Assembly: GCA_013115135.1 (NCBI GenBank)
Contig: JABANP010000116.1
Coordinates: 62,001-126,000, forward strand
DNA: 64,000 nt
Direction of reading: 5' to 3'
Origin: Perkinsus olseni
Lineage: Eukaryota; Perkinsozoa; Perkinsida; Perkinsidae
The notes below the pieces were generated by a model. The model did no database searches. It was not told the DNA's origin and was given only the letters and a program-made list of their open reading frames with translations. The first letter of the stretch is position 1. Each line of letters starts with the position of its first letter. A program made the translations under genes and the position numbers. Below are positions 1-64,000 of this stretch, in pieces.

Positions 1-74
1 TCTTCTTATTTTTCGTCTACGAAGGTCAAGGAGAGGGGCACTTTCGATCGCGACTTAGCACGCATAGTATGCGT

Positions 75-404
75 CGCATACAGTATGCGGCATACTGACG
101 TACGCGAGGGCAAGGACGGGGGAAAGACACAGAAGATTATGACGTCTCCTTGTCCAGGACAAGGACATACAGGACAAGTTGTCCTGTATGCGCAGCTGTC
201 CCGGCGCATTTCAACGCTGTCCATTGGGATTCTGAATGATATAGTTCTAATGAGGTATCTGTTGCCTCGCGGCGCGAGGCTCGCGCAACTTACGTCAAGT
301 TACTTGACTTAAAGTCACAATGTGTTGCTTCTCCATTGTTGCTCGTACTACGAGCTTGTGTTGCAACACTTGTGTTGACTACGAGGCTCGTAGTCAACAC
401 AAGT
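75..404. repeat. Cluster of one-base-spaced palindromes
   Basis: Seven inverted repeats lie in about 330 bases, each with two perfect arms around a single unpaired base: 75-89 (7-bp arms), 149-163 (7), 166-190 (12), 264-280 (8), 294-308 (7), 341-355 (7) and 368-404 (18-bp arms around G386). No gene is visible here. Arms this long cannot be chance, and a one-base loop is too tight for a normal hairpin, so an RNA-hairpin function is unlikely. Confidence 0.9.
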
Positions 405-1455
405 TTGGAGAGGTGCCAAAGCGTCTCGTTCCTCCTTAGCTAGCTCTCACGGGAGAATGAGCTATGCACGCATACACAATGCGATCAGTGCATGACGAAA
501 TTCTCATGATGCTGAGATTAAACCTCAGAGATCCGGAGCGCATTGTGCGACTCTGCTCTGTCCGAGAAGAAAATTCATTTCATACTGGTCGCCGTGAAGC
601 AAGAGTGGTAAAGCCGTGGGTAGATAGCCTTGCGGTACATCACTCGAGGCGCCTGACCTGACATGACTTGAAGCGCAGCTTTCTAAACGTCATTCCATAC
701 CAGCGAGGTCACCCACCCAACGGACTTTAGCAGCATCGGTCCCTCACCGTATGCATGCTACACCAATCTCAACTTACGAAGCTACGGTAGCCGTTGTACA
801 AGTTGAACGTATACGTATTCTAACTAGGTAAATTCAGTCCAGGGCGGTGTTTCGGTCGTCATTGACGATTAATCAAATCTTATCAAATCCTTTGTTTCAG
901 AGGCTAACAGTGTTCACGCTGAGCTATGATGCTCTCTAGGAGTGCTCGTTACTGAGGCAGTTGAGCAGAGTACAACACCTAGGCTGCCAACTCACGAAGA
1001 CATCTGTTCAACATTTGCCGTCGTGCAACATGCAATCACCGGCAGTGCCGGTCCGGCCCTCAGTCCAGATGGTAATATGGTATCATTGGCAATTATTCAT
1101 TGCCAGTGGCAATTTGCAACGTATACGCTCGTCAACCCCAGATCCTCGCTGGTCGTCCATCGAGCGAAGAGCGCCGCAAGGTAACCTTTTTGTAGCCCGA
1201 ACCTTCCGAAGGTTTGACAACACACGCTTGCTCGATAATAACGGGTCCAGGCGGGGGTGCAGTATTTGCTCGCATAAGAGTCTCGCAGCTTCTTGGATAA
1301 TAACTCCCACCCTTTCTGGAGCGGCATGGCTCAATAGCATCATCGTCAGAGGGCTTGATAGATGAGCCATCTGGACGCAGTTCATAACTTTGATCCAGTG
1401 ACTCTCGTTCCAATCATCCAAACTACCCCATTTAAATCCCATTTCGAGCAAAAAG

Positions 1456-1516
1456 CACCAAAAGAGTAGACCACTTTACCACTAGCCTAGTGGTAAAGTG
1501 GTCTACTCTTTTGGTG
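1456..1516. repeat. 30-bp perfect palindrome, 1-nt centre
   Basis: The left arm (1456-1485) and right arm (1487-1516) are exact reverse complements, separated only by C1486. This is the longest perfect inverted repeat I found in the window. Confidence 0.95.
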
Positions 1517-2875
1517 GGGCACTAGGAGTAGCCAACACAAGACCCGTGGTTTGGCCATAGAGCCTAAACCGACCAAAGCCAAGCATAATAAGCCAAACCC
1601 AGTATTAAGTTAACACAGACCCGGGTTGAGTCAGATTAACGTGATTAATGAGTTCTAAATTATACGATAAAACTCTACGATCATACTAGCGTCGCAGCTT
1701 AAGTAGTGCGAGCTGCGCGCCACAGACGACGGACTGACACAATCGGGGACAGACTAGATAGGCGATACGGCACAATAACCAGAAGTATATCATGAGGGTT
1801 CCCGAGCTTTCTGAGAGCCTTCTCATTGAGCTAGTCGCCATCAGACGTCGGGCTCGTTGTAACCAGTACCGAGTCCAGGAAGTTGAATCTGGATGATGCA
1901 CCACGTCACGAGTCAGTGGTAAATTCAGGGAAGGATTGGGCGAAACTTCTTTCTTTCCAAAATTTCAAGAAAAATTTCCATAAATTCCGGGAATTCAGGA
2001 ATTTTTCTTCAAACCCTTTGCGGGGCGTTAATACGTCCCGCTCGCCTGTGATTTTTGCCCCAGGAGGGCTCTCTCGGAGAGGCGTAGCCATAGTCGATCG
2101 TCTCTGAGCGCAATTCGTGGCCCTGTTAAGATGTCCTCTCAGAGGCATGCCGATCTCCCGGGCGCCGGGCCTGCAGCCATACAGCAGACCGCAGACCCGA
2201 TCGTCCTCCTAGGTCTATATTAGTAGTACAGACTCAGCCTGTACGCGTCGCCGTCACCGAAGGGAGAGGGGCGACCGTGTTTTCCGGTACGAAGTATACA
2301 CCGAAGGTTCGGTCTATGCTTTGTGGCAGGTTTCCTTGCCAGTGCAGGCTGCCGCACACGCACGTCAGTGCACTATGCATATTAGCGAAGTAGACTCTCC
2401 TCTCTCAACGAAGCGGTGAAGTGAACCTCTCCGATCAAACACTTGATTACACTGCCATTTTGTTTCCTGAACTGTGCCATTACCAAATGTGACAAAGCTC
2501 AGTAGTTCGCCGAGCGAGATTATCTCGCTCGCCGAGATAGCCACTAGGCTACAGTGTGTCAATAGAAGCGGAGTAAACAAGATTCTAGTGGAGAACCTCA
2601 ATACGTCAGCTGCTGACGGTCAGCGTAAAGGTTCTGCGACTCTTCCTGCCGTAGCGCACAGTGTATCTGAGTCTCTGAGTCAGAGAGTACCGTAGTATTG
2701 AAAAATATTGCACTGTCGACCTTGCTACCTCACTACAGTTCTTCAATGTATTGTAAAAAATGCCTAAATTTCGCTAAATTTCCACCATCGGTGAAATTTC
2801 CCGGAACTTCGGAAAACTTCCGTCGGGAATTTCCGTCAAAATTCCTAATCTACCACCCTTCCGTGACTCGGAGTC

Positions 2876-2920
2876 ACGAAGTTCACCGAGGTCTCATGAT
2901 GAAACCTCGGTGAACTTCGT
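2876..2920. repeat. 22-bp palindrome, 1-nt centre
   Basis: The arms pair over 22 positions around G2898 with one mismatch (C2893/A2903). The outer 17 pairs are perfect. It directly follows, and slightly overlaps, a 7-bp palindrome at 2863-2877. Confidence 0.9.
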
Positions 2921-3587
2921 TTCCCAAAGTGACAGCAGCGTCGGCACTGACGAATCGTCAGCGGAAGGGTCACAATTCCGTCAACCAGGTGGAATAATCC
3001 ATCAATTCCACCCCGGGCGCGCGCCGATGTAGCGCACAATCCATTGTGCTCAGGCCAATTTCCTTAACGAGTGTGGGATGGATCCAGCGAGATCACGCCG
3101 CTACGCTGCGCCCCATGCGATATTGCTCACAATTTCGGGATATATTCACCTTTAAACTGCTTCCTCGGGATAATCCCTGGAGTTCCGCCTGTGTGATAAG
3201 TACTAAAGTACTGCTACTCTCATCTCATTCCTCTTGGGACGCAAGGGGATGCGTACGAGAATGTTTTCTTCGCTAAGAAGTTAGACGGTGCTACCACATA
3301 GTGTGCGAGTCTGGGTCCTTTCGAATGATGTTCGGTTGGCTCAATCTTGAGCCGACTCATTAGGTTTACAGTTCATTCGCCTCGAAATTCGAGCTCCTTC
3401 ATCACTGCTAAAAGAACAATCACGATGATGATGGTGATGCCATCACCGTGATGGATTATCAACCGTCTTCACGAATAAGCTGCTGGAAACAGCAATGACA
3501 AGTTGTCATTGACAACTAGCTTCTTACGGTGCCTTGAGCAGTTCATCTTGGTATGGTTGCACCTTAGGTTGCCCCAAGCCTTCCTCA

Positions 3588-4365
3588 ATGACCATTCGCT
3601 TCCTTTTCGCCTCGCTCTCGATCACTTTGCATCCTCAGGAAGTCATCGGCGGCAGCATTCTCTTCAGAAGGACACTCCAATACGACCCCGTTTTGTGTGA
3701 CAACGATCTGGGCCCTGGTGGCAAGCGGTTTGACCAGAAGCTTTGTCTGATAAAGAGCGTCGAGAACAGTAGAGAGGTGAGAAGCTCGGTAATGCCGATC
3801 AGTCGGAGCTGGTGTTTGTCAGATGTTGTTTACAAAGGGCCTCACCCAGCGTCATGTCAGTGGCGAAGTCGTGCAGATCGAGACAACCAAGCCCGGACAC
3901 GGAGGAAAAAACTCCAAAGATTTCACTTTGATACCTCAGAATGTTACCACCTATCGAAACTTCAAGTTCAAGGAGGGCTACATGTATGGTGACGCGAGAT
4001 TAAAGTTCATGACTCTGACAGGAGGTCGACAGAGCCCACATCGTCTCACGCTCACCCCACTCAACCCTATTCACCCTAAAGACGCCCGCGTGGTAGAAGG
4101 CCGCAGTTTCATCTCCTTGAACGGAGGTGTTAGACTGATAAAAGAATTTGACGGAACAGGAGATCTCAATTGGCGAATCTGCTATGAGGAAAAGGACAAC
4201 GAGTACTGCAGACCGTCTGTGGTCGAAAAGAACGAGTTCATTATCAAGAGCGCGGGCGAAAATTTCAAAGGAACGTTTTATGACCTCGACCCAGGCCATG
4301 ACGAGCATATCATTATGTTGGCCAATTATCTCGATACGACAGTCCTGTTGGTGAGAGAGCAGTAA
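3588..4365 (+). CDS. Two-exon secreted-type protein, unknown family
   Basis: I join exon 1 (3588-3776, 63 codons) to exon 2 (3823-4365) across a 46-nt intron that starts GTGAGA and ends TTGTCAG; both junctions are phase 0, giving about 243 residues. The product starts MTIRFLFASLSITLHP, a plausible signal peptide. The rest is a Cys-poor, beta-rich-looking domain with the motif WRICYEEKDNEYCRP and a FYDLDPGHDEH stretch near the C-terminus. No known domain is recognised. A decayed copy of its 3' half lies at 14347-14476, so the family was duplicated locally. The alternative is a single-exon protein from the ATG at 3823, which would lack the signal. I prefer the spliced model because frame, splice sites and signal all fit. 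Confidence 0.65.
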
Positions 4366-5791
4366 CGGAAGATGGGACAGAGACCATGCATGTTGTTGAA
4401 GTTGTGGTAATGTTGTTATGCGAAGGTCACTATTGTTGAGTCGAAGAGTCTTGTGGAAATGAAAGTCTATGCCCAGAATCATCTCTGACCGACCTATTGT
4501 CCCTCTCGCTTTGTACGTCGACAAGCCTGACTTGTCAGGCGGCCTGACGCAGGCCACACATGATGTGTGACACATCTCTCTCCCAGTTCTCCTCGAGCCA
4601 ACTACTACTGTCGCTGGGGCGAGTCGGCGAAGATGCACAGATCATCATCCACTTGAACTACTAGACTCAGTCTAACAAGTTTCAGAGGCTCTCTCTGGCT
4701 GCAAAGCTTGAGAACCGGCGATTCGTAGACTACGTCGTACTTAAAGTCACACTAAAGCTCCGTCCACGATCTCGCCAGCTCCCGAACGAGACAGTGGGAA
4801 GCGACGCAAGCAAGTAAGCTCCACAGACAGAGGGGTGGAACCATCCCAGGGGATGAAGAGCCACGATGGCTGAACCCACCTCCCTGCACCAGGGAACCAG
4901 GGAGGGACGGGCTGGGCTCGAAAACCGCCACGCCGAGCATCCCGAGGTGCTCGACAGATCCACAGGGGCGACTAGCCATATGAACAGATAGGCATCACCC
5001 CCGTAGGCTTTGGCACGCAAGCCCAACGCGAGGCGAGATCGCGCAGGCTTTACAACGGTGAAACAAAGTTTCTCGGACCCTTAAAGCTTCGTAGTCACAC
5101 CGGAACTTGTCAAGTTCTGGTTGAATCGACACATTAATGTTATTGTGACAATAATATCGTCGTGTTAGCGTTTCTCTATTAGTTGCGAGAACACGCTTCC
5201 CACTGTTCCCTAGATCTTTACACCATGCTGCAGTGGCTCCTGGCACTCCTCGCAAGCCCGTTTTTTGACCACAAAATTGGAGACAGCTTCGCGTGCCGCA
5301 GCCACACCGCGTCACGCGATACCCACTTCGGAGTATTCTGTATTGCTCGTTGGCGTTGTTTCGTTCATATTCTCACATGACCACATGACGCTGCCGTAGC
5401 GCTGTGAAATTTTGAGAGGCGAACTGTCTGTCTTCATCGACATGACAATCGGCGGTGTGATTATCGCCTCTTGACTTGAGTTGCATCTATGGAAAATCGC
5501 ACCATTATCGCATCGATAATTGTAGATCCGTCTCAAACGTCTCTTGGCCTCTTTCTCGCAGTCAAAGTTTGTGTTGTCGCGTCGGCTGTCGCTCGCCACG
5601 CAATGTATTGTGATATTGTCTGCTGCTAGGCTTGAGTGATCTACCATTCACCTGTGGATGACTCATCGAGATTGGATAATCGATTGAGATTCACCTCTCC
5701 TATATCTGAGTATTGTGTTCCCTGGATAGGAGTTTGATTATAAAACGGTAGGTGTAATCTCATTTGCTCCTCCTCCCCAGTGTATCGTGCA
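4366..5791. other. Intergenic, no gene seen
   Basis: Only overlapping short frames occur on both strands, and none looks conserved. Small one-base-spaced palindromes lie near 5106-5120 and 5135-5149. The end of the stretch (5763-5780) is a pyrimidine tract closed by CAG, which looks like a splice or trans-splice acceptor for the next gene. Confidence 0.45.
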
Positions 5792-6832
5792 ATGGTCCTC
5801 TTCCAACTCCCCCATCATTTTGAGGCCCTCCGTTGTATGGCCATCGAGAGGCTATGGGATGGTGAGCAGAGTAGGGAGCCGATGCATCACCTCATGGGGG
5901 ATATCATGGGGTACTGCAGGAAGGCAGAGCTGACCTTGGATTGCCCCACTGAAGATCTGCTCGTTGGCGAGTGCTTTGCGGATATCTTCACGTTCATCGA
6001 CTGTGGCGTTGTGTACCAGGTCAACAGCAGCAAAGAATGCATCAGACTGTATAGCATCTGTGCTGCTAAGGACCTCACGCCTTCTTCCACCGAGGTATCG
6101 ACTCTCTGTACTGATGCGACCGGCAACAAGTCTTTCAAATGCTACTACGATGAGGATACCCGAAAGCTGTATGTGTTGTATAATAATGGTGGCGTGTTGT
6201 TACAGCACGACATGGCTAGTGGGAAGACGGAGGAGGCAATCAGCATCCCTCATCTGGCTGCGTGTGGTGGCGAGATCGCTGGTATGATCGTCGTTCATGA
6301 CGCCGTCTTCATAGGAACCCGCGGACCCAACGGTGCATTTGAGGTTTTCTGGCTACGATTGGATTTGACAGATGGTGTGAGGTCAGTTTACGTCGCTGAT
6401 AGAGGCAACTTTTCCTTCATCACCTTCGCCCCCGTGCCTCGTTCTCCTCGAGCTGTCGATGTCCTCTACAAGTCCGACTCAGTGTGGCAGTCGGTCCGAA
6501 TCAACGTTGTCGTATCGGACAGTCCAATGCTGCTCGGAGCACCGTGTGTTGTGAGCTACTCACGTAAGGATGAAATTGTGGCATCTCGGAAAATACAAGG
6601 GACCCTCTTTAATAATACTCCTGGCCTTGGCCTGCTGCTACTGGACGAAGGCGATAATCATTACGTACTGCGCCATCCTACTGGCCTCAGGAAGGTTGCG
6701 ATCATAAATAAGGGCGGCTTGTCTCTTCTTGAAGGAACCCCGATAATCTTCGGCCGCTGGAGCTTCTGTGGCACCAAGAAGTACACTTCTGGGTCTCACA
6801 GGCTGAGACGCTGCCAGCCCTACCTATTGTAG
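5792..6832 (+). CDS. Tandem paralogue 1, putative beta-propeller-like protein
   Basis: An intact frame of 346 residues from ATG 5792. A pyrimidine tract and CAG end at 5780, twelve bases upstream of that ATG, as expected for a splice or spliced-leader acceptor. Similarity to the paralogue at 7680 begins only at the ATG at 5906 (MGYCRKAELTLDC), so 5906 is a possible shorter start. The middle part reads like propeller blades (KLYVLYNNGGVLLQHDMASG). Both copies end with Cys-His/Gln-Pro-Tyr-Leu (CQPYLL here). I see no catalytic motif and no clear signal peptide, and I do not recognise the family. Cys positions are conserved between the copies. Confidence 0.75.
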   Translation: MVLFQLPHHFEALRCMAIERLWDGEQSREPMHHLMGDIMGYCRKAELTLDCPTEDLLVGECFADIFTFIDCGVVYQVNSSKECIRLYSICAAKDLTPSSTEVSTLCTDATGNKSFKCYYDEDTRKLYVLYNNGGVLLQHDMASGKTEEAISIPHLAACGGEIAGMIVVHDAVFIGTRGPNGAFEVFWLRLDLTDGVRSVYVADRGNFSFITFAPVPRSPRAVDVLYKSDSVWQSVRINVVVSDSPMLLGAPCVVSYSRKDEIVASRKIQGTLFNNTPGLGLLLLDEGDNHYVLRHPTGLRKVAIINKGGLSLLEGTPIIFGRWSFCGTKKYTSGSHRLRRCQPYLL

Positions 6833-7679
6833 GGCATCGTGAATGTCCAACACATCCTAGCGGGGAATCTACGAGCTAGTATCATTACGGTGAAAACTTT
6901 CCTGCCTGGCGGAGTTATGGGGCGGTAGTCGTCTCGATGGCCACATGATCATTTTCTCGAGTCTCGAAAAACGTTGCGTTGTGCGTGATAACCTGGGGAA
7001 GTCTAGGTGCTCGACTGCCGGCCCATTTATGCATGTGCCTCTCTCGAGACTGGTCCGTAATGGTCTGGTCCGAAGGTACAGACCTATGTAGATTACCTCC
7101 ACTCTGAGTAGACTACTTATGTGAAGTCGTCGGCTCGTAATGGTCATGCTGTCGTTATCAGAACGAAAGATCATCCCATTGGGATGATCCCAATCCGATG
7201 CTGTCATCTTTGTTATATTATATAACATAGAGAACAGCATACCCCAAAGCCTTCGGTGTTGCTGAAGAGAACGGCAATCTTTCGTGCCACATCAACACTT
7301 ATATATCATGAGGTCCATAATCTATGAGTAAGTTTCATCTTTCATCCTCGCGAATGAGATAGAGAAGATAGTAAGGTGGATAAGTTGAGAGAATAGTGGT
7401 CGGTGATGCGAAGCTAGTATGAGCACAGCTTCATTGTGTTATGCAGACAGTGCACATGAGATAGGACCTATCTGATAGGCGCCTCCTTCTCGGTATTCCC
7501 GTCGGCTCTCGGACAGCGGAGAGTAACAGCCTCTCTGGCTGTCGAGGGAATTTACCCGCAAATTCCGATCCTCGGCATGTGTGTGTCAATTTCTCTCTCC
7601 TCAAAACCAGAAGTTTTCAGTCGAGTTCCGCTCGTTGCGAAACCGAGTTGTTTCTCTCCCCAATGGGGAGGGGGATATC
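6833..7679. other. Spacer between tandem paralogues
   Basis: No gene seen. It contains one-base-spaced palindromes at 7169-7189 (10-bp arms) and 7211-7227 (8-bp arms). A short piece of the dispersed repeat, also seen near 9540 and 14480, occurs at about 7405-7455. Confidence 0.5.
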
Positions 7680-8603
7680 ATGGGGTACTGTAGGAAGGCA
7701 GAGCTGACCTTGGATTGCTCCACTGAAGAGATACTCGTTGACAAGCAAAACGCCGCTGCAGATTTTTCCTTCATCGATGACGGCATCTCATACCAACTTT
7801 GTCGCTCCGGCAAGAGTATCAAGTTATACAGCATGTCAACTGCTGCCAACTGTGCACCCTGTTTCACCGAGGTATCGACTCTCTGTATTGATGCCACCGA
7901 GAACGGAGCCTTCGAATGCTACTTCGACGATGATAGCCGGAAGCTGTATGTGTTGTATAATAATGGTGGTGTGCTGTTACAGCACGACATGGCTAGTGGG
8001 AAGACGGAGGAGCGTATCAGCATCCCTCATCTGGCTGCGTGTGGTGGAGAGACCGCGGGTATTGTTGTTGCCAGCGGATGCCTCTACGTTGGAAAGAAGT
8101 ACGTTGACAGCCGTCGGGGTGGAACTGAGATCGAATTTTTATGCGCGTTAGTTGGGAGCACGGAAGTGAGACCAGTCCATACCGTGTATAGACAGGGTCA
8201 GAGCTACGGTCCTTCTTTCGGCTGTTTCGCACTGGTGCCTGGCCATCCTCAAGCTGTCGATGCTCTCTACCAGTCCGGCGGGACATGGCATTCGGTTCGG
8301 ATGGAGGTGACCAGATCGGCTAACCCGATGCTGTTCAGCACCGAGGGGGATGAACTGGTGAAGGCACAGGAAATAAAAGGGGAGCTCTTGGGGAGGATAC
8401 CAGGGCTGGGATCATTGCTGGTGTTCTCGGAGGATGGCCGCTACGTTCTACGCCATCACAGAGGATACAGCAAGGTGGCGACTATTGCCAAGGCCGGGGA
8501 AACGACCTTCCCGGAAATATTTGGCCGCTGGACCTTCTCCCACTTCGACGAAACCATGGGTGGACTCCGCATCCTGAAATGCTGTCACCCCTACCTTATG
8601 TAA
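7680..8603 (+). CDS. Tandem paralogue 2, putative beta-propeller-like protein
   Basis: A 307-residue product starting MGYCRKAELTLDCSTEE. The frame stays open upstream but has no other ATG there, so 7680 is the natural start. It matches the gene at 5792-6832 along its whole length and ends CHPYLM. Similarity is uneven: about 120 bases around 7941-8065 are almost identical to 6172-6298, while the rest has diverged, which suggests gene conversion or selection on one blade. No known domain is recognised. The pair lies in the same orientation with about 0.85 kb between the copies. Confidence 0.75.
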   Translation: MGYCRKAELTLDCSTEEILVDKQNAAADFSFIDDGISYQLCRSGKSIKLYSMSTAANCAPCFTEVSTLCIDATENGAFECYFDDDSRKLYVLYNNGGVLLQHDMASGKTEERISIPHLAACGGETAGIVVASGCLYVGKKYVDSRRGGTEIEFLCALVGSTEVRPVHTVYRQGQSYGPSFGCFALVPGHPQAVDALYQSGGTWHSVRMEVTRSANPMLFSTEGDELVKAQEIKGELLGRIPGLGSLLVFSEDGRYVLRHHRGYSKVATIAKAGETTFPEIFGRWTFSHFDETMGGLRILKCCHPYLM

Positions 8604-9102
8604 GCTGTGCTAATCGGTTAACCATACTCCACATCTCTACTGCCTCGACAGTGTCATCCAGGTAGCAGCATCGCCGATACGGCATTGCTGTAACAGCAAG
8701 AATTTCCAATAACTTTTCCAAAATTTTATTTGCCAAGGAATATATTACCATCGAGTTTTCTGAAGACTATCTTATTGTCGCCATCACTGCGTTGTGTTAC
8801 ACAACTTGTGTACTGTAGTCGGCGATTTGGGCATGGCATCTGGTGTCTTCTGCTCTCGGATCTTATCATCCATAGGTTAGATTTGGCAGGGCTCCACCAA
8901 GATCACACTAGCACGCCTGAGCAAGTCTCTCACGGTACCAACGTACTCGCTATCGGAGACCGCTCCGACGAGAATGGTGCACTCTGCTGGCCAGGCTCAG
9001 ACATCGGCGGGCATGTTCTCATCACGTGAGATTAACGAATCGTCTGAATACCGAATGACATAGTCGATTTTGGGCGTTTTCGCTCTTCGAGCGTCGCCGC
9101 AC

Positions 9103-10020
9103 ATGGCCTGATAAGCTTCTGGAATCATACTTATTGCGATACGATCCTCTCTTCAATAAGACGAAGACGTATGGAGCATGCAACGCGCGGGTGAACTGCG
9201 CAGTTGCCTCAATAACATTGAGGCATTGAGAATCAACGTTCGCGGCCACATTGTGGGCGATCGCCTCCATAGCTATTGGAGGATCTGCCCTGCCTTGGTA
9301 ACTCAAGGACTGTTATCAGGGAACCCGTGTGTGGCGGCGGAGACGGCAGACCTGCTGTCATAGGCTCGTGATAGAATGATGCAAGGAGAATTTCCATCAC
9401 AGATTGATACAATTGCATTATCTCATGGTAGGTAATGCAGTAATGGAACACAACATAAGTACATTGGGCTCGTAGTGAACGAAGTAGAGCAGGTAGAAGT
9501 GGAGAGTAGCTCAGAGGATGCGAATTGTCAGTGTAACACTAGTATGAGCTTAGACCGATTGTGTTATGTAGACAGTGCAGAAGCGTGCTGATGATGGGAC
9601 TGCGACTGTCCGACCACCGCCTGTCGTTTCTTGTGACCAGTACCACCGAGGATTTGATTTTCATCTCACCCCTCGCAGGTCTCTAACCGTTGTGTCCAAC
9701 GTTACTCGCTGTTCCGTTCTCCTCCTTCGGCTCTGTATGAACGCTGGCCCAGAAACTTGTTCACACTGAACTATTCAGCTTCAGTTGTAACTTGGACCTC
9801 AAAGAATTGTTCTGTTATACTAGACAAAGAACCCAACAACACGCTTCTATTCTCCTATTAAACGCCTGCTTCGACTTCGAAAATCACAATAACAGGTGGA
9901 CTTGTCGATGCCCACCACGACTTGTGCGTGAGCGAGAGTTGTAAGGTCGATAATCGACGATTATTAATGGCTCGATGCCATCCTGAAGAGGGCTGTAGCT
10001 TGACCCAAGGGAAATGCCAA
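9103..10020. repeat. Dispersed repeat, copy 1
   Basis: The first part (9103-9600) matches 11205-11611 and the second part (about 9540-10000) matches 14480-14890, with frequent small indels. Shared stretches include the words around the CATCACAGA and GAGCAGGTAGAAG motifs. No open frame is preserved among the copies, so it looks like decayed non-coding or mobile-element DNA. Bases 8604-9102 upstream hold no recognisable gene. Confidence 0.7.
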
Positions 10021-10115
10021 TCACGGTAAAATAGTACATGGAAGAAAAAGTCTCCTGCAATTAATCTTCCCGGGCAAAGAGCACAGTGACCATCGTCATC
10101 ATCCGAGTTGTCGCC

Positions 10116-10911
10116 TCACAGCCGCGGCAAGTTGTGATGAAACCCGATGATATACGGGTTTGGGTTGTACGGAGGATAGAAGTTTACCATATTCTCGTTC
10201 ACATCATAGCGGAAGACCCCTGCCACTAGGAAGAGCTCCTCGGATTTCTCGATAAAGGCATTGACGAGTTTCATCACTCGTCTACCAGACGCATCCGGCT
10301 GTCCGAGGTAGAGATAGCCCACGGCGGCCATATATCTGAAAGTTTCGTCATCAAAGAGTCTAAAAAGTGCGAAAGGGGGACGCCTGCCCGCTTTAACACT
10401 GTAGTGCATGGTGTCGTTAGTGCCCGTACGCTCCCCAAGGTACAAGCCATCGGGCCCCTCCGCGAGAGCTCGAAGATGTCCAGCGAGGCTACATGTAGCC
10501 TTTACTCCCTTGGGTGGTGTACACTTGTCTTTAACGAGAGTGAGGTTGGATTTTGAGTGGTTGTAGGGCTGCAGCTGAACCGTACCGTTCGAAACCTTGA
10601 GCTCGAAATTGAAGTTGAAGAAGGGAAACAGATCGCGGCCTTCCTCCTTTACCGCGGCGTTTCAGGATGATCTTGTCACCCTGGAAGGCAACGTCATCGT
10701 AGTTCACGTGGAAATTGAGTTGTCTATGAGAATCGTACCTCAGGACTGCCAGACTCTGGTTGTAGTAGTGAAGTTGCACACAAGCGGACAATAAAGGGCC
10801 TGAATCGTTGTAGAGGATAGGTTGAAACCCGCAGTATCTTCCGTGCTCGAGAGCCTCTGTGGCGAGTCCGATGCATGCCAGTAGCGATACGACGCGCGAG
10901 AGCGAAGCCAT
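10116..10911 (-). pseudogene. Secreted family member with one frameshift
   Basis: Minus-strand member of the family also found at 28409, 31457, 36815, 39110 and 42914. ATG 10911 opens a signal peptide (MASLSRVVSLLACIGLATEA) followed by the family motif HGRYCG and later KIILKRRGK. The frame then breaks at a purine run near 10640 (AAAGGAGGAAGG). After a one-base shift the family text resumes (DLFPFF, then a Cys-containing linker, then YLGERTG) and runs to the stop at 10116. One extra G would explain it. It is therefore either a young pseudogene or a single sequencing or assembly error; everything else is intact. Confidence 0.7.
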
Positions 10912-10927
10912 TTGCCAGGTGAAGGAA

Positions 10928-11182
10928 TGCTGAACTGAGATCCCGTCTAGATACGAATAGGTCGATCATCGCTGCCGTTCGCACTAAGTACAGTACTCCT
11001 CTTTACTGTGCTGTACATTGAAGACAGAAATGAATAGAGGCTCCTCGTAAGCTTCCTGCTCGATTGGAACTTGATTGGAGGTTAAAAAAATATGAATCCA
11101 ATTTGGAACCAGCTATGCGTGCACAGCCGGTTTCAGTCCGGAATTAGCTGTGCACGTATGCACAAAGGAATGCTCGGCGCAT
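10928..11182. repeat. Duplicated segment (pairs with 15198-15418)
   Basis: About 220 aligned bases are shared with 15198-15418, starting at the words CTGAACTGAGATCCCGTC. This copy has extra sequence that forms inverted repeats with its neighbours: GTACAG/CTGTAC near 10990-11020, and a 10-bp pair 11118-11127 / 11147-11156. Confidence 0.75.
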
Positions 11183-11204
11183 GGCCGGCAATGGGCCTCC
11201 GGAA

Positions 11205-11611
11205 TCATGCTCATTGTAATGATATCCTCTCTTTAATAACACGAGGACGTATCAGGCATGCAATGCGCGGTTGTATTGCTCAGTTGCCTGTGGCTGATCG
11301 CCCCCATAGCTTTCGGAGGACTGGCCCTGCTCTTGTAACTCGCGGACACTGCGGGAACTTTTGTGCAGCGACGGAGACAGCAGACCTGCTGTCATAGACT
11401 CGTGATAGAATGACATGAGTACAATTTCCATCACAGACTGATATCATGCATTCTCTCGTTGTGATGAAACACAGCATGGGTAGATTAGGCTCATAGTGAA
11501 CGAAATAGAGCAGGTAGAAGTAGAGAGTAGTTCAGAGGATGCGAATGTTAGTGTGAAGCTCGTATGACCCTAGACTGATTGTTTTATGCAGAAGTGTGCT
11601 GATGATGGGAT
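11205..11611. repeat. Dispersed repeat, copy 2
   Basis: Aligned to 9103-9600. It lacks the roughly 47-bp insertion that carries the inverted repeat 9206-9224 in copy 1, so it gives the unmodified state for comparison. Bases 11612-12090 downstream hold only short frames and the small palindromes AGTGTG/CACACT and GGTAACT/AGTTACC. Confidence 0.7.
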
Positions 11612-12090
11612 ATCCGAACTTCATTTGTGCCGCATTCTGTCGAGGCTCTTCAAGATGGTAGCCACCTTGATACGGTACAATCAGTCTCAGATAACCGTTA
11701 ATGAGCTGTATTACACGGCCTTAACCCCCTTGTTATGCCATTCGGGCGTATCGGCTGACATAGGACGCAACACACAGGGAAAGATGTGCTGTGCAATGTA
11801 TTTCATGAAGGAAGTGTCTCGTCTCGAGCACAGCGGAGCGAAGCGCATCACCCCTTGAGACTGCTTTTACCACTTTCTGTGCCCTGATCAAACAGCCACA
11901 CTTAGTGTGGCACACTGTACTGAGTTGTAGGGCACGTCGAAACTCCCCGTAGCGCAACAGGGTAACTGAGTTACCGTAACTCAAAGAATAGGATGATAAT
12001 ATAATCATCGCTTGGTAGCAGGATAGACAATGATAAGCGTGACTCCGACACCAGATATGCCCGTATCTCTCACGGTGCTTGTCTCTTAGC

Positions 12091-12381
12091 TAAATCGGAC
12101 CGAGGAATATTGCCTGTTATTGCTGTTCATCATCCGGTTATACTGATACCGTCGTTGTCGAGTTGCGTCCGAATGGCACCACTCCTGCAGTGGTACTGCA
12201 AATGATGCGAGTGTGTAACGCGGCCAAGCCTACTCGCACTGGCATTGTGTGGTACACCGCCCGAGCTGAAGTTATACTAACCCCGACTGAACACATCGCT
12301 GTCAAACTCATAAGCAAGAATAAACCTGATTTGCGGCAATGTCGACAATATTGCCTCAATATCGCCAGTGATACCAGGTGA
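12091..12381 (+). CDS. Uncertain small ORF
   Basis: An open plus frame whose only good ATG is internal (12163). It would encode about 72 residues beginning MRPNGTTPAVVLQMMRVC. I recognise no family, signal or repeat, and the opposite strand is also open. Treat as weak. Confidence 0.15.
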
Positions 12382-12918
12382 TATTGGCCACTAGTGATAT
12401 TGAAATTCCCGTGATCCACGAGCTGATTGACCACATGCTAAAGATATGACTTATACACTGAGTTGTATGAGACGACGGCCATTGCTCGGCCCGAGCAAAA
12501 CACATGTATCAAGAAGCACACGAAGCAGCAGCCGATGGCCGCATGCGAACATCAAAAAAGTGGGTGCTGTTTGCCATCATCTAGGGCACTCCCACCACAC
12601 CCGGCAGGTCGTGCGAAGAAAGCACGAGGGTATGGACGTCACGTTGAGGAAATTGTACATGCTCTCCAAAGGATGTACTGGTGCCTGCGTTGGGTAATGC
12701 CGAATCGGCAGCGGCGCTGCCGATGCGCAATCGGATCATAGCTGATGACAATCACATCGTCTGCGACTGAGTTTATCCGGATCTCGAGTCCGGAGAAGTT
12801 ATATTGTGAGAAGGGATAGGCAATGACGACCACAGAGACTTGTAGACGGAAAGTGTTTTCCAGAAGGGGAAAGGGTCTTAGATTCGAAGCCTTTGAAGCG
12901 CGCAAGCGCACAGAGGTT

Positions 12919-13992
12919 TCACTGAAGAACCGCCTTAGTGAACCCGATATGAGTTTTGTTGACCGAAAAGTAGTTGCCGATGACCGCGGGCAAGCCAAGA
13001 TACCAGAACTTACCGAACTCCAAGGCTAGCACACACTGGCCATCTTTGAGTTGCCCTTTCAGAGTCCTCGGAGATATCGCCAGAGGAACCTTCCTGCCAT
13101 CTAAGCCCTTCAGGAAGAAGGTGATCGATGGCAAGTAGTCAATATCTTCACAGGCGACCTTGAAGAAGCCTGACTCCTCCTTTATCTCGACGGGCCTGAT
13201 TCCAGCACTCCGGAGCAGCTCGAGTACTGTCTGCTTGTGAGACGCCGGTATTTGTATGAAACTGGAGCCACTGGCGAAGAAAGCTGCATTTTCGTCTTTA
13301 ATCTCATCCTTACAGTCATCCCCGACGAGCACGCTGAGCATGTCGATCGCTGGTGGACCCAGGCCACTTTCCCAAGTAGAGACGTATCTCAAAAAGCCGT
13401 CCTGTTTACTTGGATCATCATCACCAAATATAAGCCTTCCAGCGAGCTTGCGAGCATCAACATACAATGCATACGATTTGCTAATCCCTAGTTTGCCAAG
13501 CTGGTCCATGAAGGGTGGGTAGCGTTCAGACTCGTAGTCCTTCAACGAAATGCCCAGAGACGCCCAAGGAGCTTTCTGGGGGGACATCATCAAGCCAAAC
13601 TTGAACACTATCTCTACCGAACCGTTAGGCATTGAAGCAGTAGCGGGGAACACCGTTATCTCTCTTCCATCGTAGAGCTTGAAGTTCGTTTGCACGCTCG
13701 GCGGGCAAGGCTTGAGGCGGCACGAATAGCAACCATAGACGAGGTCCTGACAGCCGCCTGGCTTGACCTTCTCGTACTCGGTCTTCGATACGAAGAACAT
13801 TCGATTGGAACCGGTCTCGACGATAGGCTTGACATGCTCGTAGTATTGCCCAAGATCAGTCAGGAGCATATTGAACTGCCTATCACCCTCGGGCTTCTGG
13901 ACAAAGATGTACTGTCCTTTCGACTGCTGACCGTGAGGTGTGACGAATAGGAGTAGGAAGGCCAAGAGAGGACGATTACTCATGATCATCAT
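12919..13992 (-). CDS. Pepsin-like (A1) aspartic protease fold, catalytically dead
   Basis: 357 residues from ATG 13992, with a hydrophobic N-terminus (RPLLAFLLLFVTPHG) that fits a secretory signal. A1-family landmarks are present in order: a flap-type region with the Cys cluster CQDLVYGCYSCRLKPC, the mid-domain GRLIFGDDDPSKQDG (about 185-199), and the C-terminal GLPAVIGNYFSVNKTHIGF (about 333-351). The two catalytic motifs are altered. The first reads IVETGS (Glu59 where Asp is required). The second reads FFASGSS (Ala240 where Asp is required). The frame is intact, so the loss looks tolerated or selected rather than recent decay. Likely a secreted pseudo-protease acting by binding; that role is inference. 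Confidence 0.8.
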   Translation of the reverse strand: MMIMSNRPLLAFLLLFVTPHGQQSKGQYIFVQKPEGDRQFNMLLTDLGQYYEHVKPIVETGSNRMFFVSKTEYEKVKPGGCQDLVYGCYSCRLKPCPPSVQTNFKLYDGREITVFPATASMPNGSVEIVFKFGLMMSPQKAPWASLGISLKDYESERYPPFMDQLGKLGISKSYALYVDARKLAGRLIFGDDDPSKQDGFLRYVSTWESGLGPPAIDMLSVLVGDDCKDEIKDENAAFFASGSSFIQIPASHKQTVLELLRSAGIRPVEIKEESGFFKVACEDIDYLPSITFFLKGLDGRKVPLAISPRTLKGQLKDGQCVLALEFGKFWYLGLPAVIGNYFSVNKTHIGFTKAVLQ

Positions 13993-14346
13993 TGAGAAAG
14001 ATGATTAACTTTTGGCTGCCAAAGTTTGGCAACACTGTTGCCGCAACAGCTACGGGCCCATGTAATCAGTAGCGTGACTGAGAGTGCACGCTTATACAGG
14101 GACGAATGGACGCACAAATAGCCGCATTCCTGAGGCACACAAGGAGCCTCCTTGAAGGAGGTCATCAAGTGTCGTCTGCAGCTAACTTGCTTCTCATGAT
14201 GCACACCGGACGATAAGGTAGATGTGGATATGAAACTTATACTACGGCTACAAGGACGGTCGAAAAGCGTTGATCCAAACTCCACCTACTCCCACACATT
14301 TCGCCTGTGCGGGTAGGGGACAGTGCGGCGACAGGATATCTCGACT
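13993..14346. other. Spacer, no gene seen
   Basis: Short non-coding spacer upstream of the protease-fold gene. It holds one 7-bp one-base-spaced palindrome at 14147-14161 (CCTCCTT/AAGGAGG). Confidence 0.4.
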
Positions 14347-14476
14347 GGCGGATTTGCTAGGAGGAAAAGGACAATGAGTACTGCAGACCAGCTGTGGCCG
14401 AAAATACCGAGCTCATCATCACAAGCGCCGCCGTAGATTTCAAAGTAACCTTCTATGACCTCGACCCAGGCGGGAG
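14347..14476 (+). pseudogene. Fragment of the 3588-4365 gene
   Basis: About 130 bases match 4171-4304 closely, including the stretch coding for the DNEYCRP region and FYDLDPG. A stop codon (TAG in the place of a Tyr codon) and the absence of the rest of the gene show it is a dead partial copy. It is followed immediately by dispersed repeat sequence. Confidence 0.8.
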
Positions 14477-14890
14477 CTTGTATGAGCTTAGATCCGCTGT
14501 GTCACGTAGACAGTGCACAAGTGTGCTGATGACGGGACAGCCTGTCGTCTCTTGTGACTAGCAACGCCGACGATTCAATCTTCATCTCACCCCTCGCAGG
14601 TCTCTAACCGATGTGTCTAACGTTACTCGCTGTTCCATTCTCCTCCTTCTACTTGGTACTATCGCCGAACGAAAAACTTGTTCACACTGAACTGTTCGGG
14701 TTTCGTTGCCATTCGTATCTCAGAGAGTTGCTCTGTTATACTAGACAGAGAACCCAACAACATGCATCTCTATTCCTATCAAGCGTCTGCTCCAACTCAA
14801 GGACAGGTGGAGCGCCACGACTTACGTGTGAGCGCGAGTTGTATGGTCGATATCGCCCGATGTGCCACCCAGAAGACGGCTGTAGTGTGG
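14477..14890. repeat. Dispersed repeat, copy 3
   Basis: Matches about 9540-10000 (shared words around CATCTCACCCCTCGCAGG and AACTTGTTCACACTGAACT). It is joined directly to the gene fragment at 14347-14476, which marks a recombination or insertion junction. Confidence 0.7.
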
Positions 14891-15197
14891 CGAGCGCGCT
14901 GTGATAATGTGCAGCTCTGTCAGTCTTTCCTCTACTCATGATCCAACCTCCGTCCTTCAACACAAGATACTTCAGCTGTATTGTGTAGATGATGATTCTA
15001 GCTACTACCATTCATCTCATCATTACTAATCGAGTGATATGATCTGATGAGTCAATGCCGATCTGTGATTGCATCTGTCATTTGTTAGCTTATTAACTCC
15101 CACTCGTATTACTAATATTTACAATAATATGTCTCAATCATCAAGGCTTGGTGTTGAGGTGGCTTCTGGAGAGGCTAAATCTACCACAGTAGCTTGA

Positions 15198-15418
15198 CCC
15201 AAGCCTGAACTGAGATCCCGTCTAGATACGAATAGGTCGATCATTGCTGCCGTTCACACTAAGTACAGTAAAAAGAGAAATAAATCGAGGCTCCTCGTAA
15301 GCTTCCAGCTCGATTGGAGGTTCCAATCAATTCAATCCAGTTTGGAACCAGCTGCGCGTGCACAGCCGGTTCCAGTCCGGAAGTATGCACGCATGCACAA
15401 AGAAATGCTCGGCGCATT
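15198..15418. repeat. Duplicated segment (pairs with 10928-11182)
   Basis: Second copy of the segment at 10928. It lacks the inverted-repeat insertions present there. Bases 14891-15197 between the repeats hold no gene. Confidence 0.75.
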
Positions 15419-16479
15419 AGCAGCCAAGACACCGAATGCTCGTGAGCGCTCTCGCCGGATGGAGGAGAAGCATCCCGTACACGCGTACGTCGCTGGCCAA
15501 ACGGACAAGCGGGAGGAATTAAGGATGGATAGATGACTCCAACTGTCGAAGTAAGAGCTGAAGGAGACACGAAGGGGGACAGCAGAAGCAAAAGCGTGAA
15601 GGTGACATTATTAACGTGCGTGTACTGGCCATCGTCCATTCATGTGCGTCCTCAGGATCGTTCGTCTCACCTCGCAGCGAGGAAACCCCCGAAGAACCTT
15701 GTTCTGTATCCCTCCCCTGATCTCTTCTGAAGTTTGATACCTTACGCCGTCAAACCAGATGCCGATACGCATACGACGCTCCGAGCCTACGCACGAAAGT
15801 TCAATATTCACCAAGTTCTCGATGAGCTAAATAAGCTGGGTGCGAAAAACGTTGGGTAACCTAACATTCTTCGCTGCGATGTACATTGTAAAAGTTCGAC
15901 CGCCGTCGAACTTGGTTGACGACCGGGCTTCGCCTCAAGCGCCACACATGTCTCCAGTGATCGAAATAAAGAACCTCTTGAACACTACTGGTGTCACTCG
16001 AACTGACTTATTCCCCTCCTCTCTGATACGCTCTGAAGTTTGAATCCGGCATGAGTGCCTTGCTAGATGCAAATCCTGCTCCGATGCACACGACCCACCC
16101 TAAACTCGTCGAACTCGACTCGTCCCGCCCTGCCGATGATAGCTGTGGCTATTGGACTACGAGGCAACAGCAATGCACAGAACGAGTAAGTCCAATACCA
16201 AACAAAACCCCCCAAACCCCACAGAGATCATCGGTAGGGCTAACTTACCGGTCTTCGCAGCATCGGCGAGCTTTCTACAATTCGCGTCAACGAACCTCTC
16301 TACAGTGCAACGGTGTGCTGGTCCCGTCGCCGCTGCCACCAGCTCGCCAGACGAGCGATACCTACAAGTTAGATGGCAACTCGCCGCCTACTAACTACTC
16401 AAAGGGGCCACTCCCTGGATGTAGTACACCGAAGGCACATTAGTCGCTAATGGTCAGTAGGCCATTACCACGCTTAGTA
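15419..16479. other. Intergenic, no gene seen
   Basis: Only short frames on both strands, without signal peptides, Cys patterns or recognisable motifs. I see nothing I can support here. Confidence 0.4.
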
Positions 16480-17230
16480 CACCGGACCACATAGATGGGT
16501 CACTCGCCGCACTCGGCTAACCGGACCACGCAAGTGGGCCACTCGCCGCACTCGGCTAACCGGACCACGCAAGCGGGCCACTCGCCACACTCAGCATCAG
16601 TGGGCCACTCGCCACACTCAGCATCAGTGGGCCACTCGCCTCACTTAGCTCTACGGCGTACGCATCAGCGGGTCACCGGACCACATCAGTGGGCCACTAG
16701 CCGCAGCTCACTTCGGCTAACCACATAACACGGGTACTGATCGTACTTAGTTCACCGGACAACATCCGTCGGCCACGCGCCGCACGTAGTTCACCGGACC
16801 ACATCAGAAGCATCCTTGCAGTACCTTCGTTCACCGGACCACGTTAGTGGGGGAACTTAGCGTAGACAGTACACTAGCCCACATCGGAAGGTGACTTGCC
16901 GTACTTGATCACCAGAATACATCAGAGAGCAACTTGGCGTAGTCAGTACAATAGCCCACCTCGAGGGGAGACTTGCAGTACTTGGCTCATCGGCCCAGAG
17001 CAGTGACCAACTTGCCATATGCAGTTTACCGGACCGCATCAACGTTCCACCCGCCACGCTTAGTCCACCGGGCTGCCCGGTCCACGCAGCGTGTGGAGCA
17101 CACTCGCCGTACTTAGCTCGCCGGGACACATCAGAGGGCCGCTAGTCGTATCAAGTTCACTGGGTCATATCAGAAGGTCGATTGAGGAACTTGGTTCACC
17201 AGTCCACCACAGCGGGTCTGTGGTGCCTCT
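16480..17230. repeat. Degenerate minisatellite
   Basis: Imperfect tandem units of roughly 35-45 bases built from ACCGGACCACATCAGTGGG and CCACTCGCCGCACTC. Units are clearest at 16495-16640 and decay towards 17230. One frame would encode GHSPHSANRTTQ-like repeats, but the spacing of later units does not keep frame, so I do not call a gene. Confidence 0.8.
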
Positions 17231-17769
17231 ACCCGCACATAGTCCGACTCGTTGGCGTAGGCAACGTATCATGGCTCGAACTCTACCAACAAAGCAGCGA
17301 AGTACGCACCAAACGGCCCAAACCCCGGCTAGCAGCAAAATGATGATAGTCGGCCGGACTGAGCTGCACATGAAAGAAAACCCGCGACTCCTATACACGC
17401 TCAACCAGTTGGGAGTCGAAAACGATCAATAATATCGACATCATCAGAATGCTCATCAACTCCATCTTCTGGTGCAGCTTGCAGGTGCGAAAGCGTCGGC
17501 ACTAGCGCCGCAGGCGAGCGCTTGCTTCGTCTCCGTATTTGCACCACTCTACACTGCGCGGGCTTCGTGTAGTTCGTCACAAAGGGACAGCGATCTCATC
17601 ACGCATCAAGGTAGACTCCTGCCTCCAAGCCCTCCCCATCCCCACGAACCTTGGAGTAGCGAAGATGTGGTACTCGACGGCCTTCAACTGCCAAGGGGGG
17701 GGGAGGGCGACTGCCCGTGTAGTTTCTTCTTTCGTCGCTTTGGGTTCCTAGGGAGAGCACACCAATCTG

Positions 17770-17955
17770 CTATGTAATGTCCGTGGCCTCCGAGTCCCAC
17801 ACTTCTCCCTGCCTCCTTGCCACATCGTCCACACTCCCGATAAACTCCTCGGAGGCGAAGTACAGCTTCACCTGGGAGACTACGTCCGACATTGCCACAC
17901 AAGAAGCGGCCGGACCCACTTGGCTACCGGAAGACCGACTGATAAACCAATGCAA
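17770..17955 (-). CDS. Possible small exon, uncertain
   Basis: The minus frame contains VKLYFASEEFIGSVDDVARRQGE-like text that loosely recalls the start of BART-type helical domains (a short acidic helix pair). It is short, overlaps an open plus frame, and has no partner exon that I can find. Bases 17231-18078 otherwise hold nothing clear. Confidence 0.15.
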   Translation of the reverse strand: MHWFISRSSGSQVGPAASCVAMSDVVSQVKLYFASEEFIGSVDDVARRQGEVWDSEATDIT

Positions 17956-18078
17956 CGGGAAAGATTGTATCGGTATGTGAGTAGGATCTATTTGTGCGTC
18001 GCGGATCTTTCTATCTCGAACGGTGCATCACTTCGCCCACGTCTGTGAACGACACTCTTAGGACCGGGGCCGAGCGCC

Positions 18079-18143
18079 CATGTCATTGCTCCACGGATAT
18101 CCGGGATATCCGTGGATCAATGACATGAGGATATCATATCCTC
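18079..18143. repeat. Two adjoining one-base-spaced palindromes
   Basis: 18079-18127 has 24-bp arms around G18103 with one mismatch (C18089/T18117). 18127-18143 has perfect 8-bp arms around C18135. The second begins on the last base of the first. Confidence 0.9.
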
Positions 18144-18622
18144 AACCGAGTAGCGAACAACGATTCTGATTCTCAAAAAGGGGATCTGCATGTGAGCCGT
18201 TGATCACGATCCGGATCCGTGAATCACCCACTCGATCGTGATGCACGGGGCTTGGGACCAAACTTCTAAAAATATTGGGTAATATCAAGATCTGATCCAT
18301 CTGAGTCAGATGACCTGACTCATTTTTTTATCTGATCAAGTCTCGATCTTGATCGGCCCTGGACTTCGGTCACGTTTCCTGCGTTCGGTCTAGTGAAAAG
18401 TTTCATCCCACCTATGCACCCGAGCGATCCGTGATCGTGCCATATATTCAGACGTCGGAGCATGTAGTGGTTAATTGCAACTGCTGCCGCCCTCCGGTTT
18501 TCAACCCAAACTCAGTTGCTAGAGCACTTCGTCTCTCCCTGGAGATCAGACATGCGCCCTCCGAGTGTTGCATTGACAGAAACTATCCGGGCCCAGCTTG
18601 AGCCTCAACAATATTGTAACAC

Positions 18623-18940
18623 TTGCTCGGACCTCCAGTGGAGATCCTCGACCTGCCACAGGAGTCCTGCGAGTGGATTGAATTCAACTTCCGCACTGAT
18701 GCCGTGATGAAGCAAACAACTGACGGATGGTTATCGATTGTCACCGACTGCGTCACTTCGTATCTGTCTTCCGACTTGCATCCGCTAGCCATCCGACCTC
18801 AAGCTCGCGGTAAGCATACGAAAGGAGACTCCCTTTGTTGGTGGCGTTGTTCTGCGCACAAAAGCCAAGAGCACACGAAGAGCAAATGCACACAAAGAGC
18901 AAATGTGGGTAGCAACCTTGGGATTTATGGTGCGCAGTAG
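18623..18940 (+). CDS. Possible transposase-type zinc-finger fragment
   Basis: The frame holds ESCEWIEFNFRTDAVMKQ and, further on, a CWWRCSAHKSQEHTKSKC stretch. The W-R-C then K-C spacing resembles FLYWCH-type zinc fingers found next to MULE transposases. Nothing of a transposase core is seen, so at best it is a fragment. Family assignment is tentative. Confidence 0.25.
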   Translation: MLGPPVEILDLPQESCEWIEFNFRTDAVMKQTTDGWLSIVTDCVTSYLSSDLHPLAIRPQARGKHTKGDSLCWWRCSAHKSQEHTKSKCTQRANVGSNLGIYGAQ

Positions 18941-19809
18941 CAATGAAGGTAGTTGTCGCTGAAGTGCTCACGCACCGACCTGTATGCATCGTTACCGACT
19001 TCGTATGTTCCCGTAATCTCGTAACGAGATTGCGAGATTCTTGTTGAATTGCAGTCTGCGTTTGCGTGATCGCTTGAGATCACGGCGTCTTTGTGCGCTG
19101 TCTTGAGTTGCTTGTCTACCACAGAGAGAAGCCGTCGCTTCTCCGCGGGTTGCAACCAGGCCAGTTGCTTCCGGACTCAGCCTCCGGCCTCTGGGCTTCG
19201 GCAAACATTCTTTTCAGGGGTCCCGAGACAGGACGACCGGCGAAGTGCATTATGGTATGTCCTCGGGCACGCACGGGCCTCTCACTGAGAGGCTCTCGGT
19301 GAGACCCTCAGTCGAACGACCCTCGCAAGATCGAACTAGGGGCATCCAACTCGGAATCTCGGGATTCGTGGCCTTCAGTACTGCAGACACATTTTGACGT
19401 AATACCCTTCGTCGTAGTTTTTAATTCAGAAACCTCGGAAGGTTTAGGTTGCGAAATGAGATTATAGGAATAGAGTGCACCGGTGTCCCGGGAAACTGTC
19501 CCCTGTGTTCGCAGGGCCAGGACGCGTATGCAGGAAACTTAAAGTCCCACGAGAACGCAGAGATTCATTGAAAATCCGGATGCTAAGTCGCTCAGTAAGG
19601 CTGAGTCTTGTTGATTCGGGTTTGATGTGGTAGTTCCCTCGCTGGGCTTTCGAAGGGAGCCTGACAGGACCGGCAGGTCATCGAGGGTTGGCTAACTGCC
19701 CCCTGATGTGACGTCAGTGCCGTCTCCCTCGGCATTGAACAGTAATTGGTTTCAGGAAGGTTGATGTCAGGGGGTTGTTAAGTATCCAATCAGAGTTCAT
19801 CGTATCAAA

Positions 19810-20139
19810 ATGATGACCTTCGTTGTGAGGATCCTGTTCATCATGAGTGTTACTGCCGCTGTTCAAGACGGTGACATCGATCCCAAGAGCAAGGAAGAAT
19901 TCCCCATTGTGCAGGATGTCGCTGATACTGGCCACCACCATTTCGACGACAACGCCGTCACGAGCGGTTCGGAGAGTTACCTGCTGCCCGGCCCGGTCGA
20001 CGAAGTCTCGTCCGACAATCCGAAACTGCAAGACATCTCCTGCGACTGGTGTCAGTTCTGCGGTGATATCGCGTTCGCCTCGGGCTCTTGTCTGATCACT
20101 GAGGTTATATGCGATGATGACTGCTCTTCGTGTTGCTAA
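19810..20139 (+). CDS. Small secreted cysteine-rich protein
   Basis: 109 residues from ATG 19810. Residues 2-18 form a signal peptide (MTFVVRILFIMSVTAAV). An acidic, Cys-free pro-region follows, and then a compact C-terminal domain with eight Cys at 78, 81, 84, 94, 101, 105, 108 and 109, ending CDDDCSSCC. The layout (signal, acidic spacer, dense terminal Cys) is that of a secreted disulphide-rich effector or pro-peptide. I recognise no family and no activity can be claimed. Upstream bases 18941-19809 contain only short frames and a palindrome at 19277-19293. Confidence 0.65.
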   Translation: MMTFVVRILFIMSVTAAVQDGDIDPKSKEEFPIVQDVADTGHHHFDDNAVTSGSESYLLPGPVDEVSSDNPKLQDISCDWCQFCGDIAFASGSCLITEVICDDDCSSCC

Positions 20140-21632
20140 AGTCCGAAGACTGGCTGCCCTCTAGAATATGAACGATTCTAGCAGCCCGCTCATCACTTAT
20201 CCGGTCAAGAGATGCTTCTACATCATTGTGATGATTCCGATTATGGGAAGGTATTTTCACTTATTCATTGGTCGATCGTCATCATATACTCCGTCGAGCG
20301 GATCATTTTCAGGCAACACAGGGTAAGGTTCAGCTGGGAAACTTGCCTGTTTCCCGGGCTGATATCTCATTGCATCATTTGGATTGTTGCAAACCTGGTC
20401 CCGATAAACACGGCCAATACTTTTTCGTGACGTTCACTATGAAGTTCATGAACTTTTTCTGGGGTCCTCTGGCCTATCTTCTCTCCATTAACCTGACGCA
20501 TCGAGGCGTCTCCACTCGACTCGGGTTTTGTTGTGTTCCCTAAGAGCGAGTTGTCGGGAGTTACCGTCAATTGTATGAGCATGTGCAAGGGCAACCCACG
20601 ACATGATATGGTATACCCGATATACCTCCGAGATACAACCATCGCCATCAGCCGATTACACCGTCCTTGAATGCGATGGTGGTTCTCAGTAAGAACCTCT
20701 AGAAGTCCGAGTGAGTTCTTTTTACTCGAATGGTATCTATCACCGATTGGAGTGAATGATTTAGAGACTACGCCGTAAGCTTCTCATGTACAACGGGCCG
20801 TCTTGCCAACCGTTTCTACTCTGCCTGTGAGGGGCTTCAGTGCCTTCGCTCTTCATCTACCTATGGCGTGCATGATGGAGGCTTATGAATTCCTCAGAAG
20901 TTAGTTCTGAGGTTTGAACCAGTTGAGAGGCGCAGCTAGGATGATTATACTATATTCCAGTGTAATTTCGTCCAGTGGTCATCTCGCCCATCCTTCCGTC
21001 GAACCAGTGTAAATTGATTCAGTGCCATTTCGCCTTGGACAATCGCCCATAGAATCTATTCTCGCGTCATTCAGTCTCACTTATTCCGTCAACTCGACCA
21101 GTAACTTGTCACCAGTTTTCTTCGTCCAAGTGTTTGGCATCTCGAAACCGCTTAGCGATGCCAAATCGCCAAGATCGTCGCCGCCAACTACTGTCCTCTC
21201 TAGGCCGTACCTCGTTTTTTCTCTGTACTCCGGTACCTACGCGCTCGTCTTTGACGATGATGGTTGTGGTGGCACACCTGGGCCTGTTTGACGGTGGTAC
21301 GCAATGCGCAATGCGCACCGCCCCCTAATGTGTATGCAGATCCTGCCAGGAGGAGAGGTAAACTCTCTGTCAGGGTTTATCCCTGAGGGGAGCTTCTTCA
21401 AGAACCGTCTCATTGCACTGCATATCAATGTCCAGAGAGCCCTTCACTGAGCACATCGGCAAGAATCTAACTAAGCCGGAACCGGCATTGGACTATAAAC
21501 TCACACATTCTTGGGCGGTATGCAGATCCTGACCGAGAGATCACCGTCATTGATTCAAATCAGACTGATCGAGCCATGGGCCAGATCAACGGTCGATGAT
21601 CGTATGATTATAATCATAAGTCACATCAAGAT
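20140..21632. other. Intergenic, weak ORFs only
   Basis: Frames at 20212-20430 and 20268-20543 overlap each other and contain hydrophobic stretches, but show no family resemblance or coherent signal peptide. Inverted repeats occur near 20150-20195 and 20895-20920. The last bases (AAGAT, 21628-21632) form one side of the target-site duplication of the retrotransposon. Confidence 0.4.
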
Positions 21633-21909
21633 TGTGATAGAAAGCGCCACTAGGATTGTTGAACACAACCTTGCCTTCTATAGGACTTTTTATTATTATT
21701 TGTTATACAATAGTAGGAATAGTAGGACAGCACAGCTAAGCGTTGCACAAGAGATATCACGTGAGGATGCAAGTGTGGAGACAGCATGAGCACAATCTGA
21801 CTGCTACACCTTGGATTCCACGGACAGAGGAGAAAGGAGTGGTATGACCATCATTGTTCTATAATCATTGAATCGACTTCACTATAGTAAAATCTTGAAT
21901 ATCATCACA
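21633..21909 (-). repeat. 3' LTR
   Basis: 277 bp, seemingly identical to 27295-27571. The purine-rich AAGGGAGTG just inside it (21910-21918 on the plus strand, read in reverse) is a good polypurine tract for plus-strand priming. Confidence 0.9.
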
Positions 21910-21957
21910 CTCCCTTAGCCTGTGATCTCACGGCTCTCAACGCGCTGATATTCGCAA

Positions 21958-23454
21958 CTAGTCTCCCTTCCTAGGAGCCTTCGACTTGTTCATGGCGTTG
22001 TCGACCTTCTCAAGCAATCGCTTACGACTTCTAGTTAGCACTGTAGTCTGTCCAGTAACGACATCTCTCCATCTTCGGAGATCTTCTTCATCTAACTGAG
22101 GTTCCAAGGCATCCTTCTCGACTTGAGTAGCAACCGTCTTAGTAGATGGAGTAGTCTTTATCTTACGCCTCGAACTCGGCAAACCTTTCTTCAACTGATC
22201 TATAGTAGCAGTAGAAGTCTTCTTATCGGAGTCTTCAATCGTCACATTGCTTCCAGCAATCTTGACCACCGTATAGGGACCAGTGAACAAGGCGTTCAAC
22301 TTGTCCGCAGCGAAGTTCCTTTTCCAGACAGTGTCACCTTCCTTGAGTTGGTCATTATGAGGGCGTCTACGTCGACTCAACTTGCGACGTATCTCTGCTC
22401 GTCGTTCTAACCAGAGCTCCTTTAAGTGCTCCAACGATCTGGCCCATTCTTCCTTGCAGTCATCGGTAACCTGCTTAACATTATCGGTCAGGTCTTGAAA
22501 CAATAGACCGCTTCCCAACCACTCTTGTATCTGTTCTACCGTAGCTGCTCCATCACCGAGTAGATGTTCTCTGATGCCTCGAGATGCTCTACAACATGTC
22601 CACGGGCATAACCTGGTATCATCAGAGTCAGAGTACGGTAAGCAGTTCATCGTGAAGGCAGCCATGCTACACCATCGTCGAGCATCATTCATATCTTGCA
22701 TCTTCTTCTCGGCCTCCAACTGATAGGTTCGCAATAAGGCGCCAAACTCAGCATGGCAGCGTTCTATCCAACCGCGCTGCGCAGCATCATAGGAATTAGT
22801 GTATGCTTTCCCAACGTTATACTGAGCCAAAACCTCCTTAAACGTAGCTGACATGAAACATAGTCCTTGATCATGCACAACCAACTTCGGAACTCCTTCT
22901 TGACCAACAATCTCTGTGAATCCAGCCACCGCACTAGCCGCCGATGGGGAGTCAATTACCCTCACAGCGACAAGGCGACTTATATAACAGACCGCAATAA
23001 GCACCCAGCATTTAGTGCCATTCTGCAACCGTAGTGGACCAAACAAATCCAATCCAACTACACCCCAAATCATAGGAATAAAGTTCTTCACAGTACTCAG
23101 TGCTTTCGATAACATTTTACCTTCCTTGGCTTGCGCACAGACAGTACACTGTAAGACAAACCGTTTAATAGCGCAGTACAACCCTTTGAACCATCCCATC
23201 TGCCTGACTAGTCTCACCATTCTCGATATACCGGGATGATTATAACCAAGATGCACCTTTTCAATCAGCTCGTCTTGTAATTCCCCAGACGGAATCACCG
23301 GTACATAGTCATCCTCGCCATCATAGCGGAACTGCCGCGAAAGCAGCAATCCCATGGAAGAATCCACGGAAAATGACCTAGCAAAGGAACACTCAGGATG
23401 CGATCGTAACTGAGTAGTCGCATGCACACAGAATGAATCCCCTGATTGAGCCAA
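21958..23454 (-). CDS. pol: Pol, part 4: integrase
   Basis: Contains the HHCC zinc-binding region (HLGYNHPG ... CTVCAQAK) and a DD35E core: GLDLFGPL (first Asp), VVHDQGLCFMS (second Asp) and GWIERCHAEF (Glu). A basic C-terminal region with an SH3-like FTGPYTVVKIAG stretch follows. The true protein would be continuous with RNase H. No ATG starts this frame, so the open frame is a segment of a larger polyprotein. Confidence 0.8.
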   Translation of the reverse strand: MAQSGDSFCVHATTQLRSHPECSFARSFSVDSSMGLLLSRQFRYDGEDDYVPVIPSGELQDELIEKVHLGYNHPGISRMVRLVRQMGWFKGLYCAIKRFVLQCTVCAQAKEGKMLSKALSTVKNFIPMIWGVVGLDLFGPLRLQNGTKCWVLIAVCYISRLVAVRVIDSPSAASAVAGFTEIVGQEGVPKLVVHDQGLCFMSATFKEVLAQYNVGKAYTNSYDAAQRGWIERCHAEFGALLRTYQLEAEKKMQDMNDARRWCSMAAFTMNCLPYSDSDDTRLCPWTCCRASRGIREHLLGDGAATVEQIQEWLGSGLLFQDLTDNVKQVTDDCKEEWARSLEHLKELWLERRAEIRRKLSRRRRPHNDQLKEGDTVWKRNFAADKLNALFTGPYTVVKIAGSNVTIEDSDKKTSTATIDQLKKGLPSSRRKIKTTPSTKTVATQVEKDALEPQLDEEDLRRWRDVVTGQTTVLTRSRKRLLEKVDNAMNKSKAPRKGD

Positions 23455-24095
23455 TAGAACCCGTAACGGGTTACCCGTTTCTTAAACTCAGGATACCAAG
23501 AAAAAGTGTCGGCAACGGCACATTCTGGTACGAGAGCGGGATCAACAACATCTAACTCATCATCCACAGCATCCCAGCCTTCCGAGTCTGAGAGAACCAT
23601 AGTGTCTCCTCGAAAGGCAATCACAGGGTCAATCATGACCTCATTAGAAACCTCGTCCCAGTCACCGTTCGGTTCTTCAATATCACCAGGCCTCGTTAAA
23701 CGATCGGCTAAGTTAGCTGACGATCGAACGTGTTGGAACAGCAGCTCACAAGTCGGTGCAGCTCTTCGGATGTTACCAACCATATCACAAATATGCTGTA
23801 ACCTACGATACTCCGGCTGTGGTAGAGCTTCAACTTTTGCTGAATGTCGATCAGTTAAAACCCACCGTAGGCGATGTAGAGTAATGGTACTGTCGCTCAG
23901 TACCGTAGCCCTTACCACACCAGTAGTTTTCATGGTAACCAACCGTTCCAACGCCACCACAGCTAGTCGTAAGGCTTCCAATTCTCTCAACGGGATAGAA
24001 CCATGCCGAGAAGTTATCACCTTAGCTTCCACTCTGGTTCGAACCTTATCTCTCATATCCCATGCCATCGCCATTTCACTGGCATCGGCATACAT
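23295..24095 (-). CDS. pol: Pol, part 3: RNase H
   Basis: Same frame as part 2, directly after the TAG. It begins MYADASEMAMAWDM, the typical first-Asp block of LTR-element RNase H; LRLAVVALERLV and TVLSDSTITLHRLRW supply the following acidic blocks. The end of the frame is out of register with the integrase, which starts near 23440 in another frame. Confidence 0.75.
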   Translation of the reverse strand: MYADASEMAMAWDMRDKVRTRVEAKVITSRHGSIPLRELEALRLAVVALERLVTMKTTGVVRATVLSDSTITLHRLRWVLTDRHSAKVEALPQPEYRRLQHICDMVGNIRRAAPTCELLFQHVRSSANLADRLTRPGDIEEPNGDWDEVSNEVMIDPVIAFRGDTMVLSDSEGWDAVDDELDVVDPALVPECAVADTFSWYPEFKKRVTRYGFYWLNQGIHSVCMRLLSYDRILSVPLLGHFPWILPWDCCFRGSSAMMARMTMYR

Positions 24096-24722
24096 CTATA
24101 CCTCGGACAGATCCACATATCTGGGAGGAAGTACTCGATCCGATGATAGGTAGTCGCTGCATCGCTGCAATACCTCCATCACATACTCTTGCTCGGAAGA
24201 CCGTAGCTCAACACCCAGTGAAGCATGCTCGCCAGTGCCATAACCCATATCATGTAAGGTCTTCATCATACATCTCAGCTGTAAGGTCACTTCTGATAGT
24301 AAGCCGAGAGGATCGAAGAGGCGAGCAGTCACGCTTCTCAGTGTATCTAGACTCAACACACCATCGGGTACTTGAAGATCTGGTAGTTTCACATCCATAA
24401 CATCACAATCGGTAGCTATAAACCATCGATATCCCAGCCATGATCCAACGTGGGCGTCAACAACCTGTGACGATAACCGTGGTTTCCCGATAGCCTCCCC
24501 CCTCACAGACAAGTTGTGAGTCCGTTTGAGTTGGTTAACAGAGAATCCATGGGTACCCAACCGGTCGACCATCTCCTCACGAGTCTTCTCAACAACTCCT
24601 ACCGTATCCCCATAAATCACCAGATCATCAACATAATAATCTATATCCAAGGGCTCTCCCCCATCATGGAGAGATGTAAATATCGCGTAGGACAGTGCCC
24701 ATGGCGAGAAAGGTAGTGCCAA
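24096..24722 (-). CDS. pol: Pol, part 2: RT C-terminal half
   Basis: Continues the reverse transcriptase after a one-base shift near 24715. It carries SPWALSYAIFTSL and the catalytic box YYVDDLVIYGD, followed by thumb and connection sequence. It ends at a TAG (24096-24098). The next codon is in the same frame and starts RNase H, so a single nonsense codon separates the two. Confidence 0.8.
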   Translation of the reverse strand: MALPFSPWALSYAIFTSLHDGGEPLDIDYYVDDLVIYGDTVGVVEKTREEMVDRLGTHGFSVNQLKRTHNLSVRGEAIGKPRLSSQVVDAHVGSWLGYRWFIATDCDVMDVKLPDLQVPDGVLSLDTLRSVTARLFDPLGLLSEVTLQLRCMMKTLHDMGYGTGEHASLGVELRSSEQEYVMEVLQRCSDYLSSDRVLPPRYVDLSEV

Positions 24723-26241
24723 ACGGCACTCTGTGCCATCTCACCGCTATAACACGATCCTTGAGGGGTAATAGTAACCCAAGGAACCTCTGATCGGGGC
24801 GGGACACGCACACCTGCCAAAAGGCCTTGGACAGATCTTCGGCCGATACTCGGATATTATCACGCCATATCATCAGAGTCCTCCACAAGTCCATCGAATC
24901 GATCTCGTCACCGGGCGGAGAACTGTAGATGTATGGATTTAATCCCCGAGCATCCAAGCATAACCTACACTTCGTACTGAGCCGGCTAGCATTTATCACC
25001 GGCACCACGCACATAAAGTAGTCGGCAAAACTGGAGGGATCCTCGTCACGGCAGACCTCGACAACATCGGCAGCTAATAGCTCCTTCAAGGCAGTCACGT
25101 AGGCATCATATGCACCTTTATCTCTAGCCAACCGAGCGATCATCCTCTTGCTACGACTCAAAGCCGACTTATAGTTACAGCTAGGCCTCGCATCATTCCT
25201 CCAAGGAATGTTGACCTCAATGCGATCCACAGCAGCGGATGAACCACCATCCAACTGTGCCGCAAGGCAGCTTATACCCAAACCATCATCGGAAGAAGAA
25301 GCCACCACAGAGTTCAACACAGAGTCAGCCAACCGTTGCGCAGAGTCACCAAATAACAGAACATCATCATGTTTCGCTGTATTCGACATCAGCCAAATAC
25401 AGCCATCCAACAAGGCCCGAGGTACAATAAAATCATACCTTGGCCGATCCAGAATGTAACAATCTCGCTGCCGAACTAACCCATCAGCTAATTTAATGGA
25501 AAGTCCACGGACCACACCAAGTAACCCACAGTTACTACCATCCACCATATTAACACCAACATTACAGTGATCCAATACCAAGTCTTCTCCTTCTTGCCGG
25601 AGAGACTCCACTAAGCCTTGGCTGATAAAGGCTTCTGACGCACCAGAGTCCACCAAGGCCTCCGTGTCATAACCAGTCCGTCCCAGCACAACAGATAGAT
25701 GAGGGAGCCCACTCTCAGATAATGTCAACGACTGAACGTGTAGACTCGGCTCCTGACCAGGAGAACATAACTTCTCATCACGAGGGTTCAACCGATCAAC
25801 ATCGACAGACTGAAGCACAGTCGCATGACATTCTAACTCACCGCTATCCGATGAAGTTCCATCATCAGTAGTAGCGTCAACCACAGAAGGATCCCTTTCC
25901 AATACATAGACAGACGGGTCCTCAGAAGGCCGCTCATATTTATCAAAGTGACATCTAAGCTGACGACCATTCAGTCGTAAGCCCTGACAAGAGTCCAGAA
26001 ACTTGACAGCAGTATTATGATCACTGAACTTCAACACTGAAGCACCAGGACGAGAAAGAAGTGTAACAAAAACTTCGACACTTGTGCCAAGTATTTTGCC
26101 CACTAGTTCCTTAACCTGAGCCCATGACCAACCACGGGGTACGCCAGATAAGAATACGGACCGACCACCATTCAGCACCTTATCGCCGTCAGTTGCCGTA
26201 GTGAGACCACCATTACTAGTCACCGGTTCCGCATTGTACAA
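24664..26241 (-). CDS. pol: Pol, part 1: RRM-like domain, protease, RT N-terminal half
   Basis: 525 residues of open frame following gag in another frame. Residues about 27-103 read as an RNA-recognition motif (VFLSGV as RNP2-like, GASVLKF as RNP1-like, then LNGRQLRCHF). Residues 195-206 hold the retropepsin active site ALVDSGASEAFI. From about 390 on lies the fingers/palm of reverse transcriptase (RLCLDARGLNPY, then VSAEDLSKAFWQV with the first catalytic Asp). The frame breaks near 24715, in the middle of the RT. Confidence 0.8.
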   Translation of the reverse strand: MYNAEPVTSNGGLTTATDGDKVLNGGRSVFLSGVPRGWSWAQVKELVGKILGTSVEVFVTLLSRPGASVLKFSDHNTAVKFLDSCQGLRLNGRQLRCHFDKYERPSEDPSVYVLERDPSVVDATTDDGTSSDSGELECHATVLQSVDVDRLNPRDEKLCSPGQEPSLHVQSLTLSESGLPHLSVVLGRTGYDTEALVDSGASEAFISQGLVESLRQEGEDLVLDHCNVGVNMVDGSNCGLLGVVRGLSIKLADGLVRQRDCYILDRPRYDFIVPRALLDGCIWLMSNTAKHDDVLLFGDSAQRLADSVLNSVVASSSDDGLGISCLAAQLDGGSSAAVDRIEVNIPWRNDARPSCNYKSALSRSKRMIARLARDKGAYDAYVTALKELLAADVVEVCRDEDPSSFADYFMCVVPVINASRLSTKCRLCLDARGLNPYIYSSPPGDEIDSMDLWRTLMIWRDNIRVSAEDLSKAFWQVCVSRPDQRFLGLLLPLKDRVIAVRWHRVPFGTTFLAMGTVLRDIYISP

Positions 26242-27281
26242 TTCAGCATATTGAGCAGTCTTGGGAACAGTAGTCTTAGCCGAACCTTTATCACCATTCT
26301 TACCAGCAGTAGGCTTAAAAGGGATCCTACTAGTGACATTTCGGTAGTCGATGACGACGACGAATGATATCTAATATCCAGCTGAGCCCAACGCCGTACC
26401 TCCTTCAGCATATCAGTATAGGTAGAAACAGAATCCAACGATAAGGAATCCAAATACTCCTTACCTTTGAGAGGCAACCCGGCATATAGTCTTGAGCGGC
26501 ACTCCACGTCCGAAACGGAGCTGCCCTTGACAGTTTCCAATTGTTCTTTGACAGCTTCCAGATTGGATATAAAGACATCGACATCAGCAGCACCACCAGT
26601 ACCACAACTAAGACCCTCCCATCTTCTAAGGAGAGCCATTTGGTCATCCAAGTCGCTGTACTCACCAAGGCATGACCATAACACCTCAACACGCCGCACA
26701 AATGATGAGCACTGCTGCTTACGGCAACGTGTACTGACCAACTGTTGTAATGCCGAAGTAATATTATCGAGGACATAGAAATACAACAGAGCAGCAGAAG
26801 TCTCAGAACTAGAGTCCGCAAACTCAAATTCCGGTTTAGATAACACCTCTCGTTTAAAGGCCAAAAACCCACGAGAATCACCAACACCTTTATAGACACC
26901 TTTTTCGAGCTTAGCCAAATTAGAAGCCCTTTTAGAAATCTTGAGAATATCAAGTCCACCCGCATCAGTACTACCACCTTTTGGAGAATGATCACCTTTA
27001 CCAGAACTCGTTGGACTACTCGAGGCTCCAGTACCAGAAGAAATACCATTACTACCATCAACACCTTGACCATGCAGTCCAATACCATCCAACTTGTTGA
27101 CCAGATTACCAACCGTAGTAGAAAGCTGATCCATTCTCTTCTCCAAGACATCAACGTCAACCATACCATCTTGTCGCTGACGAATCTCATCCAGCTGTTG
27201 CTTAAGCTGGAAGGCCCAAACTGGAGGGGCATTAGCCTCAGAAGTCTGAGAGACATCCGCCTTAGGAGATCGCCCTGACAT
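26220..27281 (-). CDS. gag: Retrotransposon Gag
   Basis: 353 residues from ATG 27281. The N-terminal 80 residues form a likely coiled coil (QLKQQLDEIRQRQDG). A Gly/Ser-rich linker and a helical capsid-like region (GFLAFKREVLSKPEFEF, later LRRWEGL) follow. There is no CCHC zinc knuckle. Near the C-terminus the frame runs into a Ser repeat coded by a TCG/TCA tract, after which the text becomes non-family-like, while the -1/+1 frame continues smoothly into the next product. The tract is therefore either a programmed shift site or an indel. Confidence 0.75.
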   Translation of the reverse strand: MSGRSPKADVSQTSEANAPPVWAFQLKQQLDEIRQRQDGMVDVDVLEKRMDQLSTTVGNLVNKLDGIGLHGQGVDGSNGISSGTGASSSPTSSGKGDHSPKGGSTDAGGLDILKISKRASNLAKLEKGVYKGVGDSRGFLAFKREVLSKPEFEFADSSSETSAALLYFYVLDNITSALQQLVSTRCRKQQCSSFVRRVEVLWSCLGEYSDLDDQMALLRRWEGLSCGTGGAADVDVFISNLEAVKEQLETVKGSSVSDVECRSRLYAGLPLKGKEYLDSLSLDSVSTYTDMLKEVRRWAQLDIRYHSSSSSTTEMSLVGSLLSLLLVRMVIKVRLRLLFPRLLNMLNCTMRNR

Positions 27282-27294
27282 CTTCTCGGATGAT

Positions 27295-27571
27295 TGTGAT
27301 AGAAAGCGCCACTAGGATTGTTGAACACAACCTTGCCTTCTATAGGACTTTTTATTATTATTTGTTATACAATAGTAGGAATAGTAGGACAGCACAGCTA
27401 AGCGTTGCACAAGAGATATCACGTGAGGATGCAAGTGTGGAGACAGCATGAGCACAATCTGACTGCTACACCTTGGATTCCACGGACAGAGGAGAAAGGA
27501 GTGGTATGACCATCATTGTTCTATAATCATTGAATCGACTTCACTATAGTAAAATCTTGAATATCATCACA
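27295..27571 (-). repeat. 5' LTR
   Basis: 277 bp with TG...CA ends. The gag ATG (27281) lies only 13 bases inside it, so there is almost no leader and any tRNA primer-binding site would have to overlap gag. Confidence 0.9.
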
Positions 27572-28408
27572 AGATCGTGATCGGCCGGGCAGGAAACCAA
27601 TCAGGCTCAGCCTGACAGGCTGATTGGTTGCGTTGATTACGATCAGTCAATATCAACTCACGCCTACCTATTGGCTGCTTCATGGTCGATTTAATTCTCT
27701 GATTAGCTTCTGCGCGTTTTTCTGGCCATTCACGGCGCCCTCGGGAATCGGAGGACTGTGTCCAATGCTGTTGGACTCGCCTTCCCATTCTCGGCTCTGG
27801 AAGGCCCTCCTTATCGTGTCGCAGGCGCGCATGCAATACGTTGTGACATTGTCTTCCACTAGGTTCAAGTGACTTACCATTTCTCTACCATAGGACCATT
27901 GACGATCAACTAAGATTAATTTCCCCGAGCATTATCTTTCTATTTGGTTCCCGCATTACAGCTCTTGCTGTAACATACTTGTCATTAAAAAACGCAAGCA
28001 CCAGGCACTGTAAAACCCTGAGCTGGCAGGATCCTTTAGGATACCAAGTGCGTTTTTTCGTCAGATATTCATATCTAGTTTGCGCCTCTACGACGAAAAA
28101 ATATTCACTCAAAAATACCCAGCACACGACGGCTTTTGCGCATGTGCTGTAGATCCCGAAGGTGTTAAGTCTCAACAATCTTCCGTTATTGTAACATAAA
28201 TACTCTGATGGAGCGAGTTAGAAGTGACCGAGCAAAGTGTCAATACACCGCAAGAGGTGACCACCGGTAACTAATCAGCAGCAGACATTCTCCTATCGGT
28301 AGATTTCCGTAAGCTCTCAGAGGGAGACCGTTCGGAATCCTACAGTCAAATAGGAAGTTCAGCTTGATACATACTATGTAAAACGTACGCACTACATCTC
28401 ACATAACA
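27572..28408. other. Intergenic
   Basis: Right flank of the retrotransposon. There is an imperfect inverted repeat around 27598-27628 and otherwise only short frames. No gene supported. Confidence 0.4.
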
Positions 28409-29188
28409 TCAGTGTTCGGTTGAGTTGATGGGCCCAACCGAGTTGAGGACCAGATAGTTATATGGCATATAAAAAATCTTGTTGTCTCTTTCCCGGTAGA
28501 AAAACACCCCTTGTAGTTCAAACAGTTTCATCGACTGAGTGAGGTAGATACTTTCGAACGTCAGTTCCCTCACACCACCAAAGTAATATTTCCCTAACTT
28601 CGGGTAAGCGATGCCCGAGTAATAGTATATAGAATGCTTCTCGTCGTTAAGAGAATATATACCACCACGCAGAGGATACTTGAAGTCAACAAAAACCTCG
28701 GCACCGCCAACCCCAGATTGTCCAGCATACAGTCCAAGCGGCGGTCTCTCTGCAAGCGCACGAGGCTTATGATGTACACTGCAATCAGCCTTCGCTCCTT
28801 TGAGCGGGAGACATCCGTCTTTTGTGAGGGTGTAGAAGCCGTCTTGACCGAAGGGTATTAGGAAGATAGCATCCGGGTTGTCAATCCCCACTCTGAGGTC
28901 GAACTTAAGGGCGACACGAGGGAACGAATAGTGATGATCATGGCTTTGAAGGATAATCTGTCCATTGTCGACCGTTACACCATCGAAGTGCATATCGATA
29001 TTCAAGGACCCAGCGTTGTACTGGAGCCTGGCACAGTGAGGGCCTTTGTACTCAAATACGATGCATGCAGAAACCTGAAGTGGTGGAACGCCGAAAATAG
29101 GCTTCACGGCACAGTACGTGCCGACATCGAGGGATTCTGCAACACTCAAGAGCAGCAAGGGGAGTAGGATACCGATTGGTGCGAGCAT
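28409..29188 (-). CDS. Secreted family member, intact
   Basis: About 259 residues from ATG 29188; the frame is open further upstream but has no earlier ATG. A hydrophobic signal (LAPIGILLPLLLLSVAESL) is followed by the family start VGTYCAVKPIF and a beta-rich body with regularly spaced aromatic residues. A mid-protein Cys pair (KDGCLPLKGAKADC) is conserved in the other members (KQGCEVPPGVRASC at 39110). The C-terminal part has LFELQGVFFYRERDNKIFYMPY, matching VKGTFRYD...YYFPPDS elsewhere. This copy has lost the usual KRRG/GPDLFPY motif. The family is unknown to me; secretion is inferred from the signal. Confidence 0.75.
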   Translation of the reverse strand: MLAPIGILLPLLLLSVAESLDVGTYCAVKPIFGVPPLQVSACIVFEYKGPHCARLQYNAGSLNIDMHFDGVTVDNGQIILQSHDHHYSFPRVALKFDLRVGIDNPDAIFLIPFGQDGFYTLTKDGCLPLKGAKADCSVHHKPRALAERPPLGLYAGQSGVGGAEVFVDFKYPLRGGIYSLNDEKHSIYYYSGIAYPKLGKYYFGGVRELTFESIYLTQSMKLFELQGVFFYRERDNKIFYMPYNYLVLNSVGPINSTEH

Positions 29189-29629
29189 TGTATAGCAAAG
29201 CAACAAGAGGTACCTTAGAAAGAGCACAACTGTATATTATTGGCATGACAACCGATGCCCTATTCACCATTATGGTAATACCATGTACAGCTCGATGTAG
29301 AAGCAAAGCTTCAATCTAACCCTAGAAGGTGCACTCGGATCAGGAACAGTCTCGCAGCTTAGCTTAGCCAACTGCGGTAGAATCGATCGTCACGTCCGGC
29401 GAGAGACGCCGAGGTGCCTACCATATACTAGCAGCATCGACACCACAGTGATATCATGGGTTGATGCTCAAGTATCTTTAAAGTAGAAGTCTCGAGAGCA
29501 ATGGTCCACGAGTGATACTACGAACACTCTACCACTATCGACTTTGTACAAGCTTGAGAGGAGAGGGTGAAATCGCGAGAGGGGGCCAGCCTTCGGTGAC
29601 AGCTGCACTATAGTGACAACATGGTGACA

Positions 29630-29970
29630 AGTCACTGGCGACTACAGTGTACGCTATGTTACAGCTACAGCCTGGTTCAGTACCACTCAGCTCTTAGTTC
29701 GCTGCTACTACGTATCATTAGTATCAGATAACCGTTTGATCTCACTATGCGCCTTACACTCGCGTGCATGGGTATACGTGCTACACTAAGCTTAGCGTAG
29801 TAAGCTGTAGACTACTGCCTGTAGTGCACATTATCACTAAGCTCCCAGCCAGTCCTTTTGTACCACTCTTTGAGCCCCGTCTCAAATAGCCACACTGTAC
29901 TGACTCAGTACAGTAACTCAGTACCACTGAGTTATAGTGCACAGCGTCACCGTGACGTCCGTTGACGCAT
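29630..29970. repeat. Dispersed repeat pairing with 42440-42816
   Basis: Shares long stretches with 42440-42816 (words such as CATTAGTATCAGAT, GTATACGTGCTACA and AAATAGCCACACTG). Each copy has private insertions, and most of these make inverted repeats. Here they are CTGTACTGA/TCAGTACAG (about 29894-29912) and the neighbouring AACTCAGT/ACTGAGTT. Bases 29189-29629 and 29971-30358 contain no recognised gene. Confidence 0.75.
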
Positions 29971-30358
29971 ACACGCAGAAGGATCATACGAGTGAATACC
30001 AACAAGATACCCCTGGAGGCACACAACTTGACGGCGTTATCAAGACAGCATAAGAATCGTCCGATGGGTATATTGTGTTGAATCCTGGATAATTTCCTTC
30101 ATATTCGGTTACCGGATGATCAATCAGTCGAGATAATGAATTACGCTGCCAGTTCACTCGAGTCTTTTTTGGCACCATATCTCCTCGGGATCGCTATGGT
30201 TCAAGCACTCAACGGCGGACTGCGGGCAGTGTACGATAAATGCCCCCAGAGAGAACGTGTGGGTCGCTCTAGGGACCTTCTGCACAGCGTGTGCAGCGCA
30301 GGAGCTGTGGAGAGAAGTAATCGGCTTTTGAAGGGAAATCTAATCAACCACGAGGAGA

Positions 30359-30430
30359 GTCCCCTCAGGAGACTCGAACCCGGAACCTTAGGCTCCGGAA
30401 ACCGACACGCTCCCATTGCGCCACGAGGTC
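30359..30430 (-). pseudogene. tRNA-Arg(CCG) pseudogene
   Basis: Reads as the tRNA-Arg found at 48831 and 56865 through the acceptor 5' strand, D arm and anticodon loop (CCG in TTCCGGA). Its T stem and 3' acceptor strand no longer pair. The damaged 3' part coincides with a 9-bp palindrome around C30366 (30357-30375, one mismatch), as if a foldback copy of the T-arm sequence had replaced the acceptor. Confidence 0.7.
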
Positions 30431-30846
30431 CGTGAGGCAACAAGACTTTCTCCGTCACGCCCGTGCTGTCCCCATACTAGGAATCCATTGGGGTTCTCCA
30501 TCATGCCCTCTCTCGATTTTCACACATAACCAACTCATCATCACCCCTCCTTCAATCCGGTTCCGATCACAACAGGAGAGCCCGTCTGGGGCGACCGTTC
30601 TGCGAGTCGAACGAAATTCTCCATTGGCCCAACGAACTATGCTGTCTAAGACAGCCTGTCTTCCACACTGCTGTGGGTTCCTGTTGCTACTGCCGCCATC
30701 AGGCTGCCTGAGTTCTCACACCGCGGTGGTGGCATCTAGCTCAGAACGGAGCTAGCCGATTCATCCGGAGCCCTCGGTGACCTTTCTTTAATTCAATGAT
30801 TTTCAAATTGAACAGATGGTCTGTTCAATCTGTTGGTTAGATCAAT

Positions 30847-30871
30847 GCTCCATTGAACAGTTCAATGGAGC
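30847..30871. repeat. 12-bp palindrome, 1-nt centre
   Basis: Perfect arms 30847-30858 and 30860-30871 around A30859. A smaller one (CTGTAAC/GTTACAG) follows at about 30880-30894. Between 30431 and 31039 no gene is seen; a G run lies near 30985-30996. Confidence 0.9.
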
Positions 30872-31039
30872 GTTGAATCCTGTAACGGTTACAGTGTAAC
30901 CCCATCACACAAACTGAATGGCACCTTCCCGGACCGGATTGAGTGCTAGCCTACCACTGGTGGGCGGCATGCCTGCGAAAAGTGGCGGGGGGGGGACCCT
31001 TGGTGTCTGCGTGAGGTAGAGTGCCACAGACCGTAAAGC

Positions 31040-31282
31040 TCACAGTCGCACTCCGGAGAGCGCGCTAGTCCACATGCGCCTAATCAACACTCTCCGTCTC
31101 TCACTTCCTTGCCTCGCTGTGGAATCCTCGTGAAATTGATATTGTTCCCGGATTTTACTTGCTACTGTAACTGCTGTTTCACTGACCGTGCTCGTAAACG
31201 CAAGGAGGCCAAGAGCTCCAAATGCCCAACAGTACAAGACTCCGTATGTGTGCGGATGGACGTGGATGAAATGAAGAGACAT
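31040..31282 (-). CDS. Small ORF downstream of secreted gene, paralogue 1
   Basis: 80-residue frame with a hydrophobic middle (LYCWAFGALGLLAFTSTV) followed by ASKIREQYQFHEDSTAR. It resembles the ORF at 36360-36608 (ASKILEQYKNNKDAASR). In both cases the ORF lies 3' of a secreted-family gene on the same strand, so the pair was duplicated together. It could be a small membrane protein or part of a spliced transcript. Confidence 0.3.
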   Translation of the reverse strand: MSLHFIHVHPHTYGVLYCWAFGALGLLAFTSTVSETAVTVASKIREQYQFHEDSTARQGSERRRVLIRRMWTSALSGVRL

Positions 31283-31456
31283 AAACAGCAGCGCGAAGCG
31301 AGTTAGACGCAGGCGTTGGGACGATCGGCTATCTCACAGTTCATCCATACAGAAGCGATGAATGGCGGTGCCATTATGGTGCTATGTGATCGAGAATGAA
31401 ACGCTATGTGGAGAATGCGTAAGAAGATCACCACCGATCGACGATATCGGATAATG

Positions 31457-32269
31457 TTAGTAATGAGGTGAATAATCATCACCTGCCAAGTCTCTATCTA
31501 AGACCACAGGTTCCGCAGACGGGAAGTACGGGAAGTATATCATTTTATCGAACTCCTCGTCGTAGGCGAACTCTCCGCCTAATCCGAAGAACTTTTTCAT
31601 GCTGTCCAAATGGGGACTTGAGAACTTCATGAAGAAGCCCTCCAATTCGTTGTCGTACTCTAGTTCAGGCTTGGAGAAACCAATGTTATAATACACCGTA
31701 CCAAAGCTCGCATCATCGAAGGTAACACCCCCTTTCTTGTCCTCGTCGTCCACATACTTGTCGATGACATACTCAGGATCCGTAGCATCGCTCTCTGCAA
31801 AGTAGTAGGCCGTGCCGAAAACCGGCGCGGAGGGTTTCGAGCCTGGCGTTTCCTCTTCCGGGGGACCATCGTGATCGTGATAGTGCTCGGGGAGATGGAG
31901 GTAGACAGCATTAACGGTTGGATCAGCCGGTACAGTCAGGAAGAACTTAGTGTTGATGTACGGGAAGAGATCAGGACCCTCAGTGCTGCCACGGCGTTTC
32001 AGAGTAAGATCCTCGCCCTCAAGGATGACCTCATTGTAGTTCAAAATGACTTCGAACTCATCTGCAGATCTATACTGAAGGGTAGCCTTTGTCGGAGAAG
32101 TGTATGTGAACTTGAGACAAGCAGCCCTCGAGCTGTTTGAGTCCTTGAAGAACCCAAAAGGGGAGATGGGTTGTAAGAGACAATACCGTCCGGGCTGAAC
32201 CGGATGAACCGCATCAGTCCTGCTAGCAAGAAAAGTGGCGAATATTGCAACGCTGGCTGGGAGAATCAT
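31457..32269 (-). CDS. Secreted family member, intact (close pair with 36815)
   Basis: 270 residues from ATG 32269. Signal peptide (LPASVAIFATFLASRTDAV), then HPVQPGRYCLLQPI, the motif LKRRGSTEGPDLFPY (about 92-106), and a C-terminal block ending in acidic and aromatic residues (FAYDEEFDKMIYFPYFP). The closest relative in the window is 36815-37759; coding and flanking sequences both align, over about 31040-32900 versus 36360-38520. Relative to that copy, a stretch between the N-terminal and C-terminal domains, including the usual Cys linker, is missing, without loss of frame. Function unknown. Confidence 0.8.
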   Translation of the reverse strand: MILPASVAIFATFLASRTDAVHPVQPGRYCLLQPISPFGFFKDSNSSRAACLKFTYTSPTKATLQYRSADEFEVILNYNEVILEGEDLTLKRRGSTEGPDLFPYINTKFFLTVPADPTVNAVYLHLPEHYHDHDGPPEEETPGSKPSAPVFGTAYYFAESDATDPEYVIDKYVDDEDKKGGVTFDDASFGTVYYNIGFSKPELEYDNELEGFFMKFSSPHLDSMKKFFGLGGEFAYDEEFDKMIYFPYFPSAEPVVLDRDLAGDDYSPHY

Positions 32270-33065
32270 TTATAATGATGGGACCTGAATACTGAGGGGG
32301 AATTGGCTGAATCATTCGGATTATATCGTCTGTAAACTGAGCTGCGCTGAGCTATGGGTGAATCGATTAATGCGCCGGACAGAGGACAGGCGGATGTCTC
32401 CCGATTATCCAAGAATTCACCACCACCGCGATATCTAAGGTTGATTCATGACAAACGCGAAAGAAGCTGCTGATCATTCCAAACTCTTCTTTTTTATTCC
32501 CCAATACCATCACCTCTATCGATACCACTTACGGCTGAGTAGCCGGTGATGTCCAGATAACGGCCTACAGCCTCGAGATGACGTGGAATATCGCGTGACA
32601 CGAAATTCTCCGCTTAAGTGTGGCCCTACAAAGTAACAGCTTATTATCGCTTGGATTCAGATCCACTCATTACGAGATGGTGACAATGATATCTGTTGAT
32701 GATCTCACAACAACCTATGAGTGCGCCCCACGCATTGGTTGGGGCCTCCGGCCGAAATCAGAGGGTGACTCCCTTGTGGCTTGTTGGGGTACGAGAACAC
32801 ATAGCGTACGGCTGAGCAAGCTACACCTGGTGTCTCGCCATGGCGATTAACGCGGACGAGAGCTTCCCCAGCACGGAGACTTTTCTAAAAGCCGGGTCCT
32901 GGCTCCTGAAGCGCAGTGCTGGGAGAACTTCAACCGTTCTAGTTGATGGGGCGGAGATTTCTGCGCCGTGAAACCCGGGAATTGAATTCAAACTGGTACA
33001 GTTTGCTGTAACGCTCGCTTGAGACGGAGTTTCTGAGTTTCGAAACCGAATTAGAGTTCTTCGTC
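32270..33065. repeat. 5' flank of duplicated segment, copy 1
   Basis: Bases 32270-32900 align with 37760-38520. The other copy has 75 extra bases (38158-38232) carrying a 16-bp palindrome, where this copy reads straight through at about 32612. No gene seen. Confidence 0.7.
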
Positions 33066-33151
33066 GGTCTCGTAATGCAATAGAAGTGGGTCGGTTTCCA
33101 GACTCTGGATTCCAGAAGCCATGGCTGCGGGTTCAAGTCCTGCCGGGGTTA
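33066..33151 (+). tRNA. tRNA-like, possibly tRNA-Trp(CCA) with 14-nt intron
   Basis: Removing 14 bases (about 33103-33116) leaves 72 bases that fold as a tRNA. The acceptor GGTCTCG/CGGGGTT pairs with wobbles, the T stem GCGGG/CCTGC pairs, the T loop is TTCAAGT, and the anticodon loop TTCCAGA would give CCA. The insertion sits at the canonical 37/38 intron site and contains CTGGA, complementary to the anticodon region, as in many nuclear pre-tRNAs. Against function: two mispairs in the anticodon stem, a weak D stem and no T-run downstream. It is also close to the tRNA-Arg sequence, so it may be a decayed, foldback-modified copy. Confidence 0.45.
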
Positions 33152-35295
33152 GGCTCTGGCAAGAATACGGACTTGACAACGAGAACTAGAACTTGTAGTT
33201 CTCGTTGGGAAGTCGTCATCCTTACCTAGAATTTACCCACAAGACGGGCTTGATGACGCGCGATGTCTCTTGGCTCAAGATCGAGTCTCCCCAGTGATTG
33301 TTACGGAATCCTGCGCACATCCATGTGCTTGCGTGCAAGACCGGATCCATAGCTGATCGATGATTCGCTGTGGTTGGTCGCCCTGCACGCGCTGCTCTTA
33401 CTCTCCCCTACACTTACTCCCCGTAGCGAGTAGCGTGGTCTCCGTCTCCTATCTGACTGAGCGACCTTTCCTTCAATTGCATGATAGTTTTCATCAGACC
33501 GTTGAAGAGCGTGCATCTCTCTAACTCTGTGGCCACCCCATGCAAACCGAATGTTGCCGGCAACACTCCACCGTGTATTGATTCGAATTGCCACATTATC
33601 GGTCATTGTGGTGCCCCTCTCAAAGAGATGTTACAATTGCCCTATAACTTAGGATCTGCTCCTTAAAGAAGGATCGTAAGTTTCTTGAGGATCTCAGTTT
33701 TAATCTCGAGCGACAGAGTCAAGATGCGGTACAGTGCATACACGTCAATTAGCCGTCCTTGATCCGTGATCGCTGGTCGTGAGAGTGTTCTTTTTTCCCG
33801 AGGGGGCTGGAACGACAGAGTCTGGCAGACTCAGTCTGCCGGGGCACGGCAGGCTGCCGTCGGTAGCCAGGCAGATTCCTTTGGAAAATGATCTGGACGG
33901 CGCGGTTCCGGTGTGGAGGAGTCGTGACTTGACCACATCCGCGGGAAAATGCGTTTCGGTCCACTGCTTGTGTTCAAAGAGTAGGCACCATTGCGTGCTG
34001 TCACGATGACGCAGCTCCGTCGGAGCATCCGTCGAGCGGAGTCCGAGGGTGGTGAGAATCTTGTCCATGATGTTTGACTCGCGCCAAGTGAGTGTGGTTC
34101 AAGAGCTGCCTCTCAGATGTGGCTTGGAGGGCACTTTCTCTTGCGAGGTGTGCCATTACTGAGCCGAGTCGGAGAGAGAGCCTCGATCCTCACTGAGCTT
34201 CTCTTTTGAGTCGAACGATTGACTATGATAGTCAGACTATCTGGTGGCAATGTCGAAGCCCGTACTCATATAGCTCAACGAGAACGAGGGCTGGAACATG
34301 CAATAATAACTCATAGTTGCAGACATCAGAGCGAGAAGCTAAGTGGAATGAGAAAGAAAGGTTGGATCGCCGCGACCCGATCGCAACAGGCGCATGCGTG
34401 GCACGACGTCGTCGTGACGACGACCTGGTAAGGGCCGTTCGGTCACTTCTGGGCCGAGGCTTTGGAGGACGACGTGTACTCCGTGCCAGTGACTTTGTCT
34501 CCATTGCGGGCCTTCTTGTTGGAAGCATCGCGCCGACCTTCCCTCTTGCGGCGCCCTTTCTGCCCTTGACGCTGGGCAGCCGAGCCTTGGCTGCTGCATG
34601 GGTACTGCTCCGCGAGGTGGCCAATATACACTACCAAGCAGCAGGAGTTCTTCAGATGTGCACGAAGTATTGGAATTATGCAATATCCATACCACTTGTT
34701 TGGTTCTGCGCGCCACACATTCGGATGGCCCGCGTGGACTAAGTTGCTGCGCAGCCCCTGCTATTCCAATTACTTTCCATGCGTTGTCCTGCTCCGTGCG
34801 GCTTTTGAGTTATTCGATGCCTTTCGTGAATGAGGCGTGCACGAACTGTGAACTGAAATGAGAGTGTACGACCTATCAGTGTACCAAGTATTTGGTGCAT
34901 GATATTCAAGTGTACTAGCTAAGGGTGTACCGGTACCTCCCTGGTACATTCTTGAGTGTGCTTGACTGACGTGCTCGAGTTTTCAGTGTACGAGATATCA
35001 GTGGAATGCACCTCAGTGTACGAACTTATAGTGTTCGAGAAAGTAACTTTCAAAGAGGAGCACGAGATTCCTGTGAGCGAGATTCATGTGTACGAGTCGT
35101 TATACACCCTTATCTTCAGGAATGACGCGAAGCTCACCTCCAACGGAAAATCATGAGATTTGTGGAATGTTCTATGTTTTCAAGTGCGGAAAAATTGACC
35201 GTTTCAAGAAAGTAATTGTGGCGAGCGAAACTGAGCTTGATTTTCATATATTTTGTTTCTCTAATAAAGAATCTCTATGAGCAATAACCATATAC
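33152..35295. other. Intergenic
   Basis: Contains an inverted repeat 33177-33188 / 33196-33207 (12-bp arms, 7-nt loop), a palindrome GGCAGACT/AGTCTGCC near 33827-33843, and another, GACTAT/ATAGTC, near 34220-34232. About 34865-35105 shows an irregular repetition of the words GTGTACGA and CAGTGTAC every 20-40 bases. No supported gene. Confidence 0.45.
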
Positions 35296-35738
35296 ATGAA
35301 GTGTCATCACCTAGATCGTAATGGGAGCCGGGCATTCTCAAAAAATCGCTTACGAGAGAGGTATTGCAGGCACGGAACCCGCAAGCTCCAGAAACAGGGA
35401 TCACTGAGCCGTATGATGTCTGAAGACAGTGCGGAAGCGGACCTTCCGGGGGTTCGCGAGGCTGTGGCAGTACTACCTACTGGCATGGTGACGAGTGCAC
35501 CTGCTGACGAGGCTCAAGCCATACAGCCTACCCACGAGTCGTCAAGCACGGCGTGCTTAGCACGCCTGCTCACGAAGCCGGGGCCGCACGGCCTACGGCC
35601 GCTTCCAGTAGCGCGTCCGGATTCAAGAGACCGAGAATTCATATTTCCAAGGGTAATGAGGCGCAGATGAAGACAGCGGAGGGAGACAGACGTCGAGTCG
35701 AAGCCGTGGCAATGAGGGAACGGAGCATCCAGGATTGA
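35296..35738 (+). pseudogene. Low-complexity protein gene broken at a palindrome
   Basis: Frame 1 reads a Pro/Ala/Glu-rich product with ADEAQAIQPTHESSS, then becomes unlikely. Frame 2 continues in the same style (TPAHEAGAARPTAASSS ... RPRIHISKGNEAQMK) to the stop at 35738. The switch lies at an 8-bp palindrome around T35558 (35550-35566). A palindromic insertion would explain the frame change. Family unknown; it resembles a linker of a Gag-like or nuclear protein. Confidence 0.35.
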
Positions 35739-35876
35739 TGGAGGTGAGTCGGGCTCCCTGACGGAGCCTCCGCCGCGTATGTGTAGGATCGGCAAAGGTT
35801 GGGAGAGGCGTGTTATCTTCATCTATTGTCTAGTGTAAGATGACATGCCTGGCTTCCGTCAGCTGACTCTCTTATC

Positions 35877-35948
35877 CGAAGAATGGTGTCATTGTGGAGC
35901 ACCGTGTTCAGCATGGGTAGGTGCTGGGTTCGAACCCCAGCTCTGAGA
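35877..35948 (+). pseudogene. tRNA-like fragment
   Basis: Has a perfect T arm (CTGGG TTCGAAC CCCAG, 35924-35940) followed by CTCTGAG and A, like a tRNA 3' end. No matching 5' acceptor strand or clover-leaf can be drawn upstream. Probably a tRNA relic. Confidence 0.35.
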
Positions 35949-36359
35949 TTTTCGGTTTGAGATCGCTAGGGCCGATAGCTATTCGCTGTCGCAAGTGAGC
36001 ATGTCTGGGCCCCTTTCCTAATCTCCTGCACAGCAGGGTGGCCCAGCGGGGAATAATGCTATTCTTTCTTACCGGGAATTCCGCAAATTTCCGAGAAGAA
36101 AGAATGCTCAATATTCCCTGGAAGAATGGTGGAGATTGCTTCATTCCATTGGCTCGACTTGAGGGAGCTTCGAGTACGGGCGGATAAGTGCGGAAAAAAT
36201 TTGAAGGGCTTATTTCAATGGAGATGAGTGCATTTATTCTTCCCAGCTATATTCGGGAAGAATGATCCATTCTTCCTACTTTCGGGCCACCCTGCTGCCC
36301 AGGCGACTTCGTGACTTCTGTGGGTTTTGACCGGTTGATAGTCCGGCACAACGCAGCCT

Positions 36360-36608
36360 TCAGCTGCGCCTTGCCTTCTTGTCAACCTTGCATGACAGTG
36401 TAGGTTCCCCTTCTCTCCAAAAGCTCAACCGATTCGGCCTTCTTGTACGCCTCCCAAGTCTGGTTATTATGAATCGCAGCGAGGCCCTCGATGCGGCATC
36501 TTTATTATTTTTATATTGCTCCAGAATTTTACTCGCTGTTTTAATTGTTTTAGCACTGTCCATACTCATGAGCGCAACAGGTACAACATCCGCTCCCAAG
36601 ATCTTCAT
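36360..36608 (-). CDS. Small ORF downstream of secreted gene, paralogue 2
   Basis: 82-residue frame; the shared part (TIKTASKILEQYKNNKDAASRAS) matches 31040-31282. It sits in the same relation to the secreted gene at 36815-37759. The N-terminal hydrophobic stretch of the paralogue is not conserved here. Coding status is doubtful. Confidence 0.25.
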   Translation of the reverse strand: MKILGADVVPVALMSMDSAKTIKTASKILEQYKNNKDAASRASLRFIITRLGRRTRRPNRLSFWREGEPTLSCKVDKKARRS

Positions 36609-36814
36609 CCGTTCTACAAAATTTCATATCCGTCTACGGATAGGCGTAGATAAAACGATGAGGCACAAACAGCAACGTTGAGACGATCGACTATCTCACA
36701 ATTCATCCATACACATGACGCTATGCGATGGAATATGAAACGCCATGAAGGGGGCGTGATCAGAAGATCGGCACCGATTGACGATACCCGATAGAAGGTC
36801 AACAAGAAGAGCCA

Positions 36815-37759
36815 TCACCCCCTCAAGTCTCTCTCCAAAAAGTGAAGCGGCGCAGCCGCGCTGTAAGGATAGTATATCATTATATCGGAGATTTCATCGT
36901 AAGTGAACTCTCCTTGTAATTCGAAGTACTCCTGCATGCTGTCAAAATGAGGACTATCGAACCACATAATGTTCCCACCTTCCGAGTCGTAATTTAGTAA
37001 AGGTTCAGAATAACCAATATCATATTTCACCGATCCAATCCTCGTATCATGGAAGGTAACACCCCCTTTCCTGTCCCTGTCGTCGGCATACATGTAAATA
37101 GTATCTCCAGCATCCGTGGCATCACTCTTCCCAAGGTAGTAAGCCGTGTCGAAGACAGGCCCGAAGCCGGGAAAGCCAAAGCCACCATCTCCGGAGAAGC
37201 GGCCACCAAAGTCATCCTGTCCAGGGTAAAAGTCACCAAAGTCATTCTCTCCTGGGTAAAAGTCACCAAAGGCATCCTCTTCCTCGAGTGCTCGCAAAGA
37301 ATTATCACCGCAGAAACTCTCCGTCCCGGGTGGGCGAGTACATCCTCCGGCACTGAGTGCGAGGGGTGGGGCACCATCGTCGCGATGGAGAACGAAACCT
37401 CTGAAGTTTGGATCAGCCGGTACAGTTAGTCGGAACTTAGTCTTGATGTACGGGAAGACATCAGGACCCTCGGTGCTGCCACGGCGTTTCAGAGTGAGAC
37501 TCTCCCCATTAATAATGACCTCATCGTAGCGCAAGTAGACGCCGAAGCCGTCCGCGGATTTGTACTCGAGAGTAGCCCTTCTCGGAGAAGCGTATGTGAA
37601 CTTGAGACAAGCAGCTCTCGAGGTGTTGGAGTTCCCAAAGAACCCATAATTGGAGATGGGCTGCATGACGCAATACTGCCCGGGTGGAATGGGCTGAGCT
37701 GCGTCAGTGCTGCCAGCAAGAAGAGTGGTGAATATTGCAACGCTGACTGGGAGAAGCAT
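36815..37759 (-). CDS. Secreted family member with repeat insert
   Basis: 314 residues from ATG 37759. Signal peptide (LPVSVAIFTTLLAGSTDAA), then PGQYCVMQPI, the motif LKRRGSTEGPDVFPY, a Cys linker (GGCTRPPGTESFCGD), and the C-terminal block (GEFTYDEISDIMIYYPY). Between linker and C-terminal domain lies a private low-complexity stretch of short repeats (EDAFGDFYPGENDFGDFYPG and on) that explains its extra length. It is the close partner of 31457-32269, and the segment including both flanks was duplicated. Likely secreted; function unknown. Confidence 0.8.
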   Translation of the reverse strand: MLLPVSVAIFTTLLAGSTDAAQPIPPGQYCVMQPISNYGFFGNSNTSRAACLKFTYASPRRATLEYKSADGFGVYLRYDEVIINGESLTLKRRGSTEGPDVFPYIKTKFRLTVPADPNFRGFVLHRDDGAPPLALSAGGCTRPPGTESFCGDNSLRALEEEDAFGDFYPGENDFGDFYPGQDDFGGRFSGDGGFGFPGFGPVFDTAYYLGKSDATDAGDTIYMYADDRDRKGGVTFHDTRIGSVKYDIGYSEPLLNYDSEGGNIMWFDSPHFDSMQEYFELQGEFTYDEISDIMIYYPYSAAAPLHFLERDLRG

Positions 37760-38157
37760 TTATAAGCACAGAACTTTAATGCGTCTAGGGAGTTGATTGA
37801 ATAATTCAGGAATCATATTGATATTATATGATTTATACATATTAGTTGAATCATATCGTCTGTAAACTAAACTAAGCTGAGCTATGGGTGAATCGATCAA
37901 TGCGCCGGACAGGGGACAGGCTGATGTCTCCCGATTATCCGAGGCTTTACCACCACCGCGATATCTAAGGTTTATCCATGATGAACTCGAGAGTAGCGGC
38001 TAATCACTTCAACTCTTCTTGATCCTTCCCCATTAGGGAATCCCCAATACCGCGGCCCACATCGATGCCACATACGGCTGAGAGTAGCCGGTGACGCCCA
38101 GATAACGGCGGCAGCCTCGAGGTGACGTGGAATGTCGCGTGACACGAAATTCTCCGC

Positions 38158-38238
38158 AATGTGCTCTTTCGATTACTCCGCTATGCTTCTTACTAAGAAG
38201 AAGTTACTTAAGCGCTAAGAAGTTCTTAGCGCTTAAGT
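38158..38238. repeat. Insertion carrying a 16-bp palindrome
   Basis: The palindrome is 38206-38221 / 38223-38238 around G38222, perfect. Compared with the paralogous flank at about 32606-32620, which reads CTCCGC then TTAAGTG, this copy has 75 extra bases (38158-38232). The insertion ends inside the right arm, so the palindrome arose with, or was lost by, the indel. Confidence 0.85.
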
Positions 38239-39109
38239 GTGGCCCTTCAAAGTAACAGCTTATTATCTCTCGGAGAGTCGGACCCAATCATCACAAGATA
38301 GTGATCATGATATCTGCTGACGATCTCGCAACAAGCTATGAGTGCTTCCGAAATCAGCAGTGACGCCCCCGTAGCTTGTTGGGGTACATGAGCACATAGC
38401 GTACGGCTGAGCAAGCTACACTTAGCACTTCGCTTGCGCCGTGGGGGACGGCCCGTGGCGACCAACGCGGAAGAGAGCTGGCCTAGCACGGAGACTTTTC
38501 TAGAAGCCAGGTCCTCCTTCATGAAGCGCGGCGCTGCAATTATTGCGTGTAATGACAGCAGGTTGGACAGCGGGTGTAAGACAGCGTCGTTATGACGTGA
38601 AATGCCGCGTGACACGAAGTTCTCTCTAAGATGCTCGTCCGGTTGTGATCCATTTCGGAAGAGCTTTCCGACTGACACCTCGTCTTGCAGGAGTCCGAGA
38701 CGAGCATCGGTGATCAAGACTGACAATTTTAGATCATCATCATCTTCTGACGACCTCATAGCACTCTTCATGTCCTACCCGAATCGAAATGGCTTCCCGC
38801 AGCCACTTGGGGTACGCGAGTACTTAGCTGATCTATCACGGCCTGGCAAGCTTAACCTAACGTAGTGGCATCGATCATCACTCCCAGGAGGAACCAGGCC
38901 TCAATGCCATCCTCAAGTCCTTCGTTACACGGATATCTTAGGTTGAAGCATGTGTACGCTACAACGAGGCCGCTCCGTCTTTCGCCACCCGAAAAGATCG
39001 ATTGGCATGCAGCTTTAATTCTTACAAATATACAATTCCTTAAATTTAAAATTTAAGAAATCTAATATTTTTGAAGCCTTCTTTCGTCAGCCACTGTAAG
39101 CGTCTTATC

Positions 39110-39928
39110 ATGCTCTCCGTCATAACACTATCCTCGCTGTTCCTGACCCTCTCCCTAGCTCTCGATGATGGCTACTACTGCGGGTTGTATGGCGAGCAGA
39201 TCATTGGCCCGATCACTCTATACGCTTGCATGGCGGTCGGGTATAACACAAACGGCAAGGAAAAAGTTGAGTTCAATTACAAGTTTTTCGACAGGGTGAA
39301 TATTGCGGTAACCTCTGATGTTGTATTTGATGGTGATAAGATGATTCTGAAACGTGACGGCAAGGCGGAGGGTCCCGACCTGTTCCCTTACTTCGATGTC
39401 AAGGTCAACTTCAAGACCTCCCCCGATCGTTCTGATATGGTTATTGTGGAGTTTAAGGATGGATCGACTCCTAGCGTCAATCTCACCAAGCAGGGTTGTG
39501 AAGTTCCTCCCGGAGTTCGAGCCAGTTGTGGTGTCCCTGGCGGAAGGCGACTTGAAAGAGACCGTCCGCGGGAAGGCGTGTACACTGGAGAGGCTTACTT
39601 GTCTCCCGGCTACAAACCCAACCGCACAAGGACCAATTATGATAGAATGTCATTTTTTGTGGATTACGCAATTCCACCTCCTCATGCGGGGGTGCAGTTG
39701 TATGATCCACGCACCCTCCTTTGGTACGTTAGTGACACCACCTTGATCATTGGGGAAGTGGATAACTACGGAGAACAGCCGCTGACGATCAGAGGCAGGT
39801 ATCTTGAGGGATCGAAGAGTGTTATTGAGGTCAAGGGGACCTTCCGCTATGACAGCTTTGCCGATCTGATCTACTACTTCCCTCCCGATTCGGATGTGCC
39901 TTATATAACCGGTCACTATGTCGAGTAA
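39110..39928 (+). CDS. Secreted family member, intact, plus strand
   Basis: 272 residues from ATG 39110; the frame is open upstream without another ATG. A TTCTTTCGTCAG acceptor-like site ends at 39090. Signal peptide (MLSVITLSSLFLTLSLAL), then DDGYYCGLY, the motif LKRDGKAEGPDLFPY, the Cys linker KQGCEVPPGVRASC, a basic site (GGRRLERDR) that could be a processing site, and the C-terminal block VKGTFRYDSFADLIYYFPP. This is the most complete copy and can serve as the family reference. A two-domain, beta-rich secreted protein is my reading; the role is unknown. Confidence 0.8.
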   Translation: MLSVITLSSLFLTLSLALDDGYYCGLYGEQIIGPITLYACMAVGYNTNGKEKVEFNYKFFDRVNIAVTSDVVFDGDKMILKRDGKAEGPDLFPYFDVKVNFKTSPDRSDMVIVEFKDGSTPSVNLTKQGCEVPPGVRASCGVPGGRRLERDRPREGVYTGEAYLSPGYKPNRTRTNYDRMSFFVDYAIPPPHAGVQLYDPRTLLWYVSDTTLIIGEVDNYGEQPLTIRGRYLEGSKSVIEVKGTFRYDSFADLIYYFPPDSDVPYITGHYVE

Positions 39929-42913
39929 GCGGAGGATATCCAAGGTTGATGGTGGCTTTCGATGGCGGAGAAAGATATGCAACTGTCGTTCAGTCATTGC
40001 TAAGTCACCGTGTCGTGTCGCCTATCACCGAGAGTTAATCTGTATCTTGCTTGGGTCGAGTTAGGATCGATTCCAAAAGATAGCATCCTGGTGTATATTC
40101 AAATTTTGCACGCACGCACAAGTCGTGAAGCGTTGCTTCGACGTATTTGATACGTTTTTATATTTCCATATATCTTGATATTAACTGTTTGGGAACCTCG
40201 ACGACGGTGTTTTGTGAGATAAAAAATATCAAGCCATACAATCGCTTCTGTGGATAGGGCGATTGGGCGATCATGTGTGCTCAGTAACACGGAGTAATGC
40301 TAGATTGTAGTCTACGGTCTCTATTATAGACCTAAGACTACTATCTTCAAAGCCTTTCGTTGAAGAATCCCCAATGTAAGTAAGTGGGCTGGAGTCCATC
40401 CTCTGGACTCACCCCGAAGAACGGGGCCCGGTCCGGGTGTATCGTAACTCATAGACTCTATGAGTTGGGATACACCCGGACACCTCTATGATATAGAGTG
40501 AAAATTCGGGCAGTGATCAAGTCAGACAAAAGGTTAATGCGTTGACGTGTCTGGGGCAGTTTAAGTTCAGGCAGTTGCGATTGGCGCAGAAACTGTCTAC
40601 AAAGTCGGACCAATACGGACAGTGGAAACTGGTGCACTCGACTCCTCCCTCGCGCTCGCCATACCCATCGTGCAGTGTCATCTCGGGCACTACTGAGCCT
40701 CCCATTCCATCAACTCTAAAATTTCATCGGAATTTCACATGTATCATGTATCCACATTGTGGATTCCACAAAGTCAAAAAGAGCAGACAAAATTTGATTT
40801 CGCCATCGTTAATCGATTTCACCAGGGAAACTTGCACGAGGCAGATCGGATGCCGACGAGTCGTCGGCGACGACCATTGCAGCAGTTTTCAGGTCACATG
40901 CAATTTGCTTCGGCATCTCAAGCTCGAACAATGACCGCATAGCAGGGTAACCAAAGAGTTGTCGCCGATCATGCGGAGTCTCTAGCTCGAGGAAACGACT
41001 CAAAGTAGTAGTGCTACTGGTGTAGCCGCTGTCGAGCGCTAGGGAGAGCTTCAGGAGCGGAGATGAAACCTCTAACTACGGGGACTGGGAGTCGGGGCGG
41101 TGGCCCCGACGGACCTGCAGGCGGTGAGGGCGACAAGGAGCTACGCCGAAAGCCCTTCCTGTGGCCTTGCGCCAACAGTTCCTGCGTTTGGCTGCGCACA
41201 GCGGGTACACAACCCCTACGCGTGTAGCGGCCAGCCCAGCGAGGACCTACACCCGGATATTGGGGCAGGTCCAGGCTCACCCGTAGTCTCGGTTAGTAGG
41301 TAGGGTGGGATTGATCGGCTCACGCAAAGGCTGCAGAGCCGCTCAGATCGGGATACTAGAAGGAAAGAGAGGGGACTAGGGGCTAGTCACGTCGTCCTCT
41401 ATGGCGAGGCGCAGACCAGCCACCGGGAGTCCTGCGGCTATGACCGCATTATCTTCAAGACAAATTGATCGACTCGCGCAGAGGCTGCAGGGTCGATCAA
41501 ATCGTTACCGAGAAAACATGAAGACAAACTGACAGACGAAAGGTGGCTCGGGTTCACGCGTTTAGCAGAACCGCCCCCCATTTCGTCGAGGAAGATATAC
41601 CGCGGTAGTACCGCGACAGTACTAGAATATTACACCCTGACCACGATTAGTATTACGAGAAGGTGAATCCGTCCTGGCTAGCGCTCTAGCCAATGCTGCT
41701 CGCACACAAATATTGTCCCCTTTCGCGCCGGTTTCACCGTCGATAAAACCCTGCGGGATTTACCTCAGTAGGAAAGTGCGACGATCGAGAGCATGACGAG
41801 GTACTTACTATGGCTACTGAGAGAAGGCATTCAAGGCTTCCAGCTGCTTGCGAATCGATCATCGCAGCCGGCGGGAGTATTCTCAAGTTGAAAGACACAG
41901 CGACACCTTATATTGATCCATGCCTCTTCCATTTCACGAACTTGAGCATGACAGCGAGGCAACTGCTCGGTTCCTACTGGGTGCGATAATCGATGCCGCT
42001 GTGCAACACAGCCTGTGTTGAAGCCTCCGGGACGCCACGTGTACGTCACTGCCGTCTTGTAAAGGCGTATACGGTCGAATCTGGTGCTCCATATTATCCA
42101 AACCATCTCGTCCTGGTGGGACCTGTTGCGAGGAGCATCGTGTTTCCAAGCATCGCGCTTCACTGTCTTGCCTCACACATGTCCTTATACAGTATAAGTT
42201 ATACTGTGGCAGCATTACTGTCTACCCGCCCAATCACGGTGTGCATGCGTGCATCCTTCTGGCTATGAAAACACTGCATAGTGACGCGCTTAGTATCGAC
42301 GAGTCAGTCCTTAGCAAACGTGGCTCGACGTCTGTCGCCTCAAACAGGTACGCCGCGTACCTGTTTGCCGGGTCCTATACGTAGTGCCGTACGCGCCTTC
42401 TTCCCTTGAGGTCTACGCGCACTACAGTGACAGCGTAATCCATGACAACTCTAGTGTACGCTATGTAAGTTACATAATGTAACAGCTACAGCCCTGTTCA
42501 CTGAACATCACAGCAACGTTCACTGGCACTGAAAAGTGTTCAGTACTACTCAGCTGCAAGACTATCATCGCTGCACTTACCTTTACTGCAACTGCGTGTC
42601 ATTAGTATCAGATGACCGACTGACCTCATTCTGTGCCATACACTCGCGTGCATGAGTATACGTGCTACAGTGAGCTCGGCTAAGTAAGCTGTAGATCACA
42701 TTATTGCTTAGCTCCCCTTGAGTCCAATTTAACCTTTCTTTGAGCCCCGCCTTAAATAGCCACACTGAGTTATAGTGCATACGCTGTCGCCGACAGCGTA
42801 TGCACGATAACTCAGTACCGACAGCCTGTCGGGACAGCCGCGATGCGGAGCTGTTATTACGCCGCAATTGCCGTTCAGTCGCCTATCCCTTGCAAGTTTT
42901 TCATTTTCACCCT
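39929..42913. other. Intergenic, rich in palindromes
   Basis: No gene supported. Palindromes with one-base centres: 40431-40481 (25-bp arms, two mismatches, centre C40456), about 41601-41615 (7), 42341-42367 (13-bp perfect arms, centre C42354), 42462-42476 (7), 42764-42816 (26-bp arms, one mismatch, centre C42790) and 42818-42832 (7). Bases 42440-42816 are the second copy of the repeat at 29630-29970. Confidence 0.7.
42764..42816. repeat. 26-bp palindrome, 1-nt centre
   Basis: Arms pair around C42790 with one mismatch (A42774/G42806). The left arm is ancestral repeat sequence (its start also occurs at about 29927-29941); the right arm is a reversed copy of it that is absent from the other repeat copy. 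Confidence 0.9.
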
Positions 42914-43717
42914 ATGGTCTACTGTGTTGTCGCAGTGAACGCACTTCTACTATCTGCGTTGCTCTCATTCACCACGGAGGCGCTCAAGCCAGGAAAATAC
43001 TGCGCCACACGACCACTGAGAGATGTGGCCTACGCTGGTGATCCTAGAATATACAGCCGTCACGCCTGTATGATCTTCTTGCACAACCCTCCATATGCTC
43101 GTGTCAAATACTTCGGTTACATTGGCAATCACCCCCTACTTTGACTTCAAGCTCAACGTGGAAGTCTCGCCCGAGCGAGAGGATGTTGTCTACTTTCAGG
43201 CTGAAAGTTTCAGCCTAAGAACGGTTCGGCTCCTTTCGAGCTCACAAAAGAAGGATGCTCACCGCCGGACGGAGTCCTTGCTGCGTGTGAGTCATTTCTG
43301 TGGCGAGTACGTGAGACCAAGGGGCGGTACGCGGTCTACGAGGGCCTCTCCGAGAACTTCAATGCAGCTGTTTATGTCGAAGATTACTATGCGAAGTACA
43401 TCCTCGCCGACGGTAAGACATTTACGTATCATTCTGGAGATGCCGCCCGCCGTTTTGGCGAGCCGGATCGCAACTATCAGCGGCCTCTCGAGTTAATGAG
43501 TGACATTCTTGAGAAATCACAGGAACTTTTGGAAGCACCAGCCGATTTCCGCTTTGCTTTCTTCGGCAATAGCACGGAAGACGTTGCGGCGGCATACTAC
43601 TATTCTCCTGCAGTGCAGCCGACACTTCTGAGAAGGATTCAATACCCCGAAAAGGGCTATTTCCCGGCTACGACAGACTCTTTCGACCAGATCCTGGCTG
43701 ACACTGTGGGCGAATGA
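42914..43717 (+). pseudogene. Secreted family member, decayed
   Basis: ATG 42914 starts a signal peptide (MVYCVVAVNALLLSALLSF) followed by EALKPGKYCATRPL and a Cys. The frame is lost near 43125: about 30 codons that hold the KRRG/GPDLFPY motif in relatives are deleted, and the text resumes in another frame as TPYFDFKLNVEVSPE. A second shift near 43215 leads back to the first frame, which stays open to 43717 (ELTKEGCSPPDG, then an atypical C-terminus with SENFNAAVYVEDYY). Deletion plus two shifts make a pseudogene likely, although the last 500 bases are still open. Confidence 0.7.
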
Positions 43718-44396
43718 TAATCATTGCTACTGGTTATCGGTGATAACTCATCACATTAGATTCCGTACGCACATATGTATCGCTCAAGGCGACTGCGCTG
43801 TGAGTCAAAAAAGTATTCATATTAGACTGTTATGTTATCGAGCCGATTCTGTGAGGGATGATACATGCTGCATCGGCCAAGTTGATCGATTTCCTGTAGC
43901 GCTCGAGGTTTCAGCTAAAAGCATTTGGGCTCGTTCCAAATTTTCCTGTCGTGTTCTGTTAAGTGACGGAGAGCCGCGTAACGATTCATAATTATCAATT
44001 ATCACAACGAATGGTTAGTTAATGAACTATCAGCTACGCCCCCTCCTTTGGCTCAGCACTGCTGGGCGTGTATCGACAGAGCACACAGAGGAAGTGGACA
44101 CAGGCTAGAGCGCTCGAATGGTGCAAAGTGCTCCACAACTGTAGCTACTGATTTTTTCATCCGTTCATCAACTCGTGCTCTCCCTATTATATTACTGATA
44201 CGGTATCCACGAGTTATTGACCGAGAGTCTTGGTCCGAAACTTCATCACATATCATCAAAGCCGGCCGTGTGGGGACACGCGACACAAAAATGCAGCAGT
44301 GGGACAAGATCGGCTCATTTAGTGCGGGCTTATGACTCTGTTCTTTTACACGTGTACTGGTATGAAATTCCCAACGAATTAGAGCTCACCACACTT

Positions 44397-44880
44397 CATC
44401 GGTGGTCTTCCTTTGGGTCCGAGAGTGTTCAACAACGAGGACAATCCATGCCCCTCTGCGAACTTACCTCGGAATCTCGTTAAAGACAAACTCAAGTCCT
44501 ACCTCCACATCGAGGGATTGGGCTGGGAAGGGCGCGAGATTTGAACAGAGTGTGGTGAGTGCTATCGCTTCGATATCTACACTAGCTTCAATTGTGCGGA
44601 AGATGCTTCGATTACTCAATATAAGCCGCTTATCGCACAACCAGATATCTTCTTCTACTGGAGGGACCGGAATTTCACTCTCACCGATCAGCCGTATTCA
44701 AGTCTGGACGCCGAGGCTTTAAAAAAAGGTAGGAACGAAGGGTACTCAACTGGTAGGCGAAGGTCGAACACCATCACACCCCGTAGCCAGAGAGGCTCGG
44801 GCCGCATCCATCATCTTGACGACTTGGTTTTCCTCAACAGAGCAGCTGGTGAGTCGCCTTCCCCCTTGAACTCTTAAGCA
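44397..44880 (+). pseudogene. Unrecognised coding relic with in-frame stop
   Basis: One plus frame reads protein-like text (GPRVFNNEDNPCPSANL, later FDIYTSFNCAEDASITQY and FFYWRDRNFTLTDQPYSS) interrupted by a single TGA at about 44537. Cys and aromatic content suggest a secreted domain. It has no ATG or signal upstream, so it is either one exon or a relic. Bases 43718-44396 show no gene. Confidence 0.35.
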
Positions 44881-45400
44881 TGGGCTCCATGCTTCCCAAG
44901 TCGATCGCTGCCACGGATTTCGCTCACCTGCATTCGGGAGAGACAGCTGCGTACCCGCCGAGACGCGTGAGCTGCGCTGTCGAGTACCCGTTTTCAGTTT
45001 CATCCACTCCCTCCTCATGAAGCGAGCACAACCGAGAATGTGGGTAGGACAGGATTGGGAGCAGACCAGGGCCTGCAAGGCCCGGCCTGGTCAAGAGGCA
45101 GGTTTGCTCCTAACGACTATTACCGGCGCTCAGCATCGAACGCTATCAACCAACAATGCCTTTCGATTTCTGAGAAATCATTTTTTCAATATTGTGCGCC
45201 CTACCATGAACTGTGTTATCTCTCGACCGCTAGATGCCATCTAAGGGTAACTTTGCGTTTAACTACTTCGTCATTGTTACTTCGAAAATGAGCGACGCCC
45301 ATTCCGAACAGAGTAGTTTCAAGCTGTCTAACGAGATCCACGGCCGGTGTCCTCCGCTATACCACACCTTCACCAACACAACAACATCAGCATTGGAAAC

Positions 45401-48400
45401 TCATCCAGGTTTCGAGTGCTCCAACCTTTGTCGTTTCGTCGACTGCCGCCGAGGATCATCTTTTCCGTGCGGAACCGCCTCGACCTCAACCAATACCTGC
45501 AAAAGACAATCAAACAGGAAATGGACCAAGAGAACAGCTCACCTCGCCCGGCAACTCCAACTTCTTCAACTCGAGCATCTTCTCAGCATTGGCATGATTC
45601 AGGCACGCAACGGCGGCCACTTTCGACGCCCCGAAATTCTCCCACCACGCAACCTGAAAAATAGAGAATAGAGCTCCCATGCAGCCAAACGCCGTCAGCT
45701 CACGGCGCTCGATCAACTACCCTTGAGCGAACCAACTGGTACTTTCGAGGCTTGACAAGCCTGGCTTGCTAACTAGCTCATGAATGCTGCTATTGAACTT
45801 CTACACTCTCATCAAAAATCCTATCACATTATTATCGAATTCTTATTTTCTTCGTGACAATTTCGCTGCGAAGTGGAGAGATTCCGATCGCCTTACCTTG
45901 AATGTGGCGCCATAACCCGCCTTGGAGAGGGTCGAGTCCAACCAGCGCTGATTACCCCACTTAGTTTTGTTGAAGACCTCAGAAGAAGATCGGAGCACCA
46001 CAGACTGTCGAAAGTAACTGCGAAAGATTTGTGAAACATAAATGCAAGGAAATTGATTCTTACGGGCAGGATTCATTTTTGTGACCCCCTTTGCACAGGA
46101 GGCATGGTAAACCGGTCGGCTCTTCCGACCGTTCCTTCCGCTTCTCATGACCCGGGTTCAAGTCCTCCCGTCTGTTCTTCTTTTTGGTGCTGATCTCGAG
46201 GGTCCTGTCGAGTACGCGGCTTCTGCTCAGGGCCCTTCCATCGCTCCTGACTCGACCACGCAGCAGCCAGCCCACCACCCTCTGATGGAGCTTCTCCTAC
46301 ACAAACGGAGTATCGAAATAATGAGGGAAGAATCAATAAACGACTCTGAGGACTACTAGAAACCGTCAATGAGCAAACCGAGGTAGATCTTCCCAGCGAA
46401 GTTCGCCGGACACTTCAATTCAACCCCCTGCCGCACTGGACCAGCGCACTCACTGGTTGGCTCGACTCGAACAACCCGATCTTCATTGTAACCGCATCTC
46501 GCCAAAGCCTTCAACAGAATCTCATCTGAGGTAAAAAGCGCTCGCCATTTCGATCGATAAGGAAGATTCATGTACATGCTTCTTCCGTTGGTAGAACGAA
46601 TATGATGCTCTCCTTCCAGCAGCCCCACATTATAGGAATATCCTCCATGAAAGATTTCTCGGATTTGTCGCCAATCAAAACGTCTCTGAAACCCAAGCCA
46701 AAATCCTGTATCACGACCTTTCCGACGCCGACAAAGGTCAACGTAAGATACTCCGAAAAGCGGGAATTATCACAAATCATTCACCAAACCCGTGGGAGAG
46801 AATCGATCAGCAGGGCGAGCGCTTTTCTCCTGAGGCCCTCACAATAATCTCTCTCGAACGCCTTCGAGACTTCCGATTTCATTTTTCGGCGGGTCAATAT
46901 AATTTTCCGGCGGTAATTGCTTGTCGCCACGAAACTCCCGGGTAATGCCCCAGACCTGAAAACGAAGAAAAATTCCAGAGAATGGCGGAGCGAAGCGAAA
47001 AAATACCTCGACATAACAGTAAGGTCTGATACCTCCTCTCAGGCACCGCACTCTTGGCGGAGCGCATCTTTCCCGATCACACCATTGCAGGGCAACCTAC
47101 CAAGAAAATTCTCATTTATTCTGAAATTTCAGTAAAATTTTTCCCAATTTTTTGTAATTTTTCACGGCTTGCAATGTGATCTCCCAATACACCGGAAGCA
47201 CGCCTCATCTCGTTACCGCGTATCCTAGCACAAAGCTGGGTATTTAAAAACATTGTTACACATCAATCTGTATTTTCCCGGAAAAAATCGTAGCGTCGGC
47301 TCCAAAAAACTCCGCAAATTTACGTGAAAAATAATTTCTACAGGATTTAGTAGCCGTTTCGCGCATACATCGCGAAAATAGTAAAACATCAGACAAAACT
47401 GGGTAAATAATTCCGGCTGAAAGAGAGTAAAGTTTTCACCTTCTCTGATGAGTTAAGACTTCCCGCGCTTCTCCCCCGGGCATTCTCCTCGGAGCTCCGC
47501 ATGGCACCCGAGCATCTACAAGCCACAAGATGCGACCGAAAATCTTTCGCGTGCGCAAAGATACTCACCGGCAAAGATACGGTTCTTCAACGCTCAATCG
47601 AGGGAGCTGGGAATCCCTCCTAACCGAATTTTCCACCACTTCGACTCGCCGCCCTCGGAAATTGGGGGGGACTGCGTAATCTTCGGTCAGGGAAAAAATA
47701 GGAGTCAACGGCGACTGCTGCGTGAACGAACTGAAAAACCGAAAAACCATGGAAAATTTTTCGGAAATGAATATCCGAAATTCCGGTATACAGGGTACTC
47801 GAGAGTGGGTATCTTCCTTCCCATGAAACTCACTGTTCAACCTCGGGATCCTTCCACACGCCATACTTGGCAGTAGTGTCAGTGAACCTCTTGCTGAGAT
47901 TCTCGACGTCTTCATCGCTGGAGACAACTTCTGAGCGGAGCTAAGCAATTCACGAATACCGTTTGTCGCACAGCTCATCCTACCATCAAAATTCTCAACT
48001 TCGTCGTCGAGGGTATCGTCGGAGCTCTGCCAGAGTACCTACCGAAAAATGGGTGAAAAATTCCGCCTTCACGCACTGCGAGCTGCAAATTGTGGTGAGC
48101 TCCGATCGCCCCGACGTGAAATTACGACGTCAGCACAAGGGTGTGCATCACAGAGAATGAGCGAAGTCACTCGACCCACGAACGAACAAGATTTCGCAGA
48201 AAAATTTTTGGCGTGGGGAAAAAATTCCAAACATGCATCAACATACATCAATCCTTTCTGACTGCGCGGCCGAAAATTTCCCGAAATTCCCTCGGAATTC
48301 AAAAAACTTCTAAAAAATTTTCTTACGTTGTTCGTGTATATGTTGTCCTCCCCAGCCGGCTCCCCGCGATGGAGTTCGGCCAGATCAACTCCGCGAAAAG

Positions 48401-48420
48401 TTGATCGGAGACTTGAGTCC
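45401..48420 (-). CDS. Intron-rich minus-strand gene, unrecognised
   Basis: Exons supported by GT/AG sites and consistent phases: 47984-48038, 47834-47930 (acidic, KRFTDTTAKYGVWKDPEVEQ), 47625-47729, then 45897-46017 (YFRQSVVLRSSSEVFNKTKW...), 45543-45653 (VAWWENFGASKVAAVACLNH...) and 45401-45496 (ends KRQRLEHSKPG, stop 45401-45403). The last three join in phase. Less certain exons lie near 48330-48420 (before GTAAGAAA), 46840-46970 and 46390-46630 (PYRSKWRALFTSDEILLKAL). Introns are about 40-60 nt at both ends. I do not recognise the protein; it may be more than one gene. Bases 44881-45400 hold nothing else that I can support. Confidence 0.5.
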
Positions 48421-48830
48421 ACCTCGGCCCACGAGAGGTCTGCTGGGGCTTCTTCTGATGACGCGCCTGAAGGGAAAAGAGAAAAGAAAATTGTCAGGAA
48501 TTTTCTTATTCTTCCCCGGTAAACTTTATCGCGCTTTCGCTGATCATTATTCGGATATTCTTCAATCTACTCCCTCGCGTAGGCTCATCAACAAATTGAT
48601 TTCTTCTGCAAAACCCTTTAAGTCGAGAAAGAGAAGAAGAATGGGAGATTCGCTCACCATCCGTCCGCATTGCTTCCCAGTATGCTTGAGTATCCAAGCT
48701 CACATCGTCCGGCGGACTGTCAGTGGTCCATGTCGAGAACCCTGCAAAGAGACGAGCGCGGGAATCGAACCACGGACCTCCTGCATGAGCGTTGAGGAAG
48801 GAGAGATATGGAATTCGATATAAAGAGAAA

Positions 48831-48902
48831 TAACCCCGGCGGGACTTGAACCCGCAACCTTCGGCTCCGGAAACCGACGCGCTTCCATTGCGCCACGAGG
48901 TC
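48831..48902 (-). tRNA. tRNA-Arg(CCG)
   Basis: 72 bases that fold as a full clover-leaf: acceptor GACCTCG/CGGGGTT (with wobbles), D stem GCGC/GCGC, anticodon stem TCGGT/GCCGA, loop TTCCGGA with anticodon CCG, T stem GCGGG/CCCGC with loop TTCAAGT, discriminator A. Identical to 56865-56936. Only short T runs (TTT) follow, so the Pol III terminator is weak. Confidence 0.9.
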
Positions 48903-49630
48903 TACGATAACACCGCGAAAGCGACAACCACCATAATGATTCTTCCATTCAAGTGACCATCTTACGACTATTCGCGATTCCCCCTACCATTATCAACCTT
49001 CCCTTCAACTCCCTCTCGTCGACAACAAGATACTCCGTCTCGGGCGAGCGCTTTTAACGTCACCTGCTGGGCGTAAGCCAGGGCTGAAAGTAACAGCACT
49101 TGACATAATTTCGTGGCGCGCGGGAAACCACTCAATACTTTGGAATCGAGTGCGGCTTAAAGATGTCGCATGTTGTATATAACGCCTAACGCATGTCGTA
49201 TATATTCCAGCTCGACGAGAATCTTTCTTCCCATGATTGACGCTGATCAACCTTGGATTCGTACTCTATTCCTCACGACTACTACCGTTATCAGCTCCCT
49301 TCTTTCCTTCTGTCACTCCCATTTTTATCCCACTTCGGCATCTTCGCAAAGTACCGGAATTTTTCACGAAAACGCTCATCAACTCGGCGACCTTCTCATC
49401 AGGAGGGGTGGGCGGAAGTTTGTCGAGTTGACTCATCGGAGGGAAGGTGGAAAGAATCAAAACATATCTTTCATGAACCCTCGCATCATATATATAATAG
49501 TATCTTCCATAAAACCGTTACATAGGAGTCACTAAGTCGAAACTCGGAGTAACTCATTTCCTCACGGTTAGCAATGTCCTATCGAAGATCTCTTATTATC
49601 ACAGGTGGTGTCGCTGTTGGGTAGTACCCA

Positions 49631-50229
49631 ATGGGTACCGCTGTCCAGTGCTTGCAGTTGGTGATCAAGGGCCGCGGCAACAATTCCTCGGAGATCAGTT
49701 TTGACAGGCGCCATTTGCGAATGGAGCTTGAACTCTGTCAGCAGCAGATGTGAGCTTCAACTTTATGGCCGCTAGTGTTTCCGAGACTTCTGTTTGTGCA
49801 GACGGGCCAAAGCGTTGCTGAGCCCGCTGGTGCTCGGCGAGCGGTGGATCAATCATCGTTCCAAGGAAGCTCTCTGCCAGAAAGAGGACACTGAGAACAC
49901 CGAGGGAAGAGAGGTGAAGTGGAGGAAGTTGAGAAAGATATCGGACCTTGAGCAGAATGACAGATGCTCAGGAGACACAGGTTCATGACTTCTGCTTAAT
50001 CAATCAAGAATCTAAGGCCGCTAGCTACTCCGCTACCGGCAGCGTGTTCTCCAAGAAGTTGGTTACTCGAGCCGCGCGGAGTCATTGGGAAACTCATTGT
50101 CGGCATTATATTTGCTCCGAGGAAACGCTTGCGAAGGCCCAAAAAGTCAATCGATGGTTGGCGAAGAACTCCCATACTAGGAACATATTCGATGAGCGAG
50201 CTTTGCTGGCTATTAAGCAGACCCGATGA
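49631..50229 (+). CDS. Small three-exon gene, unknown
   Basis: Exons 49631-49749, 49802-49913 and 49972-50229 join in perfect phase (2, 0) through introns of 52 nt (GTGAGC...TGTGCAG) and 58 nt (GTGAAG...GCTCAG), giving 162 residues. It starts MGTAVQCLQLVIKGRG and ends DERALLAIKQTR. It is basic, rich in helix-forming residues, with a Cys/His/Trp cluster (HWETHCRHYICSEE). There is no signal peptide or known motif. These two introns carry none of the sequence modules seen in the neighbouring minus-strand genes. The opposite strand is also open over exon 3, but has no comparable splice structure. Confidence 0.65.
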
Positions 50230-51690
50230 TCCCAACTTGATCATCACATTGACCAGCTTTGCATCGTACTAGCGTCAACCTGAGATGCTCGGGCCCCGAG
50301 CCTCGGGGTCTGCTGTGGTGGCATAGCGGCCTCACTATAACTTTTGCTTCAAGACCTGCGAAGAGAACGCAGCCTAAAATACTATTTCGAAATCGATTTT
50401 TCGGAAAATATACGCAAATTTTCCCGATTTTCTTATTTTGCACTCTCGAATTCGTAGTAGACTCTCATCCCTTTCATCATCATACTCCACAACACAAGTC
50501 CCCAGCGGATCCACAACTTTTCCGTCAAATGCCAGCATGCCGGAAAGATACCATCATCACTCAACTTCCTCGGCTGCAGACGACGACTTCGAACTCCTGT
50601 AAAGATATGCCAATCGTACGGATAGGTTATCGGCTTCAACATTAGATACCCGTTTGTAAACTTCATAGTCATATGATGCGCACCGCATTTATGTAACTGC
50701 TGATCGATTTGAATTTTATCACTATTTACACGTATGAAAGTTTGATCAATTCGGATGTAACCACGATAAGCAAGTATGAAACGGCTGATCGATTTGGATA
50801 CTATCACTCTTCCCCACTACGAAACGGCTGAGCGATTTGGATACTATCACTTAGAAAAATCACGAAACGGTTGATCGATTTAGATATTATTACTGCCCTC
50901 CAGACTCTCCTCCTTCCTCTGACCCGTCCTCCTCTTCTTCACTCTCCTCTTCGCTCGAATAATCACTAAAAAATGCAACCGCTCAGAATCGAACCCGGGA
51001 CCAACAGATACAAAAAACTGTCTGATTCATAGATATACATTAATACGGATAGCATGGATTTATATCCAAATCAACAAAACTACTCCCGGCGGAGAAAAAA
51101 TCGCCAAAATTTTCCACTTTTCCGTAAAAAAATCGCTAAAAATACACTTCGGCCCTATCTTTTTAATCCGATAAAACCAAAACTGCGAACGCGGAAAATT
51201 TCACGAATCCGATTCCGATTTCTGCTACCACTGGAGCTAACCATCAACGCAAATCGTGAATTGAACTCCCCTAAGGTTTACGATATTATGTATGCCATAC
51301 AATGCATTGCATTGTATGGTCCTTTATTATGATATTGCATGACTATCTGTATACTGATTGTATTTATACTAATATTATCTTTTTTCATGGATATCTGTTA
51401 ACAATGCGCAGTAATATATATTAAAAGCAAAAAATTTCCAACAAAAAATTGGTTTTTCGGCTTCTAAAATAAAAGCCCAAAGCAGAAAATAGACCTAGAA
51501 TAATCATTGTTGTTGCACCGCGGACTTCATGTGTTCCGCGGCGACACAACATATGCGATCCTTCCGAGTATCTTTACATCCAGCTGTACTTCCCTGCTGT
51601 CGGAGTTACTCCTCATGCTTAAGTTTTTCAACATTTTTGCTTCTCTCAAAAAAAATAATCGTACCACACAAACCCGAACTCCCCCCAGAT
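50230..51690. other. Intergenic or intronic, A/T-rich
   Basis: No clear exon. Contains a three-fold imperfect repeat of TACGAAACGGCTGATCGATTTGGAT-like units (about 50720-50895), a tRNA-3'-half-like stretch on the minus strand (about 50985-51015), and a perfect 12-bp palindrome around T51307 (51295-51319). Confidence 0.5.
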
Positions 51691-51696
51691 ATCACC

Positions 51697-52449
51697 TATA
51701 GTCTTCATCGCTATCATACTCCGAAGATTCCTCCTCCTCCGAAGTCCCTTCCGCTGCCGCTCCGCCGTCCACAGCCTCTCCGCCCGACCCTCGATCACTC
51801 CCCTGTGGCGCTGCACCAGAAAAAAAAATGTCGCGCGCCACGAAATTACCCTCCAGCCTTACAGGTTGCTTCCCCAGCTTCAACTTTAGCAGGCATGTTC
51901 GCCTGAAGCAAAAATGGCAAAAATAATCACTTCGCTCCGCTAAAGGAAAATCAATTATTACCCTCAAAGCCTCCAGTCTTTGCCTACTCAGTTTAGCATC
52001 ACGTCGCAACTAAGGAAACATATCCTCGTAAAAAGCGCTCGCCCGAGTGATCGATTATGCTCCCCACTACCTTTTTCCTGTATCCTGTCGTACAGCCAAA
52101 AGCCGTCCAGGCAAGTAAAATAATTACTACGCCAAAAGCGATGGTCGCCATGCGGGTGAATCTGGGAAAAATCCGGGAAATTTCCGGAAAATTGAGGGAG
52201 AAGGGTATCTTTTCACCTGACAATTGCACGCATCGAGCAAGATTCCTTGAAATTCTTGAGGAATTCGATGACATTGCCGTGAGAGCAATCGGTAGCTACG
52301 TCTATCAGGTTGGCGGCGTCGCGAGACATGAGCATCCTGAGGTTGAGCATGTAAGATACAAAATGGGTTGAACCTACGAGCCAAATTGATCCGGAGGACG
52401 CACGCAGTGCACAAAGTAGGTTGTTAAAAATAAATTTTTTCCCTACCAC
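51697..52449 (-). CDS. Exons of a minus-strand gene with acidic C-terminus
   Basis: The last exon (about 51697-51810) codes an acidic tail ending EEEESSEYDSDEDYR and a TGA. A 39-nt intron (51811-51849) precedes it, starting GTAATTTCGTGGCGCG and ending GGTGCAG. Another exon (about 52216-52400) codes MSRDAANLIDVATDCSHGN, then FLKNFKESCSMRAIV, before GTGAAAAG. Phases of the exons between them are unresolved. It could be the 3' part of the striatin-like gene upstream or a separate gene. Confidence 0.4.
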
Positions 52450-53138
52450 TTCAAATGATGGATAGCAGTTCAGTTATTCCAGCGCATCTTAGGTCCACTA
52501 ACGAAGGATACAGAATAGGTCGATAGAGGAACAACTGGTGAAACGCAGCAACTCAGTTCATACAACGAATCCTAAGTCGACTCATGCTAGATACGAAATA
52601 AGTCAGATTGCAACCCCTTACTGTCCTCCTTCACTCTTCGCTGTGAGCCCCGGCGAGCCAACCATCCTAACATCCCCATCGATCACCGGGGCGAGCGCGG
52701 CGAACTCTAAAACATCCAAGATTTGGCGAAAAGTTGGTATGCACGAATCTTACGCGATCGCACTCCGCTGTTCCTATATTTTGGTAACCTCCAAATGACG
52801 GTGTCGGGCAGGTTGCTCCGCTGTGGTATTAATTCTGACATACGGAAGGTCCCCGGTTCGAATCCCACAACCGACATCTATGAAAATTCATATTTTTTCC
52901 TTCTCTATTTTCCATTCTTTTATATTAGACATTTTCTTCCCGAATAAAACGATTCACAACTAAAAAATTGCCTTTAAAATGCCGCAGCCAGGGATCGAAC
53001 CCACGACCTACCGATGCCTGAATCTTCCATCGACACCGGGTCCCCTCCCACCACATGAGGCTTCCTATCATACCGGACCGGCCTGTCTGCCAACTCAGTA
53101 TTCAACAGACGAACTATCAAAGCACTTCTCCAACCGCC

Positions 53139-53188
53139 CTGAAGCGAAAACAACCAAAAAAATCCGTCACGCGCCACGAAATTATTAC
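53139..53188 (-). other. 50-nt intron starting with the TTTCGTGGCGCG module
   Basis: Begins GTAATAATTTCGTGGCGCG and ends TTTTCGCTTCAG. Another intron with the same start begins at 53777 (GTAATTTCGTGGCGCG), directly after a coding-type exon (53778-53870). Confidence 0.6.
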
Positions 53189-54229
53189 ACACTGGCAAAC
53201 CAACCGGAAATTTTTACCGAATTTTTCGCACGCGTAGCGAAATAAAGGGAAAAAGTGGCCGAATCCTCACCTGTAAAAGACAAGCATCAACCTAAGATAC
53301 GCGCATGCAAATCCCCAGGGCTGATGAGAACAGAAGTCGTTCAACACTGATGGTAGCTTTCTCAAAAGGAGGGGGAAAAACTATTCGTTCTCCGGCGAAA
53401 AAATTTGGGAAAAAATTTGATAGTCAAGAAATCGATCAGCCACTCGATAATTTAGTCCAATAAAAACGAAATTCCGCCCGAAAAAATTCCTCCAAAAAAT
53501 TTTCCCAAAAATTTCGGGAAAATCCGCTTTTTTACCTCGGGGTCGCCAGAAGGACACTCGCCAAGGGCAACGCACTCGCAAGATTTGCTCCACATACAAG
53601 TCGTATCTGACAGGCAATCGAAAGGTCCCCGGATCGATCCCGGCACCCTGCACTTTTACTTCCTTTATTATAACTAACAAATTCATAATTTCCTCGAACA
53701 TGTTCTCTTGTATATTGCGCACAGGAAAGAATCTGAAAAAAATACCACAAAAAAATCGTCACGCGCCACGAAATTACCGAATCGATTCCCAGGCGACTTC
53801 GAGCATCCACGTGTCCGGCCGTCTCCGGGCAGACACCACCGACCTCCGCTTCTTCGAAATCTGAAAAAATCGGAATTTTCCCGAAATTTTCCGGAAAAAA
53901 AATTTACCTCCAACTCGGAGACTGACCGCTGTCGCCACGAATATGACGACGAGTCGCTTCATACGAAAAGGTAATGGCTGTTGAGGAAACGCAAGATTCC
54001 AAGATTCCAAGATAGCCCACTACCACACCGCGTTGAGGAAACGCAAGATTGCAAGATTTCCCATGGCAACCAATTAAACACTCGCGATGAGCCATGAAAC
54101 TGTATTACCCCACATTTGGTATCTGGAAGCGTCACTGCGCCACGAAATTAAATAACCTAACACCACTACAGCGTTGAGGAATTGTAAGATTGAGCAAGAG
54201 AGCAAGATTCTCACTGTGATCATATCTTG

Positions 54230-57200
54230 GGAGTTAGCAGATCCACTCGGCCATCGTAGCCGCCGACCGCCACGAAGTTGGAAATTCTGTGAAGTGACAG
54301 GAGGGCCGAGTCCGAGGAAGGATGGTCAAATTCACCTGGGGAGAAAGATACGCTTCCATTCGAGCTTGATACAGAGTATAAAGATACGCTTCCATTCGAG
54401 CTTGATACAGAGTATAAAGATACGCTTCCATTCGAGCTTGATACAGAGTAAAAAGATACGCTTCCATTCGAGCTTGATACAGAGTAAAAAGATACGCTTC
54501 CATTCTAGCTTGATACAGAGTATAAAGATACGCTTCCATTCGAGCTTGATACAGAGTAAAAAGATACGCTAAAATGGCGGATGAAGGAATCGAACCCGAG
54601 ACCTCCCTTACGCAGTCGGATGCTCTGCCGCGGGGCCTCCAAAGTATCTTTCTTTTCGCCCATGGACTCCATACTTAAACTCTCACTGCTCGACCTCAAT
54701 GACCGACGCATATCCCAGAATCTGACGACGACCACCAACGAGGTCGACCTTTCCGTAATATGCAAGCTTGAAAGAAAGATACCGCTATCCTATACCTTTC
54801 TCAAGCAGAAAAAGATACCAAAATTTCCAAATCGCCAAAAATTTCCCGCTTTTTCCGGGAATTTCCGTAAATTTCATAGTTTTTCGAACCAAAAATATTC
54901 CACCGCCACTTCTTACCAATTCCGCTCATGAATCTATTACAAACTTTGTCAAACTCCCTCTCCCAAGGTCCCCGGTTCGATCCCCAGGCCCTCCATTTTA
55001 TTATCACCTCACAAACCCGTCCAGCGAGCTCGTCGTAACTTCCCATTTTTCCGCCGCCATACCGGTCATCGCGGTCGGCCCGCCGACTCCCCCTCCCGCA
55101 ACCACATTCGCGTCAACGTCGATCGCTTTGATACTGCCGTCCGAAAACCCCGCGAAGACTGAAAAAAAGAAACAAAAATCGCTTCGCTCCGCTAGCGACC
55201 ACCGAAAATCCCGCGAAGACTGAAAAAAAGAAACAAAAATCGCTTCGCTCCGCTAGCGACCACCGCACCGCTACCAAACTTCCTTTATTGAAAAAAAATA
55301 GGAAATATAAAATGAACAAAGCAAAAAAATACAAATAAATTGCTTCGCTCCGCCAAAACCTCTAAAAATACACAACTTACCACACTTCGCTCCGCTAGCC
55401 GCTTCCAATGTCGTTATGGAAGCCCCGGATTCCACGCCCGCCGTCCGACTAATGAACTTCCCGCTGTGGACGTCCACGCATGCCACACTACCATCGGTGT
55501 AGCCGATGACGAGCTTGCTGCTCATATCGAAGGGATGCCTGAAATCGATCACGTGATCGATTCACACTACACGGTACAGTTAGATAATTCTCATTTTCCG
55601 ACGGGTTTCAATTTCGTGGCGCGCGAAATTCCCCGCGGCGATGTATTACCAACAAAGTGCGCTCGGATCTATGGTCTTTCCCTCTTCAACCAACTTCAAC
55701 CGCTGCGCCAAAAGCTGCAGGAATGGGGTATCTTCCGCCGTATCTGATGCATGCTCAACCTCAAGATACTCCATAAGAATCTGCAAGATTCTTACCTGAA
55801 TTCGGCCCGGCCACCTTCCACACACACGCCGTACCATCGCTGCTGCCGGTCGCCAGAAGACTGAAAAGAGAGGAAAAAAACTTCGCTCCGCTAAAGAACC
55901 CTCCACCCTAGCAAACATCCCACGGCAGACTTTTGAAATCCAATCAAATTGTCGGAACATTTCGGGAGATTTACCGAAAATCTACAGAAAATTTGTGGAA
56001 AATTGACCAAAAATCTACGAAATATTTTCTCTTACCAGTCCTCAGGCCTCCCTAGCCGGACAGACCAGACCGCGTCTTCATGTCGACACACTTCCTCCGA
56101 CCTCACAACTGCCGCAATTTCGCGGCGCGGTGACAAAGGAGGCAGCTCGGCATCCCGCGGTGGCAGTCGGTACATTGAAACCTGCGGGCGGAGCGAAGCT
56201 GCGCATGACGATACAACTTATACAAAAAAGAAAATCTTACGAGACACGAAATCGAACTCCTCAGAATTGGCCCTGTTTGAGTACTTCTACCGGACCATTA
56301 TTCAAAATTTGTGTTCCCGACTACGAGTTCAAAAATTTCACAGTGGACTACTACTAGGCCTTCGCAACGAAAAAAGCGGAGCTCGGGACAAGTCTCGGGT
56401 TCGAAACCCAGCCCGGGTTTTTTTCCGTGTTTTTTCGGGTTCATCTACAACGGTCCACGACGGTTTTGCTCGGTGGAGCCGGGATGAGAGCGATTTCGTA
56501 TTTTTTGTAGAATACACAAACCGCGTGCTTTCGAATGGTATGTGTCTCGCGAGTTGAATCGACATAGTCGTGGAGAGATAATTTGAACGAACGAACGAAC
56601 GAACGAACGCACAAAAAAGCGCAGAAGTGACAGTATATGCTCCGCTCGCTTCGCTCGCTCCGCAATTCTCCTTAATAACCTTCAGATATCGCTGAGTTGC
56701 CAGCGGTTTTATAAGCTAAGCTTTACGTCATCCTCGAAGATGAGTTACAAAATTAATAAATATGCTATGAATAGCCTCGACGATGGGAGCATAGGCTCAT
56801 CGCTGTAATTCTCTAATGCGACATCAGATAAGAAAGAGGACAACAGAATTTACGAGAGAAGAAATAACCCCGGCGGGACTTGAACCCGCAACCTTCGGCT
56901 CCGGAAACCGACGCGCTTCCATTGCGCCACGAGGTCGATGGAAATATCCCCATCCCAATGATGTACCAAACAAGACCTCAACGACACCAATAGAAGAACA
57001 GAGAGGGTCCGAACGAACTGAGCGGTAGTATAATCTCCGCAGAACATGCCTCATAAAAAAATTCCAAATTAAGGATCTTTTTCGCCGAAATTTCCGGAAA
57101 AAATACGGAAATTTCCGGAAAAAAATACGGAAATTTCCGGCTCACCTACCACTCCATCCGCCCGACCCGCGACGAGGGTCCGATCGTCCTCACGGAAGGC

Positions 57201-60200
57201 CATCGATAAAACAGCGGAAGTACCTCCCCTCAGACAAAGCGGGCCTTCAAGGGATCCGCCTGGGGAGAGAAAATCTTGCAATCTTGCCGAATCTTGCATT
57301 TCCTCAAAGCACCTGGCGTTGAGGGCGATTCGTCACCGCTGGATATCGGTGGTAGGTTCCAAACTTTGATGAGCGTATCTTCCGAGCCTGACAGAGTTAT
57401 AAAACTCCAACTGTCTGAAGGTATTATACGGTCCTATTCTGTATCTTACATGCTTCAACCTTGGATACTCTACAGTCAAAGTGTTGATCACAAGAGCACT
57501 TGCCGATCCCACGCGCCATCCGAACACGAGACACCAAGATCCACTCGGACGTTTTAACTCGCGTGAAAACGCCCGTGTCTCACTACCAGTAAACAAAGTC
57601 TTCCCTTCATCCGCCATCACCGTGCATCTAATCGCTCCCAAGTGGGCATTCATCCGAACAGCCGGGCGCCACTCCTTCCCTGCCCTGGTCACCAAACCCG
57701 CACAGGTTCTATCCCGGGGAGAGGCCTTTTTAGTCGATTGTTGGTGAGCCGCGGTGGGTGACAGTAATGGTGGGCTTGAGGGACCCTAAAAGATCAAACG
57801 GCGTATCTTTTCATGCGTCACGAGCACGCGTCGACCTAAGATACGCATGCATATATACCTAAAGATACTCATGAGTTACACGCTCATGATAGAGTCAACC
57901 ACAAGATACTCATCTCAACCTCAAGATACTCATCTCAACCTCAAAATACTTGACCGAAGTTGACCTCAAGATACTTAACCGAAGTTGACCTCAAGATACT
58001 CAACCAAGGCCGACCTCAAGATACTCAACCAATGCCGACCTCAAGATACTTAACCAAGGCCGACCTCAAGATATTCCTACTAATACAACTATAATTCATA
58101 CCATACAAACTCGACAAAGATTTGTAAAATTTTTTTCATACCGAATCTTGCTATCCGACCTCCACGAGAACTGCCAGCTCAACCTCAAGATACGCCGCGA
58201 ATATTTTTAAAAATATACACCTCACACCACTAAGAACCAGCTTCAACCTAAGATATTCTTTGCGCTGCGAGCCCCCATAACACTACCCCCTGCAGACTCT
58301 CCTTAGTCGGAAACCTCGCCGCTTCCATCCAGGACGACGGAGACGGGGGAGCCTTGGCCGGATGCGCAGTCGGACTGAGTGGACCTCACGTTTTCCATCC
58401 GAACGACCCAGGTTCAATCCCTGAATGGTTTTCCTATATTTTTTCTCACCTCTTTAAAGTGTTGCCCGCCTTAGGTGAGCGTCCTCGATTCGGAACCCGC
58501 GACAAATTCCCCGCACGAGTTCGATTCCCATCGACGTCACCTCCGCTTGGACTCAAAGAAGATTCCCGCAGGTAACTGAACACCAAATCGATCACTCAAT
58601 CGATTTCAACATATCATTTCTACTCTATCAAATACCGCTCAACCTTCCAGGGAATTGAGAATATATTTCGCGCGCCACAAAAATATTCTAAATTTTCCTA
58701 GAAAAATTTCCCGCGCGCCACGAAATTACCTTCAAGACCATATATCTATATTAAAGGTATTAAACACACTTTATATTATCTACTAATATACATACATCAC
58801 CTCTTCACGCGCCACGAAATTCTTCACGCGCCACGAAAATCTTCACGCGCCACGAAGTTATTTATTACTCTCTCAAAATCGCCTTGCAAGACTGAGGCCT
58901 CGACTGTCCAGCCGGCGAAGGATTTTGACTCGAAGATACGCTGCCATACAGCTCCAGCTGAGCTCGCAGGGTTTCGGCCGGGGAGAGAGGAAAAGATACG
59001 CTTTGCGGCGCTTCGCTCCGCTCAGATAATGGTGGAGTACTCGATGCTATGTGACTTCCTTCAGTACCTGAACCAACCTAAAAGATACTCCGCACGGGTC
59101 AACCTAAGATACGCATCGTAGCGAGGAAGAGCACCTACAATATTCACCCAAAAGAATCATAAAAGATATCTTTACGCACTATAAAGAATAGAGGTCGACC
59201 CATGACTCACGCGAAAATTAAGATACGCATCGTCTCAGTGATAAAAAAAATACTACAATAAATAAAATCTAAATACTACACCAACTTCGCGACCTCCATT
59301 TCTCCCCAATATCGTGAAACCGTTTCCAGCCTCAGAAATTTCAAAGCGAACGAAGCCAGCGGAACATTTTCTGTAATTTTTCCGTTTTTTCCTGCGTTTT
59401 CCCTTTTTTTTGTTTTTTTCCACCACGGCAATGTTGACCGAACCCAAGTTTAGCATACCATTTGAGAGCGTGCGAAAGGAATTTTTCAAAAAGTATGAAA
59501 TCGCTACTATTCCAAAATTACCGAGCCCCGTTAACTCCTCACAAAAATTTTGTGAATATTCATGAATTTACTCACAACTTTACTTCAAAGTTTGAATACT
59601 CAAAGTTAATTTCACGAGAAAAAAATTCAACTAGGTGTCAGAAAAATCTGAATTAACCTTCAACAGTGCGCACCGGACGATGTAAAATCGGGTCTTACCG
59701 GGTCGCCTAATTTTTTACGTAGGTATTATCATAACGTAGGGAAAAATCAAATTTGATTCAACAACTTTCGTAAAATTTGACCTCTACCATGACACCAATA
59801 ATTCCTTTTTTCCATACCACTCCTCACCCAACTACCGCTTCTTTGGAGGGCCTCTACAGTTGCCCTCTCCCGCTTCAACGCGAATTCAAGCATGCTGATT
59901 CGCCTGAGGTAATCCCGGGCCTTCCCTTCCTGCGCTTCCGCCTCTAACTCAGCTTTCCGGCATTTCTCCACCAACTCGAACCTGTGGGAAATGGAAAATT
60001 TCGAGCGGTGAGAATCTTAGGTCGAAGCGGGGTATATACGGATGAAGTTCATTGATTCTGATACGGGATACCAGTCCGAATCTTATAAGAAACAAATTCC
60101 TCCGTAATAAAAACCGAGCGGTGCATACTATGAGTCTCATAGTATGCACCGCTCGGTTTTTTAGTATGAGAATCTTAGGTTGAAGCGGGGGAAACACAGA

Positions 60201-60675
60201 AAAAAGGATTCTAATTCTGATGCAAAATTCGCTATAATAATCTGATATATTCCCGTACGCAATTTTCCCCTTTTCAGCTACTCTCACTTTTAACTTCGCC
60301 CCTAAATTACAGTGCTGGACAAGTCCTTCGCGAGAGCTCAGCGACGTCGAGTCATCATAGTATCCCATCCTCGAATGAAGCCCCTCGACCCCGCCCCCGG
60401 GTATGCCCGATTAGACCTCCACAATATTCAGGACAATTTCGTGGCGCGTGACGGAACTACCGTTCTAATTCCGCCTCAGCCTGGTCCCTTGCCAAGTATC
60501 TTTTGAGATCCTGAAGGTCTCTAACGACCTAAAAGATACGCCCTTGCACGCACAGCGAAGATTTTCCAAGCTCCAGTAGTACCCTCTCGATCAGCAGGGC
60601 TGCAGCATCGGCCATGGACTTCCTTCCTTCGCTCAACTCCGGACGGCGGCTGGCGGAGGCGGCGTCCATCGTCAT
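54230..60675 (-). CDS. Striatin-like coiled-coil/WD40 protein
   Basis: Many small exons on the minus strand: 60550-60675 (starts MTMDAASASRRPEL), 60461-60510, 59828-59981 (coiled coil with LRRISMLEFALKRERATVEA, matching striatin's RR.KMLEYAL.QER), 58869-58960, 58450-58575, about 57587-57712 (NAHLGAIRCTVMADEGKTL), 57313-57387 (SEDTLIKVWNLPP), 57150-57259, 56036-56181 (HEDAVWSVRL), 55796-55860 (LLATGSSDGTACVWKV), 55650-55743, 55381-55538, 55008-55158 (FAGFSDGSIKAIDV), 54612-54766 and about 54230-54286 (FVAVGGYDGRVDLL). From 57.6 to 55.0 kb the phases join cleanly, with at least six WD blades in striatin order. Expected role: scaffold of a STRIPAK-type phosphatase/kinase complex. Exons near 60.4 kb and the 3' end are unresolved. 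Confidence 0.75.
54344..54575. repeat. 36-bp tandem repeat, about 6 copies
   Basis: Units start AAAGATACGCTTCCATTCGA and repeat every 36 bases with few changes (T/A in the last bases, one C to T in the fifth copy). Since 36 is a multiple of 3, several frames stay open on both strands, but it lies where an intron of the striatin-like gene is expected. Each unit contains the AAGATACGC word common in this region. Confidence 0.9.
55142..55259 (-). repeat. Tandem duplication across a 3' splice site
   Basis: About 59 bases are duplicated head to tail. Each copy holds the AGCGGAGCGAAG word, a T-rich tract, the acceptor TTTTTTTCAG and the first exon bases TCTTCGCGGG. The gene therefore has two identical candidate acceptors, at 55219 and 55158. 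Only the second continues directly into the WD40 reading frame. Confidence 0.85.
56583..56610. repeat. GAAC microsatellite
   Basis: Six tandem copies of a 4-base unit (GAAC), inside the same intron as the tRNA. Confidence 0.9.
56865..56936 (-). tRNA. tRNA-Arg(CCG) inside an intron
   Basis: Identical to 48831-48902, with the same complete fold. It lies in the roughly 970-nt intron between striatin exons 57150-57259 and 56036-56181, on the same strand as the host gene. Flanking sequences of the two tRNA copies differ except for a few bases on the 3' side. Confidence 0.9.
57896..58080. repeat. 20-25 bp tandem array of the AAGATACT module
   Basis: First two units are about 20 bases, then five of about 25 bases, each containing GACCTCAAGATACT or AACCTCAAGATACT. 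On the gene strand this reads AGTATCTTGAGGT. It lies in a non-coding part of the striatin-like gene. Confidence 0.85.
58801..58868 (-). repeat. Intron start with three tandem TTTCGTGGCGCG modules
   Basis: After exon 58869-58960 the intron starts GTAATAAATAACTTCG and then carries three direct copies of a 19-base unit (TTTCGTGGCGCGTGAAGA). Confidence 0.85.
60109..60161. repeat. 26-bp perfect palindrome, 1-nt centre
   Basis: Arms 60109-60134 and 60136-60161 around T60135, no mismatch. It lies between exons of the striatin-like gene. Confidence 0.95.
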
Positions 60676-62470
60676 TAGCGTCGAGTCAAAAATACTGCGA
60701 ATAAATAGCGAGAAGGTTAGGGCGTCATTCTATGGAGCGAGAGGTCAGCGGTTCTATTCACCTCAATGATCTGTTATGACATATCCGACCTCTCTGTGAT
60801 CTCCTATAAACAGGCAGAACGACCACTGGAATTTCGTGGCGCGCGCTTTATTGGGTAGTATTCTTTCGCTCTTGAGAAGACTTGCATTTCCTTAACGTTT
60901 ACCTTCTGCGCGAAAATTGAACTCTCATGGTGTTGGTGTTGGTATCTTGGGTTGGTGCTTGCAAGATACAAATGAGGTCAACACATTCATCATGACCTTA
61001 CCCCTAATTCTCGTCCTTCTCCTCATCTTCCGAAGCCTTCCGCCGGCCATTACAAAATGACCCTGCCCGCCGTCGATTATGGATTTGAAAAAATTACGAA
61101 TTTCGAAGTGGATATTTCTGATTTTGGAGACAAGCAACTTTCCTGGGGGATGAAAAAAGCGAGATACTTTCTGACCGTTCATTAAGCTGCAATTCCGTCG
61201 CTCACATGGCCAGGATTTTTCCAGCTTCTCTAAGGTTATATTCATATTGTAACATATAGAAGAGCATTATATATGGATGAGTATACCTATAGATACCCTT
61301 AATATTACTAGTTGGACTCTTCAGAGTCGTTGCTGGGGTATTGATACTAGGTACGGTGAAAGCGCTAACTTTATGCGAATCCGTAGGTCGTTCGGGAAGG
61401 ACTTACTCGACGTATCTTTGTCAACTACGCTGGTCTGTGTTCGAAGTGAAGATACTATTAACTTGAGGTTGAGGAAGATGGGGACCGCTCTATGATTTTC
61501 ATGTTATTGAATTACAGAGGAAAGGGAGTTCTATTTTCGAGGAAGAGGAGAGCGGAGCAGGGAGCGGGTAGAAGGAAGCAGTCTAGACCCGCGAAGGTGA
61601 TGAGGAGTTCGGATGAGGGTGTGGTTTGATGTTATGAGTTGGGGAAGGTGTGGTATGGATCGCCTAAGGGTGATAGCTCCTGTGATGAGAGTCGTTGGAA
61701 TTGATTTATGGGAATATCTTATGTTGATGCTGGCATTTTACAGATGTTGTCGCGGAGTATAATGTTGTGTTAAGATTCTTTACCGTTGTTTTCGGCGTAT
61801 CTTTAGGTTGGGACGGGTACTAAAGATATTTTAAATCTTCGACCCTGATGGGTGCGGATAATCATTTTCTATTTCGGAGTTCTATACTGTCATAAGGTGA
61901 ATCTTAGGTCGAAGCTGGCAAGATACAGAATAGCTCAGATGGATACGTCAACCTAAGATATTTTTCGACTCTAAGTTCTTATGAACGAGGACATTCGCTC
62001 TTTGTTTACTTAGAATGGAGGGATCGTTCACAGTCAAGGAGGAATCTAAGGTCGATGCTGGCAAGATACAGAATAGCTCAGGCTCAAACGTTCTCTTGTT
62101 GACATTTGTTGTCCTCTGCACTAGACAGAATTTTTTTCCGGAAAATTCTTTGGAAATTTCTGTTTTCTTGAAGATACTCAGTGTTACCAAGTATCTTAGG
62201 TTGACCCTGGCTCCCTGCGAAATTTGAGATACCTTCAACATTCAACATGAACAACGTAAAAGATATTATTGGTATCTTTCGACCGCTACTCATGTCACGT
62301 TGAGGTCAACCTCCGGTAACCTTTGCAACGGGAGTATCTTCTTCGTTTTTGGTTGGATAGTGTTTCCTAGGCCGCAGGTTAACCTAAGATACCGATTTTG
62401 GTATCTTTTGTTTTGTGAAGTTCATGTTTCAACCTCTCGACTTCAGGGGGTGTCTATTTTTCTTCCTCTG
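60676..62470. other. Non-coding, module-rich
   Basis: No convincing exon. Repeated copies of ATCTTAGGTCGAAGC and AAGATACAGAATAGCTC occur here (about 61895-61935 and 62040-62080, two near-identical 40-base copies). One TTTCGTGGCGCG copy lies at about 60833. Confidence 0.5.
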
Positions 62471-62911
62471 ATGAGCTCGGATGAAGAAGAAGGATCCCTC
62501 CCCGGCGTTGAGGAAATCCAAGATGGCGCAAGTGAAGCAAGTTTGTCCGACGAACCCCCGGTCCCGGAGTCCCTGGCCCAAGAAATGAGATTTGGAATAA
62601 ATAATAATTGGTATCCTGGATACCGCCCTCCGAGGATGTAATAATTTCGTGGCGCGCGGGAAATTTTCTCTGCCGTTTGTGTATCATCGCCGCGGATGGT
62701 TCGCTCAACCAATTCCGTATCTTACTAGCATGACCTTAAGATGCCTCCGATGCACTTTCCGTCTGATTCACTGATCGATAAATCAATTTCACTCGAGGTT
62801 GACCGCGAGAATCTTCCAAAAATCGCTGTGCGTGAAGATATCTTTTCCAGATTCTCTACGTTGCCGATTGATGGACATCAGGTCATCTGTGCAACTGGTG
62901 AGTCGAGAAAT
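62471..62911 (+). CDS. Two plus-strand exons, unrecognised
   Basis: Exon 1 (62471-62637) starts MSSDEEEGSLPGVEE and ends before GTAATAATTTCGTGGCGCG. Exon 2 (about 62741-62901) codes PSDSLIDKSISLEVDRENLP, then FSRFSTLPIDGHQVICATG before GTGAGTCG. The join between them is not in a phase that I could resolve, so exon 2 may start elsewhere. Acidic N-terminus; family unknown. Confidence 0.4.
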
Positions 62912-64000
62912 ATTTTTTCCGGAATTTTTTTCAAGATTTTTTCAGGAATTTTGGACACCTCTGGGTCAGTGGTGAAAGACAAGGAGGACAAGGAGTATAA
63001 CTTAGGATGGCTTGCGGATGTAATAGTCACGCGCCACGAAATTATGGCGAGGGTGGTCTAACATCAATGTTGCGGGGGTTGAACCCGGGACCTCTCGGAT
63101 GGGAGCGCACGTGCGAGTCTGATTGGACTAAACTGAGGACGTTTGCAATTTTCTGGATAGCCGAAAAGGTCACTGGTAGGCACGAGTAAGCGTATTGCCG
63201 TATGTGCGTGCAAAAGTTGGTCTTCTAATTTATAAAGGAAAAAATTATACTGAGCAATAGGACCAGTCAAAAGGTTACTCGTCAGTCCATAGGAGGGACT
63301 GGCGTTCCTGAGCGGATAATTTCGTGGCGCGTGACGCTGTTTTCAATTCTTTACTACGACTAACGTGGTTTGCGGATTGATTGACGGGAAATTTTGATGG
63401 ATTTTCCCAATTTTTTAGCGGAGGGAAAAAACGATAATTTTTCGCGGTTTTTTTATTAGGTTAACTCTTCCCTCCCCTCGTTGAGCGGAGATCTTCTGGT
63501 GCCCGGCGCCAAGGACAGGACGAGCCAGCCGAAGGAGCATCGTAATAACTTCGTGGCGCGCGGGAAAACCGGACGCGTGGCCGGGGAATTTCATGGCGTT
63601 GCTTGAATCTATCGCGAAGGGATTTTGAAACGCTGAGAGAGGGAAGTGAGAAAATTTTGGGTATTTTTTTTCTCGGATGAAATCTTTTATGAGTAAATTT
63701 TTGACAATATGTAAAATTGCTGGGCCGAGAAGGCTGAAAGGAAAATAGTTGGAAAAAATTTGCCAAAAAAACTCCGGCAATAATCGCTCTTTCGGAAAGG
63801 CTCTTTCCGAGAATGAGGAGAATATAGACGAGAGCTCTCAAAAGAGCGCAAAATTCACAGGATTTTTCGGAAAATTTTATTTTCCCGGAACTTTTTCACA
63901 ATTTTTGACGAATTTTTTGGTCAGTTTTACGTGTATGGAAAGACGGAAAGATCAACGTGGTGGTGCCAAAGAACGAAGTTAAGCCGATGAGAATTTATTT
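62912..64000. other. Intronic or intergenic end of window
   Basis: Holds a tRNA-3'-half-like stretch on the minus strand (63070-63110), three more TTTCGTGGCGCG-type modules (63030, 63320 and 63550; the last begins GTAATAACTTCG after a possible exon end) and long A/T-rich filler with AAATTTTCC words. No exon can be defended. Confidence 0.4.

Follow-up and report, generated by a model that had tools for sequence, protein, structure and literature searches.

Palindromes with a one-base centre in Perkinsus olseni as very probable excision footprints of hAT-type DNA transposons

The genome of Perkinsus olseni carries many palindromes with a single unpaired central base, and these are very probably the excision footprints of hAT-type DNA transposons. 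By its content the genome appears to be of the Perkinsus type; a diatom source was considered and dropped, a search for a silicon transporter having found none. Their basic unit reads 1234567-8'7'6'5'4'3'2'1'-2345678, in which an 8-bp target duplication (target, T) encloses its own inverted copy. This twin form has 22 bases, comprises two overlapping 7+1+7 palindromes centred on 8' or 1' of T, and amounts to a 14-bp insertion relative to a single T. The excision mechanism was already known; the density of the scars, estimated at about 27,000, and the dominance of one 14-bp form appear to be new in the literature consulted. It is also possible, if tentative, that hAT excision with annealing of hairpin-derived 8-nt overhangs is a leading source of non-coding indels, with near-uniform 14-bp scars in the tens of thousands and very few elements still in place.

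Perfect palindromes with arms of at least 8 bases were counted by spacer length in the window, the whole stretch of 64,000 nucleotides analysed here, with nested pairs counted once. The counts at spacers 0 to 10 were 4, 40, 1, 7, 2, 3, 3, 3, 1, 3 and 3, whereas the mean over five order-2 Markov simulations lay between 0.2 and 1.4 at each spacer. When arms of at least 12 were required, ten palindromes were found at spacer 1 and none at spacers 0 and 2, and the simulations gave zero at spacers 0 to 10. The excess of spacer 1 over its neighbours, noticed in a first-pass annotation of this DNA, is therefore real, and it recurs beyond the window: across 20 further contigs, 200 kb in all, the counts at spacers 0 to 5 (arms of at least 8) were 11, 59, 4, 6, 3 and 9. 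The twelve inverted repeats listed in that annotation were all found in place; eight are perfect, three have one mismatch (2876, 18079 and 42764) and the one at 40431 has two. Its remark that a one-base loop is sterically poor for a self-folding hairpin was a fair one, and the exact one-base offset would be explained by a hairpin made covalently by the transposase. Two features had been overlooked: arm lengths peak sharply at exactly 7 (178 observed against 13 simulated), and there are adjacent palindromes whose centres lie 7 bp from each other.

The length of the unit is fixed at 8. Exact twin forms numbered 9 at a T length of 5, 2 at 6, 1 at 7, 65 at 8 and 0 at 9-15, the figure at length 5 being a raw count. 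Allowing up to two mismatches, 156 twins were found in 264 kb (65, 53 and 38 with 0, 1 and 2 mismatches) against 5 in five simulations, about one each. Among exact 6-mer repeats, 92 of the 260 with an insert of length 8 bore a hairpin signature at both insert ends, compared with 1 to 11% for every other insert length from 2 to 30. Length 8 supplied 62 inserts composed wholly of left and right hairpin strands and longer lengths supplied 8, with none of either in simulation; at lengths 2-6 there were 7, against 14 simulated. The explained inserts are made of flank sequence only, and some inserts from the paralogue comparison remain unexplained by the hairpin model.

We infer a hAT transposase as the cutter. 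In the proposed mechanism, an element would insert and duplicate the 8-bp target; on excision, the transposase would make cuts offset by one nucleotide at both ends of the element, and each flank would be closed as a hairpin. The left flank would thus read 1234567, 8'7'6'5'4'3'2'1' and then the inverted flank, the unpaired centre (8' or 1') marking the offset. Host nucleases may then open the hairpins far from the tip, giving long self-complementary overhangs (P nucleotides). Usually the overhangs would join through their common 8-nt copy of T, producing the 14-bp insertion 1234567-8'...1'-2345678; joining elsewhere would leave one long palindrome beside a second copy of T.

Relatives within the genome hold the single, empty 8-mer (C533, C12, C192 and C370). 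The twin at 23458..23479 (T=AACCCGTT) lies within a Gypsy-like copy, and C533:28091-28497 has a single AACCCGTT, the 14-bp insert being the sole indel here. Predicted empty sites were searched, and 4 of 27 were matched, C533 included; among the 40 of 203 candidates scored, no locus still holding an element was recognised for these 27 sites. For the twin at 29804..29825 (T=GCTGTAGT, one mismatch), which lies in a repeat copy, the matches listed include 21 places elsewhere than C20 that resemble the predicted empty site at 82-89%, their spans differing from it by no more than one base. C66:21034-21150 corresponds to the predicted empty site of the twin at 35257..35278 (T=TTCTCTAT, one mismatch) with equal span and 86% identity. 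The exact twin at 50287..50308 (T=GCTCGGGG), recovered both as overlapping palindromes and by the twin scan, has its predicted empty site in C192:52867-52984 at 99% and equal span. At the exact twin 49617..49638 (T=TTGGGTAC), C192:52221-52352 exceeds the predicted empty site by 14 bases, consistent with a common footprint.

The first part of the window was compared with paralogues C12, C192 and C370. The exact twin at 60..81 (T=ACGCATAC; T1-7, the reverse complement of T, then T2-8) is missing in C12 and C192; it overlaps a second exact twin at 75..96 (T=CGCATACT), and the pair forms a 28-bp insertion relative to C12. A long footprint at 149..185 (T=CTTGTCCT), with 10 nt of left P and 13 nt of right P, overlaps the palindrome 166-190 and is a 29-bp insertion relative to C12 and C192, with 0 mismatches to the hairpin model. 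The exact twin at 265..286 (T=CCTCGCGC) is a 14-bp insertion relative to the same two paralogues. A composite long footprint at 341..393 (T=GCTCGTAG), overlapping the palindrome 368-404, is a 45-bp insertion relative to C12; its target copies are exact, its insert departs from the simple hairpin model at 9 positions, and it was assigned by inspection. The long footprint at 1479..1526 (T=CCACTAGG), with about 30 nt of left P, overlaps the 61-bp palindrome 1456-1516 and is a 40-bp insertion relative to C12 and C192, with 1 mismatch to the model. The twin at 3433..3454 (T=GGTGATGG) is common to C370 and missing in C12 and C192, and the exact twin at 4555..4576 (T=CACACATC) is common to C12 and C192 and missing in C370, where the aligner set a 12-base gap and the assignment was made by inspection. 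The imperfect palindrome 2876..2920 is present in all four paralogous segments, and no target partner was found for it.

Fourteen events were counted in this comparison. Two tandem-repeat-like inserts with at most 2 mismatches were omitted, at L064 937 (10 bp, also in L065) and L066 2267 (12 bp). A length of 14 bp was the commonest among indels between the window and C12 (7 of 21), and was not the commonest against C192 (5 of 67) or C370 (0 of 9). Inserts that the hairpin model leaves unexplained lie at L064 587 (29 bp, also in L065), L066 2243 (9 bp), L064 5818 and 5823, and at window positions 4680, about 5960-6080 (poorly aligned, with several gaps), 8677 and 8730.

Among the 45 palindromes with arms of at least 9, 17 are part of twins, and the missing 7-mer lies exactly just outside in 19 (control 0 of 45). 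A partner with one mismatch was found in 7, against 9 in the control, and 2 have neither twin nor partner. A strict test, in which the whole insert must be explained, yields few long cases, and the looser partner test complements it. The strict form is exemplified by 60128..60171 (T=CTATGAGA), which overlaps the palindrome 60109-60161 and whose insert is fully explained by 27 nt of left P and 3 nt of right P. Long footprints with T1-7 exact are found at 30822..30866 (T=TGTTCAAT, right hairpin; T1-7 at 30822, centre 30859), overlapping the palindrome 30847-30871, and at 38186..38229 (T=CTTCTTAG; T1-7 at 38186, centre 38222), overlapping 38206-38238. T2-8 is exact at 42389 in the long footprint 42347..42395 (T=GGTACGCG) and at 42826 in 42783..42832 (T=GCTGTCGG), which overlap the palindromes 42341-42367 and 42764-42816, respectively. 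Within 18079..18144, two footprint-like palindromes (18090-18116 and 18126-18144) have partner 7-mers with one mismatch and exact, in that order. The imperfect palindrome 40431..40481 is a probable decayed footprint, with a one-mismatch partner of the kind that is frequent in the control too. The perfect palindrome 51295..51319 is one of the two without twin or partner. With arms of 7-8, 48 of 232 had neither, and about 16 are expected by chance, so that some 30 such palindromes lack an explanation under the footprint model.

The hAT dimerisation domain (PF05699) was found at 21 places. One open frame has a 581-aa stretch with DUF4371 and the hAT C-terminal domain, that is, a hAT transposase frame without stops, and no PDB relative of it was found. 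Its translation includes a CxxH motif (CFAH), a motif required for hairpinning by Kat1 (PMC4763223). In 264 kb a single clear hAT-like element flanked by an 8-bp duplication was recognised; a looser scan for elements with such duplications gave 4 against 4 simulated, no excess, and of seven repeats taken from L006 and the window, none has a clear 8-bp duplication at its ends, the best being 3 to 7 bp. In a 263-bp element family, 19 of 20 copies are flanked by 8-bp duplications carrying no more than a single mismatch. This family was rejected as the source of the scars: the joined flanks of the 19 copies gave no excised relative, and its end motif occurred beside the 20 hAT-domain loci examined only once, at L034, without the other end. 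Over 118 sites, the target bias is weak, position 1 being G in 0.39 of them and position 2 being T in 0.34. It runs in the same direction as the preferences described for the hAT elements hobo (GTNCGNAC) and Hermes (nTnnnnAn), and the P-element preference GTCCGGAC shares it; the 17 tabulated element duplications do not show the G bias at position 1 and lean towards A and T at position 2.

Several other explanations were weighed. An opposite-strand template switch at replication forks, one of two causes suggested in the first-pass annotation, would make long palindromes with one turn and twins with two. Such a switch does place inverted copies beside the original, and a double turn gives an X-X'-X pattern like the twins, but there is no evident reason in it for the fixed 8-bp unit seen in the counts by T length or for the exact one-base centre, and a single switch makes no second target copy of the kind found outside 19 of the 45 long palindromes. 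We regard it as extremely improbable. The other suggested cause, sites of a dimeric protein, finds no support either: such sites would be expected to show a common sequence, and the listed arms, up to 32 bp, differ mutually; the broader claim of a specific mutational process is upheld by the peak in the 20 other contigs sampled. An assembly or library artefact is, on indirect evidence, scarcely credible: the scars decay gradually, are variably present or missing among diverged paralogues, and are depleted in ORFs of at least 200 aa, which hold 7 of 153 footprints though they make up 17% of the sequence.

It is very unlikely that the scars come from another superfamily that makes both 8-bp duplications and flank hairpins, be it Merlin, P or one so far undescribed. 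Merlin-related genes are reported in Perkinsus marinus, with neither ends nor duplications identified in that account (PMC8101967). P elements are described as making 8-bp duplications with a preferred target. P-element scars are known to retain element-end sequence, whereas the explained inserts here contain flank sequence only, and the flank hairpins documented in the sources consulted belong to hAT. A domesticated hAT-like transposase that cuts remnant elements without remobilisation, in the manner of Kat1 at the mating locus of yeast, would fit both the stop-free transposase frame and the large excess of scars over recognised elements, 153 to 1 in 264 kb. This is unlikely, since every scar needs an earlier insertion with target duplication, so that mobile elements are still required, and the target preference is weak. 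Separately, RAG/Transib-type scars were rejected on the scarcity of palindromes at spacer 0 relative to spacer 1 (4 to 40 in the window, 11 to 59 in the 200 kb) and on the raw twin counts at length 5 against length 8, Transib being described with a 5-bp duplication.

Past cut-and-paste activity is usually guessed from surviving copies, and the scar of an imprecise excision under the hAT reading is recognisable from sequence alone. It reveals the target, the distance of hairpin opening and, by its decay, a relative age. If the reading is true, past imprecise excisions can be read from the scars as a record that fades with decay, and hairpins are opened at a distance from the tip, in contrast to the repair with short P nucleotides described for Candida. 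One genome could then give a history of transposition, of hairpin-end repair and of paralogue or strain phylogeny. Such palindromes should not at once be taken for regulatory sites, RNA hairpins or fork-switch scars.

In V(D)J recombination, off-centre opening of hairpin ends likewise gives palindromic P nucleotides, but RAG hairpins are blunt and yield spacer-0 palindromes, in contrast to the spacer-1 palindromes here. Hermes and hobo make 8-bp duplications like those described here (PMC10368747, PMC3276498), and hairpins on flanking DNA are reported for Hermes and Kat1 (PMC10368747, PMC3276498, PMC4763223); in P. olseni the hairpins would be the work of a putative hAT transposase. For mPing, precise excision through microhomology from the target duplication has been described (PMC4561436). 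There, too, the target duplication supplies the repair microhomology, but the duplications are of 3 bp and the site is mostly restored, whereas here hairpin-derived inverted copies would anneal and leave 14 bp. Footprints of Ac/Ds, a hAT element, in yeast, Candida and Arabidopsis are insertions of palindromic P nucleotides whose centre is the complement of the transposon-adjacent base. They form by hairpin opening and then end joining, and their arms reach 20 nt in S. cerevisiae (PMC5873905). They have the same palindromic form and one-base centre as the palindromes found here. Ac/Ds gave several footprint forms at a test locus, whereas in P. olseni one form, the 14-bp insertion attributed to 8-nt annealing, dominates, arms reach 32, and the scars are spread through a natural genome.

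The first-pass annotation had listed twelve palindromes with a single unpaired central base and claimed an excess of such centres; all 12 were confirmed in the sequence, and the excess is real. With every inverted repeat entered once, perfect palindromes with arms of at least 8 bases number 40 in the window at a spacer (unpaired central bases) of 1, against 4 and 1 at spacers 0 and 2, respectively; order-2 Markov simulations (n = 5) gave means of 0.2 to 1.4 per spacer. The peak recurs outside the window, where twenty 10-kb stretches of other contigs gave 11, 59 and 4 at spacers 0, 1 and 2. At spacer 1 the arm lengths spike at exactly 7 (178 observed versus 13 simulated; 54 versus 3 at length 8), a spike absent at spacers 0 and 2 to 12. 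The palindromes are a real feature, sampled across the genome.

Many 7+1+7 palindromes are overlapped by a second whose centre lies 7 bp off. The resulting twin has 22 bases, 1234567 8'7'6'5'4'3'2'1' 2345678, where T = 12345678 is an 8-bp target duplication and primes denote complements; relative to an empty site with a single T, it is a 14-bp insertion. Twins with up to 2 mismatches were found 156 times in 264 kb (window plus the 20 stretches), with 65, 53 and 38 in mismatch classes 0, 1 and 2, versus 5 in total over five order-3 simulations; the window contributes 65 of the 156. Merging overlapping twins leaves 153 footprints, the probable excision scars of transposons. The exact form occurs 100, 9, 2, 1 and 65 times in 264 kb at T lengths 4 to 8, the counts at 4 and 5 being those of short patterns taken without a chance figure, and 0 times at lengths 9 to 15. 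Between exact 6-mer repeats, the insert ends are complements of the outer bases in 92/260 cases at insert length 8; over the rest of the range 2 to 30 the share is 1 to 11%. Left and right hairpin strands account for the whole insert in 62 cases of length 8 and in 8 longer ones, versus none of either class in one simulation; for inserts of 2 to 6 bases no excess was seen (7 real versus 14 simulated), and short footprints are therefore not in evidence.

Among the spacer-1 palindromes with arms of at least 9 bases (n = 45), 17 are part of twins and 19 have directly outside them an exact partner, the missing 7-mer of T; a reversed 7-mer control gave 0/45. One-mismatch partners (7/45) are not informative at these arm lengths because the control gives 9, and 2/45 have neither twin nor partner. 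For the twelve palindromes listed originally, the partner is exact at 166, 1456, 30847, 38206, 42341, 42764 and 60109 (7/12), has one mismatch at 368, 18079 and 40431 (3/12) and is lacking at 2876 and 51295 (2/12). Next to the longest palindromes, with arms of 32 (L008, another stretch of this assembly) and of 30 and 26 (window), it lies 3 bases past the palindrome. With arms of 7-8 (n = 232), 161 belong to twins, 14 have exact partners (control 6), 9 have one-mismatch partners (control 38) and 48 have neither; about 16 being expected by chance, some 30 are unexplained.

Empty sites were found in related segments. Window 23259-23679 has one genomic relative (contig C533, 94%), and the sole indel between them is a 14-bp insert where C533 has a single AACCCGTT. 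Segments related to window 1-8833, though diverged from it, lie in C12, C192 and C370. By alignment, the insertions at 60-96, 149-185, 265-286, 341-393 and 1479-1526 are absent from C12 and C192, which carry footprints of their own that the window lacks. Aligned parts of the four segments hold 14 distinct footprint events. An automatic rule (up to 2 mismatches) assigned 10 of them; the other 4, at 60 and 75 (aligned as one 28-bp gap), 341 and 4555, were assigned by inspection. Two more inserts fitting the rule were left out for their appearance of tandem-repeat changes, and further inserts were unexplained. The commonest indel length between the window and C12 is 14 bp (7/21); versus C192, 14-bp indels are 5/67 and single-base indels 37/67, and versus C370 they are 0/9, the shared site 4555 being aligned as 12.

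Predicted empty sites were also searched for the 27 window footprints past 9000. Relatives of equal span, within one base, exist for 4/27: 23458 (C533, 98%), 50287 (C192, 99%), 35257 (C66, 86%) and 29804 (at least 21 places outside C20, the contig on which the window spans 62001-126000, 82-89%). Those of 11896 and 49617 are 13-14 bases longer than predicted, consistent with a shared insertion, and those of 14140, 45069 and 45748 are 11-21 bases longer. No occupied site was recognised for the 27 among the 40 of 203 candidates scored.

Other differences were noted in these comparisons. At window 3200-3201 a stretch of several hundred bases common to C12, C192 and C370 is missing, and the C370 version contains an extra one-base-centred palindrome. 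Another, with arms of about 22, was seen by eye in C12 and C192 and is absent from the window at 4778. Between L065 (C192:20231-26660) and C12, 53 indels of one or two bases and small local scrambles look like consensus errors. A repeat of about 412 bp at L006:5717-6128 (at least 10 copies, 92-99% identity), missing from a C3 relative and lacking an 8-bp duplication, resembles a recent insertion of a different type.

Footprints occur in 17/20 stretches outside the window. The 89 found there correspond to about 27,000 in the assembly (61.48 Mb, 968 contigs; bootstrap 16,000 to 41,000), the stretch positions being hand-chosen, not random. Long ORFs are avoided: those of at least 200 aa hold 7/153 footprints versus 17% of the sequence, and those of at least 150 aa 18/153 versus 30%. 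Twelve footprint pairs have starts at most 45 bp apart (window 60-96 and 11 others in the window, L006 and L020); one pair is 15 bp apart with overlapping targets.

The DNA appears to be of eukaryotic origin: the 10 ORFs scanned include an aspartyl protease of eukaryotic type and an integrase. With up to 1 mismatch and one base left open, the spliced leader CCGTAGCCATCTTGGCTCAAG was found at 146 places, versus none for a reversed-pattern control; a fairly regular array lies at C268:207896-235713. The Perkinsus marinus leader is printed with CATCTTGG and that of dinoflagellates with CATTTTGG (PMC3101222, PMC9399869). The window has three tRNA-Arg(CCG) predictions (30357-30431, 48831-48902, 56865-56936), two with equal Rfam score and the third below the Rfam threshold.

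Matches to the hAT dimerisation domain above cut-off lie at 21 places. The longest of these frames is open for 668 aa; the 581 aa scanned contain DUF4371 and the hAT C-terminal domain, and the translation shows a CxxH motif, CFAH. In Kat1, hairpin formation requires the CxxH motif (PMC4763223). A 263-bp hAT-like miniature element with ends TAGAGGTGGGC/GCCCAGCTCTA has at least 41 matches (40 of 106 candidates scored; L009:6465-6743 and L044-L063). Nineteen of 20 examined copies have 8-bp duplications with up to one mismatch, a few copies lying in duplicated flanks and thus not being independent. The L046 copy (C144:68026-68351) is centred in a larger palindrome, its joined flanks having complementary arms of 18 bases.

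The footprint targets show a weak bias (118 sites, up to 1 mismatch), with G at position 1 (0.39), T at position 2 (0.34) and complements favoured at positions 8 and 7, giving GTnnnnAC. Among hAT elements, hobo is described as preferring GTNCGNAC (PMC3276498) and Hermes nTnnnnAn (PMC10368747). G at position 1 is not common to the 17 tabulated element duplications. A P element, with its 8-bp target GTCCGGAC, would match the bias equally well. P-element excision leaves element-end sequence behind and is not known to make flank hairpins.

Under hAT excision, so dominant an 8-nt twin suggests that both flank hairpins would in most cases open 8 nt or more from the tip, their overhangs then annealing via T. 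One weak Ku match and one Pso2/Artemis domain match in the genome are candidate proteins only. Among the best matches in the openly licensed literature, at title and abstract level, neither genome-wide hAT footprints in Perkinsus nor a dominant 14-bp footprint form was found, which is not proof that earlier descriptions are absent. The mechanism is of a known kind; the form and number of the footprints here are those for which no description was found. Ac/Ds footprints in yeast and plants are described as having P-nucleotide palindromes that arise by hairpin formation and opening, the palindrome centre being the complement of the base adjoining the transposon end; in S. cerevisiae the arms can be as long as 20 nt, and in Candida they do not exceed 3 (PMC5873905). 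The one-base centre here probably represents the hairpin offset described for Ac/Ds.
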